64,000 nt of DNA, taken from NCBI RefSeq assembly GCF_014117265.1, contig NZ_CP059833.1:2325069-2389068 (forward strand), given 5' to 3'. Numbering within the stretch: the first letter of the stretch is position 1; every line of letters starts with the position of its first letter. Positions 1 to 64,000 of the stretch are shown here, in pieces. Under the pieces are notes generated by a model, which worked only from the letters and a program-made list of their open reading frames with translations, was not told the DNA's origin and did no database searches. The translations under genes and the position numbers were made by a program. The stretch comes from Corynebacterium hindlerae. GTDB taxonomy: Bacteria > Actinomycetota > Actinomycetes > Mycobacteriales > Mycobacteriaceae.

Positions 1-1
1 A

Positions 2-337
2 GGCGCCGACCATTACCTCACCGGCGAACACATCTACCCGTGGCTCTTCGAAGAAGACCCAGCGCTGCGTCCCTTCGCCGCCGCGGCGAACGAGCTGGCC
101 ACCCGCACTGATTGGCCTGCGCTTTACGACGTCCACAACCTCTCAAACTCCCCGGCTACCGCGGCAGCGGCTGTGTATGTGGACGACATCTTCGTGCCGT
201 TCGGCTACTCCATGAACACCGCAGCCATGTACCGCGACTTGCGACCGCTCGTGACCAACCGTTTCCAGCACGACGGACTACGCGTGGATGGGGCCGGAAT
301 TGTGCAGGAGCTCGATCGGATGCTGCTTGATCACTAG
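2..337 (+). CDS. alpha/beta hydrolase, prolyl-aminopeptidase-like (C-terminal part)
   Basis: The last 111 residues of a protein whose start lies upstream of the window. The reading frame is open from the first bases to TAG at 335-337. The segment reads DHYLTGEHIYPWLFEEDP near its start, then VYVDDIFVP, then QHDGLRVDG close to the end. In the S33 proline iminopeptidase family the last Asp and His of the Ser-Asp-His triad fall in stretches like DDIFVP and HDGLR, so this looks like the cap end and final catalytic part of such a peptidase. The nucleophile serine is not in view. Cytoplasmic peptide trimming is the likely role. Assignment from family resemblance only; a generic alpha/beta hydrolase is the alternative. 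Confidence 0.7.
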   Translation, partial: GADHYLTGEHIYPWLFEEDPALRPFAAAANELATRTDWPALYDVHNLSNSPATAAAAVYVDDIFVPFGYSMNTAAMYRDLRPLVTNRFQHDGLRVDGAGIVQELDRMLLDH

Positions 338-427
338 CCTCGCGTGTCTCATGAAGCAGGAACGAAAGAAGTGGCCTAGGCTAAGGGGAAGTTCCTCGTT
401 GCCTCACATCCACTAGGAGAGGGTTTC

Positions 428-553
428 ATGGAGTTTTCCGCCATCACGGCCTATGAACAGCAAGAATTCGATCGCCTCGTCGCGAGCTTCGAAGTGCACC
501 AGGAGCATGTGCTGGGCACCACCACCCTTCGCCCCGCTGCGTACTCGGGGTAG
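428..553 (+). CDS. possible 41-residue orphan protein or gene remnant
   Basis: An ATG preceded by AGGAGAGGG at a good distance opens a 41-codon frame starting MEFSAITAYEQQEF and ending AAYSG at TAG (551-553). The strong ribosome binding site looks like a real gene start, but the product is very short, has no membrane segment, and I do not recognise it. It could be a small protein or the surviving 5' end of a longer gene. No continuation in another frame was recognised downstream. Confidence 0.3.
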   Translation: MEFSAITAYEQQEFDRLVASFEVHQEHVLGTTTLRPAAYSG

Positions 554-676
554 CTAAGTTCACCAAAATCATTGTTGTTGTCGTGGCCAGTTAGCTTTTG
601 TCATTCCCGCGGGATTGATGCAACAGCGAATCCGCAAGGGGTCGGAAGACCCGACGTGGAAACTCGTCAGCAATAT

Positions 677-692
677 TGATCGAGGTCGATCA
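677..692. repeat. 16-bp palindrome TGATCGA-GG-TCGATCA
   Basis: A perfect 7-2-7 inverted repeat 15 bp beyond the end of the peptide importer operon. The two-base centre is too tight for an RNA hairpin loop, so a protein-binding site is more likely than a terminator. The rest of the 554-707 gap shows only a small GGGTC-GGAA-GACCC hairpin at 639-652 and nothing else I can name. Confidence 0.35.
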
Positions 693-707
693 GGTTGTTA
701 ACCCCAG

Positions 708-2282
708 CTACACCCGTGGCACCGCTGCAAGCAGCTCGCGGGTGTAATCGGAGCGAGGGGTGGCGTAGACGTCGGCCACCGCGCCCCGTTCCACCACCTC
801 CCCGTGGTGCATCACCAACACATCGGTGCAGATTTGACGCACGACCGACAGGTCGTGAGAGACAAAGATCATCGACATGTTATGCGCACTGACCAGATCC
901 TCAAGCACGTTCAGAACCATCGCACGAACCGAAACATCCAGTGCGGACACCGGCTCATCGGCCAGGATGATGTCGGGTTTTACTGTCAGTGCGCGGGCGA
1001 TCGAAATGCGCTGGCGCTGACCACCAGAAAACTCGTGCGGATAGCGGCCCAACGCTGACAACGGAATACCGACTTCTTCCAGCACCTCCCGCACTCGGGC
1101 CTGGCGCTCCGGACCAGACATCCCACGCAGGGGTTCCGCTACGCAGGCGGCGATGGTCATCCGCGGGTCCAGGGACGCGAACGGATCCTGAAACACCATC
1201 TGCGTGCTGCCCGTGACCGCAACGGTGCCGGTAGTTGGGATGTCGAGGCCAGAGATCATCCGCAGCAGCGTCGATTTTCCAGAGCCCGATCCGCCTACGA
1301 TCCCGAGGCGCTGGCCCCTGCGCAGTTCAAAGGAAACGTCACGAACTGCGGTGGTTTCCGTGCGCTTGAGGAACCAGCGGCGCTGATACACCTTTCCGAG
1401 TTTGTTCGCGGAAACTACCACGTCACCAATTTCTGGGCGGATAGGCATGGCGAGCGCTTGTCCCTTGCGATAGGACCCGGCGCTGGCAGTGTGCACGGTG
1501 TACAGGTGTCCCTCCGCGTCGCGTGCCTCAAGGTCAGAGGCAGCCAACAGCCCGCGGGTGTACTCGTGAGACGGCGTGTTGAGAACCTCCGCCACCGGTC
1601 CATCCTCCACAATGGACCCGCTCTTCATCACGACCACCCGCTCACATAGGGACGACACCAGCCCCAGATCATGAGTGATGAAAAGCAGCGCGGTGTCATG
1701 CTTTTCCGCAAGCGTCGCGATCAGCTCCAGGATGTGCCGCTGCACCGTCACATCCAGCGCGGTGGTGGGTTCGTCGCAGAGCAACAGCTTGGGTTTGTTC
1801 GCAAGTGCCATGGCGATGAGGACACGCTGCCGTTGGCCACCGGACATTTGGTGCGGATATCGGCTTGCCATGCCAGGCTCCAGGCCAACGTCGTCGAGAA
1901 GCGCGCGGGTGCGCTCTTTTGCCTGGCTTTTCGACGCCGTACCGTGCACCACCATGACCTCAGCGATTTGCGCGCCCACAGGCATCAGGGGATTGAGCGC
2001 GGTCATGGGCTCCTGGAAAATCATGGAGATTTCCTCGCCACGCAGGCCAGCAAGCTCTGGTTCGCGCAGCTGCAGCAGCTCTTGCCCTTCGAAGCTGATG
2101 GAACCGGCGGCCGACAGATCGGGGTCCAACAATCCCATGATGGATAGCGCGGTGAGGGATTTACCGGAGCCCGATTCGCCGATCAAGCCGACCCGCTCGC
2201 CAGGGGCGATCGTTAAGCTCACGCCGTGCACCAGCTCGTCGCCCTCACGGGTGCCGACGCGCAGATCAGAAATGGAGATCAT
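708..2282 (-). CDS. dipeptide/oligopeptide ABC importer, fused double ATPase
   Basis: A 524-residue protein carrying two complete ABC ATPase domains, equivalent to DppD and DppF joined. The first half has Walker A GESGSGKS (residues 35-42), signature MSGGQRQRV and Walker B LLLCDEPTTALD. The second half repeats this as GGSGSGKST, FSGGQRQRI and IILADEPVSALD. All catalytic motifs are intact in both halves. It energises peptide (or nickel/opine-like) uptake at the inner face of the membrane. It is the last gene of a four-gene operon and overlaps the upstream permease by 4 bp. Fused ATPases of this kind are common in corynebacteria. The substrate cannot be told from the sequence. Confidence 0.9.
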   Translation of the reverse strand: MISISDLRVGTREGDELVHGVSLTIAPGERVGLIGESGSGKSLTALSIMGLLDPDLSAAGSISFEGQELLQLREPELAGLRGEEISMIFQEPMTALNPLMPVGAQIAEVMVVHGTASKSQAKERTRALLDDVGLEPGMASRYPHQMSGGQRQRVLIAMALANKPKLLLCDEPTTALDVTVQRHILELIATLAEKHDTALLFITHDLGLVSSLCERVVVMKSGSIVEDGPVAEVLNTPSHEYTRGLLAASDLEARDAEGHLYTVHTASAGSYRKGQALAMPIRPEIGDVVVSANKLGKVYQRRWFLKRTETTAVRDVSFELRRGQRLGIVGGSGSGKSTLLRMISGLDIPTTGTVAVTGSTQMVFQDPFASLDPRMTIAACVAEPLRGMSGPERQARVREVLEEVGIPLSALGRYPHEFSGGQRQRISIARALTVKPDIILADEPVSALDVSVRAMVLNVLEDLVSAHNMSMIFVSHDLSVVRQICTDVLVMHHGEVVERGAVADVYATPRSDYTRELLAAVPRV

Positions 2283-3109
2283 AAGGAGTTCACCTTCATC
2301 GAGCGCCGGTATCTAGGGTCCACAAAATCACGCAAGCTATCGCCTAACAGGTTAAAACCGAGCACTGTTATGGCGATCGTTGCGCCTGGCCACACCGCAA
2401 GCATCGGGGCTGAAGCTAGGGAACTCTGCGCGTTTTGCAGCAACCGACCCCACGAAGGATCCGGCGGTGGGGTGCCCAGCCCCAAGAACGAAAGCGCCGC
2501 CTCCGCAAGAATCGCCAAGGCAAAGGACACCGACGCCTGCACGATCAGCATGCTCGTGATGTTCGGAACCACGTGGCGCAGCGCGATCAACCACCCCGGA
2601 ATCTGAGAATCGCGGGCAGCCAGGATGAAATCTTTACTCATCACCTGGATGGTTCCTGACCGGGCAATACGGGTAAAAGCAGGGATCGAAGCCACACCGA
2701 TCGCCGCCATCGCCGTAACCGTAGAGGAACCCCACACCGCACCCGTCACGATCGCCAACAACAGGGCAGGGAACGCGAGCAGCACATCGGATACCCGCAT
2801 CACCAGGCTTTCCACCCAGCCCCGGCGCATACCAGCGAAGACACCCAAAGGGGTACCGATCGCCGCGCCGATCCCCACCGCGACTACGCCCACAAGCAAC
2901 GCGATCTGGGACCCCGCCATCATCTGAGAAAACACGTCACGCCCGTAGCGGTCCGTGCCCATCAGATGCCGCCACGAGGAACCCTGCAACCGCTCCGCGG
3001 GGATCGCATGGATCGGATCATAAGGAGTCCATACGAGGGACACGAGGGCAGCCACCACTACCGACGCCACAATAGCCAGGCCGATGCGGCCGGAAAGATT
3101 CAGTTTCAT
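2279..3109 (-). CDS. peptide ABC importer permease, DppC type
   Basis: A 276-residue integral membrane protein with several hydrophobic segments and, near residue 208, the EAA-type loop followed by LSFLGLGTPPPDPSWG, a hallmark of the DppC/OppC permease family. The N-terminal region contains the LMGTDRYGRDVFSQ motif typical of this subfamily. It pairs with the DppB-type permease encoded just upstream to form the translocation pore. It overlaps both neighbours by 4 bp (ATGA junctions), so translation is probably coupled. The exact peptide substrate is unknown. Confidence 0.9.
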   Translation of the reverse strand: MKLNLSGRIGLAIVASVVVAALVSLVWTPYDPIHAIPAERLQGSSWRHLMGTDRYGRDVFSQMMAGSQIALLVGVVAVGIGAAIGTPLGVFAGMRRGWVESLVMRVSDVLLAFPALLLAIVTGAVWGSSTVTAMAAIGVASIPAFTRIARSGTIQVMSKDFILAARDSQIPGWLIALRHVVPNITSMLIVQASVSFALAILAEAALSFLGLGTPPPDPSWGRLLQNAQSSLASAPMLAVWPGATIAITVLGFNLLGDSLRDFVDPRYRRSMKVNSL

Positions 3110-4038
3110 TGCGCCCTCGTTCGTGGATCGATGATGGTGTAGGCGATATCTACCGCCGCGTTAACCAAGAGGGTGAACATCACCAGCACCATGACGATTG
3201 TTTGCACGGTAGTGATATCGCGGCCGACGACGGCGTCGAGAAGCATGGAGCCGAGCCCCGGGATGGTAAACACCCGCTCAATCACCACGGCGCCCACTAC
3301 CAGCGACGTCAGCTGCAAACCAGCCACGGTCACCACCGGAAGCGCCGCATTACGTAGGCCATGTTTCCGCAGCGCGCCGATGGTGGTCAGGCCCTTTGCC
3401 CGCGCAGTCCGCATGAAGTCATCCCGCATGATGTCCAGCACGGCGCTGCGCACATATCGAGTCATAATGGCTCCTTGCACCGCTGCCAACGCGCCGGCGG
3501 GAAGAACTAACCGTGACAGGAAGCCAGCAACGGAATACCCCGGCGGGACCCAACCATTAGCAGGGAACCACCCGAGCTGGACCGAAAACAAAGACACCGC
3601 CAGGACCGCAGCCAAAAATGATGGAATCGCGATACCCACCTGGGAAGCCGCAGTGATCAGCACCCCGTCCAGCGACCGGGTGCGCAGCGCCGCCCACGTT
3701 CCCAGCGGCAGCGCCACCACCAGCGATAACACCATTGCTGTGGCTACCAAGATCAGGGAGACCTGGATCCGATCCCACAACAACGGAGTCAGCTCAGCTC
3801 CCGAGGTGAGCGAAATCCCGAAATCGCCACGCAGAATCCCGCCGATCCAGGACACATACTGATGAAGGAGTGGCTGATCCAATCCCAGTTCGGTGCGTTT
3901 CGCGGCTACCGCCTCGGGTGTTGCGCTGACCCCCAGCGCGACCTCCGCCGGATCCCCAGGAACCACCCTGAGCAGGAGAAAGACTGCGACACTGGCGAAA
4001 AAGAACGTGGAAAGATAACGAGCGGCCTGGCGGATCAT
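3106..4038 (-). CDS. peptide ABC importer permease, DppB type
   Basis: A 310-residue multi-spanning permease. It opens with a membrane helix followed by VVPGDPAEVALG, the conserved opening of DppB/OppB proteins, and ends with a membrane segment and DPRTRAQ. The region ARAKGL near residue 220 followed by GLRNAALPVVT is the cytoplasmic EAA-type coupling loop. It is the second gene of the importer operon, overlapping the binding-protein gene by 4 bp and the DppC-type gene by 4 bp. Together with its partner it should form the membrane channel for a di- or oligopeptide. Confidence 0.9.
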   Translation of the reverse strand: MIRQAARYLSTFFFASVAVFLLLRVVPGDPAEVALGVSATPEAVAAKRTELGLDQPLLHQYVSWIGGILRGDFGISLTSGAELTPLLWDRIQVSLILVATAMVLSLVVALPLGTWAALRTRSLDGVLITAASQVGIAIPSFLAAVLAVSLFSVQLGWFPANGWVPPGYSVAGFLSRLVLPAGALAAVQGAIMTRYVRSAVLDIMRDDFMRTARAKGLTTIGALRKHGLRNAALPVVTVAGLQLTSLVVGAVVIERVFTIPGLGSMLLDAVVGRDITTVQTIVMVLVMFTLLVNAAVDIAYTIIDPRTRAQ

Positions 4039-5555
4039 GGCAGTTTTCCTAACTTACCGAGGGCAATCCCATCGGTACGCACATCCGGGCTCACCCCGGT
4101 GATGTTGTCACGAGAGACCACGATATTGGGGAAGTTAAACAACGTGTCCGCGGCGGCAGCATCCATGATCTGATCCACTGCCTCGCCCATGTACTGCTGA
4201 AACTCCTCAGGGGTTCCCACGTCCGCCTTGGTGAACAACTCCGTGGTGGCTGGGTTGTCATATCCCAGGTAGTAGCCCGGCGCGAACAGCGTGGTGAGGT
4301 CACGCGGTTCCACATGCGCGATCAGCGACATGTCATAGTCCTTGCCTTTGTGCACCTGCGACAACCACACTGCGGGGAATTCCACGGACTGGATGGTGAC
4401 GTCCAGGCCGACATCCCACAGCTGGGACACCACCAGCTCAGAGATAGCGGTGGCGTAGGGCAGTGACGGGACAGTGAACGTGATGTCATTGTTGTCGTCG
4501 GAGATTCCGGCTTCTTTCAGCAGCTCGCGGGCTTTTGCGGGATCAAAAGGGTATTGGTTGGAAGGCTGGAACCACGGGTCGGTCGGTGGTACGGGAACAC
4601 CACCGGTGTCTTGGCCGTAGCCGTCCCAGGCGGTGTCGATCACGGCCTGACGGTCAATGGCATGCATGACGGCTTGGCGCACACGTACGTCGTTGAAGGG
4701 GGCGCGCTGGTTATTCATAGAGAGCAGCACTTCACCGTTGGTGGTGCCCACCGCCACATGGTAATTGCCGCGGGCGCGGAGGACGTCGATAAGCTCGGGC
4801 GACTGCATTGCCCACACCACGTCCACGTCGCCAGACTGCAGGGCGTTCGTCGCACCCACCGCGTCGGCGAAGTAGCGGATGGCCGCGGTGCGGTTTGGGG
4901 GCTGGTCACCCCAGTAATCCGGCCGGGCGGTGAACGTCAGCGACTGCCCGATCGCCCAGTGCTCAACCCGGTAGGGGCCGGTGCCTATCGGCTCAGACGC
5001 TAGCTTATCGACGCCATGAGGCGTCATCATTGCCCCGACGAAAGTCCCCATCGCCCACAACCATTGATTACTGGGGCGTTCCAGCGTGACTTTGAGAGTG
5101 AGCTCGTCTAGTACTTCGGTGGCTTGTACCACCTTCATCTGGGATTTGAGTCCATTGGTCCAGGCGTCGGATGAGACCCGGTCAATGGAAAACTTGGCGG
5201 TGTGGGCGGTGAACGTATCGCCGTTGGAGAACGTGACACCTTCGCGCAGGTGGAAGACATACTCTGTGCCATCCGCTGAGCGTTCCCAGTGGGTAGCCAA
5301 CAGGGGAGCAATGTCGCCGTTATCGTCGATCTGCACCAAGCCCTCATAGACGTTCTTCATCAGCGCACCTGGGATCGCGGCACCGGCAGTTCGGGTGAAA
5401 TCGAGGGAAGCTGGTGGGCCAAAGGTTGCCACGACAACCGCATCCTCATCGGCAGTACGGCCAATTCCAGTGGCGGTGCTGCCCGCAGAACACGCGCTGA
5501 CCAGCACAGTTGTGGCAAGCGCTAGGGTGGTGAGGGCGATGCGGAAATGGCGCAT
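4035..5555 (-). CDS. peptide ABC importer, extracellular substrate-binding lipoprotein
   Basis: A 506-residue SBP family 5 protein and the first gene of the importer operon. The N terminus is a lipoprotein signal with lipobox LVSAC and Cys22 as the lipid-modified residue, so the mature protein is anchored outside the cytoplasmic membrane. Family features include HLREGVTFSNGD, the segment around EPIGTGPYRVEHW and, further on, VRQAVMHAIDRQ. It captures a peptide-like ligand and delivers it to the two permeases. The operon promoter should lie in the short gap shared with the divergent gene at 5647. Ligand unknown; peptides, opines or nickel complexes are possible for this family. Confidence 0.9.
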   Translation of the reverse strand: MRHFRIALTTLALATTVLVSACSAGSTATGIGRTADEDAVVVATFGPPASLDFTRTAGAAIPGALMKNVYEGLVQIDDNGDIAPLLATHWERSADGTEYVFHLREGVTFSNGDTFTAHTAKFSIDRVSSDAWTNGLKSQMKVVQATEVLDELTLKVTLERPSNQWLWAMGTFVGAMMTPHGVDKLASEPIGTGPYRVEHWAIGQSLTFTARPDYWGDQPPNRTAAIRYFADAVGATNALQSGDVDVVWAMQSPELIDVLRARGNYHVAVGTTNGEVLLSMNNQRAPFNDVRVRQAVMHAIDRQAVIDTAWDGYGQDTGGVPVPPTDPWFQPSNQYPFDPAKARELLKEAGISDDNNDITFTVPSLPYATAISELVVSQLWDVGLDVTIQSVEFPAVWLSQVHKGKDYDMSLIAHVEPRDLTTLFAPGYYLGYDNPATTELFTKADVGTPEEFQQYMGEAVDQIMDAAAADTLFNFPNIVVSRDNITGVSPDVRTDGIALGKLGKLP

Positions 5556-5633
5556 GTAATTCCACTCTCATTGTGAGGACTAGACACGCAACATTATAGG
5601 GATGCGGTACCCGATCCTTAACCCAGGGTGGTT

Positions 5634-5639
5634 TACACT
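5634..5639 (+). promoter_or_regulatory. -10 box TACACT of a leaderless transcript
   Basis: TACACT ends 7 bases before the GTG at 5647, and no ribosome binding site is present. The same spacing recurs at many genes in this window. Confidence 0.5.
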
Positions 5640-5646
5640 CACACCC

Positions 5647-6177
5647 GTGGCCCTTATCAAAGTAACGTCTCGATTCAGCGCCTTGCTGCGCTCGCCAGCT
5701 GCGCGCACGCTCGTAATCCTGACTGTGTTGCTTGCGCCGCTGACCTGGTTCCTCTACCGGGAATTCGAGGAAGCTACCAACAGCACCATTCGGGCCCTCT
5801 ACGCCGTAGGCGTGGCGGCGCCCGCATGCGGCATCGTGGTGGCAGTATTGAGTTTCATCGCTTTTGTGATCCGACGCCGACGGATCGTGCTTGAAGTAGG
5901 GGAGCAGGTCACGATCCCCGGCACCGGGGTCAGCTTCCCGCTAGCGGAGCTAGGCACCCTGCAGCTGTTTAGCAAAAACGGATACTCCTACATGGCCCTG
6001 TTGCCAGTCCACGTGACAGAGCGCTTGACGGCCCAAAGCGCCCGTAGTGGGCAGCACCACGTTCACGGCTACATTGTGGAATTTCCCGCACAGCCAACAA
6101 TTCACAGCTTCGAGCTAGCAGACGTCATTGTTGCTGCTCATGGCGATGTTCGAGTGGAAAAAATAGGCGCTGTGTGA
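5647..6177 (+). CDS. hypothetical membrane protein
   Basis: A 176-residue protein of unknown function. Two hydrophobic helices lie in the N-terminal half, roughly residues 21-36 and 50-75, separated by a short loop and followed by the basic patch RRRR. The rest is a soluble domain with a beta-rich look (VGEQVTIPGTGVSFPLAELG). This resembles small actinobacterial PH-like membrane proteins, but I cannot name a family. I chose GTG 5647 because TACACT lies 7 bases upstream; an in-frame ATG at 5602 would add 15 residues that overlap this promoter. It is divergent from the peptide importer operon. Confidence 0.6.
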   Translation: MALIKVTSRFSALLRSPAARTLVILTVLLAPLTWFLYREFEEATNSTIRALYAVGVAAPACGIVVAVLSFIAFVIRRRRIVLEVGEQVTIPGTGVSFPLAELGTLQLFSKNGYSYMALLPVHVTERLTAQSARSGQHHVHGYIVEFPAQPTIHSFELADVIVAAHGDVRVEKIGAV

Positions 6178-6266
6178 CAAAAGCGCTTGCTAAAAAAATG
6201 GGCAAGTTGCCGTGAGATGAACTAATTTACAAGGGTTCCGTTTCATCAAAACACAGGAAGAAATTC

Positions 6267-8123
6267 ATGGATTCCATCAAAGTGGTCGAACAGACCACTC
6301 CGGAGAACCCGAATGACAAGAGATTCCTCGGTCTGAAAACTGACCCGGTCGTCTTTCTGGTAGCCACCGGCTTCATCATCACCTTCGTCATCGGCACGAT
6401 TATCGCCGGTCAGAAAGCTCAGCTCGCGTTTACCAACATTGCTGGGGGATTGCTGACCAACCTGGGCTGGATGTACATCGGTGGTGTCTCGCTGGCATTC
6501 CTGTTCCTCATCGCGGTTTTCGTCTCCCGCTTCGGCCGAGTCAGACTCGGCGACGATGACGACGAACCAGAGCACTCCCTACCCGTGTGGTTTGCCATGC
6601 TGTTCGCTGGCGGCACCGGTGCGGTGTTGATGTTCTGGGGTGTTGCCGAGCCAATCAACCACTTTTACAACGTGCCTCGTGCCGACGTCGATTCGCAGAC
6701 GCAGGAAGCAGCCCGCGAAGCAATGGCGTTCACCTTCTACCACTTTGGCATCCACATGTGGGTGATCATGGTGTTGCCAGGGTTGGCGCTTGGTTACTTC
6801 ATCTATAAGCGCAAACTCCCGCCACGCCTGTCGTCGGTGTTCGCGCCATTGCTCGGCGCCCGTATCTACTCTACGCCAGGCAAGCTTATCGACGCCCTGG
6901 CCATCATCGGCACGGTCTTCGGTATCGCGGTCTCTGTTGGCTTGGGCGTGCTGCAAATTAATGCTGGCTTGAACAAGCTGTACGGTGTGCCGGAAATCAG
7001 CTGGGTTCAGCTCGGAATTCTGCTGGTGCTCACCGTTATCGCCTGCGTGTCTGTGGCCTCCGGCCTGGATAAGGGCATTAAAATCCTCTCGAACATCAAC
7101 ATCGCTATGGTTGTGGTGTTCCTGGGATTCGTCTTGGTAGCGGGGCCAACCCTTACCCTGCTGCGCGGCACGATCGAAGCCTTCGGTATCTACGCGGAAG
7201 AGCTGCCAGAATTGATGTTCTGGACGGATTCCTTCCACCAAAACCCTGGCTGGCAGGGCAAATGGACTGTGTTTTACTGGGCATGGACGATCTGCTGGTC
7301 CCCATTCGTGGGCCTCTTCGTCGCCCGTATTTCTCGTGGCCGCACCGTCCGTGAATTCATCGCCGGCGTGCTGGCGCTGCCCACCATTTTTGCTGTGGTG
7401 TGGTTCGCGATCTTCGGTCGCGCGGGCCTGGAGCTAGAATTTGCTGACCCAGGATTTTTGACCAAGCCTGTCGTAGAAGACGGCGATGTCCCTGCCGCCT
7501 TGTTCAAATTCCTGGAAGCGTACCCGCTCACTGCGATCGTCGCTCCAGTCGCGTTGGCAATCGTCGTCATTTTCTTCATCACGTCTATTGACTCCGCCGC
7601 AATGGTGACAGACATGATGTCCACCGGTGAAGAGAACAAATCCCCAACGTCCTACCGAGTGTTGTGGGCGCTGCTCATCGGTGCCGTCGCAGGTGCGTTG
7701 CTGCTGATTTCCCCAGAAACCGGCATTGCCACACTGCAAGAGGTTGTCATCATCGTGGCCCTGCCGTTCTTCCTCATGCAGTTCGTCATGATGTACTCGC
7801 TGATCAAAGGCATGACAGATGACTCTGCCGCCCGACGTCGCGTTGTGACCCGACAATGGGAGAAGACTGATACCGCTGAAAAGCTGGAAGCACACGAAGC
7901 TCTCCCTGCCCCTGGCTACGACGAAGAAGGCAACGAACTGCCAGTGCTGCGCTACGAACATGACGACGAAGGTCGCATCGTCATCGCAGGTGACGTGGTG
8001 ATCGCCGGCGACCTCGGGGTGGTCGGTGACGTGGACGAAGACCCACTGTCAGAATCCAAGCCCGCCATTGGCGACAGCCACCGCATCATCGAATCGATGT
8101 CCCCCAAAGGACGTGACGAGTAA
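6267..8123 (+). CDS. BCCT-family osmolyte (betaine/ectoine/proline-type) transporter
   Basis: A 618-residue sodium- or proton-coupled carrier with about 12 membrane helices. The family signature is clear: YWAWTICWSPFVGLFVARIS followed by RGRTVREF. Family members import compatible solutes such as glycine betaine, ectoine or carnitine during osmotic stress. The glycine-rich helix that lines the substrate site reads AGGTGAVLMFWGVAEP, differing from the GMGIG seen in BetP. A long acidic C-terminal tail (about residues 515-618) contains VIAGD twice in IVIAGDVVIAGDLGVVGDV. Length and long tail fit corynebacterial EctP/LcoP better than BetP. A ribosome binding site AGGAAG precedes the ATG. Confidence 0.85.
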   Translation: MDSIKVVEQTTPENPNDKRFLGLKTDPVVFLVATGFIITFVIGTIIAGQKAQLAFTNIAGGLLTNLGWMYIGGVSLAFLFLIAVFVSRFGRVRLGDDDDEPEHSLPVWFAMLFAGGTGAVLMFWGVAEPINHFYNVPRADVDSQTQEAAREAMAFTFYHFGIHMWVIMVLPGLALGYFIYKRKLPPRLSSVFAPLLGARIYSTPGKLIDALAIIGTVFGIAVSVGLGVLQINAGLNKLYGVPEISWVQLGILLVLTVIACVSVASGLDKGIKILSNINIAMVVVFLGFVLVAGPTLTLLRGTIEAFGIYAEELPELMFWTDSFHQNPGWQGKWTVFYWAWTICWSPFVGLFVARISRGRTVREFIAGVLALPTIFAVVWFAIFGRAGLELEFADPGFLTKPVVEDGDVPAALFKFLEAYPLTAIVAPVALAIVVIFFITSIDSAAMVTDMMSTGEENKSPTSYRVLWALLIGAVAGALLLISPETGIATLQEVVIIVALPFFLMQFVMMYSLIKGMTDDSAARRRVVTRQWEKTDTAEKLEAHEALPAPGYDEEGNELPVLRYEHDDEGRIVIAGDVVIAGDLGVVGDVDEDPLSESKPAIGDSHRIIESMSPKGRDE

Positions 8124-8151
8124 CTAGCTGCGAGCTGGTTGGTTGAGGTGT

Positions 8152-8260
8152 GAAACCCGGGAAGCGTTTCCCGGGTTTCGGTGGTTTTTGGGGCTGCAGG
8201 TTTGCTATTTGGGTGGTTTTGTTCCGAGACCCGGGTTATGCTTCCCGGGTTTTGCAAGAA
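8152..8260. repeat. 109-bp nested palindromic repeat, copy A
   Basis: An intergenic element between two convergent genes. It starts AAACCCGGGAAGCG and ends ATGCTTCCCGGGTTT with a short tail, so its ends are inverted repeats (14 of 15 bases). Inside, CCCGGGTTTCGG faces CCGAGACCCGGG. A second copy lies at 22087-22199 in the opposite orientation, about 79 percent identical over 109 ungapped positions by hand alignment. It could act as a two-way transcription stop or be a small non-autonomous repeat. Confidence 0.75.
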
Positions 8261-8268
8261 AAAGGGAG

Positions 8269-8286
8269 GGGGGACCATAGTCCCCC
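8269..8286. repeat. small hairpin GGGGGAC-CATA-GTCCCCC
   Basis: A perfect 7-bp stem with a four-base loop, lying between repeat copy A and the terminator-like hairpin. Probably part of the same transcription-stop region. Confidence 0.4.
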
Positions 8287-8296
8287 TGAACCCCAA

Positions 8297-8321
8297 AATG
8301 CCACCCCATAGGGGTGGCATT
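8297..8321 (-). terminator. intrinsic terminator-like hairpin after brnQ
   Basis: AATGCCACCCC, loop ATA, GGGGTGGCATT: a perfect 11-bp stem. On the minus strand the stem is followed by TTTT, so it best serves the brnQ transcript, whose stop codon is 15 bp away. It may also stop the plus-strand carrier transcript. Confidence 0.65.
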
Positions 8322-8335
8322 CCATGCTTGGCAGG

Positions 8336-9721
8336 CTATACGGTTGGTAGCTCTGCTTTTGCGTCTTCGCGGAAGATGACTTCTTCCTTTGGGCGTTTGA
8401 AATCAACTGCGAGGCCGATCGCAGCGGCGATCACCACGGGGACAACCCAGCCGAGATCCATGCTGTGCATTGGGGACCAGCCGATCATTGGCTCGATGAT
8501 GTTTGAGCCCCAGCCCAGGGAGTTGAAGCTCATCAGGGCTGCCCAGATGGTGGCAACCGGCAGGGCCAGCTTGAACACGGTGTTGATGCGCCGTCCGAAC
8601 ACTGGCTCCAGCAGGACTAGGAAGATCAGTGCGATGGCTGGTGGGTAGAGGAAGCCGATGATGGGGCCGGCCACAGCGAGTACCGCATCAAGGCCCATGA
8701 TGGACAAGGCGATGGCGATGAGGGTGAACAGGACGGCCCAAATGCGGTAGGACACGCCAGGCATGAGGTGGTTGAAGAACTCAGAGGTGGCGCCGATCAG
8801 GCCGACTGCGGTGGTGAGGCAGGCGAGGAGAACGATCGCGCCGAACACGATCATGCCGGGCTGCCCCATGGTGAGCTTGGCGGCGTCGGCAAGCAGCGAT
8901 GCACCATTTTCGTACTTGCTTGGGTCCGGAATCACCTGGCCGATCACGCCGAGGCCCACGTAGATCACGGCGAGCAGACCACCAGCGATCACAGCAGCGG
9001 TGGAGACCCCGCGGACGAGGGTGTTGCCTTCTGGGAAGCCCTTGTATCGCAGGGCGTTCACGACCACGATGCCGAAGGCGAGCGCTGCGAGGGAGTCCAT
9101 GGTCAGGTAGCCCTCGACTAGGCCGCTGGCAAGTGGGTGCGCGGCGTAATCTTCACCAACCGTGCCCGGGGTGCCATCCAGCTTGACCATGGACAACACG
9201 ACCAGCACCACCAGCAGGATCAGTAGCAGTGGAGTCAGGGCCCTGCCCAGGGCGTCCACGATGCCGGCAGGGTTCAGTGCCAGCGCCAGTGCGATGCCGA
9301 AGAAGATGATGGAGAATACCGCGTTGGCGCCGGTGCCGCTGACCCCAGCGATGGGGACGATAGCGGTCTCAAAGCTAACAACGCCGGTGCGTGGCAGGGC
9401 GTAGAAGCAGCCGATGGACAGGTACACCAGTACCGGGAAAATAAGACCGAAGATGGAGCCGCCCCGTTTTGCCAGGTCTTGGACGTTGTTACCGGTCAGC
9501 GCAATCGCGATCACACCGACGACGGGGAGAGCGACACCGGCGAGGCAGAAACCAATGATGGCTGGCCAGAAGCTGGTGCCGGAGTTCACGCCGAGCATCG
9601 GCGGGAAGATGAGGTTTCCGGCGCCGAAGAACATAGAGAAGAGCATGAAGCTCGTCGTGAGGATGATGGTGGCACGCGACCTACTGCTCAGTGTGGCGGT
9701 AGTGGAGTCCGCGTTGGTCAT
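8336..9721 (-). CDS. brnQ: branched-chain amino acid carrier BrnQ
   Basis: A 461-residue LIVCS-family transporter with about 12 membrane helices. The N-terminal FSMFFGAGNLIFPPMLG is the family hallmark, and YLTMDSLAALAFGIVV is also typical. It imports leucine, isoleucine and valine coupled to sodium. A ribosome binding site AAAGG sits six bases before the ATG. It forms a single-gene unit convergent with the BCCT carrier and is separated from it by repeat A and hairpins. No regulatory leader was recognised upstream. Confidence 0.93.
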   Translation of the reverse strand: MTNADSTTATLSSRSRATIILTTSFMLFSMFFGAGNLIFPPMLGVNSGTSFWPAIIGFCLAGVALPVVGVIAIALTGNNVQDLAKRGGSIFGLIFPVLVYLSIGCFYALPRTGVVSFETAIVPIAGVSGTGANAVFSIIFFGIALALALNPAGIVDALGRALTPLLLILLVVLVVLSMVKLDGTPGTVGEDYAAHPLASGLVEGYLTMDSLAALAFGIVVVNALRYKGFPEGNTLVRGVSTAAVIAGGLLAVIYVGLGVIGQVIPDPSKYENGASLLADAAKLTMGQPGMIVFGAIVLLACLTTAVGLIGATSEFFNHLMPGVSYRIWAVLFTLIAIALSIMGLDAVLAVAGPIIGFLYPPAIALIFLVLLEPVFGRRINTVFKLALPVATIWAALMSFNSLGWGSNIIEPMIGWSPMHSMDLGWVVPVVIAAAIGLAVDFKRPKEEVIFREDAKAELPTV

Positions 9722-9860
9722 GGGGAACCTTTCAAAAGTCTTATTTCATGGTGCTGATGACCCGGCCACAATGGGTGGTAGTGGCGCGGGGTCTGATCGA
9801 GCAAGAAGTTAAGGGGATCGGAAAAGATAGTACCGGCCGTCCCATATCTTGAGAAAATTT

Positions 9861-11705
9861 CTAGGACTTAAATCCAAATTTTTGGAGCTTTCTGCGATTT
9901 TCCAGGGAGTCTTCGGCGGTGAGGGCCAAAAGCTCAGCATAAATACCACCCGTTTGGGCGAGTTCGGCTGGGCTACCAACTTCGTCAACACGGCCATCAA
10001 CCAGGGTGATGATCTTGTCCACACTCGCGATAGTCGACAGCCGGTGCGCAATGATCATGGTGGTACGACCCACCATCAACTCGTCCAGGCCCTTCTGCAC
10101 CGCGCGCTCCGCCTTGGTATCGAGCGCCGACGTGGCCTCGTCCAGCACCAGCACCGGCGCGTCCTTGAGGATCGCGCGGGCCACCGCCACGCGCTGCTTC
10201 TGGCCACCGGACAGACGAAGTCCGCGCTCACCGATGACGGTGTCGTAGTCGTCGGCAAACTTTGTGATGAACTCGTGTGCATTCGCTTTCCTCGCGGCGT
10301 CCAGGATCTCTGCCTCGCTCGCCCCCGGGCGACCATAGGCGATGTTCTCCCGGATCGTGCCGGAAAACAGCGCCGCCTCCTGGAACACCACACCCACGGA
10401 TGCGCGTAGCGTGGCGTTGTCCAGTTCCGCGACATCGCGCCCGCACACGGTCATGCTGCCGGAACTCGGCCGATACAGCCCCAACAGCAGATTCACCAGG
10501 GTGGATTTGCCACCACCCGACTCACCGACCAATGCGATCCGCTCCCCGGCCGTCGCAGAGAAGGTCACGTCGTGGATGACCTGCTCGTCGGTGTAGCCGA
10601 AGCTCACACTGTTAAAACCGATCACCGGTTCGTCGGGGCGCGGGGTGAGGGGCTGAGCTTGCTCGGGCGCCAGCTCCGGTGCTGAGCTTGCCGACGTCGC
10701 AGCCAACAGTTGCTTATTCGCCGTCGGCTCCGGGACCTGCGCCATCACCTCAAAGTAGTCCTTGGAACCCGCCACAGCGCGCTGCGCCGTGTCCACGAGG
10801 TAGCTCATCATGAACACCGGTTGTTTTGCCATGTTGATGAGCTGCAGCAGCAACACCAGGTCGCCCAACGTGAAGTAGCCGTGGAGGGTGCGGTAGAACA
10901 GCACGGCATAGATGCCGAAGAACACCAGGTTTAGGGCGCTGCCACGTGCGAAATCCATGGTGTGCCAGTAGCGGGACTGCTGCCGGGTCAGCGACACCGT
11001 GCGAGCATACCGGGCACCGAACCCGCCTAACTCGCGCAGCTCGGAGACGAAGGATTTGACCACCTTCACCTGGCCCACGACCTCCGCGAAGCGACCACCG
11101 GCTTGGTCGATTTCGCTGTTTTTCTCGCCTTCAATGCGCTGCCACTTCTTGGAGGTCAGGGTTGTCAGCCACATGTACAGCGGGAAAATGATGGCCAGGA
11201 GTGCCGCCAGCGGCCAGTAGTACCACCCTGTGATCGCCAGCACCGCGACGGTGGTGATGAGCATGGGGAAGAAGTTGTTGGAAAAGGACTGGAGGAATTG
11301 AGTGATCGACGTGATCGACCTGTCCAGGCGTGCGATTATCGTGCCGGTCACCTGGTTATCAAAGTATTTCTGCGGCAGGCTGAGCAACCGGGCGAAATAC
11401 CGTGTGGAGAGAATCTGACGCATCCGGGCCGCCATCACATCGCCCACGTATCCGCCCAGATTGTGGATGGTGGTGTTGGCCAGCTCCGCGACTAGCAACG
11501 CCACCGCGAGCATGACAATGGTTCGAGTGACGCTGTCTGGGGTGACCTCACCACTGACAGCGGACACGATCGTGTTGGTGGCTGACCGCAGAATAAACGG
11601 CGTGACCAGCGACAGCGCCGCCACCGATACCGAGGCGCAAATGACGCCGAGATAAAAGGGCCAGAGAGCGGAAGTGCTCCGCAAGATTCGAGCTAAAGAA
11701 CGCAC
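9861..11705 (-). CDS. ABC exporter half-transporter (membrane domain fused to ATPase)
   Basis: A 614-residue protein with an N-terminal six-helix exporter membrane domain (about residues 15-310) and a C-terminal ATPase. The ATPase has Walker A GESGGGKST, signature LSGGQKQRV and Walker B VLVLDEATSALD, followed by the H-loop in IIAHRLSTIA. All motifs are intact, so it should work as a homodimer or with a partner. An Ala/Pro-rich linker (residues ~325-350) joins the domains. The start is GTG, preceded by GGGAAAG. Substrate unknown; lipids, drugs or peptides are all possible for this family. Divergent from the lipoprotein gene at 11796. Confidence 0.88.
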   Translation of the reverse strand: MRSLARILRSTSALWPFYLGVICASVSVAALSLVTPFILRSATNTIVSAVSGEVTPDSVTRTIVMLAVALLVAELANTTIHNLGGYVGDVMAARMRQILSTRYFARLLSLPQKYFDNQVTGTIIARLDRSITSITQFLQSFSNNFFPMLITTVAVLAITGWYYWPLAALLAIIFPLYMWLTTLTSKKWQRIEGEKNSEIDQAGGRFAEVVGQVKVVKSFVSELRELGGFGARYARTVSLTRQQSRYWHTMDFARGSALNLVFFGIYAVLFYRTLHGYFTLGDLVLLLQLINMAKQPVFMMSYLVDTAQRAVAGSKDYFEVMAQVPEPTANKQLLAATSASSAPELAPEQAQPLTPRPDEPVIGFNSVSFGYTDEQVIHDVTFSATAGERIALVGESGGGKSTLVNLLLGLYRPSSGSMTVCGRDVAELDNATLRASVGVVFQEAALFSGTIRENIAYGRPGASEAEILDAARKANAHEFITKFADDYDTVIGERGLRLSGGQKQRVAVARAILKDAPVLVLDEATSALDTKAERAVQKGLDELMVGRTTMIIAHRLSTIASVDKIITLVDGRVDEVGSPAELAQTGGIYAELLALTAEDSLENRRKLQKFGFKS

Positions 11706-11795
11706 AGCTTTCCCATCAAAATAGTTGGTGACCTAGCTACAATATCCCTTTGAGACGGGCAACGGTCCGTGAGAAGTTACATAACAAGGTGCCAT

Positions 11796-12317
11796 ATGAA
11801 ACACATACCCCTGATTTCTACAAGCCTCGCAGTCGCGCTGGTGCTTACTGGTTGCGCACCCCTGGGTGAGAAACTAAATGGCAAAACAGCGGCGCAAGCA
11901 GGGGCGGAAGAACAGGTAGCGGTGACCGAGACCCCTAAACCGGAATTCTCCGCCAAGCAGGTACCGCCGACGACGGCCCAAAGCCCATTCGATACCGTCA
12001 CCGACGAAGGCCTCGGAGTGGAGTGGCAGATCCGCTCCGTGCGCCAGGGGCCGACGGGCGGTGCCCAGATCCTCATCAGGATGAAAAATCTCAACAAAGA
12101 TTTCGCGGTCCCACCATCAGCAATCGGCGACCCAACGCTGAGCTCCGCCGGCGGGAACGTCGCCCTGATGCAGGTGCCTGATCAAGGTCTGGATGCACCG
12201 CTGGGCGCCCTGGCGGAAACAACGATCAGCTACACCTTTAACACCTCACCGTGGAACCTCAGCAATGCCGAGCTCAAACTCGGCAACGCTGTGTTCAAGG
12301 GCTACCTGTCTCGCTAG
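11796..12317 (+). CDS. putative secreted lipoprotein
   Basis: A 173-residue protein starting MKHIPLISTSLAVALVLTGC, a lipoprotein signal with lipobox LTGC, so it is probably anchored on the outside of the membrane. A polar, Ala/Gln/Thr-rich linker follows, then a compact domain with GLGVEWQIRSVRQG and AETTISYTFNTSPWNLS, which looks like an immunoglobulin-type beta fold. I do not recognise the family. The ATG at 11796 was chosen because it begins a proper signal peptide; an upstream in-frame start would put unrelated residues in front. Its end overlaps the convergent crtI end by 4 bp. Confidence 0.7.
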   Translation: MKHIPLISTSLAVALVLTGCAPLGEKLNGKTAAQAGAEEQVAVTETPKPEFSAKQVPPTTAQSPFDTVTDEGLGVEWQIRSVRQGPTGGAQILIRMKNLNKDFAVPPSAIGDPTLSSAGGNVALMQVPDQGLDAPLGALAETTISYTFNTSPWNLSNAELKLGNAVFKGYLSR

Positions 12318-13783
12318 AGCCGCCCTTCTTCTCGCAGCCTGGTCAGCACGTTGTCAGCGCTGATCAGGCACATCGGGAGCCCAACGCCAGGAGTGGTGGT
12401 GGCGCCAGCAAAATACAGCCCAGCTACTTTCGCAGTGGCGTTGCTGCCTCGCAGGAACGCCGATTGACGCAGGGTGTGTGCCAACCCAATCGCGTTGCCC
12501 TGCCAGGCGTGATAGCGCTCAGCAAAGTCCGTCGGGGCGATGCTGGCACGCGTGACGACGTTCCCCGCAATCGAGGTGCCGGTGCGGGCGTCGATAAGCG
12601 CGATAGTGCGATCGATGATCTGCTCGATGTGCGGGTCGCCGGCAGCGCCAAAATCCTCCCGCGCGGACACCGGGATCAGCACGAAAACATTAGAGTGCCC
12701 GGCAGGTGCACAATCCGGGTCAGTAGCCGACGCCTTGCATACATAAATCGAGCGGGATACCCCAGAACCGGAATCCAAGGCCGTGAAGTCCTCGTCCCAG
12801 TCGGCGTTAAGCAACAACTGGTGGTGCACCAGCTCCGGTAGCTCGCCTCGCACTCCCAGCAGCGCCACCACACAACTAATTCCCGGATCTTTGCGACTCC
12901 ACTTGATACTGCGTTGCTCCGGGCGAAGCAACATCTCTGTGTGATGCATATCCGCAGCAGAAACCACAATGTCAGCGGGAATATGTTCCCGGCCGTGCTC
13001 GGTGCGCACCCGCACCCCAGTAACTTTCTTGGCACAGGTGATTTGTTCCACCTCGGTGGCGGTTCGGATCTGCACCTTGTTCTGGCGGGCCAGCTCGGCA
13101 ATCACAGCGATGAGCTGAGAAAAACCGCCCATGGGGTAGCGCACGCCCTCCACCAAATCCGTGTGGGAAAGCAGGTGATACATCGCCGGGGTTCGCTTCG
13201 GGGCGCTGGAGAGGAATACCGCCGGATACTCCAACACCTGGCGGATCCGAGGGTCTGTGAAATCCCGGGATACCCACTGGTGCAAATTCAACGTCAGTAG
13301 CTGCGCCAACAGCGCGAGATTACCCAGTATGGGGCGCGTCATAAACGGCCATAGGGAGCTGAACGTGGTGTACAAAAAGGAGTCCACTGCCACTCGGTAC
13401 GTCAAGGACGCAGTATCTAAATATTCGCGGGTCTTTTCGCCCGCGCCGGGCTCGAAGGATTCGAACAGCTCCGGGGCGTGGCCCGTTGTTACATCGAAAG
13501 GCTCATGACCTTCCGGAAACACGCGATAAGCAGGGGAGAGATCCACCAAGTCCAGCTGTTCTGCGGTGGATGTGCCCACGGAGGCAAAAAACCTGTCGAA
13601 GGCTTCCGGCATGAGGTACCAGCTCGGGCCCGTATCAAAGACGAACCCGTCCTGCTCGAGGCGTCCCGCCCGCCCGCCTAGCTCCGGGTTTTTCTCCACC
13701 AGTGTCACGTCGAGGCCTTCGTGACCGAGCAGGGTGGCCGTCGCTAAGCCAGCTATGCCACCTCCAATAACCACTGCACGCAT
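12314..13783 (-). CDS. crtI: phytoene desaturase CrtI
   Basis: A 489-residue FAD-dependent oxidoreductase. The dinucleotide-binding motif VIGGGIAGLATATLLGHEG is at residues 5-23, followed by EKNPELGGRAG. The C-terminal motif GLYFAGATTTPGVGLPMCLI is the bacterial-type phytoene desaturase signature. It converts colourless phytoene to lycopene (or a related polyene) at the membrane. The gene starts inside the crtB stop codon (TAATG), so the two are translationally coupled. No crtE or cyclase gene follows: the next gene is convergent. Confidence 0.93.
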   Translation of the reverse strand: MRAVVIGGGIAGLATATLLGHEGLDVTLVEKNPELGGRAGRLEQDGFVFDTGPSWYLMPEAFDRFFASVGTSTAEQLDLVDLSPAYRVFPEGHEPFDVTTGHAPELFESFEPGAGEKTREYLDTASLTYRVAVDSFLYTTFSSLWPFMTRPILGNLALLAQLLTLNLHQWVSRDFTDPRIRQVLEYPAVFLSSAPKRTPAMYHLLSHTDLVEGVRYPMGGFSQLIAVIAELARQNKVQIRTATEVEQITCAKKVTGVRVRTEHGREHIPADIVVSAADMHHTEMLLRPEQRSIKWSRKDPGISCVVALLGVRGELPELVHHQLLLNADWDEDFTALDSGSGVSRSIYVCKASATDPDCAPAGHSNVFVLIPVSAREDFGAAGDPHIEQIIDRTIALIDARTGTSIAGNVVTRASIAPTDFAERYHAWQGNAIGLAHTLRQSAFLRGSNATAKVAGLYFAGATTTPGVGLPMCLISADNVLTRLREEGRL

Positions 13784-14643
13784 TAGCGCTCCTTCAACCG
13801 TGGGGCGCAGGCCGCCGCCTTGCCCGCCAAAAAAGTCTTCCGCACCGCCGGTACCCGCACCCGCTGCGCGGCAATGTCAGACAACGTCGCAGCATCGAGG
13901 CGGTCAGTGAGGTCCTCGAACAGGTAGTACGCCGCCAGGACTCCGGTGCGCGCCGAGAGCGGCAGCACTGGAATCCCCAGATAAGCAACCCGCAGGTCCT
14001 CCCGAATTTCCGCGATGAGATCCGCTTTCGCGTCCTCGGTGAGCTCAACATAATGACGCCCCAACGCGGTGTCATCCGTGTGATAATCACGCAGAAAATT
14101 AATCAGCTGAAACGCCTTCCCCAAATGACGCGCGGCCACCACACAATTGGCTTGCGCCCGATCATTCAACGGACGCCGATGCGTGAAAATACTCAAACAC
14201 ATCAAGCCAATAACCTCGGCTGAACCGAACACATATTCATCACGGGACGCCGGCGTATGCCAGCCCGGAGTCACATCACTGCGCATCGAGCTGAAAAACG
14301 CCCGCAAATGCTCCGGTTCGATGCCACAGGTGCGACAGGTCCCAGCGAAAGCATGAAGCGCTGGATTCGGCGAAAACTGTAGCTCAATGGCATCGAAGGT
14401 GTCCTGTTCGAAACGATCCAACGCCTGCTTAATTTGTTCCGGAGCAAGCCCTGCCTCCGCGCCGACACCATCAACAATCTCATCTGCAATGCGCACGACC
14501 GCATACAAGTTTCGGATATGCACGCGGGTATCCGGCGCCAACAAAGAAGTGGCGAGCGAAAAACTAGTGGAGTAAGAAGCGATGACAGTTCCAGCCGCCT
14601 GGGCAGACATCCGGTTGAATTTTTCCAGAGGGGTCACTGGCAC
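13783..14643 (-). CDS. crtB: phytoene synthase CrtB
   Basis: A 286-residue squalene/phytoene synthase that condenses two geranylgeranyl diphosphates into phytoene. The first Asp-rich motif is in VVRIADEIVDG (around residue 49-59) and the second in QLINFLRDYHTDDTALGR (around residue 180), both needed for magnesium-diphosphate binding. First gene of the crtB-crtI pair and divergent from idi. The longest start is GTG 14643; a second GTG at 14637 lies 6 bases after TAGGGT and may be the true leaderless start. Confidence 0.92.
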   Translation of the reverse strand: MPVTPLEKFNRMSAQAAGTVIASYSTSFSLATSLLAPDTRVHIRNLYAVVRIADEIVDGVGAEAGLAPEQIKQALDRFEQDTFDAIELQFSPNPALHAFAGTCRTCGIEPEHLRAFFSSMRSDVTPGWHTPASRDEYVFGSAEVIGLMCLSIFTHRRPLNDRAQANCVVAARHLGKAFQLINFLRDYHTDDTALGRHYVELTEDAKADLIAEIREDLRVAYLGIPVLPLSARTGVLAAYYLFEDLTDRLDAATLSDIAAQRVRVPAVRKTFLAGKAAACAPRLKER

Positions 14644-14729
14644 ACCCTAAACTCGCACAACATCATGTCTTCCATAATCTCATGCCCCGTGCTACAAAAC
14701 CCAGCCACAACCAGCTACGGTGTGTAGCT

Positions 14730-15284
14730 ATGACTGTGAGCCCAGAACTGGTCGTGCTGACCGACGCAGCCGGAAACCCACGAGGTACCGCTCCCAAAGC
14801 GACCGTACACACCACCGACACCCCACTTCACCTGGCCTTTTCCTGCTACGTCACCCGGGAAGACGGGGCGCTGCTCATCACTCGTCGCTCGCTGCACAAA
14901 CTCACGTGGCCCGGGATCTGGACGAACTCCATGTGCGGGCACCCAGGACCGGGGGAGTCCTTCGACAGCGCCATCCACCGACGTGCCAGCGTAGAACTCG
15001 GACTCCCTGCTGGCTCACTATCCGATATCACGTGTATCTTGCCGTCGTTTGAGTACCGGGCGACAGACTCCTCTGGGGTCGTCGAATGGGAAATCTGCCC
15101 CGTGCACCACGCCGTGCTCGCAGCAGGAGTCGACGTGGCACCATCCGCCGCGGAAGTGGACTCGCATGTCTGGGTGCGGCCTGCGGACCTAATTAATGCC
15201 GTGACCAGCGCCCCGTTCGCCTTTAGCCCGTGGATGGTGGAGCAGCTGTCCCACGCAGAACTTCGCAACGCGCTGTTGCGGTAG
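14730..15284 (+). CDS. idi: isopentenyl-diphosphate delta-isomerase, type I
   Basis: A 184-residue Nudix-fold enzyme that interconverts IPP and DMAPP, feeding carotenoid, quinone and polyprenol synthesis. The active-site region TNSMCGHPGPGESFDSAIHRR (Cys and metal-binding His) is present, as is the catalytic glutamate region SGVVEWEICPVHHA. I chose ATG 14730, which lies 8 bases after a possible -10 box TACGGT; an upstream ATG at 14682 would add 16 unrelated residues. It is transcribed away from crtB, so the two probably share a control region of under 90 bp. It ends 2 bp from the convergent maltokinase gene. Confidence 0.92.
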   Translation: MTVSPELVVLTDAAGNPRGTAPKATVHTTDTPLHLAFSCYVTREDGALLITRRSLHKLTWPGIWTNSMCGHPGPGESFDSAIHRRASVELGLPAGSLSDITCILPSFEYRATDSSGVVEWEICPVHHAVLAAGVDVAPSAAEVDSHVWVRPADLINAVTSAPFAFSPWMVEQLSHAELRNALLR

Positions 15285-15286
15285 AG

Positions 15287-16432
15287 CTACGCTCCGATCA
15301 GGCGCTTGACTGCCTCCAGCGGGATGTGTAGCCAATCCGGTCGGTTGTTGGCCTCATACACCACTTCGTACAGGGCTTTGTCCAGGACGAGGGCGTCGAG
15401 AAGCGGGCTGGCCTGCGCCCCGTAGGCCTCCAGCATGGCAGCGGCACAATCCGCAGCCCAGCCCTCTGGATCCGCCAGATTGGAACCAAAGTGGGCGGCG
15501 TAACCGAACGACCTGATGAAGCCCGCTAGGTCTTGCAGCGGGGAGAACATCTGCCTGCGCTCGGCCAGTGGCCGGGCGGGCTCTCCCTCGAAGTCAATCA
15601 GCAAGTATTTATCCTGGGTGCGTAGGATTTGGCCCAGGTGAGCGTCGCCATGAATGCGCTGCACCGTGGCTGTCCCCGTTGCTGCCCGGGCGTACAACTC
15701 CCGGATGGCAGGCTCGAATGGACGCAACACCTCGGCTTGAGCGATCAGTGATTCCAATCGATCTGACAGCCCCTCCACTAGGGACGCTGCGGCCACCTGC
15801 TCCGTTCCGAATGCTGTGGTCAGGTCCCGGTGGACTGCGCTCAGTGCCGTCCCGATCAGGCCTGCTTCCTCGGTAAACGGCTGCATGTCTGTGGCGTAGT
15901 GTAGGGCGAGATCCCACCCTTCGCGGGAGCCGGCGGCGAAATCCTGCACCATGGCCGTGACATAGGTGTCCCCCGACCACTCGATGGTGGAATACGCGCG
16001 CAGGGCCGGGACGTATTTGCAGCCAACGTGGGATAGCCCAGAGAGCAACTCGACATCGGGGTTGATTCCTGGCTCCAGTTTGCGGAAAATTTTAGCTATC
16101 GCCGGGGATTCACCGGAGAAGATCACGGAGGAATTCGACTGCTCGGCGGCCGAGATCTTCACCGACCCATCCTCCGGAACGACAGGGCGGGACAGCACCT
16201 CGAGTTCTCCCATGCCGAAGGCCTGCTCCGCCAGGAATGCGTCCCGCAGTGCCGCGAGTTCATCTGGCAGCACGTCGTCGTCGCCGGAGAGCACCAGCTG
16301 GTACAAGTCACCGTCGATGTCGGCCAGCACCCAGCGAGCGTCGCCCACTGGGGTGGATTGCAGCTGGGTCAGTGAGGTGATTCCGGCTTGTTTGGACCGG
16401 AAAAAGCGTTGTGCGGCAAGGTTTTCGTACAC
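15287..16432 (-). CDS. mak: maltokinase (maltose-1-phosphate forming)
   Basis: A 381-residue kinase of the aminoglycoside-phosphotransferase fold. The catalytic loop is RIHGDAHLGQIL and the metal-binding segment LIDFEGEPARPLAERR, both diagnostic of Mak/Pep2. It phosphorylates maltose using ATP; the product feeds GlgE alpha-glucan synthesis in relatives. At 381 residues it is shorter than the mycobacterial enzyme of roughly 450, mostly through a brief N-terminal region. Start codon is GTG. It follows treS by 14 bp in the same direction, which matches the TreS-Mak pathway. No glgE is in the window. Confidence 0.92.
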   Translation of the reverse strand: MYENLAAQRFFRSKQAGITSLTQLQSTPVGDARWVLADIDGDLYQLVLSGDDDVLPDELAALRDAFLAEQAFGMGELEVLSRPVVPEDGSVKISAAEQSNSSVIFSGESPAIAKIFRKLEPGINPDVELLSGLSHVGCKYVPALRAYSTIEWSGDTYVTAMVQDFAAGSREGWDLALHYATDMQPFTEEAGLIGTALSAVHRDLTTAFGTEQVAAASLVEGLSDRLESLIAQAEVLRPFEPAIRELYARAATGTATVQRIHGDAHLGQILRTQDKYLLIDFEGEPARPLAERRQMFSPLQDLAGFIRSFGYAAHFGSNLADPEGWAADCAAAMLEAYGAQASPLLDALVLDKALYEVVYEANNRPDWLHIPLEAVKRLIGA

Positions 16433-16446
16433 GTCGTATGCCCCCT

Positions 16447-18198
<1,752 letters not shown>

Positions 18199-18205
18199 AC
18201 CCACC

Positions 18206-18211
18206 AGCGTA
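18206..18211 (-). promoter_or_regulatory. -10 box TACGCT of treS-mak
   Basis: TACGCT on the minus strand ends 7 bases before the treS ATG (18198), the spacing seen at other leaderless starts here. Confidence 0.45.
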
Positions 18212-18285
18212 GGCAAAGTGCTGCTGTCATGTCGTGCCCGTCACTGTTATGGTTAGTGACATAGCTAACACCAAAGGAGACCTCT

Positions 18286-19845
18286 ATGAGAAACCTCAAG
18301 CTCGGTGCTATCGCACTAGCAGCGGGAACCTCTGCACTTGCTGTCTATGATTTCGTGCAACCCAAGCACTCCATCAGGCGGAATTTTCCCGTTGTCGGCC
18401 GAGCTCGTTGGATCGCGGAATCCCTCCGCGCTCCAGTCCAGCAGTACTTCGTGGAATCTGACACGGACGGCGCACCATTTGACCGCGAGACCCGCACCAT
18501 GGTGTACCAGCAAGCAAAGAACCTTGGCGCTGAGGAAGCATTCGGAACTGAGCGTGACCTGCTTAAGCCTGGTCGTGATCACATCATGCACTCCGCACAT
18601 CCAGCGCCGATGATGACCGAGGCTCCGAAGGTGCGTCTCGGCGGGCCGGATTGCACCCAACCCTTCGACATTCCGCTGTTCAACATCTCCTCCATGTCCT
18701 ACGGCTCGCTATCCAAGAACGCCGTGCTGGCCATGAACAAGGGCGCCGCGATGGGTGGCTTTGTCCACGAAACCGGTGAAGGTGGCCTTACCCAGTACCA
18801 CCTGAAATACGGCGCTGACCTGGTGTGGGAGATCGGCTCCGGCTACTTCGGCTGTCGCAATGCTGACGGAACCTTCAGCCCGGAGAAGTTCGCGGAAAAA
18901 GCCAAGATCCCGAATGTGAAGGCCATCCTGATCAAGCTCAGCCAGGGCGCGAAGCCAGGCATGGGCGGTATGCTGCCGGGCGAGAAGGTCACCGCTGAGT
19001 TGGCGGAAATCCGCGGCATCCCGGAGGGGGAGGACTGCCTGTCCCCAGCGAGCCACAGCGCCTTCACGACGCCCACCGAGCTTATGCACTTTGTAAAGAA
19101 GCTCCGCGATCTCTCTGGCGGTAAACCAGTGGGCTTCAAACTGTGCGTCGGCACCCGTCATGAGGTGCTTTGTATGGTCAAGGCGATGGTGGCTACCGGG
19201 ATTACCCCGGACTTCATCACCGTTGATGGGGCGGAAGGCGGCACGGGTGCCGCGCCGCTGGAGTTCCTAGATCGCGTGGGTACGCCACTGTCCGAAGGGC
19301 TCATCGTGGTGCACAATGCGCTGGTGGGATGCAATTTGCGTGAGAATATCGCAATCGGCGCTGCCGGCAAGATTGTCGGCGGTGCGGACATTATCCGCCG
19401 TTTGGCGATCGGCGCTGACTTCACCAACTCTGCCCGCGGCATGATGATGGCGGTCGGCTGCATTCAGGCCAAGGAATGCCACTCCAACGAATGCCCCGCA
19501 GGCGTCGCGACCCAGAACCCGCGCTTCTACCGTGGCCTTGACGTGGACAATAAGGCTGAGCGTGTGAAGAACTACCAGGCCAACACCCTCAAGTCCGCGA
19601 TGCGTATTTTGTCTGCCATGGGACTGACCGACTTCCGCGACCTGGGCCCCGCCCACATCGTGCGACGCATCGACCCGACCCAGGCCCGCCCCTACGAAGA
19701 TATTTTTGACTGGCTGGCACCCGGATCTTTGCTGAACAACGAAGCCCCGTACGACTGGCAGCGCGACTTTGATCGCGCCTCCGCTGACACCTACACCGTG
19801 CCACCAACCCGCGCTGGCTTGGTGCGTACCCGACAGGAGCCTTAA
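18286..19845 (+). CDS. FMN-dependent glutamate-synthase-like protein, membrane-anchored
   Basis: A 519-residue protein equivalent to the FMN/iron-sulphur domain of the glutamate synthase large subunit, without the glutaminase domain. The barrel shows FNISSMSYGSLSKNAVLAM, ETGEGGLTQYH and TVDGAEGGTGAAP. The three cysteines that hold the [3Fe-4S] cluster appear in CIQAKECHSNECPAGVATQ. The N terminus has a hydrophobic stretch (residues 6-22), suggesting a membrane anchor or signal. Ammonia-dependent glutamate synthesis has been proposed for such stand-alone proteins, but the physiological reaction is not settled. It abuts the next gene (TAA then GTG), so they are probably co-transcribed. Confidence 0.85.
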   Translation: MRNLKLGAIALAAGTSALAVYDFVQPKHSIRRNFPVVGRARWIAESLRAPVQQYFVESDTDGAPFDRETRTMVYQQAKNLGAEEAFGTERDLLKPGRDHIMHSAHPAPMMTEAPKVRLGGPDCTQPFDIPLFNISSMSYGSLSKNAVLAMNKGAAMGGFVHETGEGGLTQYHLKYGADLVWEIGSGYFGCRNADGTFSPEKFAEKAKIPNVKAILIKLSQGAKPGMGGMLPGEKVTAELAEIRGIPEGEDCLSPASHSAFTTPTELMHFVKKLRDLSGGKPVGFKLCVGTRHEVLCMVKAMVATGITPDFITVDGAEGGTGAAPLEFLDRVGTPLSEGLIVVHNALVGCNLRENIAIGAAGKIVGGADIIRRLAIGADFTNSARGMMMAVGCIQAKECHSNECPAGVATQNPRFYRGLDVDNKAERVKNYQANTLKSAMRILSAMGLTDFRDLGPAHIVRRIDPTQARPYEDIFDWLAPGSLLNNEAPYDWQRDFDRASADTYTVPPTRAGLVRTRQEP

Positions 19846-21822
19846 GTGAACCCACTTGTAGAACCATCCCAGCTCGACTACCAACTTCCGCCGTTCGCGG
19901 AGATTAAAAACGAGCATTATCTGCCGGCTTTTCTCGCCGCTCTCGATGACCACAACGCGGAGATTTCCGCCATCGTGTCCAATCCGGAGCCTCCGACCTG
20001 GGAAAACACGATGGAAGCTTTCGAGGCTTCTGGAACTGCGCTGACCCGGGTGTCTAACGTCTTTTTCAACCTTTCCGGCACCGACGCTTCCGACGAGTTC
20101 AACGAGATTTCCGCCGAGATCCTGCCGAAGCTGTCCGCGCACAGCTCCGCGATCTACCAAAATGAAGCGCTCTACCAGCGGCTCCAATCGGTCACTGCGC
20201 CGGAAGACGAGGAGAGCCAGCGTCTGCATGAGCACACGCTGCGCGCTTTCCGACGCCGTGGTGCCGATCTTTCTGCCGAAGGAAAAACCCGACTGACGGA
20301 GATCGACCAGCGCCTGTCCACCCTCGGCGAGGAATTCCGTAACAACCTGCTGGAGGACACCAAAGAACTGGCGGTATCCTTCACCCGCGAAGAACTCGAC
20401 GGCTTCTCGCAGTCCCGCATCGACTCTGCCGCGGCCTACGCCAAGGAGATCGGACGCGAGGGATACGTGATTCCGCTGGAGCTGCCTACCGTGCAGTCCG
20501 AACAGGCGGTGCTGACCCGACCTGATTCCCGTGCTCGCCTCTACGAACAGTCCCAGCAGCGTGGCCGAAAGAACGGCGACGTGGCCCTGGAAATGGCTCG
20601 CCTGCGCGCCGAACGCGCGGAGCTCTTGGGATACGCCAACCATGCGGAGTTCGTGGTGGAGGAAGAAACCGCCGATAGTGCGGAGGCAGTGCGCAACCTG
20701 CTACGCGACCTCGCCCCAGCCGCCTCCGCCAACGCAGCAGGGGAGTACAAGCTCCTTGCCGACGCCGCCGGCACCGAGATCACCGGCGCTGACTGGCCCT
20801 ACTGGGAGTCCAAAGTGCGCGCGCGTGATTTCGCGCTCGACGAGGACGAACTGCGCCAGTACTTCCCGCTTAACCGGGTACTTAAAGACGGCGTGTTCTA
20901 CGCAGCGAACCTGCTCTACGGCATCACTGTGACGCCGCGTCCTGATCTCCAGGGCTACGCCGAAGGCGTGGACGTGTGGGAGGTCAAGGAGGAGGACGGC
21001 ACCGGGATCGGCCTGCTGCTCACAGATTACTTTGGACGGCCGTCGAAAAGAGGCGGTGCCTGGATGAGCTCCTTCGTCGACCAAAGTCACCTCATGGGAA
21101 CTAAGCCGGTGATCGTCAACGTCATGGGCATCACCCAACCCGTCGACGGCGAGGCCTACCTCACCCTCGACGAGCTCACCACCGTCTTCCACGAGTTCGG
21201 CCACGCCCTGCACGGCCTGCTTTCCGACGTCTGTTACCCCAGCTTCTCCGGCACGAGCGTGCCCCGCGACTACGTTGAATTCCCCTCCCAGATCAACGAA
21301 AACTGGGCATTCCACCCCGCGGTGCTGGCCAACTACGCGCCGGATCTGCCACAGCGCCTCGTCGACGCCATCGAAGCCGCTAAGCAGTTCGGCCAAGGAT
21401 TCGGCACCGCCGAATACCTCGCCGCTTCGATCATCGACTACGCGTGGCACAGTCTCTCCGCCGCGGAACTGGCCAAGATCGACGACATCGATGCGTTTGA
21501 GAAGCAGGCTTTGGAGGATTACGGCCTGAACGTTGACCACATCAAAGCCCGCTACCAGACCCGCTACTTCAACCACATCTTCGGCGGTGGCTACTCCGCC
21601 GGCTACTACTCTTACCTGTGGGCGGAAGTCCTCGATGCAGATGGTTTTGACTGGTTCAGTGAACAGTCTGATCTGCGGGCTGCAGGGCAGCGGTTCCGCG
21701 ACCTGGTCTTGTCCCGGGGTGCGTCCCGCGACTACACCGCAGCCTTCACAGAACTGCGCGGTCGCGAACGCGACATCGCCCCACTGCTGCGCCGACGTGG
21801 GCTCGGGGGAACAAAGGTGTAG
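19846..21822 (+). CDS. M3-family zinc oligopeptidase (peptidyl-dipeptidase Dcp-like)
   Basis: A 658-residue metallopeptidase. The zinc site HEFGHALHGLL (around residue 450) carries the two His ligands and catalytic Glu, and the downstream FPSQINENWAF supplies the third ligand. The C-terminal FGGGYSAGYYSYLWAEVL is typical of the Dcp/oligopeptidase A branch. It has no signal peptide, so it acts on short peptides in the cytoplasm, possibly those brought in by peptide importers. The start is GTG immediately after the stop of the preceding gene. Confidence 0.92.
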   Translation: MNPLVEPSQLDYQLPPFAEIKNEHYLPAFLAALDDHNAEISAIVSNPEPPTWENTMEAFEASGTALTRVSNVFFNLSGTDASDEFNEISAEILPKLSAHSSAIYQNEALYQRLQSVTAPEDEESQRLHEHTLRAFRRRGADLSAEGKTRLTEIDQRLSTLGEEFRNNLLEDTKELAVSFTREELDGFSQSRIDSAAAYAKEIGREGYVIPLELPTVQSEQAVLTRPDSRARLYEQSQQRGRKNGDVALEMARLRAERAELLGYANHAEFVVEEETADSAEAVRNLLRDLAPAASANAAGEYKLLADAAGTEITGADWPYWESKVRARDFALDEDELRQYFPLNRVLKDGVFYAANLLYGITVTPRPDLQGYAEGVDVWEVKEEDGTGIGLLLTDYFGRPSKRGGAWMSSFVDQSHLMGTKPVIVNVMGITQPVDGEAYLTLDELTTVFHEFGHALHGLLSDVCYPSFSGTSVPRDYVEFPSQINENWAFHPAVLANYAPDLPQRLVDAIEAAKQFGQGFGTAEYLAASIIDYAWHSLSAAELAKIDDIDAFEKQALEDYGLNVDHIKARYQTRYFNHIFGGGYSAGYYSYLWAEVLDADGFDWFSEQSDLRAAGQRFRDLVLSRGASRDYTAAFTELRGRERDIAPLLRRRGLGGTKV

Positions 21823-21834
21823 GATCTGTAACCT

Positions 21835-22002
21835 ATGCAGGTTCTCGATTGGCTCAGCTCAGCGCCACTGTGGCTGCAAGCACCCATCGTGGTGACGGTA
21901 TCAGTGGTGCTGTGCGCCGTCCTGGCCTTCTGCTTCCTCCGACTCATTGATATCGTCGGGGCGAAAACACTGCGATGGTTCGAAGGAAAAAATGAAAAAT
22001 AA
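21835..22002 (+). CDS. 55-residue single-span membrane protein
   Basis: ATG 21835 to TAA, starting MQVLDWLSSAPLWLQ. One strong hydrophobic helix covers about residues 15-36, followed by a short basic/polar tail ending FEGKNEK. It starts 12 bp after the peptidase stop; TAGGAT lies 9 bases before the ATG. The next tiny gene overlaps its 3' end by 11 bp. No family recognised, but codon use and the helix look genuine. Confidence 0.55.
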   Translation: MQVLDWLSSAPLWLQAPIVVTVSVVLCAVLAFCFLRLIDIVGAKTLRWFEGKNEK

Positions 22003-22084
22003 ATACCCACGTTCCCGGGTCCAACTGGCACTGTACGCACTGCTCGCACTGGTCATCATCGCCTGGGCGGTTAGCTACCTCTAG
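21992..22084 (+). CDS. 30-residue single-span membrane peptide
   Basis: ATG 21992 to TAG 22084. GAAGGA sits about six bases upstream inside the previous small gene. The product starts MKNKYPRSRVQLALY: a basic N terminus, then one hydrophobic helix to the end (residues ~10-30). The positive-inside rule predicts an N-in orientation. Overlap with the 55-residue gene suggests the pair are made together. Function unknown. Confidence 0.45.
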   Translation: MKNKYPRSRVQLALYALLALVIIAWAVSYL

Positions 22085-22086
22085 TG

Positions 22087-22199
22087 AGTTTCTTGAGAAA
22101 CCCGGGAAGTGCAACCCGGATTTCGGGAGAAAACCAGCCAAATAGCAGGTGTGCAGCCTTGAAAGGCGCCGAGACTCGGGAAACACTTCCCGGGTTTTC
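22087..22199. repeat. 109-bp nested palindromic repeat, copy B
   Basis: The reverse complement of this stretch aligns with copy A at 8152-8260. The ends are AAACCCGGGAAGTG and GCACTTCCCGGGTTT as read on the minus strand, again 14 of 15 complementary. Where copy A has GCG facing TGC, copy B has GTG facing CAC: a paired change that keeps the stem. Like copy A it lies between convergent genes. Confidence 0.75.
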
Positions 22200-22226
22200 G
22201 GATTTGGGGGTCTGTTGCGGGCTAGT

Positions 22227-22260
22227 GATAGGGACTTGTCGCCAGGTACAAATCCCTATC
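22227..22260. terminator. inverted repeat beyond malQ
   Basis: GATAGGGACTTGT and ACAAATCCCTATC form 13-base arms with one mismatch and an eight-base loop. It is 8 bp past the malQ stop codon. There is no T-run on either side, so a terminator role is tentative. Confidence 0.4.
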
Positions 22261-22268
22261 CAACCTCC

Positions 22269-24362
22269 CTACACCCGAGCTGAGGCCTCCGCAACCTTCT
22301 TAAACAGCGGATGCTGGGCCAGGTCCTCAATCAGGACTGGCTTGCCGGTGGAGTCACACAGCGGGACGCACCAGTTCGGGTACATGTCGCGGGTGGTGCC
22401 TGGTTGGTTTTGGGCGCGGATATCTCCCACCATGTCCACGAGGCAGACACAGGTCAGCAGTGATGGGGTGGAGGCGATGAAGCGGTGCAGGTCTACCAGC
22501 AGCTCTTCCATGTCGCCACCGAAGCGCTTGTCGCCGAAGTCCTCGCCACGCACCATGGCAAAAACTTGGTTCTGCCAGGCCACGTCCTCAGCTTCCTCGA
22601 GCTCCGCCGGGCGGGTGAGGACGCCGAGGTTCTCGCGGAGCGTGATGTGGGATCCCTGGATGTATCCCATCGTTGGTGGCAGATCGTGGGTGGTGACGGA
22701 GGAAAGGGCCAGCTCGCGGTACTCATTGGCTGGCTTCGGGGTGCTGCCGTTGTTTTCGAACCACAGGATGGAGGTGCCCATGATGCCACGGCTGGCCAGC
22801 ACTTCCTGGACCCACGGTTCGAAGGTACCGAGGTCTTCACCGATCACGACTGCGCCTGCGCGCTCAGCTTCCAGCGCGAGGATGCCGACGAGCGCGTTGT
22901 GGTCGTAGTACACGTAGGTTCCGGTGAGCGGTGATTGCATGCGTGGGATCCACCAGAGGCGGAAGAGTCCGAGGACATGGTCGATGCGGATACCGCCGGA
23001 GTGGCGGAGCACGGTGCGGAGCATGTCGCGCCATGGCTTGTAGCCGGCTTCGGCAAGTTTACGTGGGTGCCATGGTGGCTGGGACCAGTCCTGGCCTTGC
23101 TGGTTGTATCCGTCTGCCGGGGCGCCGACGGAGGCTGCTGGAGCAAGGACGGAGGCAAGGTTTTCCGCGTCGGCGCCGCCAGGGTGAACACCAACGGCGA
23201 GGTCAGCCATGATGCCGATGCTCATTCCGGCTGCTTTGGCGCGGGCTTGCGCGTTTTCCAGCTGCTGGTCGCAGATCCACTGCATCCAGCGGTAGAAATT
23301 CGCGGTCTCTTCGAGGGAAGGGGTGATGCCGTGACTGTTGTCCTCCGGCTTCTCTTGCTGCTCGCGGGCGGCGCACCAGCGGGCAAAGTCATCCAGGCCC
23401 TTGCCCTCGAGATCGCAGTAGTCCTCGAATGCTTTCTGACGCTCCGGGGTGCGGACGACGTGGTAGATCTCGTGCAGGACCTGCAGTTTCGCCTGGAAGA
23501 TCGGGTTGCGCTCGATCATGGTATCCGAGGTGTTCAGTGCCTGGAACTCCGCGGCCATCTGCGTGATGTCCTCCTGCAGATCCGCATCCAGCCCCGCGGT
23601 TTCTGGAATGTCTTCTACCCGGATGTAGATCGGGTTGATGAAGCGGCGGGTGGTGGGCAGGTAAGGGGAGTCTTCCGTGGGTGGGAACGGCTCGGCAGCA
23701 TGCAGGGGGTTGATCAGGATGAAATCTGCATGAGCATGCTTTGCGACGACCTCAGCCGTCGCTCCCAGATCATTGAAGTCACCCATGCCCCACGACTTTG
23801 AGCTGCGCACAGAGTAGATCTGGCTCATAACACCGGTAACTTTTCCGGTGTTCGTCGATAAGCGTTCTGGCGTGACAACCAGCGTGGCGGTAGCGGTCGT
23901 GTCCCCGGACACCAGGGTGATCTCATGCCAGCCGAGTGGGGTGTCACCCGGGATGGCGAATGATGCCTCCCCCCACATCACGCCGGCCACCTCACGCGGA
24001 GGGGTCCAGTTCTCTCGCTGTTCGGCAGCGAAGGAGCTGCCGTCCTCCAGGTGAACAGTGACCTCTGCTGGAGCGCCGTCGTGGACATGCACGTTGACCA
24101 CATAGTCGGTGCCCGCCGTCATCACCACGGTTGGTGGCAGCATCTGGGTCGCTGCGGCGTCGTGGAACGCCATGATGGCCTCCCCGATGCTTTCCTGGTT
24201 TGGCTCCACAGCTACGTCTAAGGCGTGGAGCGTCTTGAGCAGTGTATCTTCCGAGACTTCAATGAATTCACCGTTTGAAGACCAGTAGTTGGTAGCGACA
24301 CCGTGTAGGTCCGCTAGTTCCTTTAAAGATTCGAAGTAGCTCACAAGGATTAATATTGCCAC
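22269..24362 (-). CDS. malQ: 4-alpha-glucanotransferase (amylomaltase)
   Basis: A 697-residue GH77 enzyme that transfers maltodextrin segments and releases glucose, central to maltose and glycogen breakdown. Catalytic regions: IRIDHVLGLFRLWWIP (nucleophile Asp), GEDLGTFEPWV (acid Glu) and TTHDLPPTMGY. An N-terminal region of about 150 residues before the barrel is typical of actinobacterial MalQ. The longest start is GTG 24362; a second GTG at 24344 (VSYFESLKELADLHG) better matches known N termini and may be the true one. Divergent from fadD; convergent with the tiny membrane genes. Confidence 0.93.
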   Translation of the reverse strand: MAILILVSYFESLKELADLHGVATNYWSSNGEFIEVSEDTLLKTLHALDVAVEPNQESIGEAIMAFHDAAATQMLPPTVVMTAGTDYVVNVHVHDGAPAEVTVHLEDGSSFAAEQRENWTPPREVAGVMWGEASFAIPGDTPLGWHEITLVSGDTTATATLVVTPERLSTNTGKVTGVMSQIYSVRSSKSWGMGDFNDLGATAEVVAKHAHADFILINPLHAAEPFPPTEDSPYLPTTRRFINPIYIRVEDIPETAGLDADLQEDITQMAAEFQALNTSDTMIERNPIFQAKLQVLHEIYHVVRTPERQKAFEDYCDLEGKGLDDFARWCAAREQQEKPEDNSHGITPSLEETANFYRWMQWICDQQLENAQARAKAAGMSIGIMADLAVGVHPGGADAENLASVLAPAASVGAPADGYNQQGQDWSQPPWHPRKLAEAGYKPWRDMLRTVLRHSGGIRIDHVLGLFRLWWIPRMQSPLTGTYVYYDHNALVGILALEAERAGAVVIGEDLGTFEPWVQEVLASRGIMGTSILWFENNGSTPKPANEYRELALSSVTTHDLPPTMGYIQGSHITLRENLGVLTRPAELEEAEDVAWQNQVFAMVRGEDFGDKRFGGDMEELLVDLHRFIASTPSLLTCVCLVDMVGDIRAQNQPGTTRDMYPNWCVPLCDSTGKPVLIEDLAQHPLFKKVAEASARV

Positions 24363-24440
24363 CTCACTGCGCCTAATGCCCGTTGCCGGGGTGAAAAGTG
24401 TACCGTGAACATGAAAGAAACCTCATGAAAAGGACCTAGG

Positions 24441-26267
24441 ATGCAGGAATACGAAACCCCGGCCCCTTATGTTGTCGAACCGGATGACACAGTACTCAAA
24501 CTGCTGTTTGCGCAGGCCAAGGCCCGTCCACACGGAGTGATGTTCACCCGCCCACAGAACTATGAGTGGGTGAATGTCACGGCGAAAGAGTTCGTTGATG
24601 AAGTGTTGGAAGTCGCAAAAGGACTCATCGCCAACGGGGTGCAGGCGGGGGATAGGGTGGTGCTGCTTTCGGAAACCCGCTACGAGTGGTCCCTGCTGGA
24701 CTTCGCTATTTGGGCCGCTGGCGCCGCCTCGGTACCGATCTACGGTTCCTCGTCCCAGTCGCAGATCCAGTGGATCATTGAGGATTCCGGTGCTGTCTTC
24801 GCGGTGACCGAAAGTCGCGAGCACACCGAGCTGATGCAGCACCTCGTCCTTCTTGAGGATGGTACTGCGCAGTTGCAGGGGTCGCCCACCCAGCTGCGTC
24901 GCATCCTAGAGATCAACGCCTCTGCTATTGACACCTTAAAGTTCGAGGGACGCTCCGTGAGCGATGACGAAGTGATGGGCCGCGCGACTGCCGCGCAGGG
25001 CGCTGACCTGGCATCCCTGGTCTACACTTCCGGAACCACCGGCCGTCCCAAGGGCTGCCACCTGACGCACAGCAACTGGGTCGCGGAAGTCCGTGGCCTG
25101 CTCAGCAACCCGATTGGTGGCATCGCCACCCCTGGCACCCGAGTCCTGACGTTCCTGCCGATGGCGCACGTGCTGGCCCGCGCGGTATCGCTGGCCATTG
25201 CCGTGTCCGGTGCGACCCAAAACCACTGGTCGGACTTTAGTTCTTTGAACGTCGAGTTCCAGCGCTCCCGCCCAAATATGATCCTGGGTGTGCCACGCGT
25301 GTTTGAGAAAGTTCGTAATGCGGCTGCCGCCAAGGCCGCGGACAAGTCGCCTATCGCTGGCCAGATGTTCCTGGAAGCGGAGAAGGTGGCCATCGAATAC
25401 TCCAAATCCCTGGATGCCACCGGGCCGTCCCGCGCGCTGAAACTCAAGCACAAGATGTTTGACAAGCTGGTGTACAGCAAGATCCGTTCCGCAATGGGCG
25501 ATGAGGTGAAGTACTGCATCTCCGGTGGCTCGGCGATCAGCCATGATCTGCTGCACTTCTACCGCGGTCTCGGGGTGCCGATCTACGAGGGCTACGGCCT
25601 CACCGAAACCACCGCTGCAGCTGCTGTGGACTTCAAACCACAGCGCATCGGCACGGTAGGGCGCCCGGTGGGAGGCATGGCTGCACGCATCAACGAAGAT
25701 GGCGAGATCCTACTGAAGGGCAACATGTTGTTCCAGGGGTACTGGAACAACCCGGAGGCCACCGCGGAAGCGATCCAGGATGGCTGGTTCAATACCGGTG
25801 ACCTTGGCGAAATCACCGAGGATGGCTACCTCATCATCTCCGGACGCAAGAAGGATCTGATCGTGACTGCCGGTGGCAAGAATGTGTCCCCGGGGCCACT
25901 GGAGGATCTGCTGCGTTCCCACCCGCTGATCAGTCAGGCGTTGGTGGTGGGCGACGGCAAGCCGTTCATCGGTGCGCTGATCACCCTGGACGAGGACGCG
26001 TTCCGACGTTGGAAGCTGATCCACAACCTCCCCGAAAAGGCGACGGTCAACGATCTGGCGATGAACCCACAGCTGCGGGCAGACATTCAGGACGCCGTGA
26101 ACTCAGCGAATGCTTCCGTGTCCCACACCGAGGCAATCAAGAAGTTCTACATTCTCGACCGCGACCTGACCGAAGAAGCCGACGAGCTGACCCCGACGAT
26201 GAAGGTCAAGCGCAACGTGGTTACTCGGCGTTTTGCCAAGGAAATCGCACACATTTATACGCGTTAG
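24441..26267 (+). CDS. fadD15: long-chain fatty acid-CoA ligase (FadD15 type)
   Basis: A 608-residue acyl-CoA/AMP ligase that activates long-chain fatty acids. The ATP-binding loop LVYTSGTTGRPKGCHLTH (around residue 195) and YEGYGLTETT are present, as is the C-terminal GRKKDLIVTAGGKNVSPG with the acylation-domain hinge. The extended insert between the two domains fits the FadD15/FACL family found near malQ in relatives. AAAAGGA lies six bases before the ATG. The protein is cytoplasmic or membrane-associated. Confidence 0.9.
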   Translation: MQEYETPAPYVVEPDDTVLKLLFAQAKARPHGVMFTRPQNYEWVNVTAKEFVDEVLEVAKGLIANGVQAGDRVVLLSETRYEWSLLDFAIWAAGAASVPIYGSSSQSQIQWIIEDSGAVFAVTESREHTELMQHLVLLEDGTAQLQGSPTQLRRILEINASAIDTLKFEGRSVSDDEVMGRATAAQGADLASLVYTSGTTGRPKGCHLTHSNWVAEVRGLLSNPIGGIATPGTRVLTFLPMAHVLARAVSLAIAVSGATQNHWSDFSSLNVEFQRSRPNMILGVPRVFEKVRNAAAAKAADKSPIAGQMFLEAEKVAIEYSKSLDATGPSRALKLKHKMFDKLVYSKIRSAMGDEVKYCISGGSAISHDLLHFYRGLGVPIYEGYGLTETTAAAAVDFKPQRIGTVGRPVGGMAARINEDGEILLKGNMLFQGYWNNPEATAEAIQDGWFNTGDLGEITEDGYLIISGRKKDLIVTAGGKNVSPGPLEDLLRSHPLISQALVVGDGKPFIGALITLDEDAFRRWKLIHNLPEKATVNDLAMNPQLRADIQDAVNSANASVSHTEAIKKFYILDRDLTEEADELTPTMKVKRNVVTRRFAKEIAHIYTR

Positions 26268-26278
26268 GGTAAAACTCC

Positions 26279-26305
26279 GGCGGGGCACACAGTTTTTGCC
26301 CCGCC
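26279..26305 (+). terminator. intrinsic terminator after fadD15
   Basis: GGCGGGGC pairs with GCCCCGCC across an 11-base loop, followed by TTCT. Starts 11 bp after the stop codon. Confidence 0.6.
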
Positions 26306-26323
26306 TTCTGTATATGGTGGGCA

Positions 26324-27034
26324 ATGCACCCCACCGCGATGGAAGAAAAGGAGCTTGAGGACGTGCAGCTGTTCGACGCTAAGTTACGCCATCGCGAGCT
26401 CACCCAAGAGGTGTACGACATCGGAGATGAGGTTGTCGAATACATTGAACACCTCATGGAAGCCATCGCGGATTGGGATTCGGAACTCGTCGAGGATTGC
26501 CACGCAGAGTTCACGGAGATCGTTGAGGAAGCCCGCAATGATTCGCGACGCGTCGTCGCTGAGCTAGCTGGGCTGCGACAGGCCCTCACCTCCGGGTTGC
26601 GGTCCGGTACGGTGAGCGTGCGGGCGAAGCGGGAGAAAGGCGTGGCTACGCCAGATTCCCTCGCCATGTCCGATCTTTCCGACGCGTTTCCGCTGGGTGC
26701 CCCGGCCCCCATCCGAGAAATGACGGCCGCAATGAACGGTCGTTCCCAGGCCATTTTGGACCGCTTGCGCGAGGTTAATGACTGGATTTTGGACCAGACC
26801 GCAGTGGTTGCTGACGACCTCGACGCGCTTAGTCTGCCCGTAGTGTTCAGCAGGACCCAGCGCATCGTGGACACCACCATTGAGTGCTGGTTCAACGCCG
26901 TAGCCAAGCAGCACCCGGAGTATGCCCGCAACATGCGGGGGAGCAACCCGCCAAAATTCCTGGCGGAGCGGGCGCGTATCGACGCCATCGTCGCCAAGGT
27001 GGCTGCCAAGCGCGCAAAGGGCAGGGCTTCGTGA
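26324..27034 (+). CDS. hypothetical protein, Glu-rich and mostly helical
   Basis: A 236-residue soluble protein without signal or membrane segments. The first 90 residues are acidic and strongly helical (EEKELEDVQLFDAKLR, IEHLMEAIADWDSELVED), probably coiled coil; the C-terminal part is more basic, ending [11 protein letters not shown] do not recognise a family. ATG 26324 lies 7 bases after TATATG. Its last codons overlap the hemW start by 4 bp (GTGA), so the two are probably co-translated, which hints at a shared role or simple operon packing. Confidence 0.65.
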   Translation: MHPTAMEEKELEDVQLFDAKLRHRELTQEVYDIGDEVVEYIEHLMEAIADWDSELVEDCHAEFTEIVEEARNDSRRVVAELAGLRQALTSGLRSGTVSVRAKREKGVATPDSLAMSDLSDAFPLGAPAPIREMTAAMNGRSQAILDRLREVNDWILDQTAVVADDLDALSLPVVFSRTQRIVDTTIECWFNAVAKQHPEYARNMRGSNPPKFLAERARIDAIVAKVAAKRAKGRAS

Positions 27035-28137
27035 CCTTCGGGATTTACCTTCACGTCCCGTTTTGTGCTTCCCGCTGTGGCTACTGTGATTTCAACACGT
27101 ACACCCCCGGCGAACTGGGCATGGGGCCGGAGCCGTACCTCGAAGCCCTGGCCATCGAGCTGGAACTGGCGGCCGAACGCACTGGGGACCGACTGGTAGA
27201 CACTGTATTTGTTGGTGGCGGTACCCCTTCTATGCTCGGCTCAGTGGGGCTGACCAGGGTATTGGATGCGGTCACAGCGAACTTCCGGCTAAAAACCGGC
27301 GCCGAAATCACCACGGAATCCAACCCGGAGAGCACCAGCCCAGAATTTTTCGTAGCCCTCAAGGAAGCGGGGTTCACCCGGATTTCCCTAGGGATGCAGA
27401 GCGCTGCGCCCCACGTGCTGCGCGTCCTGGAGCGGAAACACACCCCGGGACGCGCCGTTGCAGCTGCGAAGGAAGCACGCGCCGCGGGGTTCGAGCACGT
27501 GAACCTGGACATGATCTACGGCACCCCGGGGGAAACCGACGATGACGTCAGAAGAACCGTCGAAGCGATCTTGTCAGCCGACGTGGATCACGTCTCGGCC
27601 TACTCCCTCATCGTCGAGGACGGCACCGCCATGGCGCGGAAAGTGCGCAAGGGCGAGCTACCAGCTCCGGACGAGGACGTACTGGCAGACCGGTACGAAA
27701 TTATCGATAACATGCTGGATGGCTACGACTGGTACGAGGTGTCCAACTGGGCGAAGCCTGGTGGTGAGTGCCAGCACAACCTGGGGTATTGGCGGAACGG
27801 GGACTGGTGGGGCGCCGGGCCCGGCGCGCACTCGCATATCGACGGTACCCGGTTCTACAACGTCAAGCACCCGCGTCGCTACAACGACACCCTCAGTCGC
27901 GCTGAGCTTCCGATCAAAGAATGCGAGGTGTTGACCGAGGAAGACATCCGCACTGAACGAGTCATGCTGGGCCTGCGCCTCAAAGAGGGAATCCCCGCGC
28001 AGTGGGTAGACGCGCCGCTGGCCGTCGATAAGCATGTGCGTGCTGGCCTGCTGACCGCCGGCGAACGCCTTGCCGTCACCGACCGTGGGCGCTTGCTTGC
28101 CGACGGCATCATTGCGGATCTCCTGGTGGGAGTCTAG
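27031..28137 (+). CDS. hemW: radical SAM haem chaperone HemW
   Basis: A 368-residue HemN-like radical SAM protein. It opens [22 protein letters not shown], with the CxxxCxxC cluster-binding motif and the following Cys/Asp-Phe-Asn-Thr typical of HemW. GGGTPSML and [13 protein letters not shown] are further family motifs. HemW binds haem and hands it to respiratory proteins; older annotation calls it coproporphyrinogen oxidase. The start is GTG 27031, overlapping the previous stop; an upstream in-frame ATG would extend into the preceding gene. It lies just upstream of hrcA-dnaJ as in many actinobacteria. Confidence 0.92.
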
Positions 28138-28138
28138 C

Positions 28139-28144
28139 TAGACT
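28139..28144 (+). promoter_or_regulatory. -10 box TAGACT of hrcA
   Basis: TAGACT, starting one base after the hemW stop codon, ends 7 bases before the hrcA ATG. No ribosome binding site is present. No CIRCE inverted repeat was seen here. Confidence 0.5.
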
Positions 28145-28151
28145 AAGGCAC

Positions 28152-29156
28152 ATGGCTTCCTCAACCAAAGCACGCCGGCAACAGGTGCTCAACGCCATCG
28201 TTGCTGACTACATCGCATTGCAAGAACCTGTCGGATCGAAGGCTCTGGTGGAACGGCACAAGCTGCAGGTGTCTTCTGCCACGATCCGCAATGACATGGC
28301 TGTGCTGGAAGCTGAGGGGCTCATCGCCCAGGAACACGCCAGCTCAGGACGTATCCCTACGGAGAAGGGGTATCGGATGTTCGTGGATTCGATCCACGAA
28401 GTCAAGCCCATGTCGCCCGCTGAGCGTAAGGCAATCCTGGGGTTTTTGGAAGGTGGCGTGGATCTGGAAGACGTGCTGCGTCGCTCTGTTCAGCTGCTCG
28501 CGCAGCTCACTAGGCAAGCGGCGGTGATTCAGCTGCCATCGCTGCGGACTTCGCGCGTCAAACACTGCGAGGTGGTGGCGCTCACCCCGACGCGCCTGTT
28601 GCTGGTGATGATTACGGACTTGGGGCGTGTGGAACAACGCAACGTGGAGCTCATGCGGCCCATCGAGGATGTGAGTACGTTGCGGTCGCTGCTCAACAAC
28701 GCGCTAGCGGAAAAAACTATGGCCGATGCATCGCTGGCGTTGGCTGATTTGGTGGAGCACACCCCGAGCGAGTTGCGGGATGAAATGTTGCGGTGCGCTA
28801 CCGTCCTCATTGAGACGCTGGTAGAGGCGCCCTCGGATCGGTTGATTTTGGCGGGCACCTCGAATTTGTCTCGAATTTCGCCCTTAAGTGCATCCGTATT
28901 GGAAGCGTTGGAGGAGCAGGTAGTAGTTTTAAAGCTGCTATCACATGTGCAAGAGGGCCAAGTGAACGTCAGCATTGGTGCGGAACACCAAGAGCAAGGA
29001 CTCCAATCAGCGTCCATCGTCTCCACTGGGTATGGTGACGAGGATGCCACCTTTGGTGCTCTGGGTGTGGTGGGGCCGACGTACATGGACTACACCGGAA
29101 CTATTTCGAAGGTGTCCGCTGTTGCACAATATGTCAGCGAAGTGTTGAAGAATTAA
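28152..29156 (+). CDS. hrcA: heat-inducible transcription repressor HrcA
   Basis: A 334-residue repressor of the groE/dnaK-type heat-shock genes through CIRCE sites. The N-terminal winged helix ([21 protein letters not shown], then [19 protein letters not shown]) is intact, as is the segment [14 protein letters not shown]. The C-terminal GAF-like and dimer regions follow with normal length. It precedes dnaJ by 16 bp. No CIRCE element (TTAGCACTC-N9-GAGTGCTAA) lies upstream, so its targets are probably elsewhere. Confidence 0.95.
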
Positions 29157-29172
29157 CGAAAGGTTTGAGTGA

Positions 29173-30294
29173 ATGGCGCGCGACTATTACGGCATTCTTG
29201 GAGTCGACAAGGGGGCTTCCGACTCGGAAATCAAGAAGGCTTACCGTCGACTCGCCCGGAAGTACCACCCGGACGTCAACGACACTGAAGAAGCCGCGGA
29301 AAAATTCCGCGAAATCTCCCTGGCCAATGAGGTCCTGACTGATCCAGACAAGCGTCGCATCGTTGATATGGGCGGAGATCCGCTAGAGCAGCCGCAGGGA
29401 TTCGGTGGCGCGCCCGGTGGTGGATTCGGTGACATCTTCGAAGCGTTCTTTGGTGGCGGTGGGCAGCGCGGCCCACGTTCCCGCGTACAGCCCGGTGCCG
29501 ACGCACTCCTGCGCACCCGCATCACCCTGGAAGAAGCCTTCGCCGGCGCCAAGAAAGACATCACCGTGGACACCGCCATCCTGTGCGATGTGTGCGAGGG
29601 CACTGGCAGCAAATCCAAGGCCAAGCCGATCACCTGTAGCCATTGTGGCGGAATGGGATCCGTCCAGGAAGTGCAGCGTTCCTTCCTTGGCAACGTCATG
29701 ACCACCCGCCCCTGCCACGTTTGTAACGGCACGGGCGAGATCATCCCTGACCCGTGCGAAAAATGCGCAGGTGATGGGCGTATCAAGGCACGCAAGGATC
29801 TGACCGTCAATATCCCCGCCGGCATTGCCGACGGCATGCGCATCCGCATGGCCGGTCGCGGTGAGGTTGGCCCGGGTGGCGGTCCAGCGGGTGACCTGTA
29901 TGTGGAGATCAACGTGGCACCGCACCCAGTGTTCGTGCGTGAGGGCAACAACCTGCACGTCACGGCTAAGGTTCCGATGCTTGACGCAGCGCTGGGCTGC
30001 GATGTGGAACTGGAAGGGCTGGACGGAAATCCGACCACCATCACTGTTCCCGCCGGTGCGCAACCGGGGCAGCAGGTGCACATGGCTGGTGCAGGCATGC
30101 CCGTGCTGCGTGCGGAAGAAAGCTACGGCGATCTCATCGCACACGTGGACGTTCAGATCCCCACCCACCTGGATAGCCACACGCGCGAGGTGCTGGAAAA
30201 GCTCCGCGATCACCGTAATGACACCGCCGCGATCCACAGCGAGGGCGAGTCTGAGTCCATGTTTGACCGCTTTAAGAACCGCTTCCGCCGATGA
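29173..30294 (+). CDS. dnaJ: chaperone DnaJ (DnaJ2)
   Basis: A 373-residue type I J-protein. The J domain (residues 1-65) contains the HPD motif in YHPDVND; a Gly/Phe-rich linker (about 70-100) follows, then four zinc-finger repeats beginning [24 protein letters not shown] and CEKCAGDG, and two beta-sandwich substrate domains. It stimulates DnaK ATPase. This hrcA-linked copy is normally called dnaJ2 in actinobacteria, with another dnaJ beside dnaK. It overlaps rsmE by 4 bp. AAAGGT sits ahead of the start. Confidence 0.95.
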
Positions 30295-31049
30295 GTCTGC
30301 CCGCATTCGTCTACGACCTGGACACGGTCCTTGCCGGGGGTCGTCCGGTTTTGCCGGAAAACTCCGGCGTGCTGGACGGTGCGGAAGGTAAGCACGCCGC
30401 CACCGTTAAGCGCCTGGCCGTGGGGGAGCAGCTGTTGCTTATCGACGGCCACGGCTCCGGAATCGAGTGCACTGTCACTGACGTGGCCAAAGGATCGCTC
30501 CGGTTCACCGTCGACCGGCGTGTGGAGTTTCCGCAGCGCGCCCCCGTGACGATCGTGCAGGCGCTACCAAAATCGGAGCGTTCGGAACTTGCAGTCGACC
30601 TTATGACGCAGGGTGGCGTGGATGTGATTGTCCCGTGGCAGTCCGAGCGCACGATTGCGAAGTGGGGTGCCAAGGCTGAAAAAGCTGCTGCGAAGTGGCG
30701 TTCCATGGCGGTGTCTGCGGCGAAACAATCGCGCCGCATGGTCATTCCACAGATCGCAGCTCTGGCCGATACCCGCGGCGTAGCTGACCTGGTCGCAGAA
30801 CTTACCAGCCGTGGTGGTCTCGCCGTGATGCTGCACGAAGCCGCGGCAGTGCCGGTTACCTCCCTGGAGTTCGGTGACCGCGAGGTGATGTTTGTGGTGG
30901 GGCCTGAGGGAGGGCTGTCCCCGGCGGAGCTCGCCCAGCTACAGGAGGCCGGTGCCGTGACCGCGCTGCTCGGCCCGGAGGTGCTGCGCACTGCGAGCGC
31001 CGGACTCGTGGCACTCGCTGCTCATGGAGCGCTCGCCCGGTGGCGGTAG
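30291..31049 (+). CDS. rsmE: 16S rRNA m3U1498 methyltransferase RsmE
   Basis: A 252-residue SPOUT methyltransferase. The N-terminal PUA-like RNA-binding domain ([26 protein letters not shown]) precedes the knotted catalytic domain with [13 protein letters not shown] and [17 protein letters not shown], the SAM-binding knot. It methylates uridine 1498 of 16S rRNA in the assembled small subunit. Start overlaps the dnaJ stop (ATGA). Placement between dnaJ and phoH is the usual actinobacterial order. Confidence 0.93.
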
Positions 31050-31119
31050 CTGCTTACGGTAAGTTTAAAGAACAATCGATCGAAGAAGCGCATCGAAGAA
31101 GCACAAGGAAAAGGTTCAC

Positions 31120-32106
31120 TTGGCCATTTACCAGCGCAAGGACATCATCACCCAAAATTATGTCCTTGATGAAACGTACGCGCAGACCGTCCTCGGAATC
31201 TCCGACGACAATTTGCGGGTACTGGAAAACCTGATCCCCGTCGATATTTTCGTCCGTGGCACGGAGGCGACTCTCACCGGACCGGCACATGAGGTGGCCC
31301 GGGTGACCAAGGTGCTGGATGAGCTGCAAGCGATCGCCCGTCGTGGCCACGTGATCAGCCCGGTATCGGTCAAGAATGCGGTGAAGATCGTTACCCAGGA
31401 AGCACCGCAGTCCGTTCGGGAGGTTTTGGCCTCGGACATCATTTCCCGCAAAGGGAAGGTGGTGCGCCCGAAGACCCTCGGACAGAAAGAATACGTCGAC
31501 GCGATTGATGAGAACACGATTGTGTTCGGTCTCGGGCCTGCCGGTTCCGGTAAGACGTACCTGGCGATGGCGAAAGCCGTGCAGGCGCTCCACGCCCGCC
31601 AGGTCAGCCGCATCATTCTGACTCGCCCTGCCGTGGAAGCGGGGGAGAAGCTCGGGTTCCTGCCGGGCACGCTGGATGAGAAGATCGACCCGTACCTGCG
31701 CCCGCTGTACGACGCGCTCCGAGACATGATCGACCCGGAGATGATCCCAAAGCTGATCGAATCGGGCATCATCGAGGTAGCACCTCTGGCCTACATGCGC
31801 GGTCGCACGCTCAGCGATTCCTTCGTCATCCTCGACGAAGCACAAAACACCACACCAGCCCAGATGAAAATGTTCCTCACCCGGCTTGGCTTTGGCTCCA
31901 AGATGGTGGTCACCGGCGACATCACCCAGGTGGACCTGCCCGGTGGTCAAAAGTCTGGTCTGCGCGTGGTGCGGGACATCCTGCGGGGCGTGAACGACGT
32001 ATTCTTCATGGAGATGGGCAGCGAAGACGTTGTCCGCCACGACCTCGTGGGCCGTATTGTGGATGCATACGAAGAGTACGAAGCGCTCGCGCGAGAGGAC
32101 TATTAA
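31120..32106 (+). CDS. phoH: PhoH-like ATPase
   Basis: A 328-residue P-loop ATPase with Walker [10 protein letters not shown] and Walker [12 protein letters not shown]. An N-terminal KH-like segment (about residues 30-80) precedes the ATPase. PhoH proteins are linked to RNA handling and are usually encoded next to ybeY. The start is TTG 31120, preceded by AAGGAAAAGG; a stop in frame at 31066 and no other start codon rule out a longer form. The next gene begins 1 bp after its stop. Confidence 0.92.
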
Positions 32107-32107
32107 A

Positions 32108-32653
32108 TTGAGCATCGAGGTTTTCAACGAATCCGGTTACCCGGGGGTCAATGAGGAGATGCTCATCGACGTCGCCTCCTACGCCCTCACCCGCATGGAC
32201 ATTCACTCCGCAGCCGAGATGAGCCTGCACATCGTCGACCTAGACACCATCGCTGACCTGCACGTACGCTGGTTGGACCTCGAGGGTCCCACCGACGTCA
32301 TGAGCTTCCCCATGGACGAGCTCACCCCGGGTTCCGGCCGCCCCGATGCCGCTCCGATGGGACCCGCCATGCTCGGCGATATCGTGCTGTGCCCAGAGTT
32401 CGCTGAAAAACAAGCCGCCAAAGCGGGGCACGACCTCGGCCATGAGCTGTGCCTGCTGACCGTCCACGGGTGCCTGCACCTGCTGGGATACGATCACATC
32501 ACCCCAGCTGAGGAGCAAGAAATGTTCGCGCTCCAAAACGAACTTCTGGCGGACTGGTATGAGGACGTCGATAAGCGCGGCGTGACGTACCAGCCGAAGC
32601 CGACCGGACCCGGTGCCTTCCCTAGCGCGGCAGATCGCGAGCAGTTGGGCTAA
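32108..32653 (+). CDS. ybeY: endoribonuclease YbeY (16S rRNA maturation)
   Basis: A 181-residue zinc-dependent endoribonuclease that acts in 16S rRNA 3'-end maturation and ribosome quality control. The metal site [11 protein letters not shown] is complete, and DVMSFPM is the family's other signature. I chose TTG 32108, one base after the phoH stop, because it gives [10 protein letters not shown], the expected N terminus; a longer in-frame start would lie within phoH. Its stop overlaps the next start (TAATG). Confidence 0.93.
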
Positions 32654-33948
32654 TGCTCACTGCCCTCGGACTGCTGCTCGCCCTCGTCATCTCAGGTGCC
32701 CTCACCACCGTCGAATCCGCCGTCTCGTCCATCTCTCGCGCCCGCGTGGAGGAACTCCTCAAGGAGGAACGACCCGGCGCAGACGCGCTGCTCAAGGTGG
32801 TCACGAAGCGCGCCGAGCACATCAACCTGCTGGTGCTGCTCCGCACGCTTCTTGACGCCATTGCCGCCGTCTTCACCGTCTCCCTGTGCATCGAACTGAT
32901 CGAATCCCGGCCGCTGGCCATCACGGTGGCGGTCGTGGCACTGACGCTGGTGACCTTCGCCGTGATTGGCGTGTTCGCCCGCACCGCCGGCAGACAAAAC
33001 CCCTACACGGTGTCGCTCAACTCCGCGTTGATCCTGAACACCATGTCCTACATTCTGGGGCCCATTCCGAAGGTGTTGATCTGGTTGGGCAACCTACTCG
33101 CGCCCGGCACTGGCTTCCGCGATGGCCCGTACTCCACCGAAATTGAACTGCGCGAAATGGTGGATATTGCGCAGGAGCACGGCGTGGTGGAGCTGGAAGA
33201 GCGCCGCATGATCCAAAACGTGTTCGACCTCGCCTCCACCACAGCTCGCTCGGTGATGGTGCCCCGCCCGGAAATGATCTGGATCGAGAGAGATAAACAC
33301 GCAGGTCAAGCGACCGCACTGTGCGTGCGAAGTGGCCATTCCCGTATCCCGGTGATCGGGGAGACCGTCGATGACATCGTGGGCGTGGTGTACCTGAAAG
33401 ACCTGGTGCAAAAGACCTACCACGCCACCGACGGCGGGAAATCCGTGCGGGTAGACGAAGTGATGCGGCCAGCTACCTTTGTGCCAGACTCCAAACCGCT
33501 GGACAGCTTGCTGCACGAAATGCAGCTGCACCGCAACCACATTGCCATGTTGGTGGACGAATACGGCGGTATTGCCGGGCTTGTCTCCATCGAGGACATC
33601 CTGGAGGAGATCGTCGGCGAAATCGCTGACGAGTATGACCACACCGAGGTCGCACCGGTGGAGCGCCTGGGAGATCAGCAGTTCCGGGTGGTCTCGCGCC
33701 TATCCCTGGATGACCTCGCGCAGTTGATGGATGAGGAACTGGACCTGGACATCGACTTTGCGGAATACGCTGAACAAGTGGATACCGTCGGTGGCCTCAT
33801 CGCCTATGAGCTTGGTCGTGTTCCGCTGCCAGGCGCGCAGGTTGAGGTGTGTGGTCTGAAACTGACCACGGAGGGCAGCAGAGATCGGCGCGGACGTATG
33901 CGCGTGACCTCAGCGGTTGTTGAAGTGGTTGATACACTCGAACCATGA
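32653..33948 (+). CDS. HlyC/CorC-family membrane protein with CBS domains
   Basis: A 431-residue protein of the DUF21-CBS-CorC_HlyC type. Three to four hydrophobic segments lie within residues 1-160; a paired CBS region follows (RSVMVPRPEMIWIERD through EEIVGEIADEYD), and a C-terminal CorC_HlyC domain closes the protein. Such proteins are linked to magnesium or cobalt efflux, though often annotated as haemolysins. It sits between ybeY and era, a widely kept arrangement, with 1-bp and 4-bp overlaps to its neighbours. Confidence 0.88.
   Translation: MLTALGLLLALVISGALTTVESAVSSISRARVEELLKEERPGADALLKVVTKRAEHINLLVLLRTLLDAIAAVFTVSLCIELIESRPLAITVAVVALTLVTFAVIGVFARTAGRQNPYTVSLNSALILNTMSYILGPIPKVLIWLGNLLAPGTGFRDGPYSTEIELREMVDIAQEHGVVELEERRMIQNVFDLASTTARSVMVPRPEMIWIERDKHAGQATALCVRSGHSRIPVIGETVDDIVGVVYLKDLVQKTYHATDGGKSVRVDEVMRPATFVPDSKPLDSLLHEMQLHRNHIAMLVDEYGGIAGLVSIEDILEEIVGEIADEYDHTEVAPVERLGDQQFRVVSRLSLDDLAQLMDEELDLDIDFAEYAEQVDTVGGLIAYELGRVPLPGAQVEVCGLKLTTEGSRDRRGRMRVTSAVVEVVDTLEP
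33933..33938 (+). promoter_or_regulatory. -10 box TACACT upstream of era
   Basis: TACACT inside the end of the CBS-protein gene ends 6 bases before the era ATG, so era may have its own leaderless promoter within the operon. Confidence 0.4.
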
Positions 33949-34865
33949 CAGAACTTGGATTTACCGAAGATGGCTTTCGTTCCGGCTTCGTCAGTTTCGT
34001 AGGCCGGCCCAATACCGGTAAATCGACGCTGACCAACGCCCTGGTGGGCGAGAAAATCGCCATCACTGCCAACCAGCCTGAAACTACGCGCCACCCGATT
34101 CGTGGTTTGGTTCACCGGCCGGACGCCCAAATCGTGGTGGTGGATACTCCGGGGCTGCACCGCCCACGCACTCTACTTGGCGAGCGGCTGAACGAGATGG
34201 TGAAAGAAACCTACTCGGACGTGGACTTGATCTGCCTGGTGATTCCCGCCGATGAGAAGATCGGGCCGGGGGACCGCTGGATCCTGGACGCTGTGCGTCA
34301 GTCCGCGCCCAAGACCCGGCTCATGGGTGTGGTGACCAAGATCGACAAGGTAAGCCGCGATGAGGTCGGCGCGCAGCTCATGGCACTGCACGAACTGCTG
34401 GGCGGCGAGTGCGAAGTGGTACCGGTATCGGCGAAGAAGGCCGAGCAGCTGGACGTGCTGGTCGATGTGATCACCTCTCAGCTGCCCGAAGGACCGAAGT
34501 TCTACCCGGACGATCACGTCACGGACGACGATACAGAAAAGCGCATGTCCGAGCTGATCCGGGAGGCGGCACTATCGGGTTTGAAGCACGAACTGCCACA
34601 CTCAGTGGCCGTGGAGATTGACGAGGTTCTCCCGAACGAGGACCGTGAGGGCGTGCTGGATGTTCACGCGGTGATCTACGTGGAACGCCCAGGACAGAAG
34701 ACCATTTTGATGGGCAAAGACAACCGACGCATGGGGCGGATTATTCATAACTCCCGGCAGGAGATCATGAACCTGCTGGGCCAGAACATCTACCTTGACC
34801 TGCGCATCAAGGTGCTCAAGGACTGGCAATCTGACCCGAAGGCACTGGGGCGCCTCGGCTTCTAA
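33945..34865 (+). CDS. era: GTPase Era
   Basis: A 306-residue GTPase needed for 30S subunit assembly. G motifs: G1 GRPNTGKST (residues 21-29), G3 DTPGLHRP, G4 TKID in VVTKIDKVS. The C-terminal KH domain binds the 16S rRNA 3' end and includes IYVERPGQKTILMGKDNRRM. Switch I reads TTRHPIRGL. Length is normal. Start overlaps the previous gene by 4 bp and its stop overlaps recO by 1 bp (TAATG). Confidence 0.95.
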   Translation: MTELGFTEDGFRSGFVSFVGRPNTGKSTLTNALVGEKIAITANQPETTRHPIRGLVHRPDAQIVVVDTPGLHRPRTLLGERLNEMVKETYSDVDLICLVIPADEKIGPGDRWILDAVRQSAPKTRLMGVVTKIDKVSRDEVGAQLMALHELLGGECEVVPVSAKKAEQLDVLVDVITSQLPEGPKFYPDDHVTDDDTEKRMSELIREAALSGLKHELPHSVAVEIDEVLPNEDREGVLDVHAVIYVERPGQKTILMGKDNRRMGRIIHNSRQEIMNLLGQNIYLDLRIKVLKDWQSDPKALGRLGF

Positions 34866-35602
34866 TGCACTCTTACCGCGAACGCGCCTTGGTGGTGCGC
34901 ACCTATGATTTTGGGGAGGCTGACCGCATCGTGGTGTTGCTGACTCCACGAGGCCTGGTGCGGAGTGTGGCCAAGGGCGTGCGTCGGGCGAAGTCCCGGT
35001 TTGGTTCGCGGGTGCAGCCTTTTGTGCTGCTTGACGTGCAGTTATATCCCGGCCGGAACCTTGACACGTTGACGGCGGCAGACACCGTCGAGTACTTCGG
35101 TTCCGGCATCATCGAAGACTATGACTCATATACCGCTGCGAGCGCTGTGCTAGAGGCCGCCGAACAGCTCAGTTTCCACGAGGGGGAGTTGTTTGACCTC
35201 ACCGTGGCGGCGCTGCGTCGGATGCGGGATTCGGAGTTGCCCACGGCCGTTCTGGATGCCTTTTTGTTGCAGGCAATGGAGATCGCGGGGTGGGCCCCGA
35301 GTCTGTTTGACTGCGCTCATTGTGGCGCCCCTGGTCCACACCATGCGTTTCATCCAGGGGCAGGGGGCGCGCTGTGTGAAAACTGCCATCTAGCGGACTG
35401 CGCGACGCCACCGACGGAAGCCTTGCGGCTGATGTGGTGGCTGGCGCACGAGGCGTGGGATGCAGTGGAAGCTGCAGCGCAGCACCCTGGGTTCAGCGAT
35501 TTGTTGTCCACGGCGCACCAGCTGACCAGGGCACATTTGCAGTGGCACCTGGAGCGGTCCGTGACATCCCTCAACTTCGTGGACTCTGGGTGGAGCAACT
35601 AA
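34865..35602 (+). CDS. recO: DNA repair protein RecO
   Basis: A 245-residue RecF-pathway mediator that helps load RecA on gapped DNA. The N-terminal OB fold begins [21 protein letters not shown] four-cysteine zinc site is visible in [13 protein letters not shown] and CENC in the C-terminal half. It is coupled to era by a 1-bp overlap and followed by uppS after 10 bp, the standard corynebacterial order. Confidence 0.93.
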
Positions 35603-35605
35603 GAT
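35600..35605 (+). promoter_or_regulatory. -10 box TAAGAT of uppS
   Basis: TAAGAT overlaps the recO stop codon and ends 7 bases before the uppS GTG; leaderless start pattern. Confidence 0.5.
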
Positions 35606-35612
35606 AGGTCGG

Positions 35613-36338
35613 GTGACTGCACCAAATATTCCCGCCGAGTTTCGTCCCCGCCACATCGCGCTCGTGATGGACGGCAACGGGAGATGGGCCCAAGAACGGG
35701 GCATGAAGCGTACAGAGGGGCACAAGCGTGGCGAGGCCGTGCTCATGGACGTCATCGATGCCTGCCTGGAGCTGGAGGTTCCGTACCTGTCCGCCTATGC
35801 ATTTTCTACGGAGAATTGGCGTCGTTCAGCGGATGAAGTGCGATTCTTGATGGGATTTAACCGAGACGTGTTGCGTCGCCAGCGTGATGTGCTCAATGAG
35901 AAGGGGGTTCGTGTTCGGTGGGCAGGTCGCCGTCCACGGCTCTGGCGCTCGGTGATCAGGGAATTGGAGGCTGCTGAGGAGCTGACCAAGGACAACACCC
36001 GCATGACCCTGGCGATGTGCGTCAACTATGGCGGTCGGGCCGAGATCGTCGATGCGGCTCGTGAGATTGCGCGTCGCGCTGCTGCTGGCGAGCTGCGCCC
36101 GGATGACATCCATGAGAAGAACTTCGGCCAGTTCCTCGACGAACCTGACATGCCGGACGTGGACCTGTTCTTGCGCCCTTCGGGGGAGAAGCGCACCTCT
36201 AATTTCCTGTTATGGCAGTCGGCATATGCGGAAATGGTGTACCAAGACAAGTTGTTCCCGGATTTCACTCCGGAGGACTTGTATGCCGCGGTGTTGGAAT
36301 ATGCGCAGCGGGATCGCCGTTTCGGAGGGGTGAAGTAA
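35613..36338 (+). CDS. uppS: cis-prenyl (polyprenyl) diphosphate synthase
   Basis: A 241-residue Z-type isoprenyl diphosphate synthase, which makes the polyprenyl phosphate carrier for cell-wall peptidoglycan and arabinogalactan. The diphosphate-binding motif VMDGNGRWA (near residue 20) and the C-terminal [20 protein letters not shown] are intact. In mycobacteria the recO-linked enzyme makes decaprenyl diphosphate; chain length here cannot be read from the sequence. The start is GTG with no ribosome binding site. Confidence 0.92.
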
Positions 36339-36339
36339 G

Positions 36340-37401
36340 GTGCCGGACAAGGCACAACTCAAGCGCTGGCAACGCCACTTGGCTAATGAGCGCGCCGAAG
36401 CTGCGGTGTACCGGAAGCTGGCGGAGCGCAAGGAGGGCGAGGAACGCAACATTTTGCTCGCGCTTGCCGACGCCGAATCCCGCCACGAAGCTCACTGGCG
36501 ACGCCTACTCGGGGATGAAGCCCGCGACATCCGCCCGGATCTTTCCACCCGAATTAAAGGGTTTTTGGCTGGTCATTTTGGTTCCGTGTTCGCGCTGGCG
36601 CTCATGCAGGCCGCGGAGACCCGCAGCCCTTATTCACATGACGCCGATGCGACGGAACAAATGTCTGCTGATGAACGCATTCACGCTGAGGTGGTGCGTG
36701 GTTTGGCGGAGCGGGGACGGGAACAGATGTCCGGCAATTTCCGCGCAGCCGTGTTCGGCATGAACGACGGTTTGGTATCAAACCTCGCGCTGGTTTTGGG
36801 CATTGTGGGGTCCGGGGTGTCCAACCACTTTGTGCTGCTAACGGGCATTTCGGGGTTGCTGGCCGGCGCGCTGTCAATGGGGGCGGGCGAGTACATCTCG
36901 GTGTCGTCGGCACGCGAGCTTCTCGACGCCTCAAAGCCGAATCCACAGGCTGCTGACGCGATCCCGGCGCTGGATGTGAACGCGAATGAACTCGCGCTAG
37001 TGTATCGCGCCCGGGGGATGAATCCGGAAGAAGCGATGCAACGGGCTTCGCTGGTGATTCAGTCGATCCATCACCCGTCGGCCTCACAGGCGTTGGACAC
37101 CGACCAGAATAAGGGCGAAGTGGTCGGTAGTGGTTTGGCCGCTGCGGTCGCGTCGTTTTTGTTCTTCGCTTCGGGAGCTCTGATCCCCATTGTCCCGTTT
37201 TTCTTCGGGCTTTCCACATCGTTGGCGGCGATTATTGCCTGCGTGCTGGTGGCGATTGCGTTGATGCTCACCGGCGGTGTGGTCGGTGTGCTCTCGGGCG
37301 CGCCACCGCTGGCGCGGGCATTGCGCCAGGTGGCGATCGGGCTGGGGGCAGCCGCGATCACCTACGGGCTGGGATGGATCTTTGGGGTGTCAGTAGCGTA
37401 G
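36340..37401 (+). CDS. ferritin-like plus VIT1/CCC1 membrane protein (MbfA type)
   Basis: A 353-residue fusion. The N-terminal domain (about residues 1-130) is rubrerythrin/ferritin-like with ligand-type motifs NERAEAAVYRKLAE, ESRHEAHW and DERIHAEV. The C-terminal part is a five-helix VIT1/CCC1 transporter with FGMNDGLVSNLALVLG and GALSMGAGEYISV. Proteins with this layout (MbfA) export iron or manganese in other bacteria. It starts with GTG one base after uppS and ends 5 bp from convergent zur, which fits a metal-homeostasis context. The metal is not known here. Confidence 0.85.
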   Translation: MPDKAQLKRWQRHLANERAEAAVYRKLAERKEGEERNILLALADAESRHEAHWRRLLGDEARDIRPDLSTRIKGFLAGHFGSVFALALMQAAETRSPYSHDADATEQMSADERIHAEVVRGLAERGREQMSGNFRAAVFGMNDGLVSNLALVLGIVGSGVSNHFVLLTGISGLLAGALSMGAGEYISVSSARELLDASKPNPQAADAIPALDVNANELALVYRARGMNPEEAMQRASLVIQSIHHPSASQALDTDQNKGEVVGSGLAAAVASFLFFASGALIPIVPFFFGLSTSLAAIIACVLVAIALMLTGGVVGVLSGAPPLARALRQVAIGLGAAAITYGLGWIFGVSVA

Positions 37402-37406
37402 GCAGG

Positions 37407-37838
37407 TTATGCTGCGCATTTCGGGCACAGCCCGAAGATTTCCGCGGTGTGCCCTTCGAGGGTGTAGCCGTTTTCCTTGGCCACTCGATTGGCCCACTGC
37501 TCAACTTCGCTGCCTTCGATTTCCACGGTGGCGCCACACTTGGTGCACACCAGGTGGTGGTGATGGTGCTCGGATTCACAGTGGCGGTAGAGGGTTTCCC
37601 CGGTAGACATGTGGAGGACATCCACCGCGTTGATCTCAGAGAGCGATTGCAGCGTACGGTACACCGTGGTGAGCCCTACCTTGAGGTCACGCGCGGTGAG
37701 CTCATGGTGGATCTGCTTCGCGGAAGAGAAGGTGTCAGTGTCGCGGAGCACTTCAATCACCGCGGCGCGCTGGCGGGTGCTGCGCTGGCCTAACTTAGGA
37801 ATTGGAGACTCGCTGCGAGGGGTCATGGCCGACGTCAT
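37407..37838 (-). CDS. zur: zinc uptake regulator, Fur family
   Basis: A 143-residue Fur-family repressor. The winged helix covers residues ~15-85 (QRAAVIEVLRDTDTFSSAKQIH). Metal sites: CESEHHHHHLVCTKCGATVE and the C-terminal CPKC, giving the structural Cys4 zinc site and His-rich sensor site. Zur represses zinc-uptake genes when zinc is ample. It lies 65 bp downstream of an ArsR-type regulator in the same direction, matching the corynebacterial znr-zur (mycobacterial smtB-furB) operon. Confidence 0.92.
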   Translation of the reverse strand: MTSAMTPRSESPIPKLGQRSTRQRAAVIEVLRDTDTFSSAKQIHHELTARDLKVGLTTVYRTLQSLSEINAVDVLHMSTGETLYRHCESEHHHHHLVCTKCGATVEIEGSEVEQWANRVAKENGYTLEGHTAEIFGLCPKCAA

Positions 37839-37903
37839 GCCTTTCCATTATGGTTAAACAGTCGTTGAAAAATTAAGTTACCACGTCTACAACCTTTGTA
37901 TCA

Positions 37904-38209
37904 TCACGATGGTGCAGATATTTTCAGGGCTGCATCCAGAATGGACATTGCGTCGATATTGGTCAGGGAATAATACATCTCCCGGCCGTGGCGGACGTTG
38001 TCGACCAACCCAGCCGTGCGCAGTACTTTGAGGTGCTGGCTGATAAGAGGTTGGCTTGATCCGAGTGTTTCAACTAGCTCGTGGACGCACTTGGGGGATT
38101 CATTGAGCAGGTACACAATCTTCATACGTAGCTCTGAATCCAGCGCACGAATGATCTGTTGGGCGCCGGAAAAATCTGTAGCAAGGTTTACAGTGTCGCT
38201 CACTGTCAC
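37904..38209 (-). CDS. znr: ArsR/SmtB-family zinc-responsive regulator
   Basis: A 101-residue winged-helix repressor. The recognition helix is in GSSQPLISQHLKVLRTAGLV, followed by the wing VRHGREMYYSL. One cysteine (SPKCVHEL) sits where ArsR-family proteins keep a metal ligand. In relatives this protein releases DNA when it binds zinc and controls its own operon with zur. Two GTG starts, 38209 and 38203, are possible; AGGAG suits the second (9-base spacing). Confidence 0.88.
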   Translation of the reverse strand: MTVSDTVNLATDFSGAQQIIRALDSELRMKIVYLLNESPKCVHELVETLGSSQPLISQHLKVLRTAGLVDNVRHGREMYYSLTNIDAMSILDAALKISAPS

Positions 38210-38236
38210 TCACTCCTGACCGTAACTGAAGTGAAC

Positions 38237-38251
38237 AGGCAAGAATTGCCT
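38237..38251. promoter_or_regulatory. candidate operator AGGCAA-GAA-TTGCCT upstream of znr-zur
   Basis: A perfect 6-3-6 inverted repeat about 28 bp before the znr start. On the minus strand it follows directly after TATA in CATATAAGGCAATTC, a plausible -10 box, so a bound repressor would block transcription. The rest of the 38210-38481 gap holds ACTTG-AGAACA-CAAGT (38326-38341) and no other clear signal. Confidence 0.4.
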
Positions 38252-38481
38252 TATATGTCCAGTTAATCCCACCTTGGAATAGCAGGTCAAGGGCTAGTTG
38301 AGGGACTTTGAGCACACTTGGTTACACTTGAGAACACAAGTCAAGCTCGGCAGCCAGTCGAGTCAAACCTTAACTTCATCGCAGCCGCCGTGGAAGCATG
38401 CGTCGCCGGTTCACTCCGGAATTGGGCGAACATGGTTACCTCGGTGTGTGAAAGCGGTGGGACAACCCCTCAAGGAGTGTC

Positions 38482-39861
38482 GTGGCTTCAGTAATCGATT
38501 CCGTAGTTAACCTGGCGAAACGCCGTGGATTGGTCTACCCATGTGGTGAGATTTACGGTGGTACTCGTTCGGCGTGGGACTACGGCCCGCTGGGCGTTGA
38601 ACTCAAGGAAAACATCAAGCGCCAGTGGTGGCGGACGTTTGTGCAGGCCCGTGAGGACGTTGTGGGCTTGGATTCTTCCATCATTTTGCCACGCCAGGTG
38701 TGGGAAGCGTCCGGCCACGTGGAGACGTTCACCGATCCTTTGGTGGAGTCACTTCACACCCATAAGAGGTACCGTGCGGATCACCTGATCGAGGCCTACG
38801 AGGCGAAGCACGGCCACCCACCGGCAAACGGATTGGCCGACATCAATGACCCTGAGACGGGGCAGCCTGGTAACTGGACCGAGCCGAAGCTGTTCTCCGG
38901 TCTGATGAAGACCTACCTAGGTGCGGTAGATGACAAGGAAGGTCTGGCCTACCTGCGTCCAGAGACCGCCCAGGGTATTTTCATCAACTTCAAAAACGTT
39001 GCTACCACTGCGCGTATGAAGCCACCGTTTGGCATTGGCCAGATGGGTAAGGCGTTCCGCAATGAGATCACCCCGGGTAACTTCATCTTCCGTACCCGCG
39101 AGTTTGAGCAGATGGAGATCGAGTACTTCGTTCACCCATCTGAGGTTGACACAAAGTTCGATGAGTGGGTTGAGGCTTGCTGGAACTGGTTCATTGACCT
39201 GGGGATTAACCCAGAGAACCTGCGTCAGTTCGACGTTCCTGCTGACGAGCGCGCGCACTACTCGGATCGCACGATTGACTTCGAGTACCGCTTCGGCTTT
39301 GGTGGCAATGAGTGGGGCGAGCTGATGGGTGTGGCGAACCGTACCGATTACGACCTCTCCCAGCACACTGAGCACTCTACCGATGACATGAAGTACTTTG
39401 ACCAAGTTTCTGGCGAGAAGTACCACCCTTACGTGATTGAGCCATCCTTCGGCTTGACCCGTTCGATGATGGCCTTCCTCATCGACGCCTACACCAAAGA
39501 CGAGGCACCAAACGCCAAGGGCGGTGTGGATAAGCGCGTGGTGCTGAAGCTGGACCGCCGTCTGGCTCCTGTGAAGGTGGCGGTGCTGCCACTGTCGAAG
39601 AAGGAAGAGCTGGCGGGTCCTGCAACGGAGATCGCGAACCAGCTGCGTGGCCTGTGGAACATCGAGTACGACACCTCCGGTGCGATCGGTCGCCGGTACC
39701 GTCGTCAGGATGAGATTGGTACGCCGTTCTGTGTCACCGTTGACTTCGACACCCTGGAGGACCAGGCTGTGACGGTGCGTGAGCGTGACACCATGAGCCA
39801 GGAGCGTGTCCCACTCGCTGAGTTGCAGGGCTACCTCGCGCAGCGCCTGGTTGGTTGCTAA
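38482..39861 (+). CDS. glyS: glycyl-tRNA synthetase (alpha2 type)
   Basis: A 459-residue class II synthetase that charges tRNA-Gly. It shows [20 protein letters not shown] at the N terminus, class II motif 2 in [21 protein letters not shown], and motif 3 in [16 protein letters not shown], plus the C-terminal anticodon-binding domain. Length is normal for the homodimeric enzyme. The start is GTG with AAGGAG eight bases upstream. No T-box features were found in the leader. Confidence 0.95.
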
Positions 39862-39865
39862 GCGC

Positions 39866-40378
39866 ATGACAGCAATGCAATGGGGCAAGCGTCAGGACCA
39901 CGCGATCACCCTGTCCGAGGACGGGCGCGAGGTCACGACGTTCCAGCTGGAAAATGACACCACCGCCACCGCCGAGGTCGCGGGGCGCACGTGGAGCTTC
40001 GAGCTTCACGACGCCACTGCCCGCGCAACCTGTGGCGACGTGGAATGGGTTGCCGAAGCAGAAAAGGGCTTCAAGCGGTCGAAGCGTTTCGTGGCGCGCA
40101 TGGGCGAGCGTTCCATCGACTTCATCAATGAACAAAAGTCCGATTGGATCATCGATGAAAACGATGTGAAGCTGGGCCAGTTTACCGGCGCCAACCACGG
40201 CGTGCGCCACGTAGCGGTGGATTTTGAGCCGGACGCGAAGTTAGATGAAGAGCAACGGGTGTTCCTGGCGTGGCTGTCACGCATCGCGCTGGAACAGCGT
40301 TTGGTGGGTTCCAGCTGGATCCTCACGGTAATCCTGCTGATCCTGAGTCCCTTTATCCTGTTGTACTTCTTCCTCTAA
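39866..40378 (+). CDS. hypothetical protein with C-terminal membrane helix
   Basis: A 170-residue protein with a soluble domain and one C-terminal hydrophobic helix (residues ~152-170), suggesting tail-anchoring. The soluble part is beta-rich (WSFELHDATARATCG, GERSIDFINEQKSDWIIDE) and shares a pattern with the next gene: a run of strands followed by RVFLAWLSRIALEQRLV here and AVFLSWACVLVDSPV there. A tubby/LURP-one-like fold is possible, but this is only a guess. ATG 39866 lies 4 bp after glyS. Confidence 0.6.
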   Translation: MTAMQWGKRQDHAITLSEDGREVTTFQLENDTTATAEVAGRTWSFELHDATARATCGDVEWVAEAEKGFKRSKRFVARMGERSIDFINEQKSDWIIDENDVKLGQFTGANHGVRHVAVDFEPDAKLDEEQRVFLAWLSRIALEQRLVGSSWILTVILLILSPFILLYFFL

Positions 40379-40388
40379 GGACGGCTAC

Positions 40389-40838
40389 ATGTCGGAGCAG
40401 TATCCGCGCTGGACGTGGACCGGTAATGAATTGCATGATTCGACCGGTCTGCTCCTGGCGACGGTTCGTTCCGATGTCATTGATATTGAGGGAGACAGGC
40501 TGCTCATTGAGTCGTCGCCGGGCCCTCTGCGCTTTCGGGCCCGGGCGACCTCCACGAACGGGGACGTGTACACTGTCTACCAGCGTGGTTTCACCGTGAG
40601 CACGCTGGTGGCCAATTGTGGCGACACTTCCTACGCCCTGGAGCGGACCTCGGTGTGGCGTAAAGAGCGGGTGATTCGGGGCGCTCGGGGTGTGCTGGCG
40701 CATGTGCGCCCCATGATTAGCGGCAAGGTCGAGCTGATCGGCACCGAGCGCGCTGAAATCTTACCGACGGTTCATGCGGTGTTCCTGAGCTGGGCATGCG
40801 TTCTTGTGGATTCCCCGGTTCGCAGGCCCCGGGTGTAG
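40389..40838 (+). CDS. hypothetical protein, possible paralogue of the preceding gene
   Basis: A 149-residue soluble protein starting MSEQYPRWTWTGNELHD. It is predicted beta-rich and ends with one helix (VHAVFLSWACVLVDSP). It follows the previous gene by 10 bp, probably in one operon with glyS. Function unknown. The stop codon abuts the convergent TPM-protein stop. Confidence 0.6.
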   Translation: MSEQYPRWTWTGNELHDSTGLLLATVRSDVIDIEGDRLLIESSPGPLRFRARATSTNGDVYTVYQRGFTVSTLVANCGDTSYALERTSVWRKERVIRGARGVLAHVRPMISGKVELIGTERAEILPTVHAVFLSWACVLVDSPVRRPRV

Positions 40839-42815
40839 TTAGAATTTCCCGCCGGTTACGCCACCGCCGCCACCGAAGCTACCGCCCCCGAAGCCTCCTC
40901 CGAATCCACCACGGTTGCCACCGCTGAGCATTTCATTAATCAACATGCCGGTGATGATGCCACCCATATTGGAACCACCTGAAGACTGGCGGCGACGGTA
41001 ATCATCAATATCGTTCTGAGCCGATTGAGCGGCACGTTGCGCAGCGGTCAGCGACTGGCGGGCGAAGTCAATGCCTTGGCGCGTATTACTCGTCCGAATG
41101 TTCAGGGCTTGGGCGAACAGGCTCTTGGCGTCGGCAAGCTGTGTGCGTGCCTGAGAACGCACCACCCGGCCACGCGTGGAAATTAGGTCCTCCGCGGCTT
41201 GGATGGCGCTGTTGGCGGAGCGCATGGTGTTGTCGAAGACCTGCAGGGTGCGGGCTTGGTCGGTGGCGGATGCACGGACCGCGTCGAGGTGCTCATCCAA
41301 GTGCGTGTCGGCGGTGATCAGGGCGGCGTAGGCGCTGAGCGGGTCGGTGCTGAATTGGGCTTCGGCGCTGGTCAACGCGGACTGCGCAGCGGCGACGGCC
41401 TTGCGCAGCGCCGCCCAATCGGCTTGCGTTCCCTGTTGCTTGCCTTGCTGCTCCAACTGGTCGGCTTCGGAGATCTCCGCGGTGATTTCAGCGACCAGGC
41501 TGTGGTACTTATCGCGGGCGAGCGCGATGTTTTCCTCCGCGTGCTCGACACCAGCCAGCAGCTTGTCGGCTTTCTGGACGGCGGTTTCTGTCCGGCGGAT
41601 ATCCTCAATCAGCCGGCCCTGCTCGCCGGCCGGCAGATGAACCACGGCTCGAGCGGATTCGAGGGACTTTTCCGCCTCGTCGAGCGCCGCAGCGGCCAGT
41701 TCAGCATTGTCGGAAATACCCGCGATGACCGTGGACTCGTAGCGGCCTTGCAGCTCAGTGAGCGTCGCCTCGGCCTGCGGGATCCGTGTCCTAAGCTCAA
41801 TCGTGGTTCGGGTGAGCTCTTCCACCCTGGTATCGGCGTGAATCAGCAGGTTGCGCATTTCCGCGAACTCGGCGGCTTCCCGGTCCAACGCGTCGTCCGC
41901 CTGGCCACAGCTGGAAATAATATCTACCAGCATCGCGCGGCGCTCGGCGTCGGATTCGGGGATGGCGTCGTCAAGCCGCTGCTTCAGCCCGAAGGCGCGC
42001 TGCAGCGTGGTCGTGGAGTGGTTCATCGCCTTGGTGAACGGCCGGGCGCGCTCCGCCCCGAATTCAGCAATCGCAAGGTCTAGCTCTTCGCGGCCACGGC
42101 GGATCGACTCATCGGTAGACACGAGCTCCTCCCGGGCGCGCTCCTCCAATACTTCGATCGGCAGCTGGCCAATAGCCCGAGTATCCTTCGGATCGATCTT
42201 CCGGGCGTCCGAAACCATCGCCACGTTCGCTTTGGTTTTAGAGCGCCGGCGCATCGCGTAAGCACCGATACCGAGAGCGCCCACGGCAGCGGCGCCGCCA
42301 CCCAACCAGCCGAGCGATTCCCCGTCCAGGCCGGAGCTGGAGTTACCCGCGACCTCATCCGCGGCGGTCATACCGGCACCGAAATAATCCTCATCTACCA
42401 GCTCGCTGTACACAGCCTTATCGATGCGCTTAAGGTCGGAATCACTAAAATCCTTGCCCGCCGCAATGCCATAGTCACGCGTTTGCGGGGAAATGCCTAC
42501 GATCAGCACATTGGTTCCCGCATTCGCACGCTGTGCCTGCTTCGCCCACGCCGTGCCCTCTAACCCAGCGAAATCCGTGGCATACACCACGTAAATCTTC
42601 TTCTGGGTGTCCTTTTGCACCTGTTTAATCCTTGCTTCCAGCTCCTGTTTCTGCGCTGGGGACAACACATCCGCGTTATCAGTTACGGTAGAGGAGTAGG
42701 TAGTCGGGGCCTGCGCCACCACTTGATACTCTGCCGCGACGGCAGGCCACGCACACCCCAGCCCAAGGCTGATCGTGCACAAGGAAAGAGCGCTGAAAGT
42801 ACGAAGGCTTCTCAT
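40839..42815 (-). CDS. TPM-domain membrane protein with coiled coil and Gly-rich tail
   Basis: A 658-residue protein. A signal peptide (residues 1-27, ending AVAAEY) is followed by an extracellular TPM (YgcG-type) domain, about residues 45-165, with NADVLSPAQKQELEARIKQ. One membrane helix follows (LGWLGGGAAAVGALGIGAYAM, about 175-195), then a long alpha-helical cytoplasmic region of Ala/Glu-rich repeats, and finally a Gly-rich tail (GGFGGGFGGGSFGGGGG). The role of this family is unsettled; links to membrane or photosystem quality control exist for plant TPM proteins. ATG 42815 was chosen because it begins the signal peptide; an upstream extension would run antisense through dgt. Confidence 0.85.
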   Translation of the reverse strand: MRSLRTFSALSLCTISLGLGCAWPAVAAEYQVVAQAPTTYSSTVTDNADVLSPAQKQELEARIKQVQKDTQKKIYVVYATDFAGLEGTAWAKQAQRANAGTNVLIVGISPQTRDYGIAAGKDFSDSDLKRIDKAVYSELVDEDYFGAGMTAADEVAGNSSSGLDGESLGWLGGGAAAVGALGIGAYAMRRRSKTKANVAMVSDARKIDPKDTRAIGQLPIEVLEERAREELVSTDESIRRGREELDLAIAEFGAERARPFTKAMNHSTTTLQRAFGLKQRLDDAIPESDAERRAMLVDIISSCGQADDALDREAAEFAEMRNLLIHADTRVEELTRTTIELRTRIPQAEATLTELQGRYESTVIAGISDNAELAAAALDEAEKSLESARAVVHLPAGEQGRLIEDIRRTETAVQKADKLLAGVEHAEENIALARDKYHSLVAEITAEISEADQLEQQGKQQGTQADWAALRKAVAAAQSALTSAEAQFSTDPLSAYAALITADTHLDEHLDAVRASATDQARTLQVFDNTMRSANSAIQAAEDLISTRGRVVRSQARTQLADAKSLFAQALNIRTSNTRQGIDFARQSLTAAQRAAQSAQNDIDDYRRRQSSGGSNMGGIITGMLINEMLSGGNRGGFGGGFGGGSFGGGGGVTGGKF

Positions 42816-42898
42816 ACTGGTTAAGGATACTGCAGCATTTCGCCTTACGACGGCGAGGTGCGCCCCGATTTCCCAGGAAAAGGGGCACAATCTTGGGT

Positions 42899-44161
42899 GT
42901 GAATACGCAGTACCAGTACACCGAGGTCGATACTGAGCGACGCTTCGTTGAACCCACCAAAGGCAGCGCCATGGCCGGGGGCGACGAAGAACACCGTGGC
43001 GCTTTTTCCCGCGACAGAGCCAGGGTGCTGCACTCCGCTGCACTGCGACGCCTAGCAGACAAAACCCAGGTTGTCGGCCCGCGCGACGGCGACACCCCGC
43101 GAACCAGGCTGACGCACTCCCTGGAAGTTGCCCAAATCTCCCGCGGTATCGGTGGCGGACTGGGGCTGGATCAGGATCTGTGCGAACTCGCAGCGCTTTC
43201 CCATGACATCGGCCATCCACCCTATGGGCACAACGGGGAAGTGGCACTGAACGAACTCGCGGACCTGTGCGGCGGTTTTGAAGGCAACGCTCAAACGCTG
43301 CGCATCTTGAGCCGACTGGAGCCCAAAGTTATGCGTGGCCCCGAAAGCCTCGGCCTCAACCTCACCCGTGCCTCCCTCGACGCCGCCTGTAAATACCCGT
43401 GGACCCGCGAGCACAATCCCCGCAAATACGGGGCCTATGATGATGACGCTGACCTGCTGGCTTGGCTGCGCGCCGGGCACGAGGATCACCGCAAACCTAT
43501 GGAAGCACAGGTGATGGACTGGTCGGATGACATCGCCTATTCGGTGCATGACGTGGAGGACGGCATCGTGTCCGGGCGCATCGACCTGGCGGTGCTGTGG
43601 GATTTGGTGGAGCTAGCAGCACTGGCGGAAATAGGCGCGCGAGCTTTCGGGGGAGAGCCGGAGGCACTCGTCGACGCCGCCGACCGCCTCCGCCAGCTCG
43701 CCGTGGTGCGCGCTGCTTCAGAGTACGACGCGTCGCTGAGTTCACTGGTGGCGCTTAAGGCGATGACCTCGGAACTCGTGGGACGCTACGTGGGGATCAC
43801 CATCGCCTCGACGTTGGCGGGAAACGACCACATTGGGCGCCAACATGGGGACTTGATCGTTCCGGAGGCTGCGAGCAATGAAGTGAAACTGCTCAAAACG
43901 ATCGCGGTGCTGTACGTGATGGATGATCCGGGGCACTTGGCACGCCAAGATCGGCAGCGCGAACGCATCTGTCGGGTGTACGACTACCTCATGCTTGGCG
44001 CCCCAGGAACCCTGGACCCGATGTTCCAGTCCTGGTTCGCGCTCGCTGATTCCGATGCGGCGCGGCAGCGGGTGGTCATTGACCAGATCGCCTCCATGAC
44101 GGAAACCCGCTTGGAGCGAATCGCCCGCAACTCGGCGGAGGTCTCCGGGTTCTTTGTCTAG
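42899..44161 (+). CDS. dgt: dGTPase-like deoxynucleotide triphosphohydrolase
   Basis: A 420-residue HD-domain enzyme that hydrolyses dNTPs to deoxynucleosides and triphosphate. It shows ARVLHSAALRRLADKTQV, RTRLTHSLEVAQI (first metal His), LSHDIGHPPYGHNGE (HD motif) and MDWSDDIAYSVHDVEDG. Length is typical. I chose GTG 42899, 7 bases after CACAAT; a TTG at 42893 is an alternative. It lies two genes from dnaG, the standard actinobacterial neighbourhood. It overlaps the convergent barstar gene by 4 bp. Confidence 0.92.
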   Translation: MNTQYQYTEVDTERRFVEPTKGSAMAGGDEEHRGAFSRDRARVLHSAALRRLADKTQVVGPRDGDTPRTRLTHSLEVAQISRGIGGGLGLDQDLCELAALSHDIGHPPYGHNGEVALNELADLCGGFEGNAQTLRILSRLEPKVMRGPESLGLNLTRASLDAACKYPWTREHNPRKYGAYDDDADLLAWLRAGHEDHRKPMEAQVMDWSDDIAYSVHDVEDGIVSGRIDLAVLWDLVELAALAEIGARAFGGEPEALVDAADRLRQLAVVRAASEYDASLSSLVALKAMTSELVGRYVGITIASTLAGNDHIGRQHGDLIVPEAASNEVKLLKTIAVLYVMDDPGHLARQDRQRERICRVYDYLMLGAPGTLDPMFQSWFALADSDAARQRVVIDQIASMTETRLERIARNSAEVSGFFV

Positions 44162-44394
44162 CGGGTTTCTACCCGTACCCCGAGGTCGCGGCACACATTA
44201 GCCAGGGCCGTGTAGTCGGCGATCTGCAGGCGGCAGCCTTTTAATACGAGTGCGGCTAGGTGGGCGTCGCGCACGAAGTCAGCGAAGCCGTCGAGGTTTC
44301 GCGGGGTGGGCTGGTGCGCGCCGGCCACCAGGGCAAAAAGCTGGGGGAGAGTGGTGGCGCGGCGGGCGTCGATAAGCAGCGTTTTATTCGGCAT
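44158..44394 (-). CDS. barstar-family ribonuclease inhibitor
   Basis: A 78-residue protein of the barstar fold. NKTLLIDARRATTLPQLF matches the first strand and helix, and PRNLDGFADFVRDA corresponds to barstar's NLDALWD inhibitory helix with its key acidic residues. The start codon (44394) is inside the end of the RNase gene (11-bp overlap), so the inhibitor is made together with the enzyme it should neutralise. This is the usual arrangement that protects the cell from its own secreted ribonuclease before export. Confidence 0.85.
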   Translation of the reverse strand: MPNKTLLIDARRATTLPQLFALVAGAHQPTPRNLDGFADFVRDAHLAALVLKGCRLQIADYTALANVCRDLGVRVETR

Positions 44395-44815
44395 CGGGGA
44401 TCTCACAGAAACTCTCGTAATGGTCATCGGTGTAGTACCACACCTCAGGGTCGGCCTTGGTACCGCCCCCGGTGATGATGCGGCGCTCGCCCCGGTGATT
44501 CAGGCCCGGGGTGTCCACGGTGTATTCGCGGTAGTAGTTCTTGTCTTTTTTGGGCAGGTGCCCTTCGTAGTTGCCGAAGCGAACCCCATCGTTTTCCGGG
44601 TACTTCGGCTTTTTACCGCCCAGGATGCCGTCGATCACGGGGTTGACCTCGGCAGGAAGCGTGGCGACGGGGCATTCGTTGTCACTGCGCACCACCGATG
44701 TCTGCTTCGGCTCCTGGTCTGGTGCGTTCTCTCCCAGATCAAGGCCGAAAAACGCGGCAGCCAGCACAACGGCCGCGCCGCCGAGCCCAGCTAATGTTTT
44801 AAAGGTTGATGCCAT
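44384..44815 (-). CDS. secreted guanyl-specific ribonuclease (RNase Sa/barnase type)
   Basis: A 143-residue protein. A hydrophobic N terminus (STFKTLAGLGGAAVVLAAAFF) acts as signal or anchor, followed by an RNase Sa-like domain. Catalytic residues are all present: Glu in YYREYTV, Arg in HRGERRIITGGG, His in YTDDHYESF. It should cleave RNA 3' of guanosine outside the cell. Two cysteines (NECP, SFCEI) may form the family's disulphide. A start at 44824 (MGVM) is also possible. Paired with the overlapping barstar gene. Confidence 0.85.
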   Translation of the reverse strand: MASTFKTLAGLGGAAVVLAAAFFGLDLGENAPDQEPKQTSVVRSDNECPVATLPAEVNPVIDGILGGKKPKYPENDGVRFGNYEGHLPKKDKNYYREYTVDTPGLNHRGERRIITGGGTKADPEVWYYTDDHYESFCEIPDAE

Positions 44816-44839
44816 GACTCCCATTTTGACACAACCAAC

Positions 44840-44845
44840 TATGGT
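44840..44845 (+). promoter_or_regulatory. -10 box TATGGT of dnaG
   Basis: TATGGT ends 7 bases before the dnaG ATG at 44853. The gap between dnaG and the divergent RNase gene is only 37 bp, so both promoters overlap here. Confidence 0.5.
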
Positions 44846-44852
44846 AGAAGCC

Positions 44853-46706
44853 ATGGCCAAAGGCAGGATCCCACAAAGCGACATCGAAGCGATCCGTGAA
44901 CGAACTCCCATCGAAGAGATTGTCGGCGAATATGTGCAGTTGAAGCCTGCCGGCGCAGACTCCATGAAGGGGTTGTCTCCGTTCAAGGACGAAAAGACCC
45001 CGTCTTTCCACGTTCGCCCCAACCGTGGCTACTTCCACTGTTTTTCCTCCGGGGAAGGCGGCGATGTCTTTGCGTTCCTGATGAAGATGGAACATATTTC
45101 CTTCCCGGAAGCGGTGGAAATTTGTGCGGACAAAATCGGGTATCACATTAACTATGAGGGTGGGGGACCGGGGCGTCGTGAAGAGCCCGGCACTCGGCAG
45201 CGCCTTATCTTGGCTAACCGCTACGCCCACGAATACTACGTCGCCCAGCTGGAAACCCCGGAGGCCGCTCCTGCCCGCGACTTCCTCACCCAGCGCGGGT
45301 TCTCCGCGGACCACGCCCACCAATTCGGCTGCGGCTACGCGCCCGCCGGCTGGGACACCATGACCAAATACATGCTGCGCAAGGGCTTCACCTTCGAAGA
45401 ACTTGAGGCGGCGGGCCTGTCCAAAATGGGCAAACGCGGTCCCATCGACCAGTTCCACCGCCGCCTGCTGTGGCCAATTAGAAACACGGCTGGTGACGTC
45501 ATCGGCTTTGGTGCGCGCAAGCTTTTCGACGACGATAAGCTCGGCAAATACATGAACACGCGTGACACCCTGCTTTACAACAAGTCACGCGTCCTCTTCG
45601 GACTCGACATGGCCAAAAAGTCCATCGCGGCTGGCCACCAAGCAGTAGTGGTGGAGGGGTACACCGACGTCATGGCAATGCATGCCGCCGGCGTGACCAC
45701 CGCCGTCGCCTCCTGCGGTACCGCGTTCGGCGACGAACACCTGCAAATGCTGCGTCGCATCATGCTCGATGACAACTACTTCCGTGGCGAGCTGATCTAC
45801 ACCTTCGACGGCGACGAAGCCGGCCAAAAAGCCGCGATGCGCGCCTTCGAGGGCGACCAGAAATTTACCGGCCAATCGTTCGTGGCTGTGGCCCCTGAAG
45901 GGATGGACCCGTGCGATCTGCGCCTCGCGCGTGGCGACGGCGCCGTCCGTGACCTCATCGCCTCCCGCATCCCGATGTTTGAATTCGTGCTGCGGGCCAC
46001 CATTTCCGAATTTTCACTCGACTCAGCGGAAGGACGACTGCAAGCGATCCGCCGCGCCGTCCCCGTCGTCGCCGGGATCCGCGACACCACCTTGCGCAAA
46101 GAATATGCCCGACAGCTCGCCGGCTGGGTGGGCTGGGCAGACCCCACTGATATCGTGCGCCAGGTAGAAAAGGAAGCGCGCCGACCGGGCGCCGCCGTGG
46201 TTTCTGCCCCCGCAGCCCCCATAGGCCTGCCAGATCCCCGTGATCCCGCGCTGTGGCCCGAACGAGAATCCTTAAAGATCGCCCTGCAGTACCCGCTGCT
46301 AGCCGGAGAATACTTCGACGGACTAGCTGCAGAATGCTTTACGCAGCCCCAATATTCCGCACTCCGTGCCGCGATCATGGCTGGTGGCGGAGTTGTCGCG
46401 GGAGCAGCGCAAGGCATGGAGTGGTTGCCAACCATCGCAGAACAGCTAGACCTGCTCGGCCGATCACTACTGTCTGAGCTTGCCGTCGAACAGATCAATT
46501 GCTCCGAAGAAGAGCTGGAAAAGTACACCGACAGCGTGCTCTCACGCTTGCAGGAAGTCCGCGTCGGGAACCAAATTGCGCAGCTCAAAGGGCAATTGCA
46601 GCGCATGCGCCCCTCCGACGACGAGGAAGCCTACAACTCCCTCTTCGCGGACTTATTAGCACTGGAGCAGGCCCGACGAGAGCTGTTGGCGCGAGCTTTT
46701 AGGTAG
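44853..46706 (+). CDS. dnaG: DNA primase DnaG
   Basis: A 617-residue primase that makes RNA primers for replication. An N-terminal CHC2 zinc region is present (GLSPFKDEKTPSFHVRPNRG then YFHCFSSGEGGDVFAF), though the first zinc-ligand cysteine/histidine pattern is not fully obvious. TOPRIM motifs are VVVEGYTDVMAMHAAG and TFDGDEAGQKAA. A C-terminal helicase-interaction region follows. The start MAKGRIPQSD matches known N termini; longer in-frame starts lie in the neighbouring gene region. Confidence 0.94.
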   Translation: MAKGRIPQSDIEAIRERTPIEEIVGEYVQLKPAGADSMKGLSPFKDEKTPSFHVRPNRGYFHCFSSGEGGDVFAFLMKMEHISFPEAVEICADKIGYHINYEGGGPGRREEPGTRQRLILANRYAHEYYVAQLETPEAAPARDFLTQRGFSADHAHQFGCGYAPAGWDTMTKYMLRKGFTFEELEAAGLSKMGKRGPIDQFHRRLLWPIRNTAGDVIGFGARKLFDDDKLGKYMNTRDTLLYNKSRVLFGLDMAKKSIAAGHQAVVVEGYTDVMAMHAAGVTTAVASCGTAFGDEHLQMLRRIMLDDNYFRGELIYTFDGDEAGQKAAMRAFEGDQKFTGQSFVAVAPEGMDPCDLRLARGDGAVRDLIASRIPMFEFVLRATISEFSLDSAEGRLQAIRRAVPVVAGIRDTTLRKEYARQLAGWVGWADPTDIVRQVEKEARRPGAAVVSAPAAPIGLPDPRDPALWPERESLKIALQYPLLAGEYFDGLAAECFTQPQYSALRAAIMAGGGVVAGAAQGMEWLPTIAEQLDLLGRSLLSELAVEQINCSEEELEKYTDSVLSRLQEVRVGNQIAQLKGQLQRMRPSDDEEAYNSLFADLLALEQARRELLARAFR

Positions 46707-46708
46707 GT

Positions 46709-46772
46709 CGAATTTGTGGTTCTATTTGGCCACAGCGGGGGTGGTTTTTGGTCAATTGAAGCCACAAATTCG
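46709..46772. terminator. inverted repeat between dnaG and convergent small gene
   Basis: CGAATTTGTGG and CCACAAATTCG are perfect 11-bp arms 40 bases apart, with weaker pairing between. It fills nearly the whole gap between two convergent stops, so it may end both transcripts. No long T-run. Confidence 0.45.
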
Positions 46773-46779
46773 CCAGCGG

Positions 46780-47022
46780 TTAATCGTGGTCGGGCTCGAG
46801 GATCTGGGAGCCGTCGTCCCGGCGCAGGTTCTTGACTTCCTTCATGCGCGGTTCTGGGTCAAGTTTGTTGGCGATGGCGCGGCGGGTGGCGCGTACCGCA
46901 GCCTTGGATGCGGGGGAATTGACGGCGAGTTCGTAGCCTTTTTTGATTTGTTCGAATCGGCGTCGTCCTGCTTTTGTGCCTAAGACGTAGCCGGCGGCGG
47001 CACCAACAACAAACTGAATCAT
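46780..47022 (-). CDS. small YtxH-like membrane-associated protein
   Basis: An 80-residue protein starting MIQFVVGAAAGYVLGTKAGR, a short Gly/Ala-rich helix followed by a basic, charged tail (RRRFEQIKKGYELAVNS, ending RRDDGSQILEPDHD). This matches small YtxH-type proteins common in actinobacteria. Probably an inner-membrane protein with a cytoplasmic tail. Role unknown; some relatives are stress-induced. It is divergent from the CcdA-like gene. Confidence 0.75.
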   Translation of the reverse strand: MIQFVVGAAAGYVLGTKAGRRRFEQIKKGYELAVNSPASKAAVRATRRAIANKLDPEPRMKEVKNLRRDDGSQILEPDHD

Positions 47023-47073
47023 GCCAGCCAGCGTACCTCACGACGCAACGCGTCGGCACCTGGGTGGGTGCTC

Positions 47074-47079
47074 TATGGT
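47074..47079 (+). promoter_or_regulatory. -10 box TATGGT of the CcdA-like gene
   Basis: TATGGT ends 7 bases before ATG 47087; same pattern as at dnaG. Confidence 0.5.
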
Positions 47080-47086
47080 GAGTGTC

Positions 47087-47890
47087 ATGATTGAAATAGG
47101 TATCGTTGGGGCGTTGGTAGCGGGGGTGTTTTCGCTGCTTAGCCCGTGTTCGGCGTTGCTGCTACCGGCGTTTTTCGCGTACGCGTTCAGCTCGAAGCGT
47201 CAGCTTGTGGCCCGTACCGCCGTATTTTTCCTGGGGCTTGCGGCGGTGCTTGTCCCGCTCGGTGCAGGTGTGGGGTGGTTCGGGCAGGCGCTGTTGGTGC
47301 ACCGTTCGACGCTGATCTTGATCGGTGGCCTCATGATGATCCTCTTCGGCATCATCTCTTTCTTCGGCAAAGGCTTCAACATTCCAGGCCTGTCCCGCCT
47401 CAACAGCCGAGTGCGTGGCACAAGCTGGCTGGCGGTATGTGCGCTAGGTGCGGTGTACGGCTTCGCGGGCTTTTGTGCTGGCCCGCTGCTCGGCGCGGTG
47501 CTCACCACTGCCCTTGTCTCCACCAGCGCGCTTTATGGTGCCCTCATCATGGCGATGTATGCGCTGGGCATGGTAGTGCCCCTGTTTCTGCTGGCGTGGG
47601 CGTGGGACGCACGCAAGCTTAACGACGCCCGCTGGCTCCGAGGCCACGAATTCTCCGTTGGATCGCTTCGGCTAAACAGTATTTCGATGGCTTCCGGGCT
47701 GTTGTTTATTGCTATCGGGGTACTCTTTATCCGCACGAACGGAACCACCGGACTGCCCAGTTTCTTAAGTGTTGAGGCGCAGCACGCAGCGCAGACCTGG
47801 GTGCTGCAGAATCAGCTGATCATGGTGCTCGGGGTGCTAATGCTATGCCTGATTGGGGCAGTAGTGGCTTTTGTGAAATCCGAGAAGTGA
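47087..47890 (+). CDS. CcdA/DsbD-type transmembrane thiol-redox protein
   Basis: A 267-residue membrane protein with six or more hydrophobic helices. The two redox cysteines of the CcdA family appear in LLSPCSALLLPAFFAYAF (helix 1) and YGFAGFCAGPLLGAVLT (helix 4). Such proteins carry reducing power across the membrane for cytochrome c maturation or extracellular thiol repair. Start ATG 47087 is leaderless by its -10 spacing. No ccs genes are adjacent, so the downstream partner is unknown. Confidence 0.82.
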   Translation: MIEIGIVGALVAGVFSLLSPCSALLLPAFFAYAFSSKRQLVARTAVFFLGLAAVLVPLGAGVGWFGQALLVHRSTLILIGGLMMILFGIISFFGKGFNIPGLSRLNSRVRGTSWLAVCALGAVYGFAGFCAGPLLGAVLTTALVSTSALYGALIMAMYALGMVVPLFLLAWAWDARKLNDARWLRGHEFSVGSLRLNSISMASGLLFIAIGVLFIRTNGTTGLPSFLSVEAQHAAQTWVLQNQLIMVLGVLMLCLIGAVVAFVKSEK

Positions 47891-47933
47891 TTTGAAGTGG
47901 GAGTGTGTTGCTGAACCTTTGTTTGGCTCTTGG

Positions 47934-48007
47934 CCCCGACATTACCCTCCCGAAGTTCGGGCTCGTTGAAGCGTTTTTGGAGCAACCTCGGGGGAGTAAT
48001 GTCGGGG
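47934..48007. repeat. 74-bp inverted-repeat element
   Basis: Two 24-base arms starting CCCCGACATTAC (47934-47957 and, inverted, 47984-48007) match at 21 of 24 positions around a 26-base loop; 12 outer bases are perfect. Arm 1 also contains a small hairpin CCCGAA-G-TTCGGG. It lies between the CcdA-like gene and the convergent tRNA-Asn. Could be a MITE-like element or a structured stop. Confidence 0.6.
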
Positions 48008-48050
48008 TTAACTGGTTTTAGGCCAGGAGAGCGCTGGTGCTCAGAGAATT

Positions 48051-48080
48051 AAAAAAACCGCCTCTAAACAGAGGCGGTTT
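48051..48080 (-). terminator. intrinsic terminator after tRNA-Asn
   Basis: CCGCCTCT, loop AAAC, AGAGGCGG, followed on the minus strand by seven T residues. A textbook terminator just beyond the tRNA 3' end. Confidence 0.9.
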
Positions 48081-48087
48081 CAACTTG

Positions 48088-48160
48088 CTCCTCCAACTGG
48101 GCTCGAACCAGTGACCCTGCGATTAACAGTCGCATGCTCTGCCAACTGAGCTATGGAGGA
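48088..48160 (-). tRNA. tRNA-Asn (GTT)
   Basis: A 73-base cloverleaf on the minus strand: acceptor TCCTCCA pairs with TGGAGGA, anticodon loop CTGTTAA with anticodon GTT, T loop GGTTCGAGCC. CCA is not encoded. Confidence 0.95.
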
Positions 48161-48308
48161 AGGTGTTTTCAAGGTCTCCCTTGCAACGAGTAGTAACTAT
48201 ATAGGCTGGCGTCGTTTTAAATCAAATCGCCAGGTAGTTGCCGGTTTTATGACAATAGGGGGGTGGTTTTTATTTTGGCTATCTTTACTGGATATACTCA
48301 TGTGCGTT

Positions 48309-48382
48309 GGGGCTATAGCTCAGTCGGTTAGAGCCGTGGACTCATAATCCATTGGTCGCGGGTTCGAGCCCCGCTGGCCCCA
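48309..48382 (+). tRNA. tRNA with CAT anticodon (Ile2 or elongator Met)
   Basis: A 74-base cloverleaf: acceptor GGGGCTA pairs with TGGCCCC (one G-T pair), D arm GCTCAGTCGGTTAGAGC, anticodon loop CTCATAA, T arm GCGGGTTCGAGCCCCGC. It lacks the three G-C pairs of the initiator anticodon stem. CAT is shared by elongator Met and Ile2 (lysidine-modified); the sequence alone does not decide. Confidence 0.92.
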
Positions 48383-48388
48383 CAAGGT

Positions 48389-48424
48389 TAAAAAGGGTTA
48401 GGTCAGAAGGCCTAGCCCTTTTTC
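48389..48424 (+). terminator. intrinsic terminator after the CAT tRNA
   Basis: AAAAGGGTTAGGTC and GGCCTAGCCCTTTT form a 14-bp stem with one G-T pair and an AGAA loop, followed by T residues. Confidence 0.85.
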
Positions 48425-48438
48425 TGTGCCGCCCAATG

Positions 48439-48454
48439 TAGACCAATAGGTCTA
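48439..48454. promoter_or_regulatory. operator candidate 1, TAGACC-AATA-GGTCTA
   Basis: A perfect 6-4-6 palindrome upstream of the dicarboxylate carrier. A near-copy lies 78 bp downstream. A possible -10 (TAGTAT, 48453-48458) overlaps its end. Confidence 0.55.
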
Positions 48455-48516
48455 GTATATGAATTGCAATTGCTGCATAACAGGCGTACTCTCCATTTTA
48501 CTAAAACGGAAATAAG

Positions 48517-48532
48517 TAGACAGAATGGTCTA
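48517..48532. promoter_or_regulatory. operator candidate 2, TAGACA-GAAT-GGTCTA
   Basis: A 16-bp palindrome with one arm mismatch, ending 3 bases before the carrier ATG, thus covering where a ribosome binding site would lie. Arms match candidate 1 except for one base. Confidence 0.55.
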
Positions 48533-48535
48533 AAA

Positions 48536-49813
48536 ATGCAGAAGAGTAGGTTCACGAGCTTCGGTGCTCAAATCATTTACGGTCTCATCGCCGGCCTCAT
48601 TCTCGGCTTCATCGCACGGCAGCTTGGGGAGGGAAACTGGCTCACCAAGGGGCTTACAGAAATAGGCAGCGCCTACGTCAGTTTGCTGAAGGTGCTCATT
48701 CCACCTCTGATCGTCACCGCGGTGGTCACGTCGATCGCAAATCTGCGCCAGGTCACCAATGCGGCCCGGTTGGCATGGCAGACCATCCTGTGGTTCGCCA
48801 TTACCGCTTTCGCTTCGGTTGTTGCCGGCATTGGGGTGGGGCTGCTGATTAACCCAGGGCAGAACACCAGTGTCGATGTGGCGAACGCCAAGGCCCCGAG
48901 CTCTGTTGGCTCATGGTGGGCGTTTGTCCAGGGCCTGGTGCCGAGCAATATTATGGGTCTTGGGGTGACCCTAAAGCAGGATGCGGCAGCGGTGAACTTC
49001 AATGTGCTGCAGTTGCTGCTGATCTCCATCGTGTTTGGCATCGCGGCGATCAAGGTGGGGCAGAAGGCTGAACCGGTGCTGGAATTTACTTCCAGCCTGC
49101 TAGAGATCATCCAAAAGGTGCTGTGGTGGATCATCCGCCTGGCGCCAATCGGTACCGCGGCGCTGATCGGTAAGGCCGTTGCCGTGTATGGGTGGGAAGC
49201 ATTGGGCTCGCTCGGCAAGTTCGTACTGGCTATTTACCTAGGCCTGGCCATCGTGATCGCGGTGATTTACCCCGCAGTGTTGAAGATGCACGGCATTCGG
49301 GTGATGCAGTTCTTCCGCAAGGTATGGCCGGTGACCTCTCTTGGTTTCGTCACGCGTTCATCCATGGGTGTCATGCCTGTGACGGAACGAGCCACTGAGC
49401 AGGCCCTCGGTGTGCCACGCTCCTATGCATCCTTCGCGGTGCCTCTGGGTGCCACCACCAAGATGGACGGCTGTGCCTCGATCTACCCGGCGATTGCCGC
49501 GATCTTCGTCTCCCAGTTCTACGGCATTCCGCTGAGTGCTACGGATTACTTACTCATCGCGTTCGTGTCCGTCATTGGTTCGGCTGCCACCGCTGGTACC
49601 ACGGGTGCCACGGTGATGCTCACCCTTACCCTGTCTACTTTGGGTTTGCCTCTGGAGGGTGTTGGTCTGCTGCTTGCTGTTGATCCGATCGTAGACATGG
49701 GGCGCACTGCGGTGAATGTGACTGGTCAGGCGCTGGTTCCGTTGGTGGTATCGAAGCGTGAGGGAATTTGGGAGAAGAACGTTTTTGATGACCCCAAGGC
49801 TGTTGCGAGCTAG
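48536..49813 (+). CDS. dicarboxylate/amino acid:cation symporter (DAACS family)
   Basis: A 425-residue carrier with eight or so membrane helices. It has the family's serine-rich re-entrant loop (TRSSMGVMPVTERATEQ), then PLGATTKMDGCASIYP, GTTGATVMLTL and the C-terminal motif VDMGRTAVNVTGQ with the substrate-binding Asp, Arg and Asn. Imports glutamate, aspartate or C4-dicarboxylates with Na+ or H+. ATG 48536 was chosen because MQKSRFTSFGAQ precedes the first helix directly; an upstream in-frame start adds polar residues encoded by the operator region. Two palindromes flank its probable promoter, so it is likely repressor-controlled. Confidence 0.88.
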   Translation: MQKSRFTSFGAQIIYGLIAGLILGFIARQLGEGNWLTKGLTEIGSAYVSLLKVLIPPLIVTAVVTSIANLRQVTNAARLAWQTILWFAITAFASVVAGIGVGLLINPGQNTSVDVANAKAPSSVGSWWAFVQGLVPSNIMGLGVTLKQDAAAVNFNVLQLLLISIVFGIAAIKVGQKAEPVLEFTSSLLEIIQKVLWWIIRLAPIGTAALIGKAVAVYGWEALGSLGKFVLAIYLGLAIVIAVIYPAVLKMHGIRVMQFFRKVWPVTSLGFVTRSSMGVMPVTERATEQALGVPRSYASFAVPLGATTKMDGCASIYPAIAAIFVSQFYGIPLSATDYLLIAFVSVIGSAATAGTTGATVMLTLTLSTLGLPLEGVGLLLAVDPIVDMGRTAVNVTGQALVPLVVSKREGIWEKNVFDDPKAVAS

Positions 49814-49817
49814 CTAC

Positions 49818-49823
49818 TACACT
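49818..49823 (+). promoter_or_regulatory. -10 box TACACT of the serine hydrolase gene
   Basis: TACACT ends 7 bases before ATG 49831. Confidence 0.5.
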
Positions 49824-49830
49824 TAAGGCC

Positions 49831-50628
49831 ATGAGTTTCTTTGCTGGCCTGGAAAACTGGCCGGTAGACAATGTGTCCGCCGGCCTTGTTGGTGTTCATG
49901 ATGAAACCTTTGGTGATATTGACCGAGTGTATGAGTTGGCCAGCGTCACAAAGCTCCTGAGCGCCTACGGTTTCCTCGTCGCGTTGGAAGAGGGCGTGTT
50001 TGAACTAGATACCCCGATGGGGCCGGCGACAGTCGAGCACCTGCTCGCCCATGCCTCCGGCGTTGGCTTTGCCACCCGTGAGAGCGAGCGGGCCCCGGAG
50101 GATCGGCGCATCTACTCTTCTTCGGGCTTTGAGATTCTGGCTGACGGCGTCGAAAAGCTAGCTGGCATCGCCTTTCCCGACTACCTGCGCGAGGCCGTCT
50201 TTGAACCGCTGGGCATGACGGCCACGCAGTTTCACGCGTGGGCGGGGCACGGCGCAAAGTCGACGGTGCGGGACCTGCAGCGGTTCGCCACCGAGCTGCT
50301 GTCGCCGCAGCTTATCGACGCCACCACCCTCCATGACGCGTTCACCCCACACTTCCCGACGCTGGCCGGCATCGTGCCAGGCTATGGGCGTCAGGTGCCC
50401 TGCCCGTGGGGCTTGGGCTTTGAAATCAAGGGAGAGAAATCGCCTCACTGGACGGGGCCTTCGATGCCTGCGGAAGTGGTGGGGCACTTCGGGCAGGCCG
50501 GCACGTTTTTGTGGGTGCATCCCGAATCGGGGCACGGCTGCGTGGTGCTCACGAACCGTGTGTTCGGTGATTGGGCTAAACCGCTATGGTCTGATTTCAA
50601 TGAACAGCTGTGGCTAACCCTGAACTAA
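49831..50628 (+). CDS. serine hydrolase, beta-lactamase/PBP-like
   Basis: A 265-residue class C beta-lactamase-fold protein. The catalytic SxxK is in LASVTKLLSAYGFLVA, and a YSS triad (RIYSSSGFEIL) stands in place of YxN. The third motif is probably the HFGQAGTF segment near the C terminus. No signal peptide is present, so it is likely cytoplasmic and acts as an esterase or peptidase rather than a beta-lactamase. Leaderless start. Confidence 0.82.
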   Translation: MSFFAGLENWPVDNVSAGLVGVHDETFGDIDRVYELASVTKLLSAYGFLVALEEGVFELDTPMGPATVEHLLAHASGVGFATRESERAPEDRRIYSSSGFEILADGVEKLAGIAFPDYLREAVFEPLGMTATQFHAWAGHGAKSTVRDLQRFATELLSPQLIDATTLHDAFTPHFPTLAGIVPGYGRQVPCPWGLGFEIKGEKSPHWTGPSMPAEVVGHFGQAGTFLWVHPESGHGCVVLTNRVFGDWAKPLWSDFNEQLWLTLN

Positions 50629-50788
50629 AGCTTGAATAAATGGGGGATTCAAGCACTACTTGAGGGTTGCTGGCGTGATTTCTGGTGCGTAAAAATGCGG
50701 GTGTCATCTAGAGTTTTTTGAGCGATGCGCCGAGTCCGTTGGGGAAGACGTTCTCGTCTTAATCTGTATCTCTACAAAAGGACTCGCT

Positions 50789-51106
50789 TTGACTACATTT
50801 GTCACCCACGCACCCGTTGCCTGCACCGCGGTGCTGCTTATCGACGCCATGCCCCGGAAACTGCGGCCCGATGTCGAAGAACTCATGGTGCGTTGCATTC
50901 CCAGCGCGCCCGAATTAGAAATCCCCGGGATCGACCCACTCGAGGCCGCATGGTTCACCCGCTGGGAGCGTTCCATTCTGCCTGGAACCATCGGAACGCG
51001 CCAGGTTATCACTGGGACCGCTGAAGAACTAGAGCTGTTTATGCGCGAGCTGACGCAGTTGCGCCAGCGCTACGAGTTCGACGTCTCAATGCGGTTAGTG
51101 GACTAA
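50789..51106 (+). CDS. hypothetical 105-residue protein
   Basis: A TTG start with AAAGGA about six bases upstream, beginning MTTFVTHAPVACTAVLLIDA. The protein is soluble and acidic, with an amphipathic helix near the end (EELELFMRELTQLRQRYEF). I do not recognise it. Its stop overlaps the convergent acyl carrier protein gene by 4 bp. The 160-bp gap upstream shows no clear promoter. Confidence 0.5.
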   Translation: MTTFVTHAPVACTAVLLIDAMPRKLRPDVEELMVRCIPSAPELEIPGIDPLEAAWFTRWERSILPGTIGTRQVITGTAEELELFMRELTQLRQRYEFDVSMRLVD

Positions 51107-51351
51107 CTTTCGCGATGTTCGTCGATAAAAGTGACGAAGTCCCCGACCGTCGTAAAGCCTGCTGCGTCCTTATCTCCGATGTACACTCCGAAGGCGTCCT
51201 CGGCGCGGACCGCGATCTCTACAATGGAGAGAGAATCCACCGCGAGGTCGGAGACGATGTTGGACTCGAGGGAGACATCGTCAGGGTCATATCCAGTGCT
51301 TTCAACGATGATGTTGCGAAGCGTAGTGAACGTACTCTGAGAGTCAGACAT
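51103..51351 (-). CDS. acpM: acyl carrier protein
   Basis: An 82-residue acyl carrier protein. The phosphopantetheine attachment serine is in the motif VDSLSIVEIAVRAEDAFG, and the four-helix pattern is intact. It carries growing acyl chains as thioesters. No fatty-acid synthase gene is adjacent; corynebacteria mostly use the large FAS-I enzyme, so this stand-alone carrier may serve another acyl pathway. Divergent from the alpha/beta hydrolase gene, with about 60 bp between them. Confidence 0.92.
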   Translation of the reverse strand: MSDSQSTFTTLRNIIVESTGYDPDDVSLESNIVSDLAVDSLSIVEIAVRAEDAFGVYIGDKDAAGFTTVGDFVTFIDEHRES

Positions 51352-51412
51352 GAAAACCCCTCATCCGGCGACTAGTTGGTTCCTCAAGAATACCCTGAGA
51401 AAGTAGCTCACC

Positions 51413-52378
51413 ATGGCAGTGCCCCAGTTCTTGGCTCGATTCGTCCGCGGCATCCTCCCCGGGCATTCCGACGTGCCACGGCTGAGCGACATCAGCGCAC
51501 GCCATAACGTCGATTCCGGGGACTTAAACGTCGCAGCCTACGTTGCAGGACCCGACGACCCATCCGCCACTGTCGTCTTTATTCACGGGTTCACTCTCGC
51601 TGCAGAATCGTACTTCCTCCAAGTGCAACACCTCATCGCCCACCACCCCACAGTGCGCAGCCTCCTCATGGACCTACGCGGGCACGGAGAAACCGGGGAA
51701 GTCCCACCAGAGCTTTGCACCATCGACGCCACCGCCGATGACGTCCTCGCGGTCATTGAGTCATTAGCGCCGGAAGGCCCGCTGTATCTGGTAGGCCATT
51801 CGCTCGGAGGACACGTCGTCCTCAACGCTATTCGCAGGAGCTCGCCCGAAATCTACAGCCGAATCAAAGGCGTCATGCTGATCGCCACCTCCATCGACTC
51901 TTTGTCAGCACAAGGCACCCCGCAGCTGCTGACCACGCAACTTGGGGACACCGCATTGGAAGCGATGCAAAATGCACCAGAAATGGTGAATCAATTCCGC
52001 GATGAAATGGGAAAGCTGCTAGCACCGGCGCTGGCAGCCACCGTCTTCAAACGCATCTCCACCCCGTACAACCTGGTGAAATTCCACGCAGAAATGATTC
52101 ACCGGACCCCGCTAGCCACCTTCATCGGGTTCTTCGACGACCTAGAACATCACTCCGAAGTAGCAGCCGCCGAGCGACTGTCATCCCTGCCCGGTTTCGT
52201 GCTGGTGGGCAATGACGACCACGTCACGCCACTATCTCAAAGCAACCGCATCATGGAGCTGTGGCCCTCAGCAACGCTGCGCAAATGCGACCGCTGCGGC
52301 CACATGATGATCCTCGAAGCACCCACCATGGTCAACGAAGCATTGGACGACCTGCTCAGCCAACAAGAAAACCCCTAG
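51413..52378 (+). CDS. alpha/beta hydrolase (lipase/esterase-like)
   Basis: A 321-residue hydrolase. The oxyanion region is VVFIHGFTLAAESY, the nucleophile elbow GHSLGGH, the acid in VGNDDHVTPL and the catalytic His in CGHMMILEAP near the C terminus, so the triad is complete. No signal peptide is evident. Similar corynebacterial proteins are annotated as lysophospholipase-like. Being next to an acyl carrier protein hints at a thioesterase role, but this is inference. Confidence 0.85.
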   Translation: MAVPQFLARFVRGILPGHSDVPRLSDISARHNVDSGDLNVAAYVAGPDDPSATVVFIHGFTLAAESYFLQVQHLIAHHPTVRSLLMDLRGHGETGEVPPELCTIDATADDVLAVIESLAPEGPLYLVGHSLGGHVVLNAIRRSSPEIYSRIKGVMLIATSIDSLSAQGTPQLLTTQLGDTALEAMQNAPEMVNQFRDEMGKLLAPALAATVFKRISTPYNLVKFHAEMIHRTPLATFIGFFDDLEHHSEVAAAERLSSLPGFVLVGNDDHVTPLSQSNRIMELWPSATLRKCDRCGHMMILEAPTMVNEALDDLLSQQENP

Positions 52379-52399
52379 GAGAGGATTCTCCCAGGGGTT
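52369..52399. terminator. shared terminator, hydrolase and aceE
   Basis: AACCCCTAGGAGA and TCTCCCAGGGGTT form a stem with one mismatch and a four-base loop. On the minus strand TTTTCTT follows, making it a good aceE terminator; on the plus strand it overlaps the hydrolase stop codon. Confidence 0.8.
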
Positions 52400-52413
52400 A
52401 GCTCGTCAAGCTC

Positions 52414-55161
52414 CTAGACGGCTGTTGGGTCGGTCAGTTGGAACTTCTCCGCAGCCTGCGCTGCCACGGACATATCGATCTTCCCCTCGCGGGCCAGGCC
52501 AGCCAGAACCGCAACGACGATGGATTCCGCGTCGATGTTGAAGAAGCGGCGGGCCGCAGCGCGGGTGTCGGAGAAACCGAACCCATCGGCGCCGAGGACG
52601 GTGTAGTCGCCCGGAACCCACTTGCGGATCTGCTCTGGGACGGCCGTCGCAAAGTCAGAGACCGCGACAAATGGGCCGGACACCTTCGACAGCTGCTTGG
52701 TGACGAACGGCTCCTCCAGCTCAGCTGCCGGGTTGCGCAGCTGCTCCAGATCACGGGCTGCGCCCTCACGTGCCAGCTCGTTCCAGGAAGTGACAGAGAA
52801 GATATTGGCCTGTACACCGTAGCTCTCGCGCAGCATTTCAGCGGCGCGGAGGGCTTGCTGCATACCAATACCGGAGGCGAGGATGTTGGCCTCATGGCCG
52901 GTGCCTTCGCCCACGGCGTACTGGTAGATACCCTTGTGCAGGCCCTCCACATCCAGGTTCTCTGGCTCCGCCGGCTGGGACACAGGCTCGTTGTAGATCG
53001 TCAGGTAGTAGATGACGTTCTCACCGCGGCCTGGGCCGTACATGCGGTCAATGCCTTCACGCACGATGTGCGCAATTTCGTATGCGAAGGCAGGGTCGTA
53101 GCTGACCACCGCGGGGTTGGTGGAAGCGAGCACAGGGGAGTGACCGTCCATGTGCTGCAGGCCTTCACCGGTCAGGGTGGTGCGACCAGCAGTGGCGCCG
53201 AGCAGGAAGCCGCGGGCCATTTGGTCAGCAGCAGCCCAGATGGAGTCGCCGGTGCGCTGGAAACCGAACATCGAGTAGAAGATGTAGAGCGGGATCATGG
53301 CGTGACCGTGCGTTGCGTAGGAGGTACCTGCCGCGATGAAGGACGCCGTGGAACCAGCCTCGTTGATGCCCTCGTGCAGGATGTGGCCGTCGGTGGCCTC
53401 GCGGTAGGACAGCATCAGGTCGTGGTCCACCGGGGTGTAGTTCTGGCCGTGCGGGTTGTAGATCTTCAAGGTTGGGAACCAGGAGTCCATACCGAAGGTA
53501 CGTGCCTCATCTGGGATGATCGGCACCAGGCGCTCGGCGAGGCTCTTGTCACGCATGAGTTCCTTGAAGGTACGTACCACCGCCATGGTGGTGGCTACCT
53601 GCTGCTTGCCGGAGCCCTTACGCATGGACTTCAACGCATCGATGTCAGGGACAGCGATCGGCTCGTACTTGTCGCGACGCTCTGGGAGGAAGCCGCCGAG
53701 CTCTTTACGACGCTCCAGCATGTACTTAATTTCAGGAGCATCCTTACCTGGGTGGAAGTATGGCGGCAGGTATGGGTCCTTCTCCAATTCCTCATCGGAA
53801 ATTGGGATGCCCTGCTTGTCGCGGAACAACTTCAGATCATCCAGAGTCAGCTTCTTCATCTGGTGGGTGGCGTTGCGACCCTCGAAGTTGTGGCCGAGGC
53901 CGTAGCCCTTAATCGTGTGTGCCAGGATGACCGTTGGGCGACCCGTCTCTTCCATCGCACGCTTGTAGGCTGCGTAGATCTTGCGGTAGTCGTGACCACC
54001 ACGTGGAAGTGCCCAGATCTCCTCGTCGGTCATGTCCTCGACCAGCTTCAGGGTGCGTGGATCACGGCCGAAGAAGTGCTCGCGGACGTACGCGCCGTCG
54101 TTAGCCTTGAAGGTCTGGTAGTCGCCGTCTGGCGTGTTATTCATGATGTCAACGAGCGCGCCATCCTTGTCCTTTTCCAGGAGGGCATCCCACTCGCGAC
54201 CCCATACCACCTTGATGACTTCCCAGCCGGCGCCGCGGAAGAAGGACTCGAGTTCCTGAATGATCTGGGTGTTACCGCGGACCGGGCCGTCGAGACGCTG
54301 CAGGTTGCAGTTGACCACGAAGGTGAGGTTATCGAGGCCGTTGAGAGCAGCCATCTGGATCAGGCCACGGGACTCCGGCTCGTCCATTTCGCCGTCGCCA
54401 AGGAAGGCCCACACATGCTGCTGGGAGGTGTCCTTGATGCCACGGTTGTGCAGGTACTTGTTGAAGCGTGCCTGGTAGATCGCGTCCATTGGGCCAAGGC
54501 CCATGGACACGGTTGGGAACTCCCAGAAATCTGGCATGCCGTGTGGGTGGGGGTAGGAAGGCAGGCCACCTTGTGGGCGCGATACTTCCTGACGGAAACC
54601 ATCCAAATCATCCTCAGTCAGGCGACCCTCTAGGAACGCACGGGCGTACATGCCAGGGGAGGCGTGGCCCTGGAAGAAGATCTGGTCGCCACCACCTGGG
54701 TGGTCCTTACCGCGGAAGAAGTGGTTAAAACCGACCTCGTACAGTGGGGCAGCACCTGCGTAGGTGGAGATGTGGCCACCGACGCCAATACCTGGGCGCT
54801 GTGCGCGGTGCACCATGATCGCCGCGTTCCAACGCATCCAGCGGCGGTAGCGTTTCTCAATCGCCTCATCGCCAGGGAACTCAGGCTCCTGTGTCGTTGG
54901 AATGGTGTTGACATAGTCCGTGGATGTCAGAGGAGGCAGCTCAACGCGCTTTGCGGTGGCTCGTTCCAGCAGGCGCAGCATCAGGTAGCGTGCACGTTCT
55001 GGGCTGGACTCATCGAGCAGTCCGTCCAGGGAATCCATCCATTCTTGGGTTTCCTCTGGATCGCTGTCGTTGAGGTAGGAAGCAACACCGTCGCGGATCA
55101 GCGCGATGTTGGAATCATCTGGTGAGTGGCCACCGAATTTTTGTTCAGCTGCATCAGCCAT
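52414..55161 (-). CDS. aceE: pyruvate dehydrogenase E1 component
   Basis: A 915-residue homodimeric-type E1 that decarboxylates pyruvate with thiamine diphosphate and feeds acetyl groups to E2. The TPP/Mg motif runs [12 protein letters not shown] through [14 protein letters not shown], and [19 protein letters not shown] marks the N-terminal domain. Length agrees with corynebacterial AceE (~920). GGAGGT lies eight bases before the ATG. The E2 and E3 genes are not adjacent, as usual in corynebacteria. A 300-bp leader precedes it. Confidence 0.96.
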
Positions 55162-55194
55162 TGCATACCTCCGTAGTGGTTCTGTCAGGTGTTT

Positions 55195-55208
55195 GACTCG
55201 CGAGAGTC
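55195..55208. promoter_or_regulatory. palindrome GACTC-GCGA-GAGTC upstream of aceE
   Basis: A 5-4-5 inverted repeat 34 bp before the aceE start, possibly a regulator site or mRNA hairpin. The remaining 55209-55464 is AT-rich, shows several TGGTTCTG repeats near 55300-55330, and probably contains back-to-back promoters for aceE and the DUF3052 gene. Confidence 0.35.
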
Positions 55209-55464
55209 GGTCTGTGATTAAGGATACGGGTTTCCGGGTTTTTGTGTGAAGACCGCTGTTATTTGTGCAGGTGAACGGCGAAATTTAGTAATTATGTGGT
55301 TCTGGTTACGAGTATTTCTGGTTCTGTTTGTTTGATGACCGAAAAGAAAAATTTTTCAGCTATTTGAGACTTAGCAGGTAATCCCGCGTCGGAACTGGTA
55401 TTTTCGTCCATTGAGTACATTTTCACCAGCTCACACGGGCTGATACAAAAGGAGGTTCATCACA

Positions 55465-55890
55465 GTGGTCGACGTTCCGGGCGCGACTAAAGCAGGCGCC
55501 CAGGATTACGCCCAACTCCTGGGCATTGAAGCAGGGCAGATCGTTCAAGAAGTAGGTTGGGACGAAGACTGCGACAGCACCATCAGTGAAGCAGTGGAAG
55601 ACCGTATCGGCGAAGAACTGCTCGATGAAGACACCGATGAAATCTGCGACGTCGTACTGCTGTGGTGGCGCGAAGAAGATGGCGATCTTGTCGACGGCCT
55701 TGTCGACTCCATCCGTCCGCTTTCCGAAAACGGTCGGATCTGGCTCCTCACCCCAGGCGCCGGTAAGCCAGGGCACCTCGTAGCCGGTGAAATTGCCGAG
55801 TCTGCGAAGCTCGCAGGCCTCGTCCAAACCAGGGCGACCCGGGTCGGCCAATGGCAAGGCTCCTGCCTGGTGCAGCCTGGCAAGAAATAA
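55465..55890 (+). CDS. DUF3052-family protein
   Basis: A 141-residue acidic soluble protein found next to aceE across actinobacteria. It begins MVDVPGATKAGAQDYAQLLG and contains DEICDVVLLWWREEDGDLVD and LTPGAGKPGHLVAGEI. Function unknown. A strong AAGGAGG lies upstream of the GTG start, unlike the many leaderless genes here. Divergent from aceE and followed by tRNA-Val. Confidence 0.88.
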   Translation: MVDVPGATKAGAQDYAQLLGIEAGQIVQEVGWDEDCDSTISEAVEDRIGEELLDEDTDEICDVVLLWWREEDGDLVDGLVDSIRPLSENGRIWLLTPGAGKPGHLVAGEIAESAKLAGLVQTRATRVGQWQGSCLVQPGKK

Positions 55891-55969
55891 AAACACCTTC
55901 TGAACTGGCGATTTTGGAAGAGTTACACATGCGTGATACGCTTCTTCGAGTCGCACAGTGACGAAGCAT

Positions 55970-56042
55970 GCGCCTTTAGCTCAGCTGGAAGAGCAGCTGG
56001 TTTACACCCAGCAGGTCGGCGGTTCGAGCCCGTCAGGGCGCA
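55970..56042 (+). tRNA. tRNA-Val (TAC)
   Basis: A 73-base cloverleaf: acceptor GCGCCTT pairs with AGGGCGC, anticodon loop TTTACAC gives TAC, T loop GGTTCGAGCC. CCA not encoded. Confidence 0.93.
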
Positions 56043-56048
56043 CAGACG

Positions 56049-56085
56049 AACACCCTCTCCTGAACCACCAGGGGAGGGTGTTTTC
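56049..56085 (+). terminator. intrinsic terminator after tRNA-Val
   Basis: ACACCCTCTCCTG pairs with CAGGGGAGGGTGT (one G-T pair), six-base loop, then TTTTCTTT. Confidence 0.9.
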
Positions 56086-56123
56086 TTTACTTCACTCCAG
56101 CAAGATGTGGTTACCTTGAAGCT

Positions 56124-57035
56124 GTGCACGCAATAGCAATTATTGGCGGATTGACGCTGGACCGAATTTTTGGAGACCCGCAGCGTTATCACCCGGTCGC
56201 CTACTTCGGCACCGCGGTGACCAAAGCGGAGAAGATTTTGTACCGAGACGCCAAAGCTGCGGGAGCTGCGCTGGTCGCGGTGACGACACTGCCCGTCGTC
56301 ATGGCAACGCATGCGGTTTATCGAAAAGCTCCCACGGTCACGACAGCACTTGCACTGTGGGCTGCGTTGGGAGGGCGCACCCTTGAGGAAACTGGCCGCA
56401 AATTGGCGCAGGATCTGGACAACAACGATCTTGACTCAGCTCGCGCTTGGATCCCGTGGCTGTGCTCTCGCGACCCACATTTGCTCGATAAAGCGGGCAT
56501 GGCCCGCGCCGCTGTGGAGTCCATCGCCGAGAACACGTCGGATGCAGCGATCGCTCCGATCGTGTGGGCAGCCATCGCCGGGGCGCCGGGCGTCGTGCTG
56601 CACCGGTGTGTGAACACGCTGGATGCGATGGTCGGGTATAAAAGCGAGAAGTACCGGAATTTTGGTTGGGCAGCAGCCAAGCTTGACGACGTCCTTGCCT
56701 ACCTTCCTGCTCGTCTCACCGCAGTAACGCATGTTGTGTTAGCAAAGGACAAACAGGCTGCGATCGCCGCCTGGAAGAACGACGCCCCGCAGCACCCCAG
56801 CCCCAATGCCGGCCCTGTGGAAGCGACAGCAGCCGTGGCGCTCGGAGTTCAACTTGGGGGAGAGACTCACTACTCATACGGGGTAGAAATGCGACCAACC
56901 TTGGGAACCGGTCCTCGCCCAACAGCACAAACGATTTTTGAGGCCGTACAGCTGGCACAGCGAACTCAGCTGATTATGGGGGCAGTAGCCGTCGGACTGC
57001 GGAGCCTCATTTTTCGGGGTGGTAACAAAATTTAG
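56124..57035 (+). CDS. cbiB: adenosylcobinamide-phosphate synthase CbiB/CobD
   Basis: A 303-residue membrane protein with several hydrophobic segments, which joins aminopropanol (phosphate) to adenosylcobyric acid in cobalamin synthesis. Family motifs: GLTLDRIFGDPQRYHPVAYFG at the N terminus, SIAENTSDAAIAPIVWAAIAG, and NTLDAMVGYKSEKYRNFGWA. The start is GTG 56124, 7 bases after TTACCT. In relatives it lies beside SURF1 and the phosphatase pair, as here. Few other cobalamin genes are in view, so it may support salvage. Confidence 0.9.
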   Translation: MHAIAIIGGLTLDRIFGDPQRYHPVAYFGTAVTKAEKILYRDAKAAGAALVAVTTLPVVMATHAVYRKAPTVTTALALWAALGGRTLEETGRKLAQDLDNNDLDSARAWIPWLCSRDPHLLDKAGMARAAVESIAENTSDAAIAPIVWAAIAGAPGVVLHRCVNTLDAMVGYKSEKYRNFGWAAAKLDDVLAYLPARLTAVTHVVLAKDKQAAIAAWKNDAPQHPSPNAGPVEATAAVALGVQLGGETHYSYGVEMRPTLGTGPRPTAQTIFEAVQLAQRTQLIMGAVAVGLRSLIFRGGNKI

Positions 57036-57085
57036 CGTACGGATGGGATTTTGAAGGCCCGAAAAATCCCATCCGTACGCTAAAT
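57030..57085. terminator. long perfect inverted repeat between cbiB and SURF1 gene
   Basis: Two perfect 23-base arms (57030-57052 and 57063-57085, each containing AGCGTACGGATGGGA or its complement) around a ten-base loop. The cbiB stop codon lies inside the left arm. Probably a two-way terminator, although T-runs are inside the stem rather than after it. Confidence 0.7.
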
Positions 57086-57098
57086 CCCGTGGCTCTTA

Positions 57099-57986
57099 CT
57101 AGAACTTCTCCTCATCATCGCGCTGCCAGCTGGTTCGATGATTTTTGGCGTTGCCGTAGCGGCTGCGGCGCGGAGCAGGTGCCGAAGAAGGAGCAGGCGC
57201 AGGGGAGCGGACTTCCCCAGTAGTCAGGGCTTCCTGTTCTTCCTGTTCACGGCTACGTTCGCGCAGTTCGGCGAACACAAAGTAGCCAAGGCCGATGGGG
57301 GCGAGGATGCCGAAGGCTATCCATTGGATGCCGTAGGACAGGTGGGGGCCGTTGTCGAGCCTTGGGAGTGGGAAGGCGGTGAGGACTCCGGGTTCGCCGT
57401 CGGCAAGCTGCACGTAGTCTTGGGCTAGCGTTACGCCGGTGAGCTCGGAGATCTCTTCGGTGTCGATGCCGGTGACCATTTGGCGGTCGGCTTCGATGGT
57501 GGGGGCGATCTGTGGCTTGGGCTCGTCGATGCGGGCGTAGCCGACGATGGTGTGTTCGCCTGTCGGTGGGGCGGGGAAGTCGCTGGGCAGGTGCCCGTTT
57601 TCGGGGCGAGTCCATCCGCGGTTGACCAAGACGGTCGTGCCGTCGGTCATCATGAACGGGGTGAGGGCGTGGTACGCGGGCCCGGATTCGACGGGGCGCA
57701 CGCGCATGATCACTTCGCTTTCGGGCAGGTAATGCCCGGTAATGGCGACGCGAAGGTATTCGTTGTCTGGGGGGAGTACCCCGCCAGCGGTAAAGACGGA
57801 ATCGAAGGGGGCTGGTTCCTTGTCAAAGTGCTCCGCGATCAGATCATTCCGGTGGCTCACTACCTCGCTTTTACCTAGCTGCCACGGGGCAAGCACAGTG
57901 AAAGCCACGTACGTGAAGGTGATGATGAGGATGAAGGTGAAAATCCACCCGGGGTTCAGGAATGCTTTCCACGCTTTGCCGTTCAT
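57099..57986 (-). CDS. SURF1-family cytochrome oxidase assembly protein
   Basis: A 295-residue protein with two membrane helices (about residues 13-33 and 222-240) around an extracellular domain. SURF1 hallmarks: RPVESGPAYHALTPF, VLVNRGWTRPE and the second helix HLSYGIQWIAFGILAPIG. The C-terminal tail is charged and Ala/Pro-rich. It assists maturation of haem-copper oxidase. It is followed by the phosphatase genes on the opposite side of its start (12-bp gap), all in one minus-strand cluster. Confidence 0.9.
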   Translation of the reverse strand: MNGKAWKAFLNPGWIFTFILIITFTYVAFTVLAPWQLGKSEVVSHRNDLIAEHFDKEPAPFDSVFTAGGVLPPDNEYLRVAITGHYLPESEVIMRVRPVESGPAYHALTPFMMTDGTTVLVNRGWTRPENGHLPSDFPAPPTGEHTIVGYARIDEPKPQIAPTIEADRQMVTGIDTEEISELTGVTLAQDYVQLADGEPGVLTAFPLPRLDNGPHLSYGIQWIAFGILAPIGLGYFVFAELRERSREQEEQEALTTGEVRSPAPAPSSAPAPRRSRYGNAKNHRTSWQRDDEEKF

Positions 57987-57998
57987 AATCTGTTTATT

Positions 57999-58529
57999 CT
58001 ACCGCGCGGAGGCGCTTGCTAGCATAGTCTTCACCCACGTAAGCATGCCAGGGACCGCAGCTTCGATCTGGGCGCGAGTGGTGGCGAACCCGGTCTCGTC
58101 GCCGTAGTAGGGGTCTTGGACGTCAGCGTCCTCGGGGGAGGCTGGGTCGAAAGAACGGAGGAGCCGGATGCGTTCGGGGAAGATCCCGGCGTTCACCAGG
58201 TCGGTTACGTGGCCACCATCTAGCGCGACGAATAGGTCCGCAGAGCGGTGACGGTCACCGAGCTGGGCTGCTCGGTGGTGGGAGCCATCGTGGCCGGCGT
58301 TGCGGAGTTCGGCAATAGCGCGTCGATCCGCGCCTTGCCCCACGTGCCAGCCACCAATGCCACAGGATCGGATGCGCACGAAGCGGGATAATCCGGCGTT
58401 TTCGACGGCATCACGGAAAATCACTTCAGCCATCGGGGAGCGACAGATGTTTCCCGTGCACACAAAAACGACATAAAGGCTTTCGGTACGTTCGAAGTCG
58501 AAATCTCTAGTGGATCCGCGACCATTCAT
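57999..58529 (-). CDS. low-molecular-weight protein tyrosine phosphatase
   Basis: A 176-residue phosphatase. The P-loop VCTGNICRSPMAE carries the catalytic Cys and Arg, and the general-acid loop is VQDPYYGDETGF. In mycobacteria the orthologue PtpA is secreted into host cells; in soil or commensal species it acts on cell proteins. I chose ATG 58529, which overlaps the upstream HAD gene by 23 bp; the only later start (GTG within the P-loop) would remove the first strand. It has a 16-residue N-terminal extension before ESLYVVFVC. Confidence 0.88.
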   Translation of the reverse strand: MNGRGSTRDFDFERTESLYVVFVCTGNICRSPMAEVIFRDAVENAGLSRFVRIRSCGIGGWHVGQGADRRAIAELRNAGHDGSHHRAAQLGDRHRSADLFVALDGGHVTDLVNAGIFPERIRLLRSFDPASPEDADVQDPYYGDETGFATTRAQIEAAVPGMLTWVKTMLASASAR

Positions 58530-59160
58530 CGACAATGTTCTCCAACTGGGCTGGTGTTGCAGCCTCATAGCGGGCTGCGTTTCGTTCTTCTGTCGTGCCA
58601 TATCCCCAGGCAACGGCAACTGTTTCGATTCCGAATTCTCCCGCGCCATCAATATCGTGGATACGATCACCGACCATGAGGATAGTCTCTTCCTTGCCAC
58701 GAAGCTGCATTGAGTCCAACACATGGGCAATGACGGCGGCTTTTGAACGTCGCGGACCGTCTTCCTGCGCAGCCCCCATGAAGTCAAAAAATTCCCAAAA
58801 GCCGTGGTGACGCAGCGCTTGCTCGGCGAAGAATTCCCCTTTGGATGTTGCCGTGCACAGCAAGAAGCCGGCGGAGCGGGCCCACGAAAGAAACTCGTGC
58901 ATGCCGGGGAACGGGGAGCTCATTTTCCACCCAGTGTGTCCGTAATAGTCGAGGTAGTGGGCAAGCGCGAGCTGTGCTTGAGGCTCAGGCATCCCCAGGT
59001 CGCGCAGCGTCTCGATCATTGGAGGCCCGGCAATAGCGCGGATGCGTTCTTCCGGGGGAACTGGCCAGCCCGTTTGCTGCAGGGCATGCAGAAAACTAGC
59101 GCGAATGCCGGGGAAGGAGTCAATCAGGGTGCCATCGACGTCAACAAGGAGGATATTCAC
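58507..59160 (-). CDS. HAD-family hydrolase (PtkA/Gph-like)
   Basis: A 217-residue haloacid dehalogenase-type protein. Motif I is NILLVDVDGTLIDS, motif II is around TATSKGEFFA, and motif III/IV is MVGDRIHDIDGA. The cap domain sits between. In mycobacteria the HAD protein beside PtpA (PtkA) has been described as a tyrosine kinase acting on it; most HADs of this type are phosphoglycolate-like phosphatases. I chose GTG 59160, which gives the usual short N terminus; a TTG at 59181 would add seven residues. Confidence 0.82.
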   Translation of the reverse strand: MNILLVDVDGTLIDSFPGIRASFLHALQQTGWPVPPEERIRAIAGPPMIETLRDLGMPEPQAQLALAHYLDYYGHTGWKMSSPFPGMHEFLSWARSAGFLLCTATSKGEFFAEQALRHHGFWEFFDFMGAAQEDGPRRSKAAVIAHVLDSMQLRGKEETILMVGDRIHDIDGAGEFGIETVAVAWGYGTTEERNAARYEAATPAQLENIVDEWSRIH

Positions 59161-59181
59161 ACACTCCAGTCTGGCAGACAA

Positions 59182-59187
59182 TAAAGT
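59182..59187 (+). promoter_or_regulatory. -10 box TAAAGT of the aminotransferase gene
   Basis: TAAAGT ends 7 bases before GTG 59195. A minus-strand TATTGT lies directly beside it for the divergent HAD gene. Confidence 0.45.
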
Positions 59188-59194
59188 GGAACGG

Positions 59195-60211
59195 GTGAGT
59201 GTTCCTGACCCCTACCGTTTCCACGGCGACAGTGAAGCCATTGGCGCCACCACCGATTTCGCGGTCAACGTCCGCGGCGCCAAACCGCCTGAGTGGCTAC
59301 AGCGCGTGCTTATCGACGCCCTGAGCGACCTCGCCCAGTACCCCAGCGAATCGGATACCAAGCTCGCTAAAAGAGCGATTGCGCAGCTCCACGACGTCCC
59401 AGAAGAATCAGTGCTGCTGCTCTCCGGAGCCTCAGAAGGATTCACGATGCTGCCGAAGCTGGCGCCGCGCCACGTCGCCATCATCCACCCCGGGTTCACT
59501 GAACCCAACGCTGTCTTCGCCGAAGCGGGGATCGACGTCCGCAACGTGATCGTGCCACCGCCGTTCGAACTGGATGTGGTGCTCGACCTCGGGGACTCGG
59601 ACATGGTAGTAATCGGAAACCCGACCAATCCGACGGGCGTGCTACACGACAAGGGGGACCTACTGGAACTAGGGGCCGGACGGACCCTCGTGGTCGATGA
59701 AGCATTCCTCGACGTGACCGACGAATCCGAAAGCCTCACTACAGAAGCAGCACAGCGCGAGGACGTGATCGTGATCCGAAGCTTCACCAAAACCTGGGCG
59801 CTAGCCGGATTGCGCTGCGGGTATCTGATTGCGCATCCACGGGTCGTCGATAAGCTTGCTGCGGGGCGACCACACTGGCCACTGGGCACGCTACAACTGC
59901 GAGCCATGGCGGCGATCGCCCTGGCCGCCCGCGACGAAACCGAAAAGGAACGCGGCATCATCGCAGCCGAACGCGCCACCATGACAGAAGCGCTCGGGCG
60001 CGCCGGATTCGAAATCGTCTCCGCAACCCAAGCCCCCTACGTGCTCGTACGCCCGCCAGGCGACGACCCAGAAGCACTCCGTATGAAACTACGTGACGCC
60101 GGGATCGCCATCAGACGCTGCGATACCTTCCCCGGCCTAGACTCGGGGTACTGGCGCCTGGCAGTGCGCCCCGCAAACTATGTGGCGAAGCTACTAAAGG
60201 AGTTGGCATGA
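59195..60211 (+). CDS. class I/II aminotransferase, CobC/HisC-like
   Basis: A 338-residue PLP enzyme. The substrate/cofactor region shows GNPTNPTGVLHDKG, VVDEAFLDVTD and the PLP lysine in RSFTKTWALAGLRCGY. This is the relative of mycobacterial Rv2231c, annotated as CobC (threonine-phosphate decarboxylase) or a histidinol-phosphate aminotransferase paralogue; the reaction cannot be settled from sequence. Its nearness to cbiB supports the corrinoid idea, since threonine phosphate supplies the aminopropanol. GTG 59195 was chosen from the -10 spacing; it gives VSVPDPYRFHGD. Confidence 0.85.
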   Translation: MSVPDPYRFHGDSEAIGATTDFAVNVRGAKPPEWLQRVLIDALSDLAQYPSESDTKLAKRAIAQLHDVPEESVLLLSGASEGFTMLPKLAPRHVAIIHPGFTEPNAVFAEAGIDVRNVIVPPPFELDVVLDLGDSDMVVIGNPTNPTGVLHDKGDLLELGAGRTLVVDEAFLDVTDESESLTTEAAQREDVIVIRSFTKTWALAGLRCGYLIAHPRVVDKLAAGRPHWPLGTLQLRAMAAIALAARDETEKERGIIAAERATMTEALGRAGFEIVSATQAPYVLVRPPGDDPEALRMKLRDAGIAIRRCDTFPGLDSGYWRLAVRPANYVAKLLKELA

Positions 60212-61335
60212 CAACAGTGGCAGACATCCGCACCGTAATGGAACAGGCCTACCCACCGCACCTGGCGGAATCCTGGGACAAAGTCGGCCTGATCTGCGGC
60301 GACCCAGACGCGACCGTGAACCGAGTGGCCTTCGCTCTGGACTGCACCCAGGCCGTGGCGGAGCGTGCCGTCGAACTGGGGGCGCAGATGCTCATCGTGC
60401 ACCACCCGCTACTGCTACGGGGAGTGAACTCCGTGGCCGCCGATACTCCGAAGGGCAAGGTCATTCACACCCTCATCAAGGGCGGGGTCGCGCTGTTCGC
60501 AGCGCACACCAACGCGGATTCCGCCCGGCCAGGGGTCAACGATCGGCTGGCGGAACTGGTAGGAATCACGCCCGGCCGGCCCATCGCCCCCAAAGCGTCA
60601 AAGGGCACCGATAAGTGGGGTTTCATGGTGCCCGTCGCGCAGGCAGCAGAAGTAAAAGCTGCCGTGTTCTCCGCCGGGGCCGGATCCCTCGGCGAGTACT
60701 CTGAATGCGCTTTCTCCATGCTGGGCGAAGGTCAATTCCTACCCGGCGAGGAAGCAAACCCCACCCTGGGAGAACACGGGAAACTACACACAGTGACCGA
60801 AGTTCGAGTGGAATTCGTCGCGCCCGTGGCCCTGCGACACAAAATCAAAGAGGCGCTGTGCGCCGCGCACCCATACGAAGAACCCGCCTTCGATTGCGTC
60901 ACCGTCGCCTCGTTTGACGACCCCGAGACCGCCTGCGGACTCGGGCGTATCGGCGAACTACCAGAACCAATGACCCTGCGGGAATTCACACAACAAGTGG
61001 CCAACGCCCTCCCCGTCACCGAATGGGGTGTCCGCGCCGCCGGAGACCCAGAAGCAATGATCCAGAAAGTGGCGGTCTCCTCCGGGGCCGGAGACAGTTT
61101 CCTGGACACAGTGGCCGGACTCGGAGTGGACGTCTACGTCACCTCCGACCTTAGGCATCACCCGGTAGACGAGTACCTGCGCGCCGGGGGACCCGCAGTC
61201 ATTGACACCGCGCACTGGGCCAGCGAATTCCCCTGGTGCGAGCAAGCCGCGGAGATCGTTTCCGCAACAGGCGTTGCCACCGATATCATCGACATCCGTA
61301 CCGACCCGTGGACCTTGTCCGCACACGCTCAGTAG
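60208..61335 (+). CDS. Nif3-like dinuclear metal-centre protein
   Basis: A 375-residue Nif3/YbgI-family protein. The N-terminal ESWDKVGLICGDPDATV and VHHPLLLRGVNSV carry metal-binding His residues, and FAAHTNADSARPGVNDRLA is also conserved; a PII-like insert occupies the middle, and the C terminus ends with DLRHHPVDEYLRAGGPAVID. Function uncertain; proposed GTP cyclohydrolase I-like or metal-dependent hydrolase. It overlaps the aminotransferase by 4 bp. Confidence 0.88.
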   Translation: MTTVADIRTVMEQAYPPHLAESWDKVGLICGDPDATVNRVAFALDCTQAVAERAVELGAQMLIVHHPLLLRGVNSVAADTPKGKVIHTLIKGGVALFAAHTNADSARPGVNDRLAELVGITPGRPIAPKASKGTDKWGFMVPVAQAAEVKAAVFSAGAGSLGEYSECAFSMLGEGQFLPGEEANPTLGEHGKLHTVTEVRVEFVAPVALRHKIKEALCAAHPYEEPAFDCVTVASFDDPETACGLGRIGELPEPMTLREFTQQVANALPVTEWGVRAAGDPEAMIQKVAVSSGAGDSFLDTVAGLGVDVYVTSDLRHHPVDEYLRAGGPAVIDTAHWASEFPWCEQAAEIVSATGVATDIIDIRTDPWTLSAHAQ

Positions 61336-61346
61336 GAGAACACCTC

Positions 61347-62054
61347 ATGAAGATCAGCCGAGCCCAGCAACAACTCCTCCTGGAGCTGGCGAACCTCGAG
61401 CGAACCCAAGACTTGGGAATCCAGCCGGGACGGGAAGAACAGAAAGAAGTCGACCGCCTCACCGCCGAACGCGACCGTCAGCAGGAGGTGGCTGCTTCCG
61501 CTCAACTCAACGTGGCTGACGTCGAACTGGACATTCGTCGAATTCAAGATGACATGGCCAAGCTGCAGCGTCGGCAAGCTGCAGACCGGGAAGGCCTCGG
61601 CGCGGCCACCGACATTGACCAGCGTCGCGACCTCAAGCACGATCTGGCCACCGCCTCCCGTCGCATGTCTGACCTGCAGCAAGAGCTGAAGGAAGCCCAC
61701 GACGAAATCGCAGCCATGCGCGCCAACGTTGATCGGCATGGCGCGCTTCTCGACGACATCAACCGCAAACTCGAAGCCGCACAGCGAGCCCTAGAAGCCG
61801 CGGTTTCTACCACTGTGGGGACTGACAAGAAATCTCGCATCAGCGAACTCCGCTCCGAATTGAGTGTTTCCATCCTGGAGGAATACGACGAACAACGCGC
61901 CATCTTCGGCGTCGGCGCCGCCCCATTCAAAGGCCGTGCCTGCGGAGGCTGCCACATCGTGCTCCCACCAGCTGCCCTCTCCGAAATCCGTAACACCCCA
62001 GCAGACGAGATGCCTCGCTGCCCAGACTGTGGAACATTCCTGGTGCGCGTATGA
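61347..62054 (+). CDS. coiled-coil zinc-ribbon protein (CdsZ/DUF164 type)
   Basis: A 235-residue protein: a long coiled coil (about residues 1-170, with QQLLLELANLERTQD and many Arg/Glu/Ala heptads) followed by a C-terminal zinc ribbon with CGGCHIVLPPAALSEI and CPDCGTFLVRV. Such proteins are linked to RNA or nucleotide handling in actinobacteria. ATG 61347 with AGGAG upstream was chosen; an in-frame upstream start would extend into the preceding gene. It overlaps the next gene by 4 bp. Confidence 0.88.
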   Translation: MKISRAQQQLLLELANLERTQDLGIQPGREEQKEVDRLTAERDRQQEVAASAQLNVADVELDIRRIQDDMAKLQRRQAADREGLGAATDIDQRRDLKHDLATASRRMSDLQQELKEAHDEIAAMRANVDRHGALLDDINRKLEAAQRALEAAVSTTVGTDKKSRISELRSELSVSILEEYDEQRAIFGVGAAPFKGRACGGCHIVLPPAALSEIRNTPADEMPRCPDCGTFLVRV

Positions 62055-63139
62055 AACTGATCATCGAAGCAGACGGCGGATCCCGCGGCAACCCCGGAGT
62101 CGCCGGGTCCGGCACCGTGGTGTACTCCGACAGCCGGGAAGTGCTGCGCGAAATCGCCTACGTTGTCGGCAAAGCCTCAAACAATGTCGCTGAATACCAC
62201 GGACTGTTGCGTGGTTTAGAAGCTGCTGCGAAACTAGGGGCCACGGACGTAGATGTCTACATGGACTCCAAACTTGTAGTCGAGCAAATGTCCGGGCGCT
62301 GGAAAATCAAGCACCCTGACATGAAAGAGCTAGCGCTCCAGGCGCAGCAACTCGCACGTGGCTTTGACCAAGTGACCTACACGTGGATCCCGCGCGAAAA
62401 GAACAAAAAAGCCGACACCCTGTCCAACGTCGCCATGGACGCGTGCGCCGAAGGGAATCCAGTCGGAGTTTTGGATGCAGAAAAGCCTGCCGAGAAACCT
62501 GTAGAAAAGCCTGCCGAGAAGAATTGGCACGGGGCAAGCATGCGACCCACCCGTTTCATCCTCATTCGGCATGGGCAAACCGAGATGTCCGTGGCCAAAC
62601 AATACTCCGGGTCCTCCAACCCACCTTTGACACAGACCGGCGTGGAACAGGTAGAAAAGGTAGCGCAGCGTCTGGCCAACAGAGGCGGGATCGACGCCAT
62701 CGTGTGCTCCCCATTGACCCGAGCCCGACAATCAGCCGACATCATCGCAGCCCAGCTCGGGCTCCCCGTCCGCGAAATTGACGCACTTCGCGAGCTGGAT
62801 TTCGGAACCTGGGAAGGTCGCACCTTCGCTGAAGTGATGGAGGCAGACCCCGAAGCACACGCCGCGTTCCTTTCTGACACCAAAGCCTCCCCTCCAGAAG
62901 GTGAATCCGTTCAAGCTGTCGCCCGACGAGTGAAAAAAGCCATCGACGCGCTGGCTGAAGAATACGGAGAAGCGAACATCGTCCTGGTGTCCCACGTGAC
63001 CCCAATCAAGTGCGTGCTCAAGCAGGCCCTCGATGTTCCAGCGAGTGTAGTAAACAAAATTCATCTGGATCTAGCTTCCATGTCTATCGCGGAGTTTTAC
63101 GCCGACGGCCCTAGCATCGTGCGGCTCGTCAACGGTTGA
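62051..63139 (+). CDS. bifunctional RNase HI / acid phosphatase (CobC-like)
   Basis: A 362-residue fusion. Residues 1-140 form an RNase HI domain (IEADGGSRGNPGVAGSGTVV, SNNVAEYHGLLRGLE, DSKLV). A linker EKPAEKPVEKPAEK follows at about residue 143-156. Residues ~165-362 are a histidine phosphatase with the catalytic RHG in ILIRHGQTEM and a second His in VLVSHVTPIK. The mycobacterial orthologue (Rv2228c) has both RNase H and alpha-ribazole phosphatase activity, joining RNA-DNA hybrid removal with cobalamin synthesis. It precedes rnpB. Confidence 0.93.
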   Translation: MKLIIEADGGSRGNPGVAGSGTVVYSDSREVLREIAYVVGKASNNVAEYHGLLRGLEAAAKLGATDVDVYMDSKLVVEQMSGRWKIKHPDMKELALQAQQLARGFDQVTYTWIPREKNKKADTLSNVAMDACAEGNPVGVLDAEKPAEKPVEKPAEKNWHGASMRPTRFILIRHGQTEMSVAKQYSGSSNPPLTQTGVEQVEKVAQRLANRGGIDAIVCSPLTRARQSADIIAAQLGLPVREIDALRELDFGTWEGRTFAEVMEADPEAHAAFLSDTKASPPEGESVQAVARRVKKAIDALAEEYGEANIVLVSHVTPIKCVLKQALDVPASVVNKIHLDLASMSIAEFYADGPSIVRLVNG

Positions 63140-63178
63140 TCAGGAGAGGCTATTTTTCGGACTGGAACCCTGCGCGAC

Positions 63179-63184
63179 TACACT
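63179..63184 (+). promoter_or_regulatory. -10 box TACACT of rnpB
   Basis: TACACT lies about 9 bases before the likely rnpB 5' end. TTCGGA sits 17 bases further upstream as a weak -35. Confidence 0.55.
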
Positions 63185-63191
63185 AGGAAAA

Positions 63192-63594
<403 letters not shown>

Positions 63595-63624
63595 TTTTCT
63601 CGCCGTCCCCAGAAAAGCCTCCTC

Positions 63625-63630
63625 TACAAT
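63625..63630 (+). promoter_or_regulatory. -10 box TACAAT of the RNase II-type gene
   Basis: TACAAT ends 8 bases before ATG 63639, with no ribosome binding site. Confidence 0.5.
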
Positions 63631-63638
63631 GGCAGAGC

Positions 63639-64000
63639 ATGAAGCTGTATGCGGCCACGTTGAATTTCCGCCCTATTGCGGAGGAGTTTTCTGTCCCCAC
63701 GGAGTTTCTTGCCGAGTTGCACCAGGAGGCGGCCCAAGCTGTGGACAGGTACCAGGCAGAACGCCGGGACTGCCGGGATATCGAACTGGTCACCATTGAC
63801 CCGGTGGGGTCGATGGATCTGGATCAGGCAGTGTGCATTGAGCCGCAGGGCGAGGGTTTCCGGGTTTACTATGCCATTGCTGATGTGGCGGCGTTCATCG
63901 CGCCGGGTAGCGCGCTGGAGGCTGAGTCTTTTCGTCGTGGCCAGACGATTTATCTTCCTGATGAGCCGGCCCGGCTGCATCCGGCGGAGATTTCTGAGGG
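63639..64000 (+). CDS. RNase II/R-family 3'-5' exoribonuclease (N-terminal part)
   Basis: The frame is open from ATG 63639 to the window end, giving 120 residues of a longer protein. It starts MKLYAATLNFRPIAEEF and contains VTIDPVGSMDLDQAVCIEP, which matches the RNB catalytic motif with its metal-binding aspartates (DPxGSxDLDQA), then VYYAIADVAAFIAPGSALEAE and GQTIYLPD. There is no cold-shock domain in front, so the RNB domain begins near residue 45, unlike classic RNase R. It follows rnpB by about 45 bp. It should degrade RNA processively from the 3' end. Confidence 0.88.
   Translation, partial: MKLYAATLNFRPIAEEFSVPTEFLAELHQEAAQAVDRYQAERRDCRDIELVTIDPVGSMDLDQAVCIEPQGEGFRVYYAIADVAAFIAPGSALEAESFRRGQTIYLPDEPARLHPAEISE

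Follow-up and report, generated by a model that had tools for sequence, protein, structure and literature searches.

The window, a 64-kb stretch of the Corynebacterium hindlerae genome which includes malQ, ybeY and dnaG, contains 13 exact copies of the 11-mer CGTCGATAAGC, seven on the plus and six on the minus strand, each where the original prediction had placed it (Table 1). The chance expectation for this word in the window is 0.02 copies based upon dinucleotide shuffles and 0.03 based upon an order-3 Markov model, in keeping with the value of about 0.03 first proposed. Eleven of the 13 copies lie within genes called with a codon model. Since the remaining two (44367 and 50836) are found in small ORFs, where they read Leu-Ile-Asp, the claim that all 13 are in coding sequence holds for the eleven and is plausible for the others.

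The exact 11-mer, which had been taken for the repeated word, was ruled out as the unit: positions 6–7 are free. All 16 dinucleotides occur in the middle at least three times each in 464 kb, every one above expectation, AT being the commonest in the C. hindlerae genome. The word has the form CGTCGNNAAGC, with nine strict positions around a free two-base middle and, in most copies (80%), a G two bases upstream. Because the middle is free and the upstream G preferred, the window holds 39 copies of the broader unit (G)nCGTCGNNAAGC instead of 13.

Table 1. Copies of the word in the 64-kb window
Feature	Position	Strand	Form
CGTCGATAAGC copy	4784..4794	+	exact word
CGTCGATAAGC copy	5003..5013	-	exact word
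CGTCGATAAGC copy	6884..6894	-	exact word
CGTCGATAAGC copy	12589..12599	+	exact word
CGTCGATAAGC copy in malQ gene	23853..23863	+	exact word
CGTCGATAAGC copy in hemN-like gene	28023..28033	+	exact word
CGTCGATAAGC copy in RNA methyltransferase gene	30437..30447	-	exact word
CGTCGATAAGC copy in ybeY gene	32566..32576	+	exact word
CGTCGATAAGC copy in small ORF 44158-44427 (Leu-Ile-Asp)	44367..44377	+	exact word
CGTCGATAAGC copy	50310..50320	-	exact word
CGTCGATAAGC copy in small ORF 50789-51106 (Leu-Ile-Asp)	50836..50846	-	exact word
CGTCGATAAGC copy	59308..59318	-	exact word
CGTCGATAAGC copy	59845..59855	+	exact word
Word copy	121..131	-	middle TA
Word copy	1892..1902	+	middle AG
Word copy; close opposite-orientation pair with 1892	1926..1936	-	middle AA
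Word copy	3234..3244	+	middle AG
Word copy	8884..8894	+	middle GC
Word copy	10686..10696	-	middle GC
Word copy	13739..13749	+	middle CT
Word copy	15394..15404	+	middle AG
Word copy	17028..17038	+	middle AG
Word copy	20245..20255	-	middle GA
Word copy	21219..21229	-	middle GA
Word copy	23738..23748	-	middle CA
Word copy	28095..28105	-	middle GC
Word copy	36462..36472	-	middle GC
Word copy	36918..36928	-	middle AG
Word copy	40003..40013	-	middle TG
Word copy	41129..41139	+	middle GC
Word copy	41966..41976	+	middle TC
Word copy in dnaG gene	45521..45531	-	middle AA
Word copy	47617..47627	-	middle TT
Word copy	50148..50158	+	middle AA
Word copy	51148..51158	+	middle TA
Word copy	56681..56691	-	middle TC
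Word copy	57398..57408	+	middle GC
Word copy	61569..61579	+	middle GC
Word copy	61745..61755	-	middle AG

Genome-wide, CGTCGATAAGC is present in 281 copies, as against 4 for the reversed control, and (G)nCGTCGNNAAGC in 1366 as against 93, that is, approximately one per 2 kb. Both are evenly divided between the strands (142/139 for the exact and 685/681 for the broader word), which bears out the absence of strand bias noted in the window. Nor is there a leading/lagging bias with either of two assumed origins: the counts are 132 versus 122 if the origin lies near base 1, and 120 versus 134 (counted by hand) if the arms are split at the GC-skew changes at approximately 0.2 and 1.55 Mb. The word is not enriched between genes, 217 copies lying in approximately 393 kb of genes and 25 in 70.6 kb of non-coding DNA, so that 25 of 242 are not wholly inside called genes.

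The original prediction implied enrichment in related genomes, and the word indeed reaches at least three times its control in 141 of the 201 Corynebacterium genomes; among 140 genomes from 30 sister genera the exact word attains at most 7 copies. One clade carries the alternative spelling CATCGNNAAGC, which has CATCG instead of CGTCG, a difference of one base, and some of the genomes which seemed to be word-free are carriers of this dialect. A CGTCG group is nested within the CATCG clade, the same homologous positions carry one or the other spelling in sister groups, and a single genome (G143) possesses both. Conservation between relatives could also be demonstrated: the word was retained in 184 of 273 cases, and ten control words in 30 of 86. 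In 50 of the 201 genomes neither of the two spellings is strong. Small samples of 20–40 kb from thirteen genomes (G014, G010, G133, G147, G163, G054, G015, G033, G066, G084, G107, G128 and G148) yielded no clear uptake-like word. Scans of 40 kb hinted at further dialects in G039 (ending in GAGC) and G195 (CGTCGNNGAGC); the former looks compositional in 120 kb, and for the latter, seen in the 40 kb scan only, we make no claim.

The spacing of the copies is more even than random, that is, under-dispersed, in G000 and ten other genomes. Copies in the same orientation avoid one another within 500 bp and those in opposite orientation do not. Alternation between neighbours is not clear in the CATCG genomes (27 versus 25). 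Both samples of mobile DNA lie far below host density: a prophage stretch of 20 kb has one copy (0.36 expected) and phage phi16 has three in 50 kb (0.71 expected from its own composition), each being a single sample. Phage phi16 was taken as the corynephage sample because it is named in the literature, a portal-protein search having given one Corynebacterium record among 89. A ribosomal operon is likewise poor in copies.

Genes for a plausible reader are widespread in the genus. All 20 com loci contain comEA and comEC, and the 20 Tad pilus loci are all nearly complete; a ComEC domain is encoded by 201 of 201 genomes, and in 192 of 201 the Tad ATPase scores above the curated cut-off. Nine of the 20 tad loci come from genomes lacking CGTCG, three of which have CATCG (G111, G006 and G053) and six neither spelling (G014, G152, G160, G195, G054 and G041). 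The four gaps in the 20 loci, based upon the similarity table, are TadE, not found in G054 or in the word-bearing G164 and G175, and TadB, not found in G195. Since comEA, comEC and tad genes also occur in genomes without the word, the machinery and the word do not go hand in hand; ComEC and the Tad ATPase, both near universal, are ruled out as what separates word-bearing from word-free genomes. No protein was found to co-vary clearly with dialect among ComEA and ten others: ComEA did so in 2 of 212 columns compared with 5 of 3234 in the other ten (p = 0.06, not significant).

One might ask whether protein motifs or codon usage simply give rise to the word as a by-product, and Leu-X-Asp is in fact read on the gene strand in 121 of the 217 genic copies. 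Synonymous shuffling within genes, however, leaves a mean of 17 copies where 217 are observed, so codon usage is not the cause of the abundance; this result already refutes the by-product, to which we assign practically no weight. Moreover, copies occur in all frames and on both strands, and CTT, described from the outset as uncommon, makes up just 10% of the Leu codons in the sampled genes, with 121 of 1248 CTT codons falling within a word copy. The excess therefore persists after codon control. Together with the recurrence across the genus, the retention above control words and the dialect differences at homologous positions, the shuffling argues for selection or drive on the word, as had been proposed when the DNA, not a protein motif, was named as its target.

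A Chi-like recombination signal would be read in one orientation by a resection enzyme, here AdnAB, which would then switch to recombination. Like the Chi sites of RecBCD and AddAB, which are short, oriented, over-represented and scarce in phage DNA, the Corynebacterium word is short, oriented and over-represented; the same-orientation exclusion indicates that orientation matters, and abundance, conservation and scarcity in the prophage stretch fit this reading equally well. Known Chi sites, however, have 5–8 bases and are often strand-biased, whereas nine specified bases are long for Chi and there is no replication-strand bias with either assumed origin. RecC (PF04257) was found in none of 61 genomes, the E. 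coli control being positive, and RecBCD thus seems to be missing; mycobacterial AdnAB reportedly does not obey Chi. We regard this explanation as unlikely. The even spacing on a scale of 1–2 kb and the genome-wide spread would also suit a site bound by a protein which organises the nucleoid or segregates chromosomes. Such proteins usually change slowly, which is at odds with a single genus in which 50 of 201 genomes have neither spelling strongly and one clade has another; a word situated mostly in coding sequence, with no replichore bias, is not what one would expect of them, and there is no obvious reason for orientation-specific exclusion. We consider this weaker reading improbable. A methylation or restriction-related recognition site, also weaker, is suggested by the bipartite, non-palindromic word with its free middle, which bears a slight resemblance to Type I sites. 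Restriction selects against its sites, not for them, and here some 1400 copies are maintained; a 2-base gap is in addition unusual for Type I sites, making this a very remote prospect. Among the four mechanisms put forward in the original prediction, the uptake signal, named there at the head of the list, fits best.

Judged from the genome sequences, the word probably serves the genus Corynebacterium as a DNA uptake sequence, with dialects. We favour this reading because the word is dense, on both strands, present beyond what codons explain, conserved, evenly spaced and dialect-bearing. Free DNA would be bound at the word by ComEA or a Tad (pseudo)pilin, acting as surface receptor for the competence machinery; one strand would then be led inside by the Tad pilus and ComEC, and RecA-dependent recombination would copy it over the homologous gene. 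Because fragments with the word would enter more often, it would spread by drive until there was approximately one copy per 1–2 kb. A change of receptor would alter the favoured spelling, and the genome would be rewritten site by site. The avoidance between same-orientation copies at distances below 500 bp suggests separate reading of the two orientations, of the kind expected from directional single-strand entry.

More tentatively, and with the balance somewhat against it, this may be the first system of DNA uptake sequences in a Gram-positive lineage, having a genus-wide, dialect-bearing word, a Tad-pilus/ComEA reader and orientations which are read separately because entry is restricted to one strand and proceeds directionally from the word. 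If so, the exclusion would be the genomic footprint of such entry. A dialect-bearing uptake word in 141 of the 201 genomes would mean that biased natural transformation shapes actinobacterial genomes and limits their partners in gene exchange. The dialect differences at homologous sites offer a view of genome rewriting by molecular drive and a handle on the receptor. The titles and abstract beginnings searched report neither natural transformation of Corynebacterium nor an effect on it of adding the word to, or removing it from, donor DNA, and among the titles listed as matching the 11-mer on either strand none links it to a genome motif. The accessible part of a spaced-motif survey of 569 genomes gives CRISPR pairs only for Corynebacterium (PMC5217627).

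In the literature consulted, uptake words are on record in two Gram-negative families, the Pasteurellaceae and the Neisseriaceae (PMC7811141). The Neisseriaceae DUS is a 10-base word with approximately 1900 copies in meningococcus and gonococcus; its eight dialects, one or more bases apart, follow the phylogeny, and one genome has two of them at once (PMC3630211). The Corynebacterium word is similar in its nine specified bases, 1366 copies and one-base CGTCG/CATCG dialect, as well as in the one genome with both. The DUS, which also has a longer form, is read by the minor pilin ComP, whereas Corynebacterium has Tad-type pilus genes; it is, furthermore, a Gram-positive actinobacterium whose word is mostly coding, has a free two-base middle and shows same-orientation exclusion. 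The even spacing recalls the Pasteurellaceae USS, whose copies are spread fairly evenly, approximately 1 kb apart on average (PMC7811141). Unlike the uptake words of Haemophilus and Neisseria, which are enriched between genes (PMC1939737), that of Corynebacterium has no intergenic enrichment. The USS also has AT-rich flanking segments and overlapping inverted pairs which serve as terminators; in Corynebacterium a single G forms the flank, and close pairs are few, none of those listed overlapping. Finally, the cyanobacterial HIP1 is likewise highly iterated in many species of one group, but it is a palindrome, while the Corynebacterium word is non-palindromic and has dialects.

All 13 copies of the 11-mer CGTCGATAAGC originally counted in the window were found at the positions given for them, where dinucleotide shuffles expect 0.02, and the word recurs throughout the 2.68 Mb host genome (142 + 139 copies on the two strands; reversed word, used as the control, 2 + 2). 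The window's PhoH protein has its best named relatives in Corynebacterium, and on this ground the window is assigned to that genus. A 464 kb sample of this genome, made up of the window and 20 stretches, each 20 kb long, spaced evenly along it, contains 54 copies, against 0.27 (order-3 Markov) and 1.87 (order-5 Markov) expected. One-mismatch neighbours of CGTCGATAAGC are enriched chiefly at positions 6 and 7, and more weakly at 8, 9 and 11; the excess put forward in the original prediction stands, while the 11-mer is not the true unit, positions 6–7 being free. With these two middle bases left free, the word CGTCGNNAAGC occurs 242 times in the 464 kb (8.3 expected) and 685 + 681 times in the whole host genome (control 44 + 49), and 80% of copies have a G two bases upstream. 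As had been claimed, neither form is strand-biased, nor is there a leading/lagging bias in the host genome, whether the origin is taken near base 1 (132 vs 122) or the arms are split at the GC-skew changes at about 0.2 and 1.55 Mb (120 vs 134).

That a DNA word and not a protein motif is selected, as first suggested, is supported by codon shuffling. A simple codon model called 385 genes in the 464 kb, and these hold 76 + 141 = 217 copies of CGTCGNNAAGC; when synonymous codons were shuffled within genes 100 times the means were 11.6 + 5.5 and the maxima 19 and 13. A further 25 copies do not lie entirely within called genes. Codon offset 2 is the start of 178 of the 217 genic copies, of which 57 run on the same strand as the gene and 121 on the other; the remaining period-3 signals in the flanks of the word are therefore probably codon effects.

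The expectation of enrichment in the rest of the genome and in related species also held. Of 201 Corynebacterium genomes (200 drawn plus the host's own), 141 have CGTCGNNAAGC at three times its reversed control or more, the weakest being G129 (115 vs 27). The ratio is lower in the other 60, four of which lie at 2.2–2.8 times control (G041, G062, G132 and G195). A second dialect, CATCGNNAAGC, spelled CATCG for CGTCG, is present at 625–1337 copies in 11 genomes: ten of these 60, plus G143, which bears both spellings (1337 CATCG, 352 CGTCG). Neither is strong in 50 of the 201 genomes, two of which have raised CATCG counts (G073, 213 copies; G084, 159). The commonest middle is AT in seven of 11 sampled word-bearing genomes (the host G000, G180, G049, G149, G029, G178 and G089), TC in G164 and G175, and AC/GC in G110; G048, with 7 copies in 40 kb, has too few to show a favoured middle. 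Among 22 named Corynebacterium loci of 4.5–21 kb, 12 hold 4–16 CGTCG copies (including C. pelargi, C. gallinarum, C. striatum and C. tuberculostearicum), two hold 9–10 CATCG copies, and eight hold 0–2 copies of either (including C. jeikeium, C. glyciniphilum and C. kalidii). Within the family as sampled the word has its limits: in a count of the exact word CGTCGATAAGC alone over 151 genomes of the family, each of the 140 from 30 other genera had at most 7 copies. In 58 loci from other genera or phyla (1.10 Mb) there are 21 copies of CGTCGNNAAGC and none of CGTCGATAAGC.

In a quick-search tree of 44 genomes based on the DEAH helicase, TopA and TadA, CGTCG is spread across the whole tree and all 11 CATCG genomes fall in one clade (SH-aLRT 100). 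This clade also contains the word-free G014 and a nested CGTCG group of four (G004, G109, G093 and G005), sister to three CATCG genomes (support 100), with some intervening branches at just 89–93. The simplest history on this tree would be an ancestral CGTCG with a single switch to CATCG and a single return, parallel changes being another option. Homologous loci were compared between two sister groups, one CATCG and the other CGTCG, in three pairs (55,977 columns, 77.1% identity). Of 27 CATCG sites, 20 have G at position 2 in the sister (background 16%); of 31 CGTCG sites, 19 have A there (background 10%). The eight other specified positions keep their letter in 202/216 (94%) and 201/248 (81%) of cases, respectively. 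The same places therefore retain the word under a different spelling.

Between same-dialect relatives the word was retained 184 of 273 times and ten control words 30 of 86 times, over 13 locus pairs with both sides counted and some loci in two or more pairs. These totals include L063/L059 (59% identity, apparently not collinear), where 0 of 18 were retained, and L088/L089, where retention fell below the controls (10/28 vs 4/8). Copies are also spaced more evenly than random. In 22 stretches of the host (254 copies) and 20 loci from 10 other genomes (218 copies) the number per 5 kb is under-dispersed, with variance/mean ratios of 0.57 and 0.63, and none of 1000 random placements was as low. Pairs in the same orientation less than 500 bp apart number 19 vs 61 expected (0/1000 as low), and those in opposite orientation 86 vs 65 (6/1000 as high). 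The CATCG genomes (36 bins) have a variance/mean of 0.68, and alternation of neighbouring copies is not evident in them (27 vs 25).

The poorest host stretch, L019, has one copy in 20 kb, where its own composition predicts 0.36, and carries a prophage. Phage phi16 of C. glutamicum has 3 copies in 50 kb (0.71 expected); both, though two samples only, are far under the host density. A second desert, about 9 kb in host stretch L017, resembles a ribosomal protein operon in gene sizes and starts (by-eye annotation), and scarcity of the word is therefore not confined to mobile DNA.

Other repeats were encountered (see table). GTAATGTCGGG, from the repeats with CCCGAACTTCGGGAGGGTAATGTCGGGG and CAACCTCGGGGGCGTAATGTCGGGG, and AAACCCGGGAA, from the hairpin repeats, occur 21 and 16 times in the 464 kb, never within called genes; the hairpins look like REP-type elements or terminators. 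In G152 (L070, L091) CCGCGnnCGCGG occurs 46 times in 40 kb, an excess which vanishes if counted once per kb, and is a local repeat array, perhaps CRISPR. Two genomes without the main word have others: in G107 (L109, L110) a 12-base word round TTTTGCAGAGTT, in 7 separate kilobases of the 40 kb sampled with about 0 expected, is perhaps an intergenic repeat, and in G160 (L074, L093) a weak excess of CGTCGNNNACAT (8 vs 0.7 in 40 kb) could be a diverged dialect.

Coordinates of repeats and other features (L, loci cut from genomes; G, genomes)
Feature	Location	Also in	Remarks
Intergenic repeats ...CCCGAACTTCGGGAGGGTAATGTCGGGG... / ...CAACCTCGGGGGCGTAATGTCGGGG...	window 47910-48030	L011, L020-L024	often opposite-orientation pairs, clustered
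Intergenic hairpin repeats AAACCCGGGAAGC...CCCGGGTTTC	window 8128-8280 and 22073-22225	L010-L014, L027
Prophage	L019 (G000:C1:1340001-1360000)		terminase, portal, major head and tape-measure proteins; best phage match listed for portal, Gordonia phage Jace, 42.5%
Repetitive surface-type protein	L059 539-9283 (G180)		2914 residues; adjoins comEC
In-frame TGA, ComEC region	G195 com locus (L078)		one, flagged in genome search

Putative uptake machinery is widespread. ComEC (PF03772) is present in all 201 genomes. For the Tad ATPase family TIGR03819, 198 of them give a match at E <= 0.001 and 192 one over cut-off; of 14 control genomes 13 match at E <= 0.001 and just 1 over cut-off. Both ComEA and ComEC were found in 20 of 20 com loci, and the 20 tad (Tad pilus) loci all have the DEAH helicase, TadF, Flp, TadC, TadA and Ssd, with TadE in 17 and TadB in 19. 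Both sets of genes are present whether or not a genome bears the word. RecC was found in 0 of 61 genomes. The tad ATPase and comEA are competence genes in natural transformation of another actinobacterium, Micrococcus luteus (PMC6667448). The closest relatives of known structure to ComEA are ComE operon proteins 1 (8dss, 8dfk). ComEA and ten other proteins of two loci were searched for residues common to CATCG genomes, rare in the outer CGTCG genomes and changed in the reverted group. Such columns number 2/212 in ComEA (Ser191 and Lys218, G006 numbering) and 5/3234 in the others together (p = 0.06). Both residues lie in the C-terminal part, taken for a helix-hairpin-helix domain, and on this comparison of sequences ComEA might be a dialect-linked reader of the word, which we treat as a lead only.

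As a whole, the picture is that of an uptake sequence maintained by molecular drive. The data show the word, its dialects, its maintenance, the rule of spacing and its limits in the sampled family; we infer that uptake is the cause, and the word would be read by ComEA or by a Tad pilin. The probability given to this reading does not depend on scarcity in acquired DNA. No account of this word, or of Corynebacterium uptake sequences, was found among the open-licence papers listed. The model is the Neisseriaceae, in which eight dialects follow phylogeny, two dialects occur together in one genome, and five family genomes are without an obvious word (PMC3630211).
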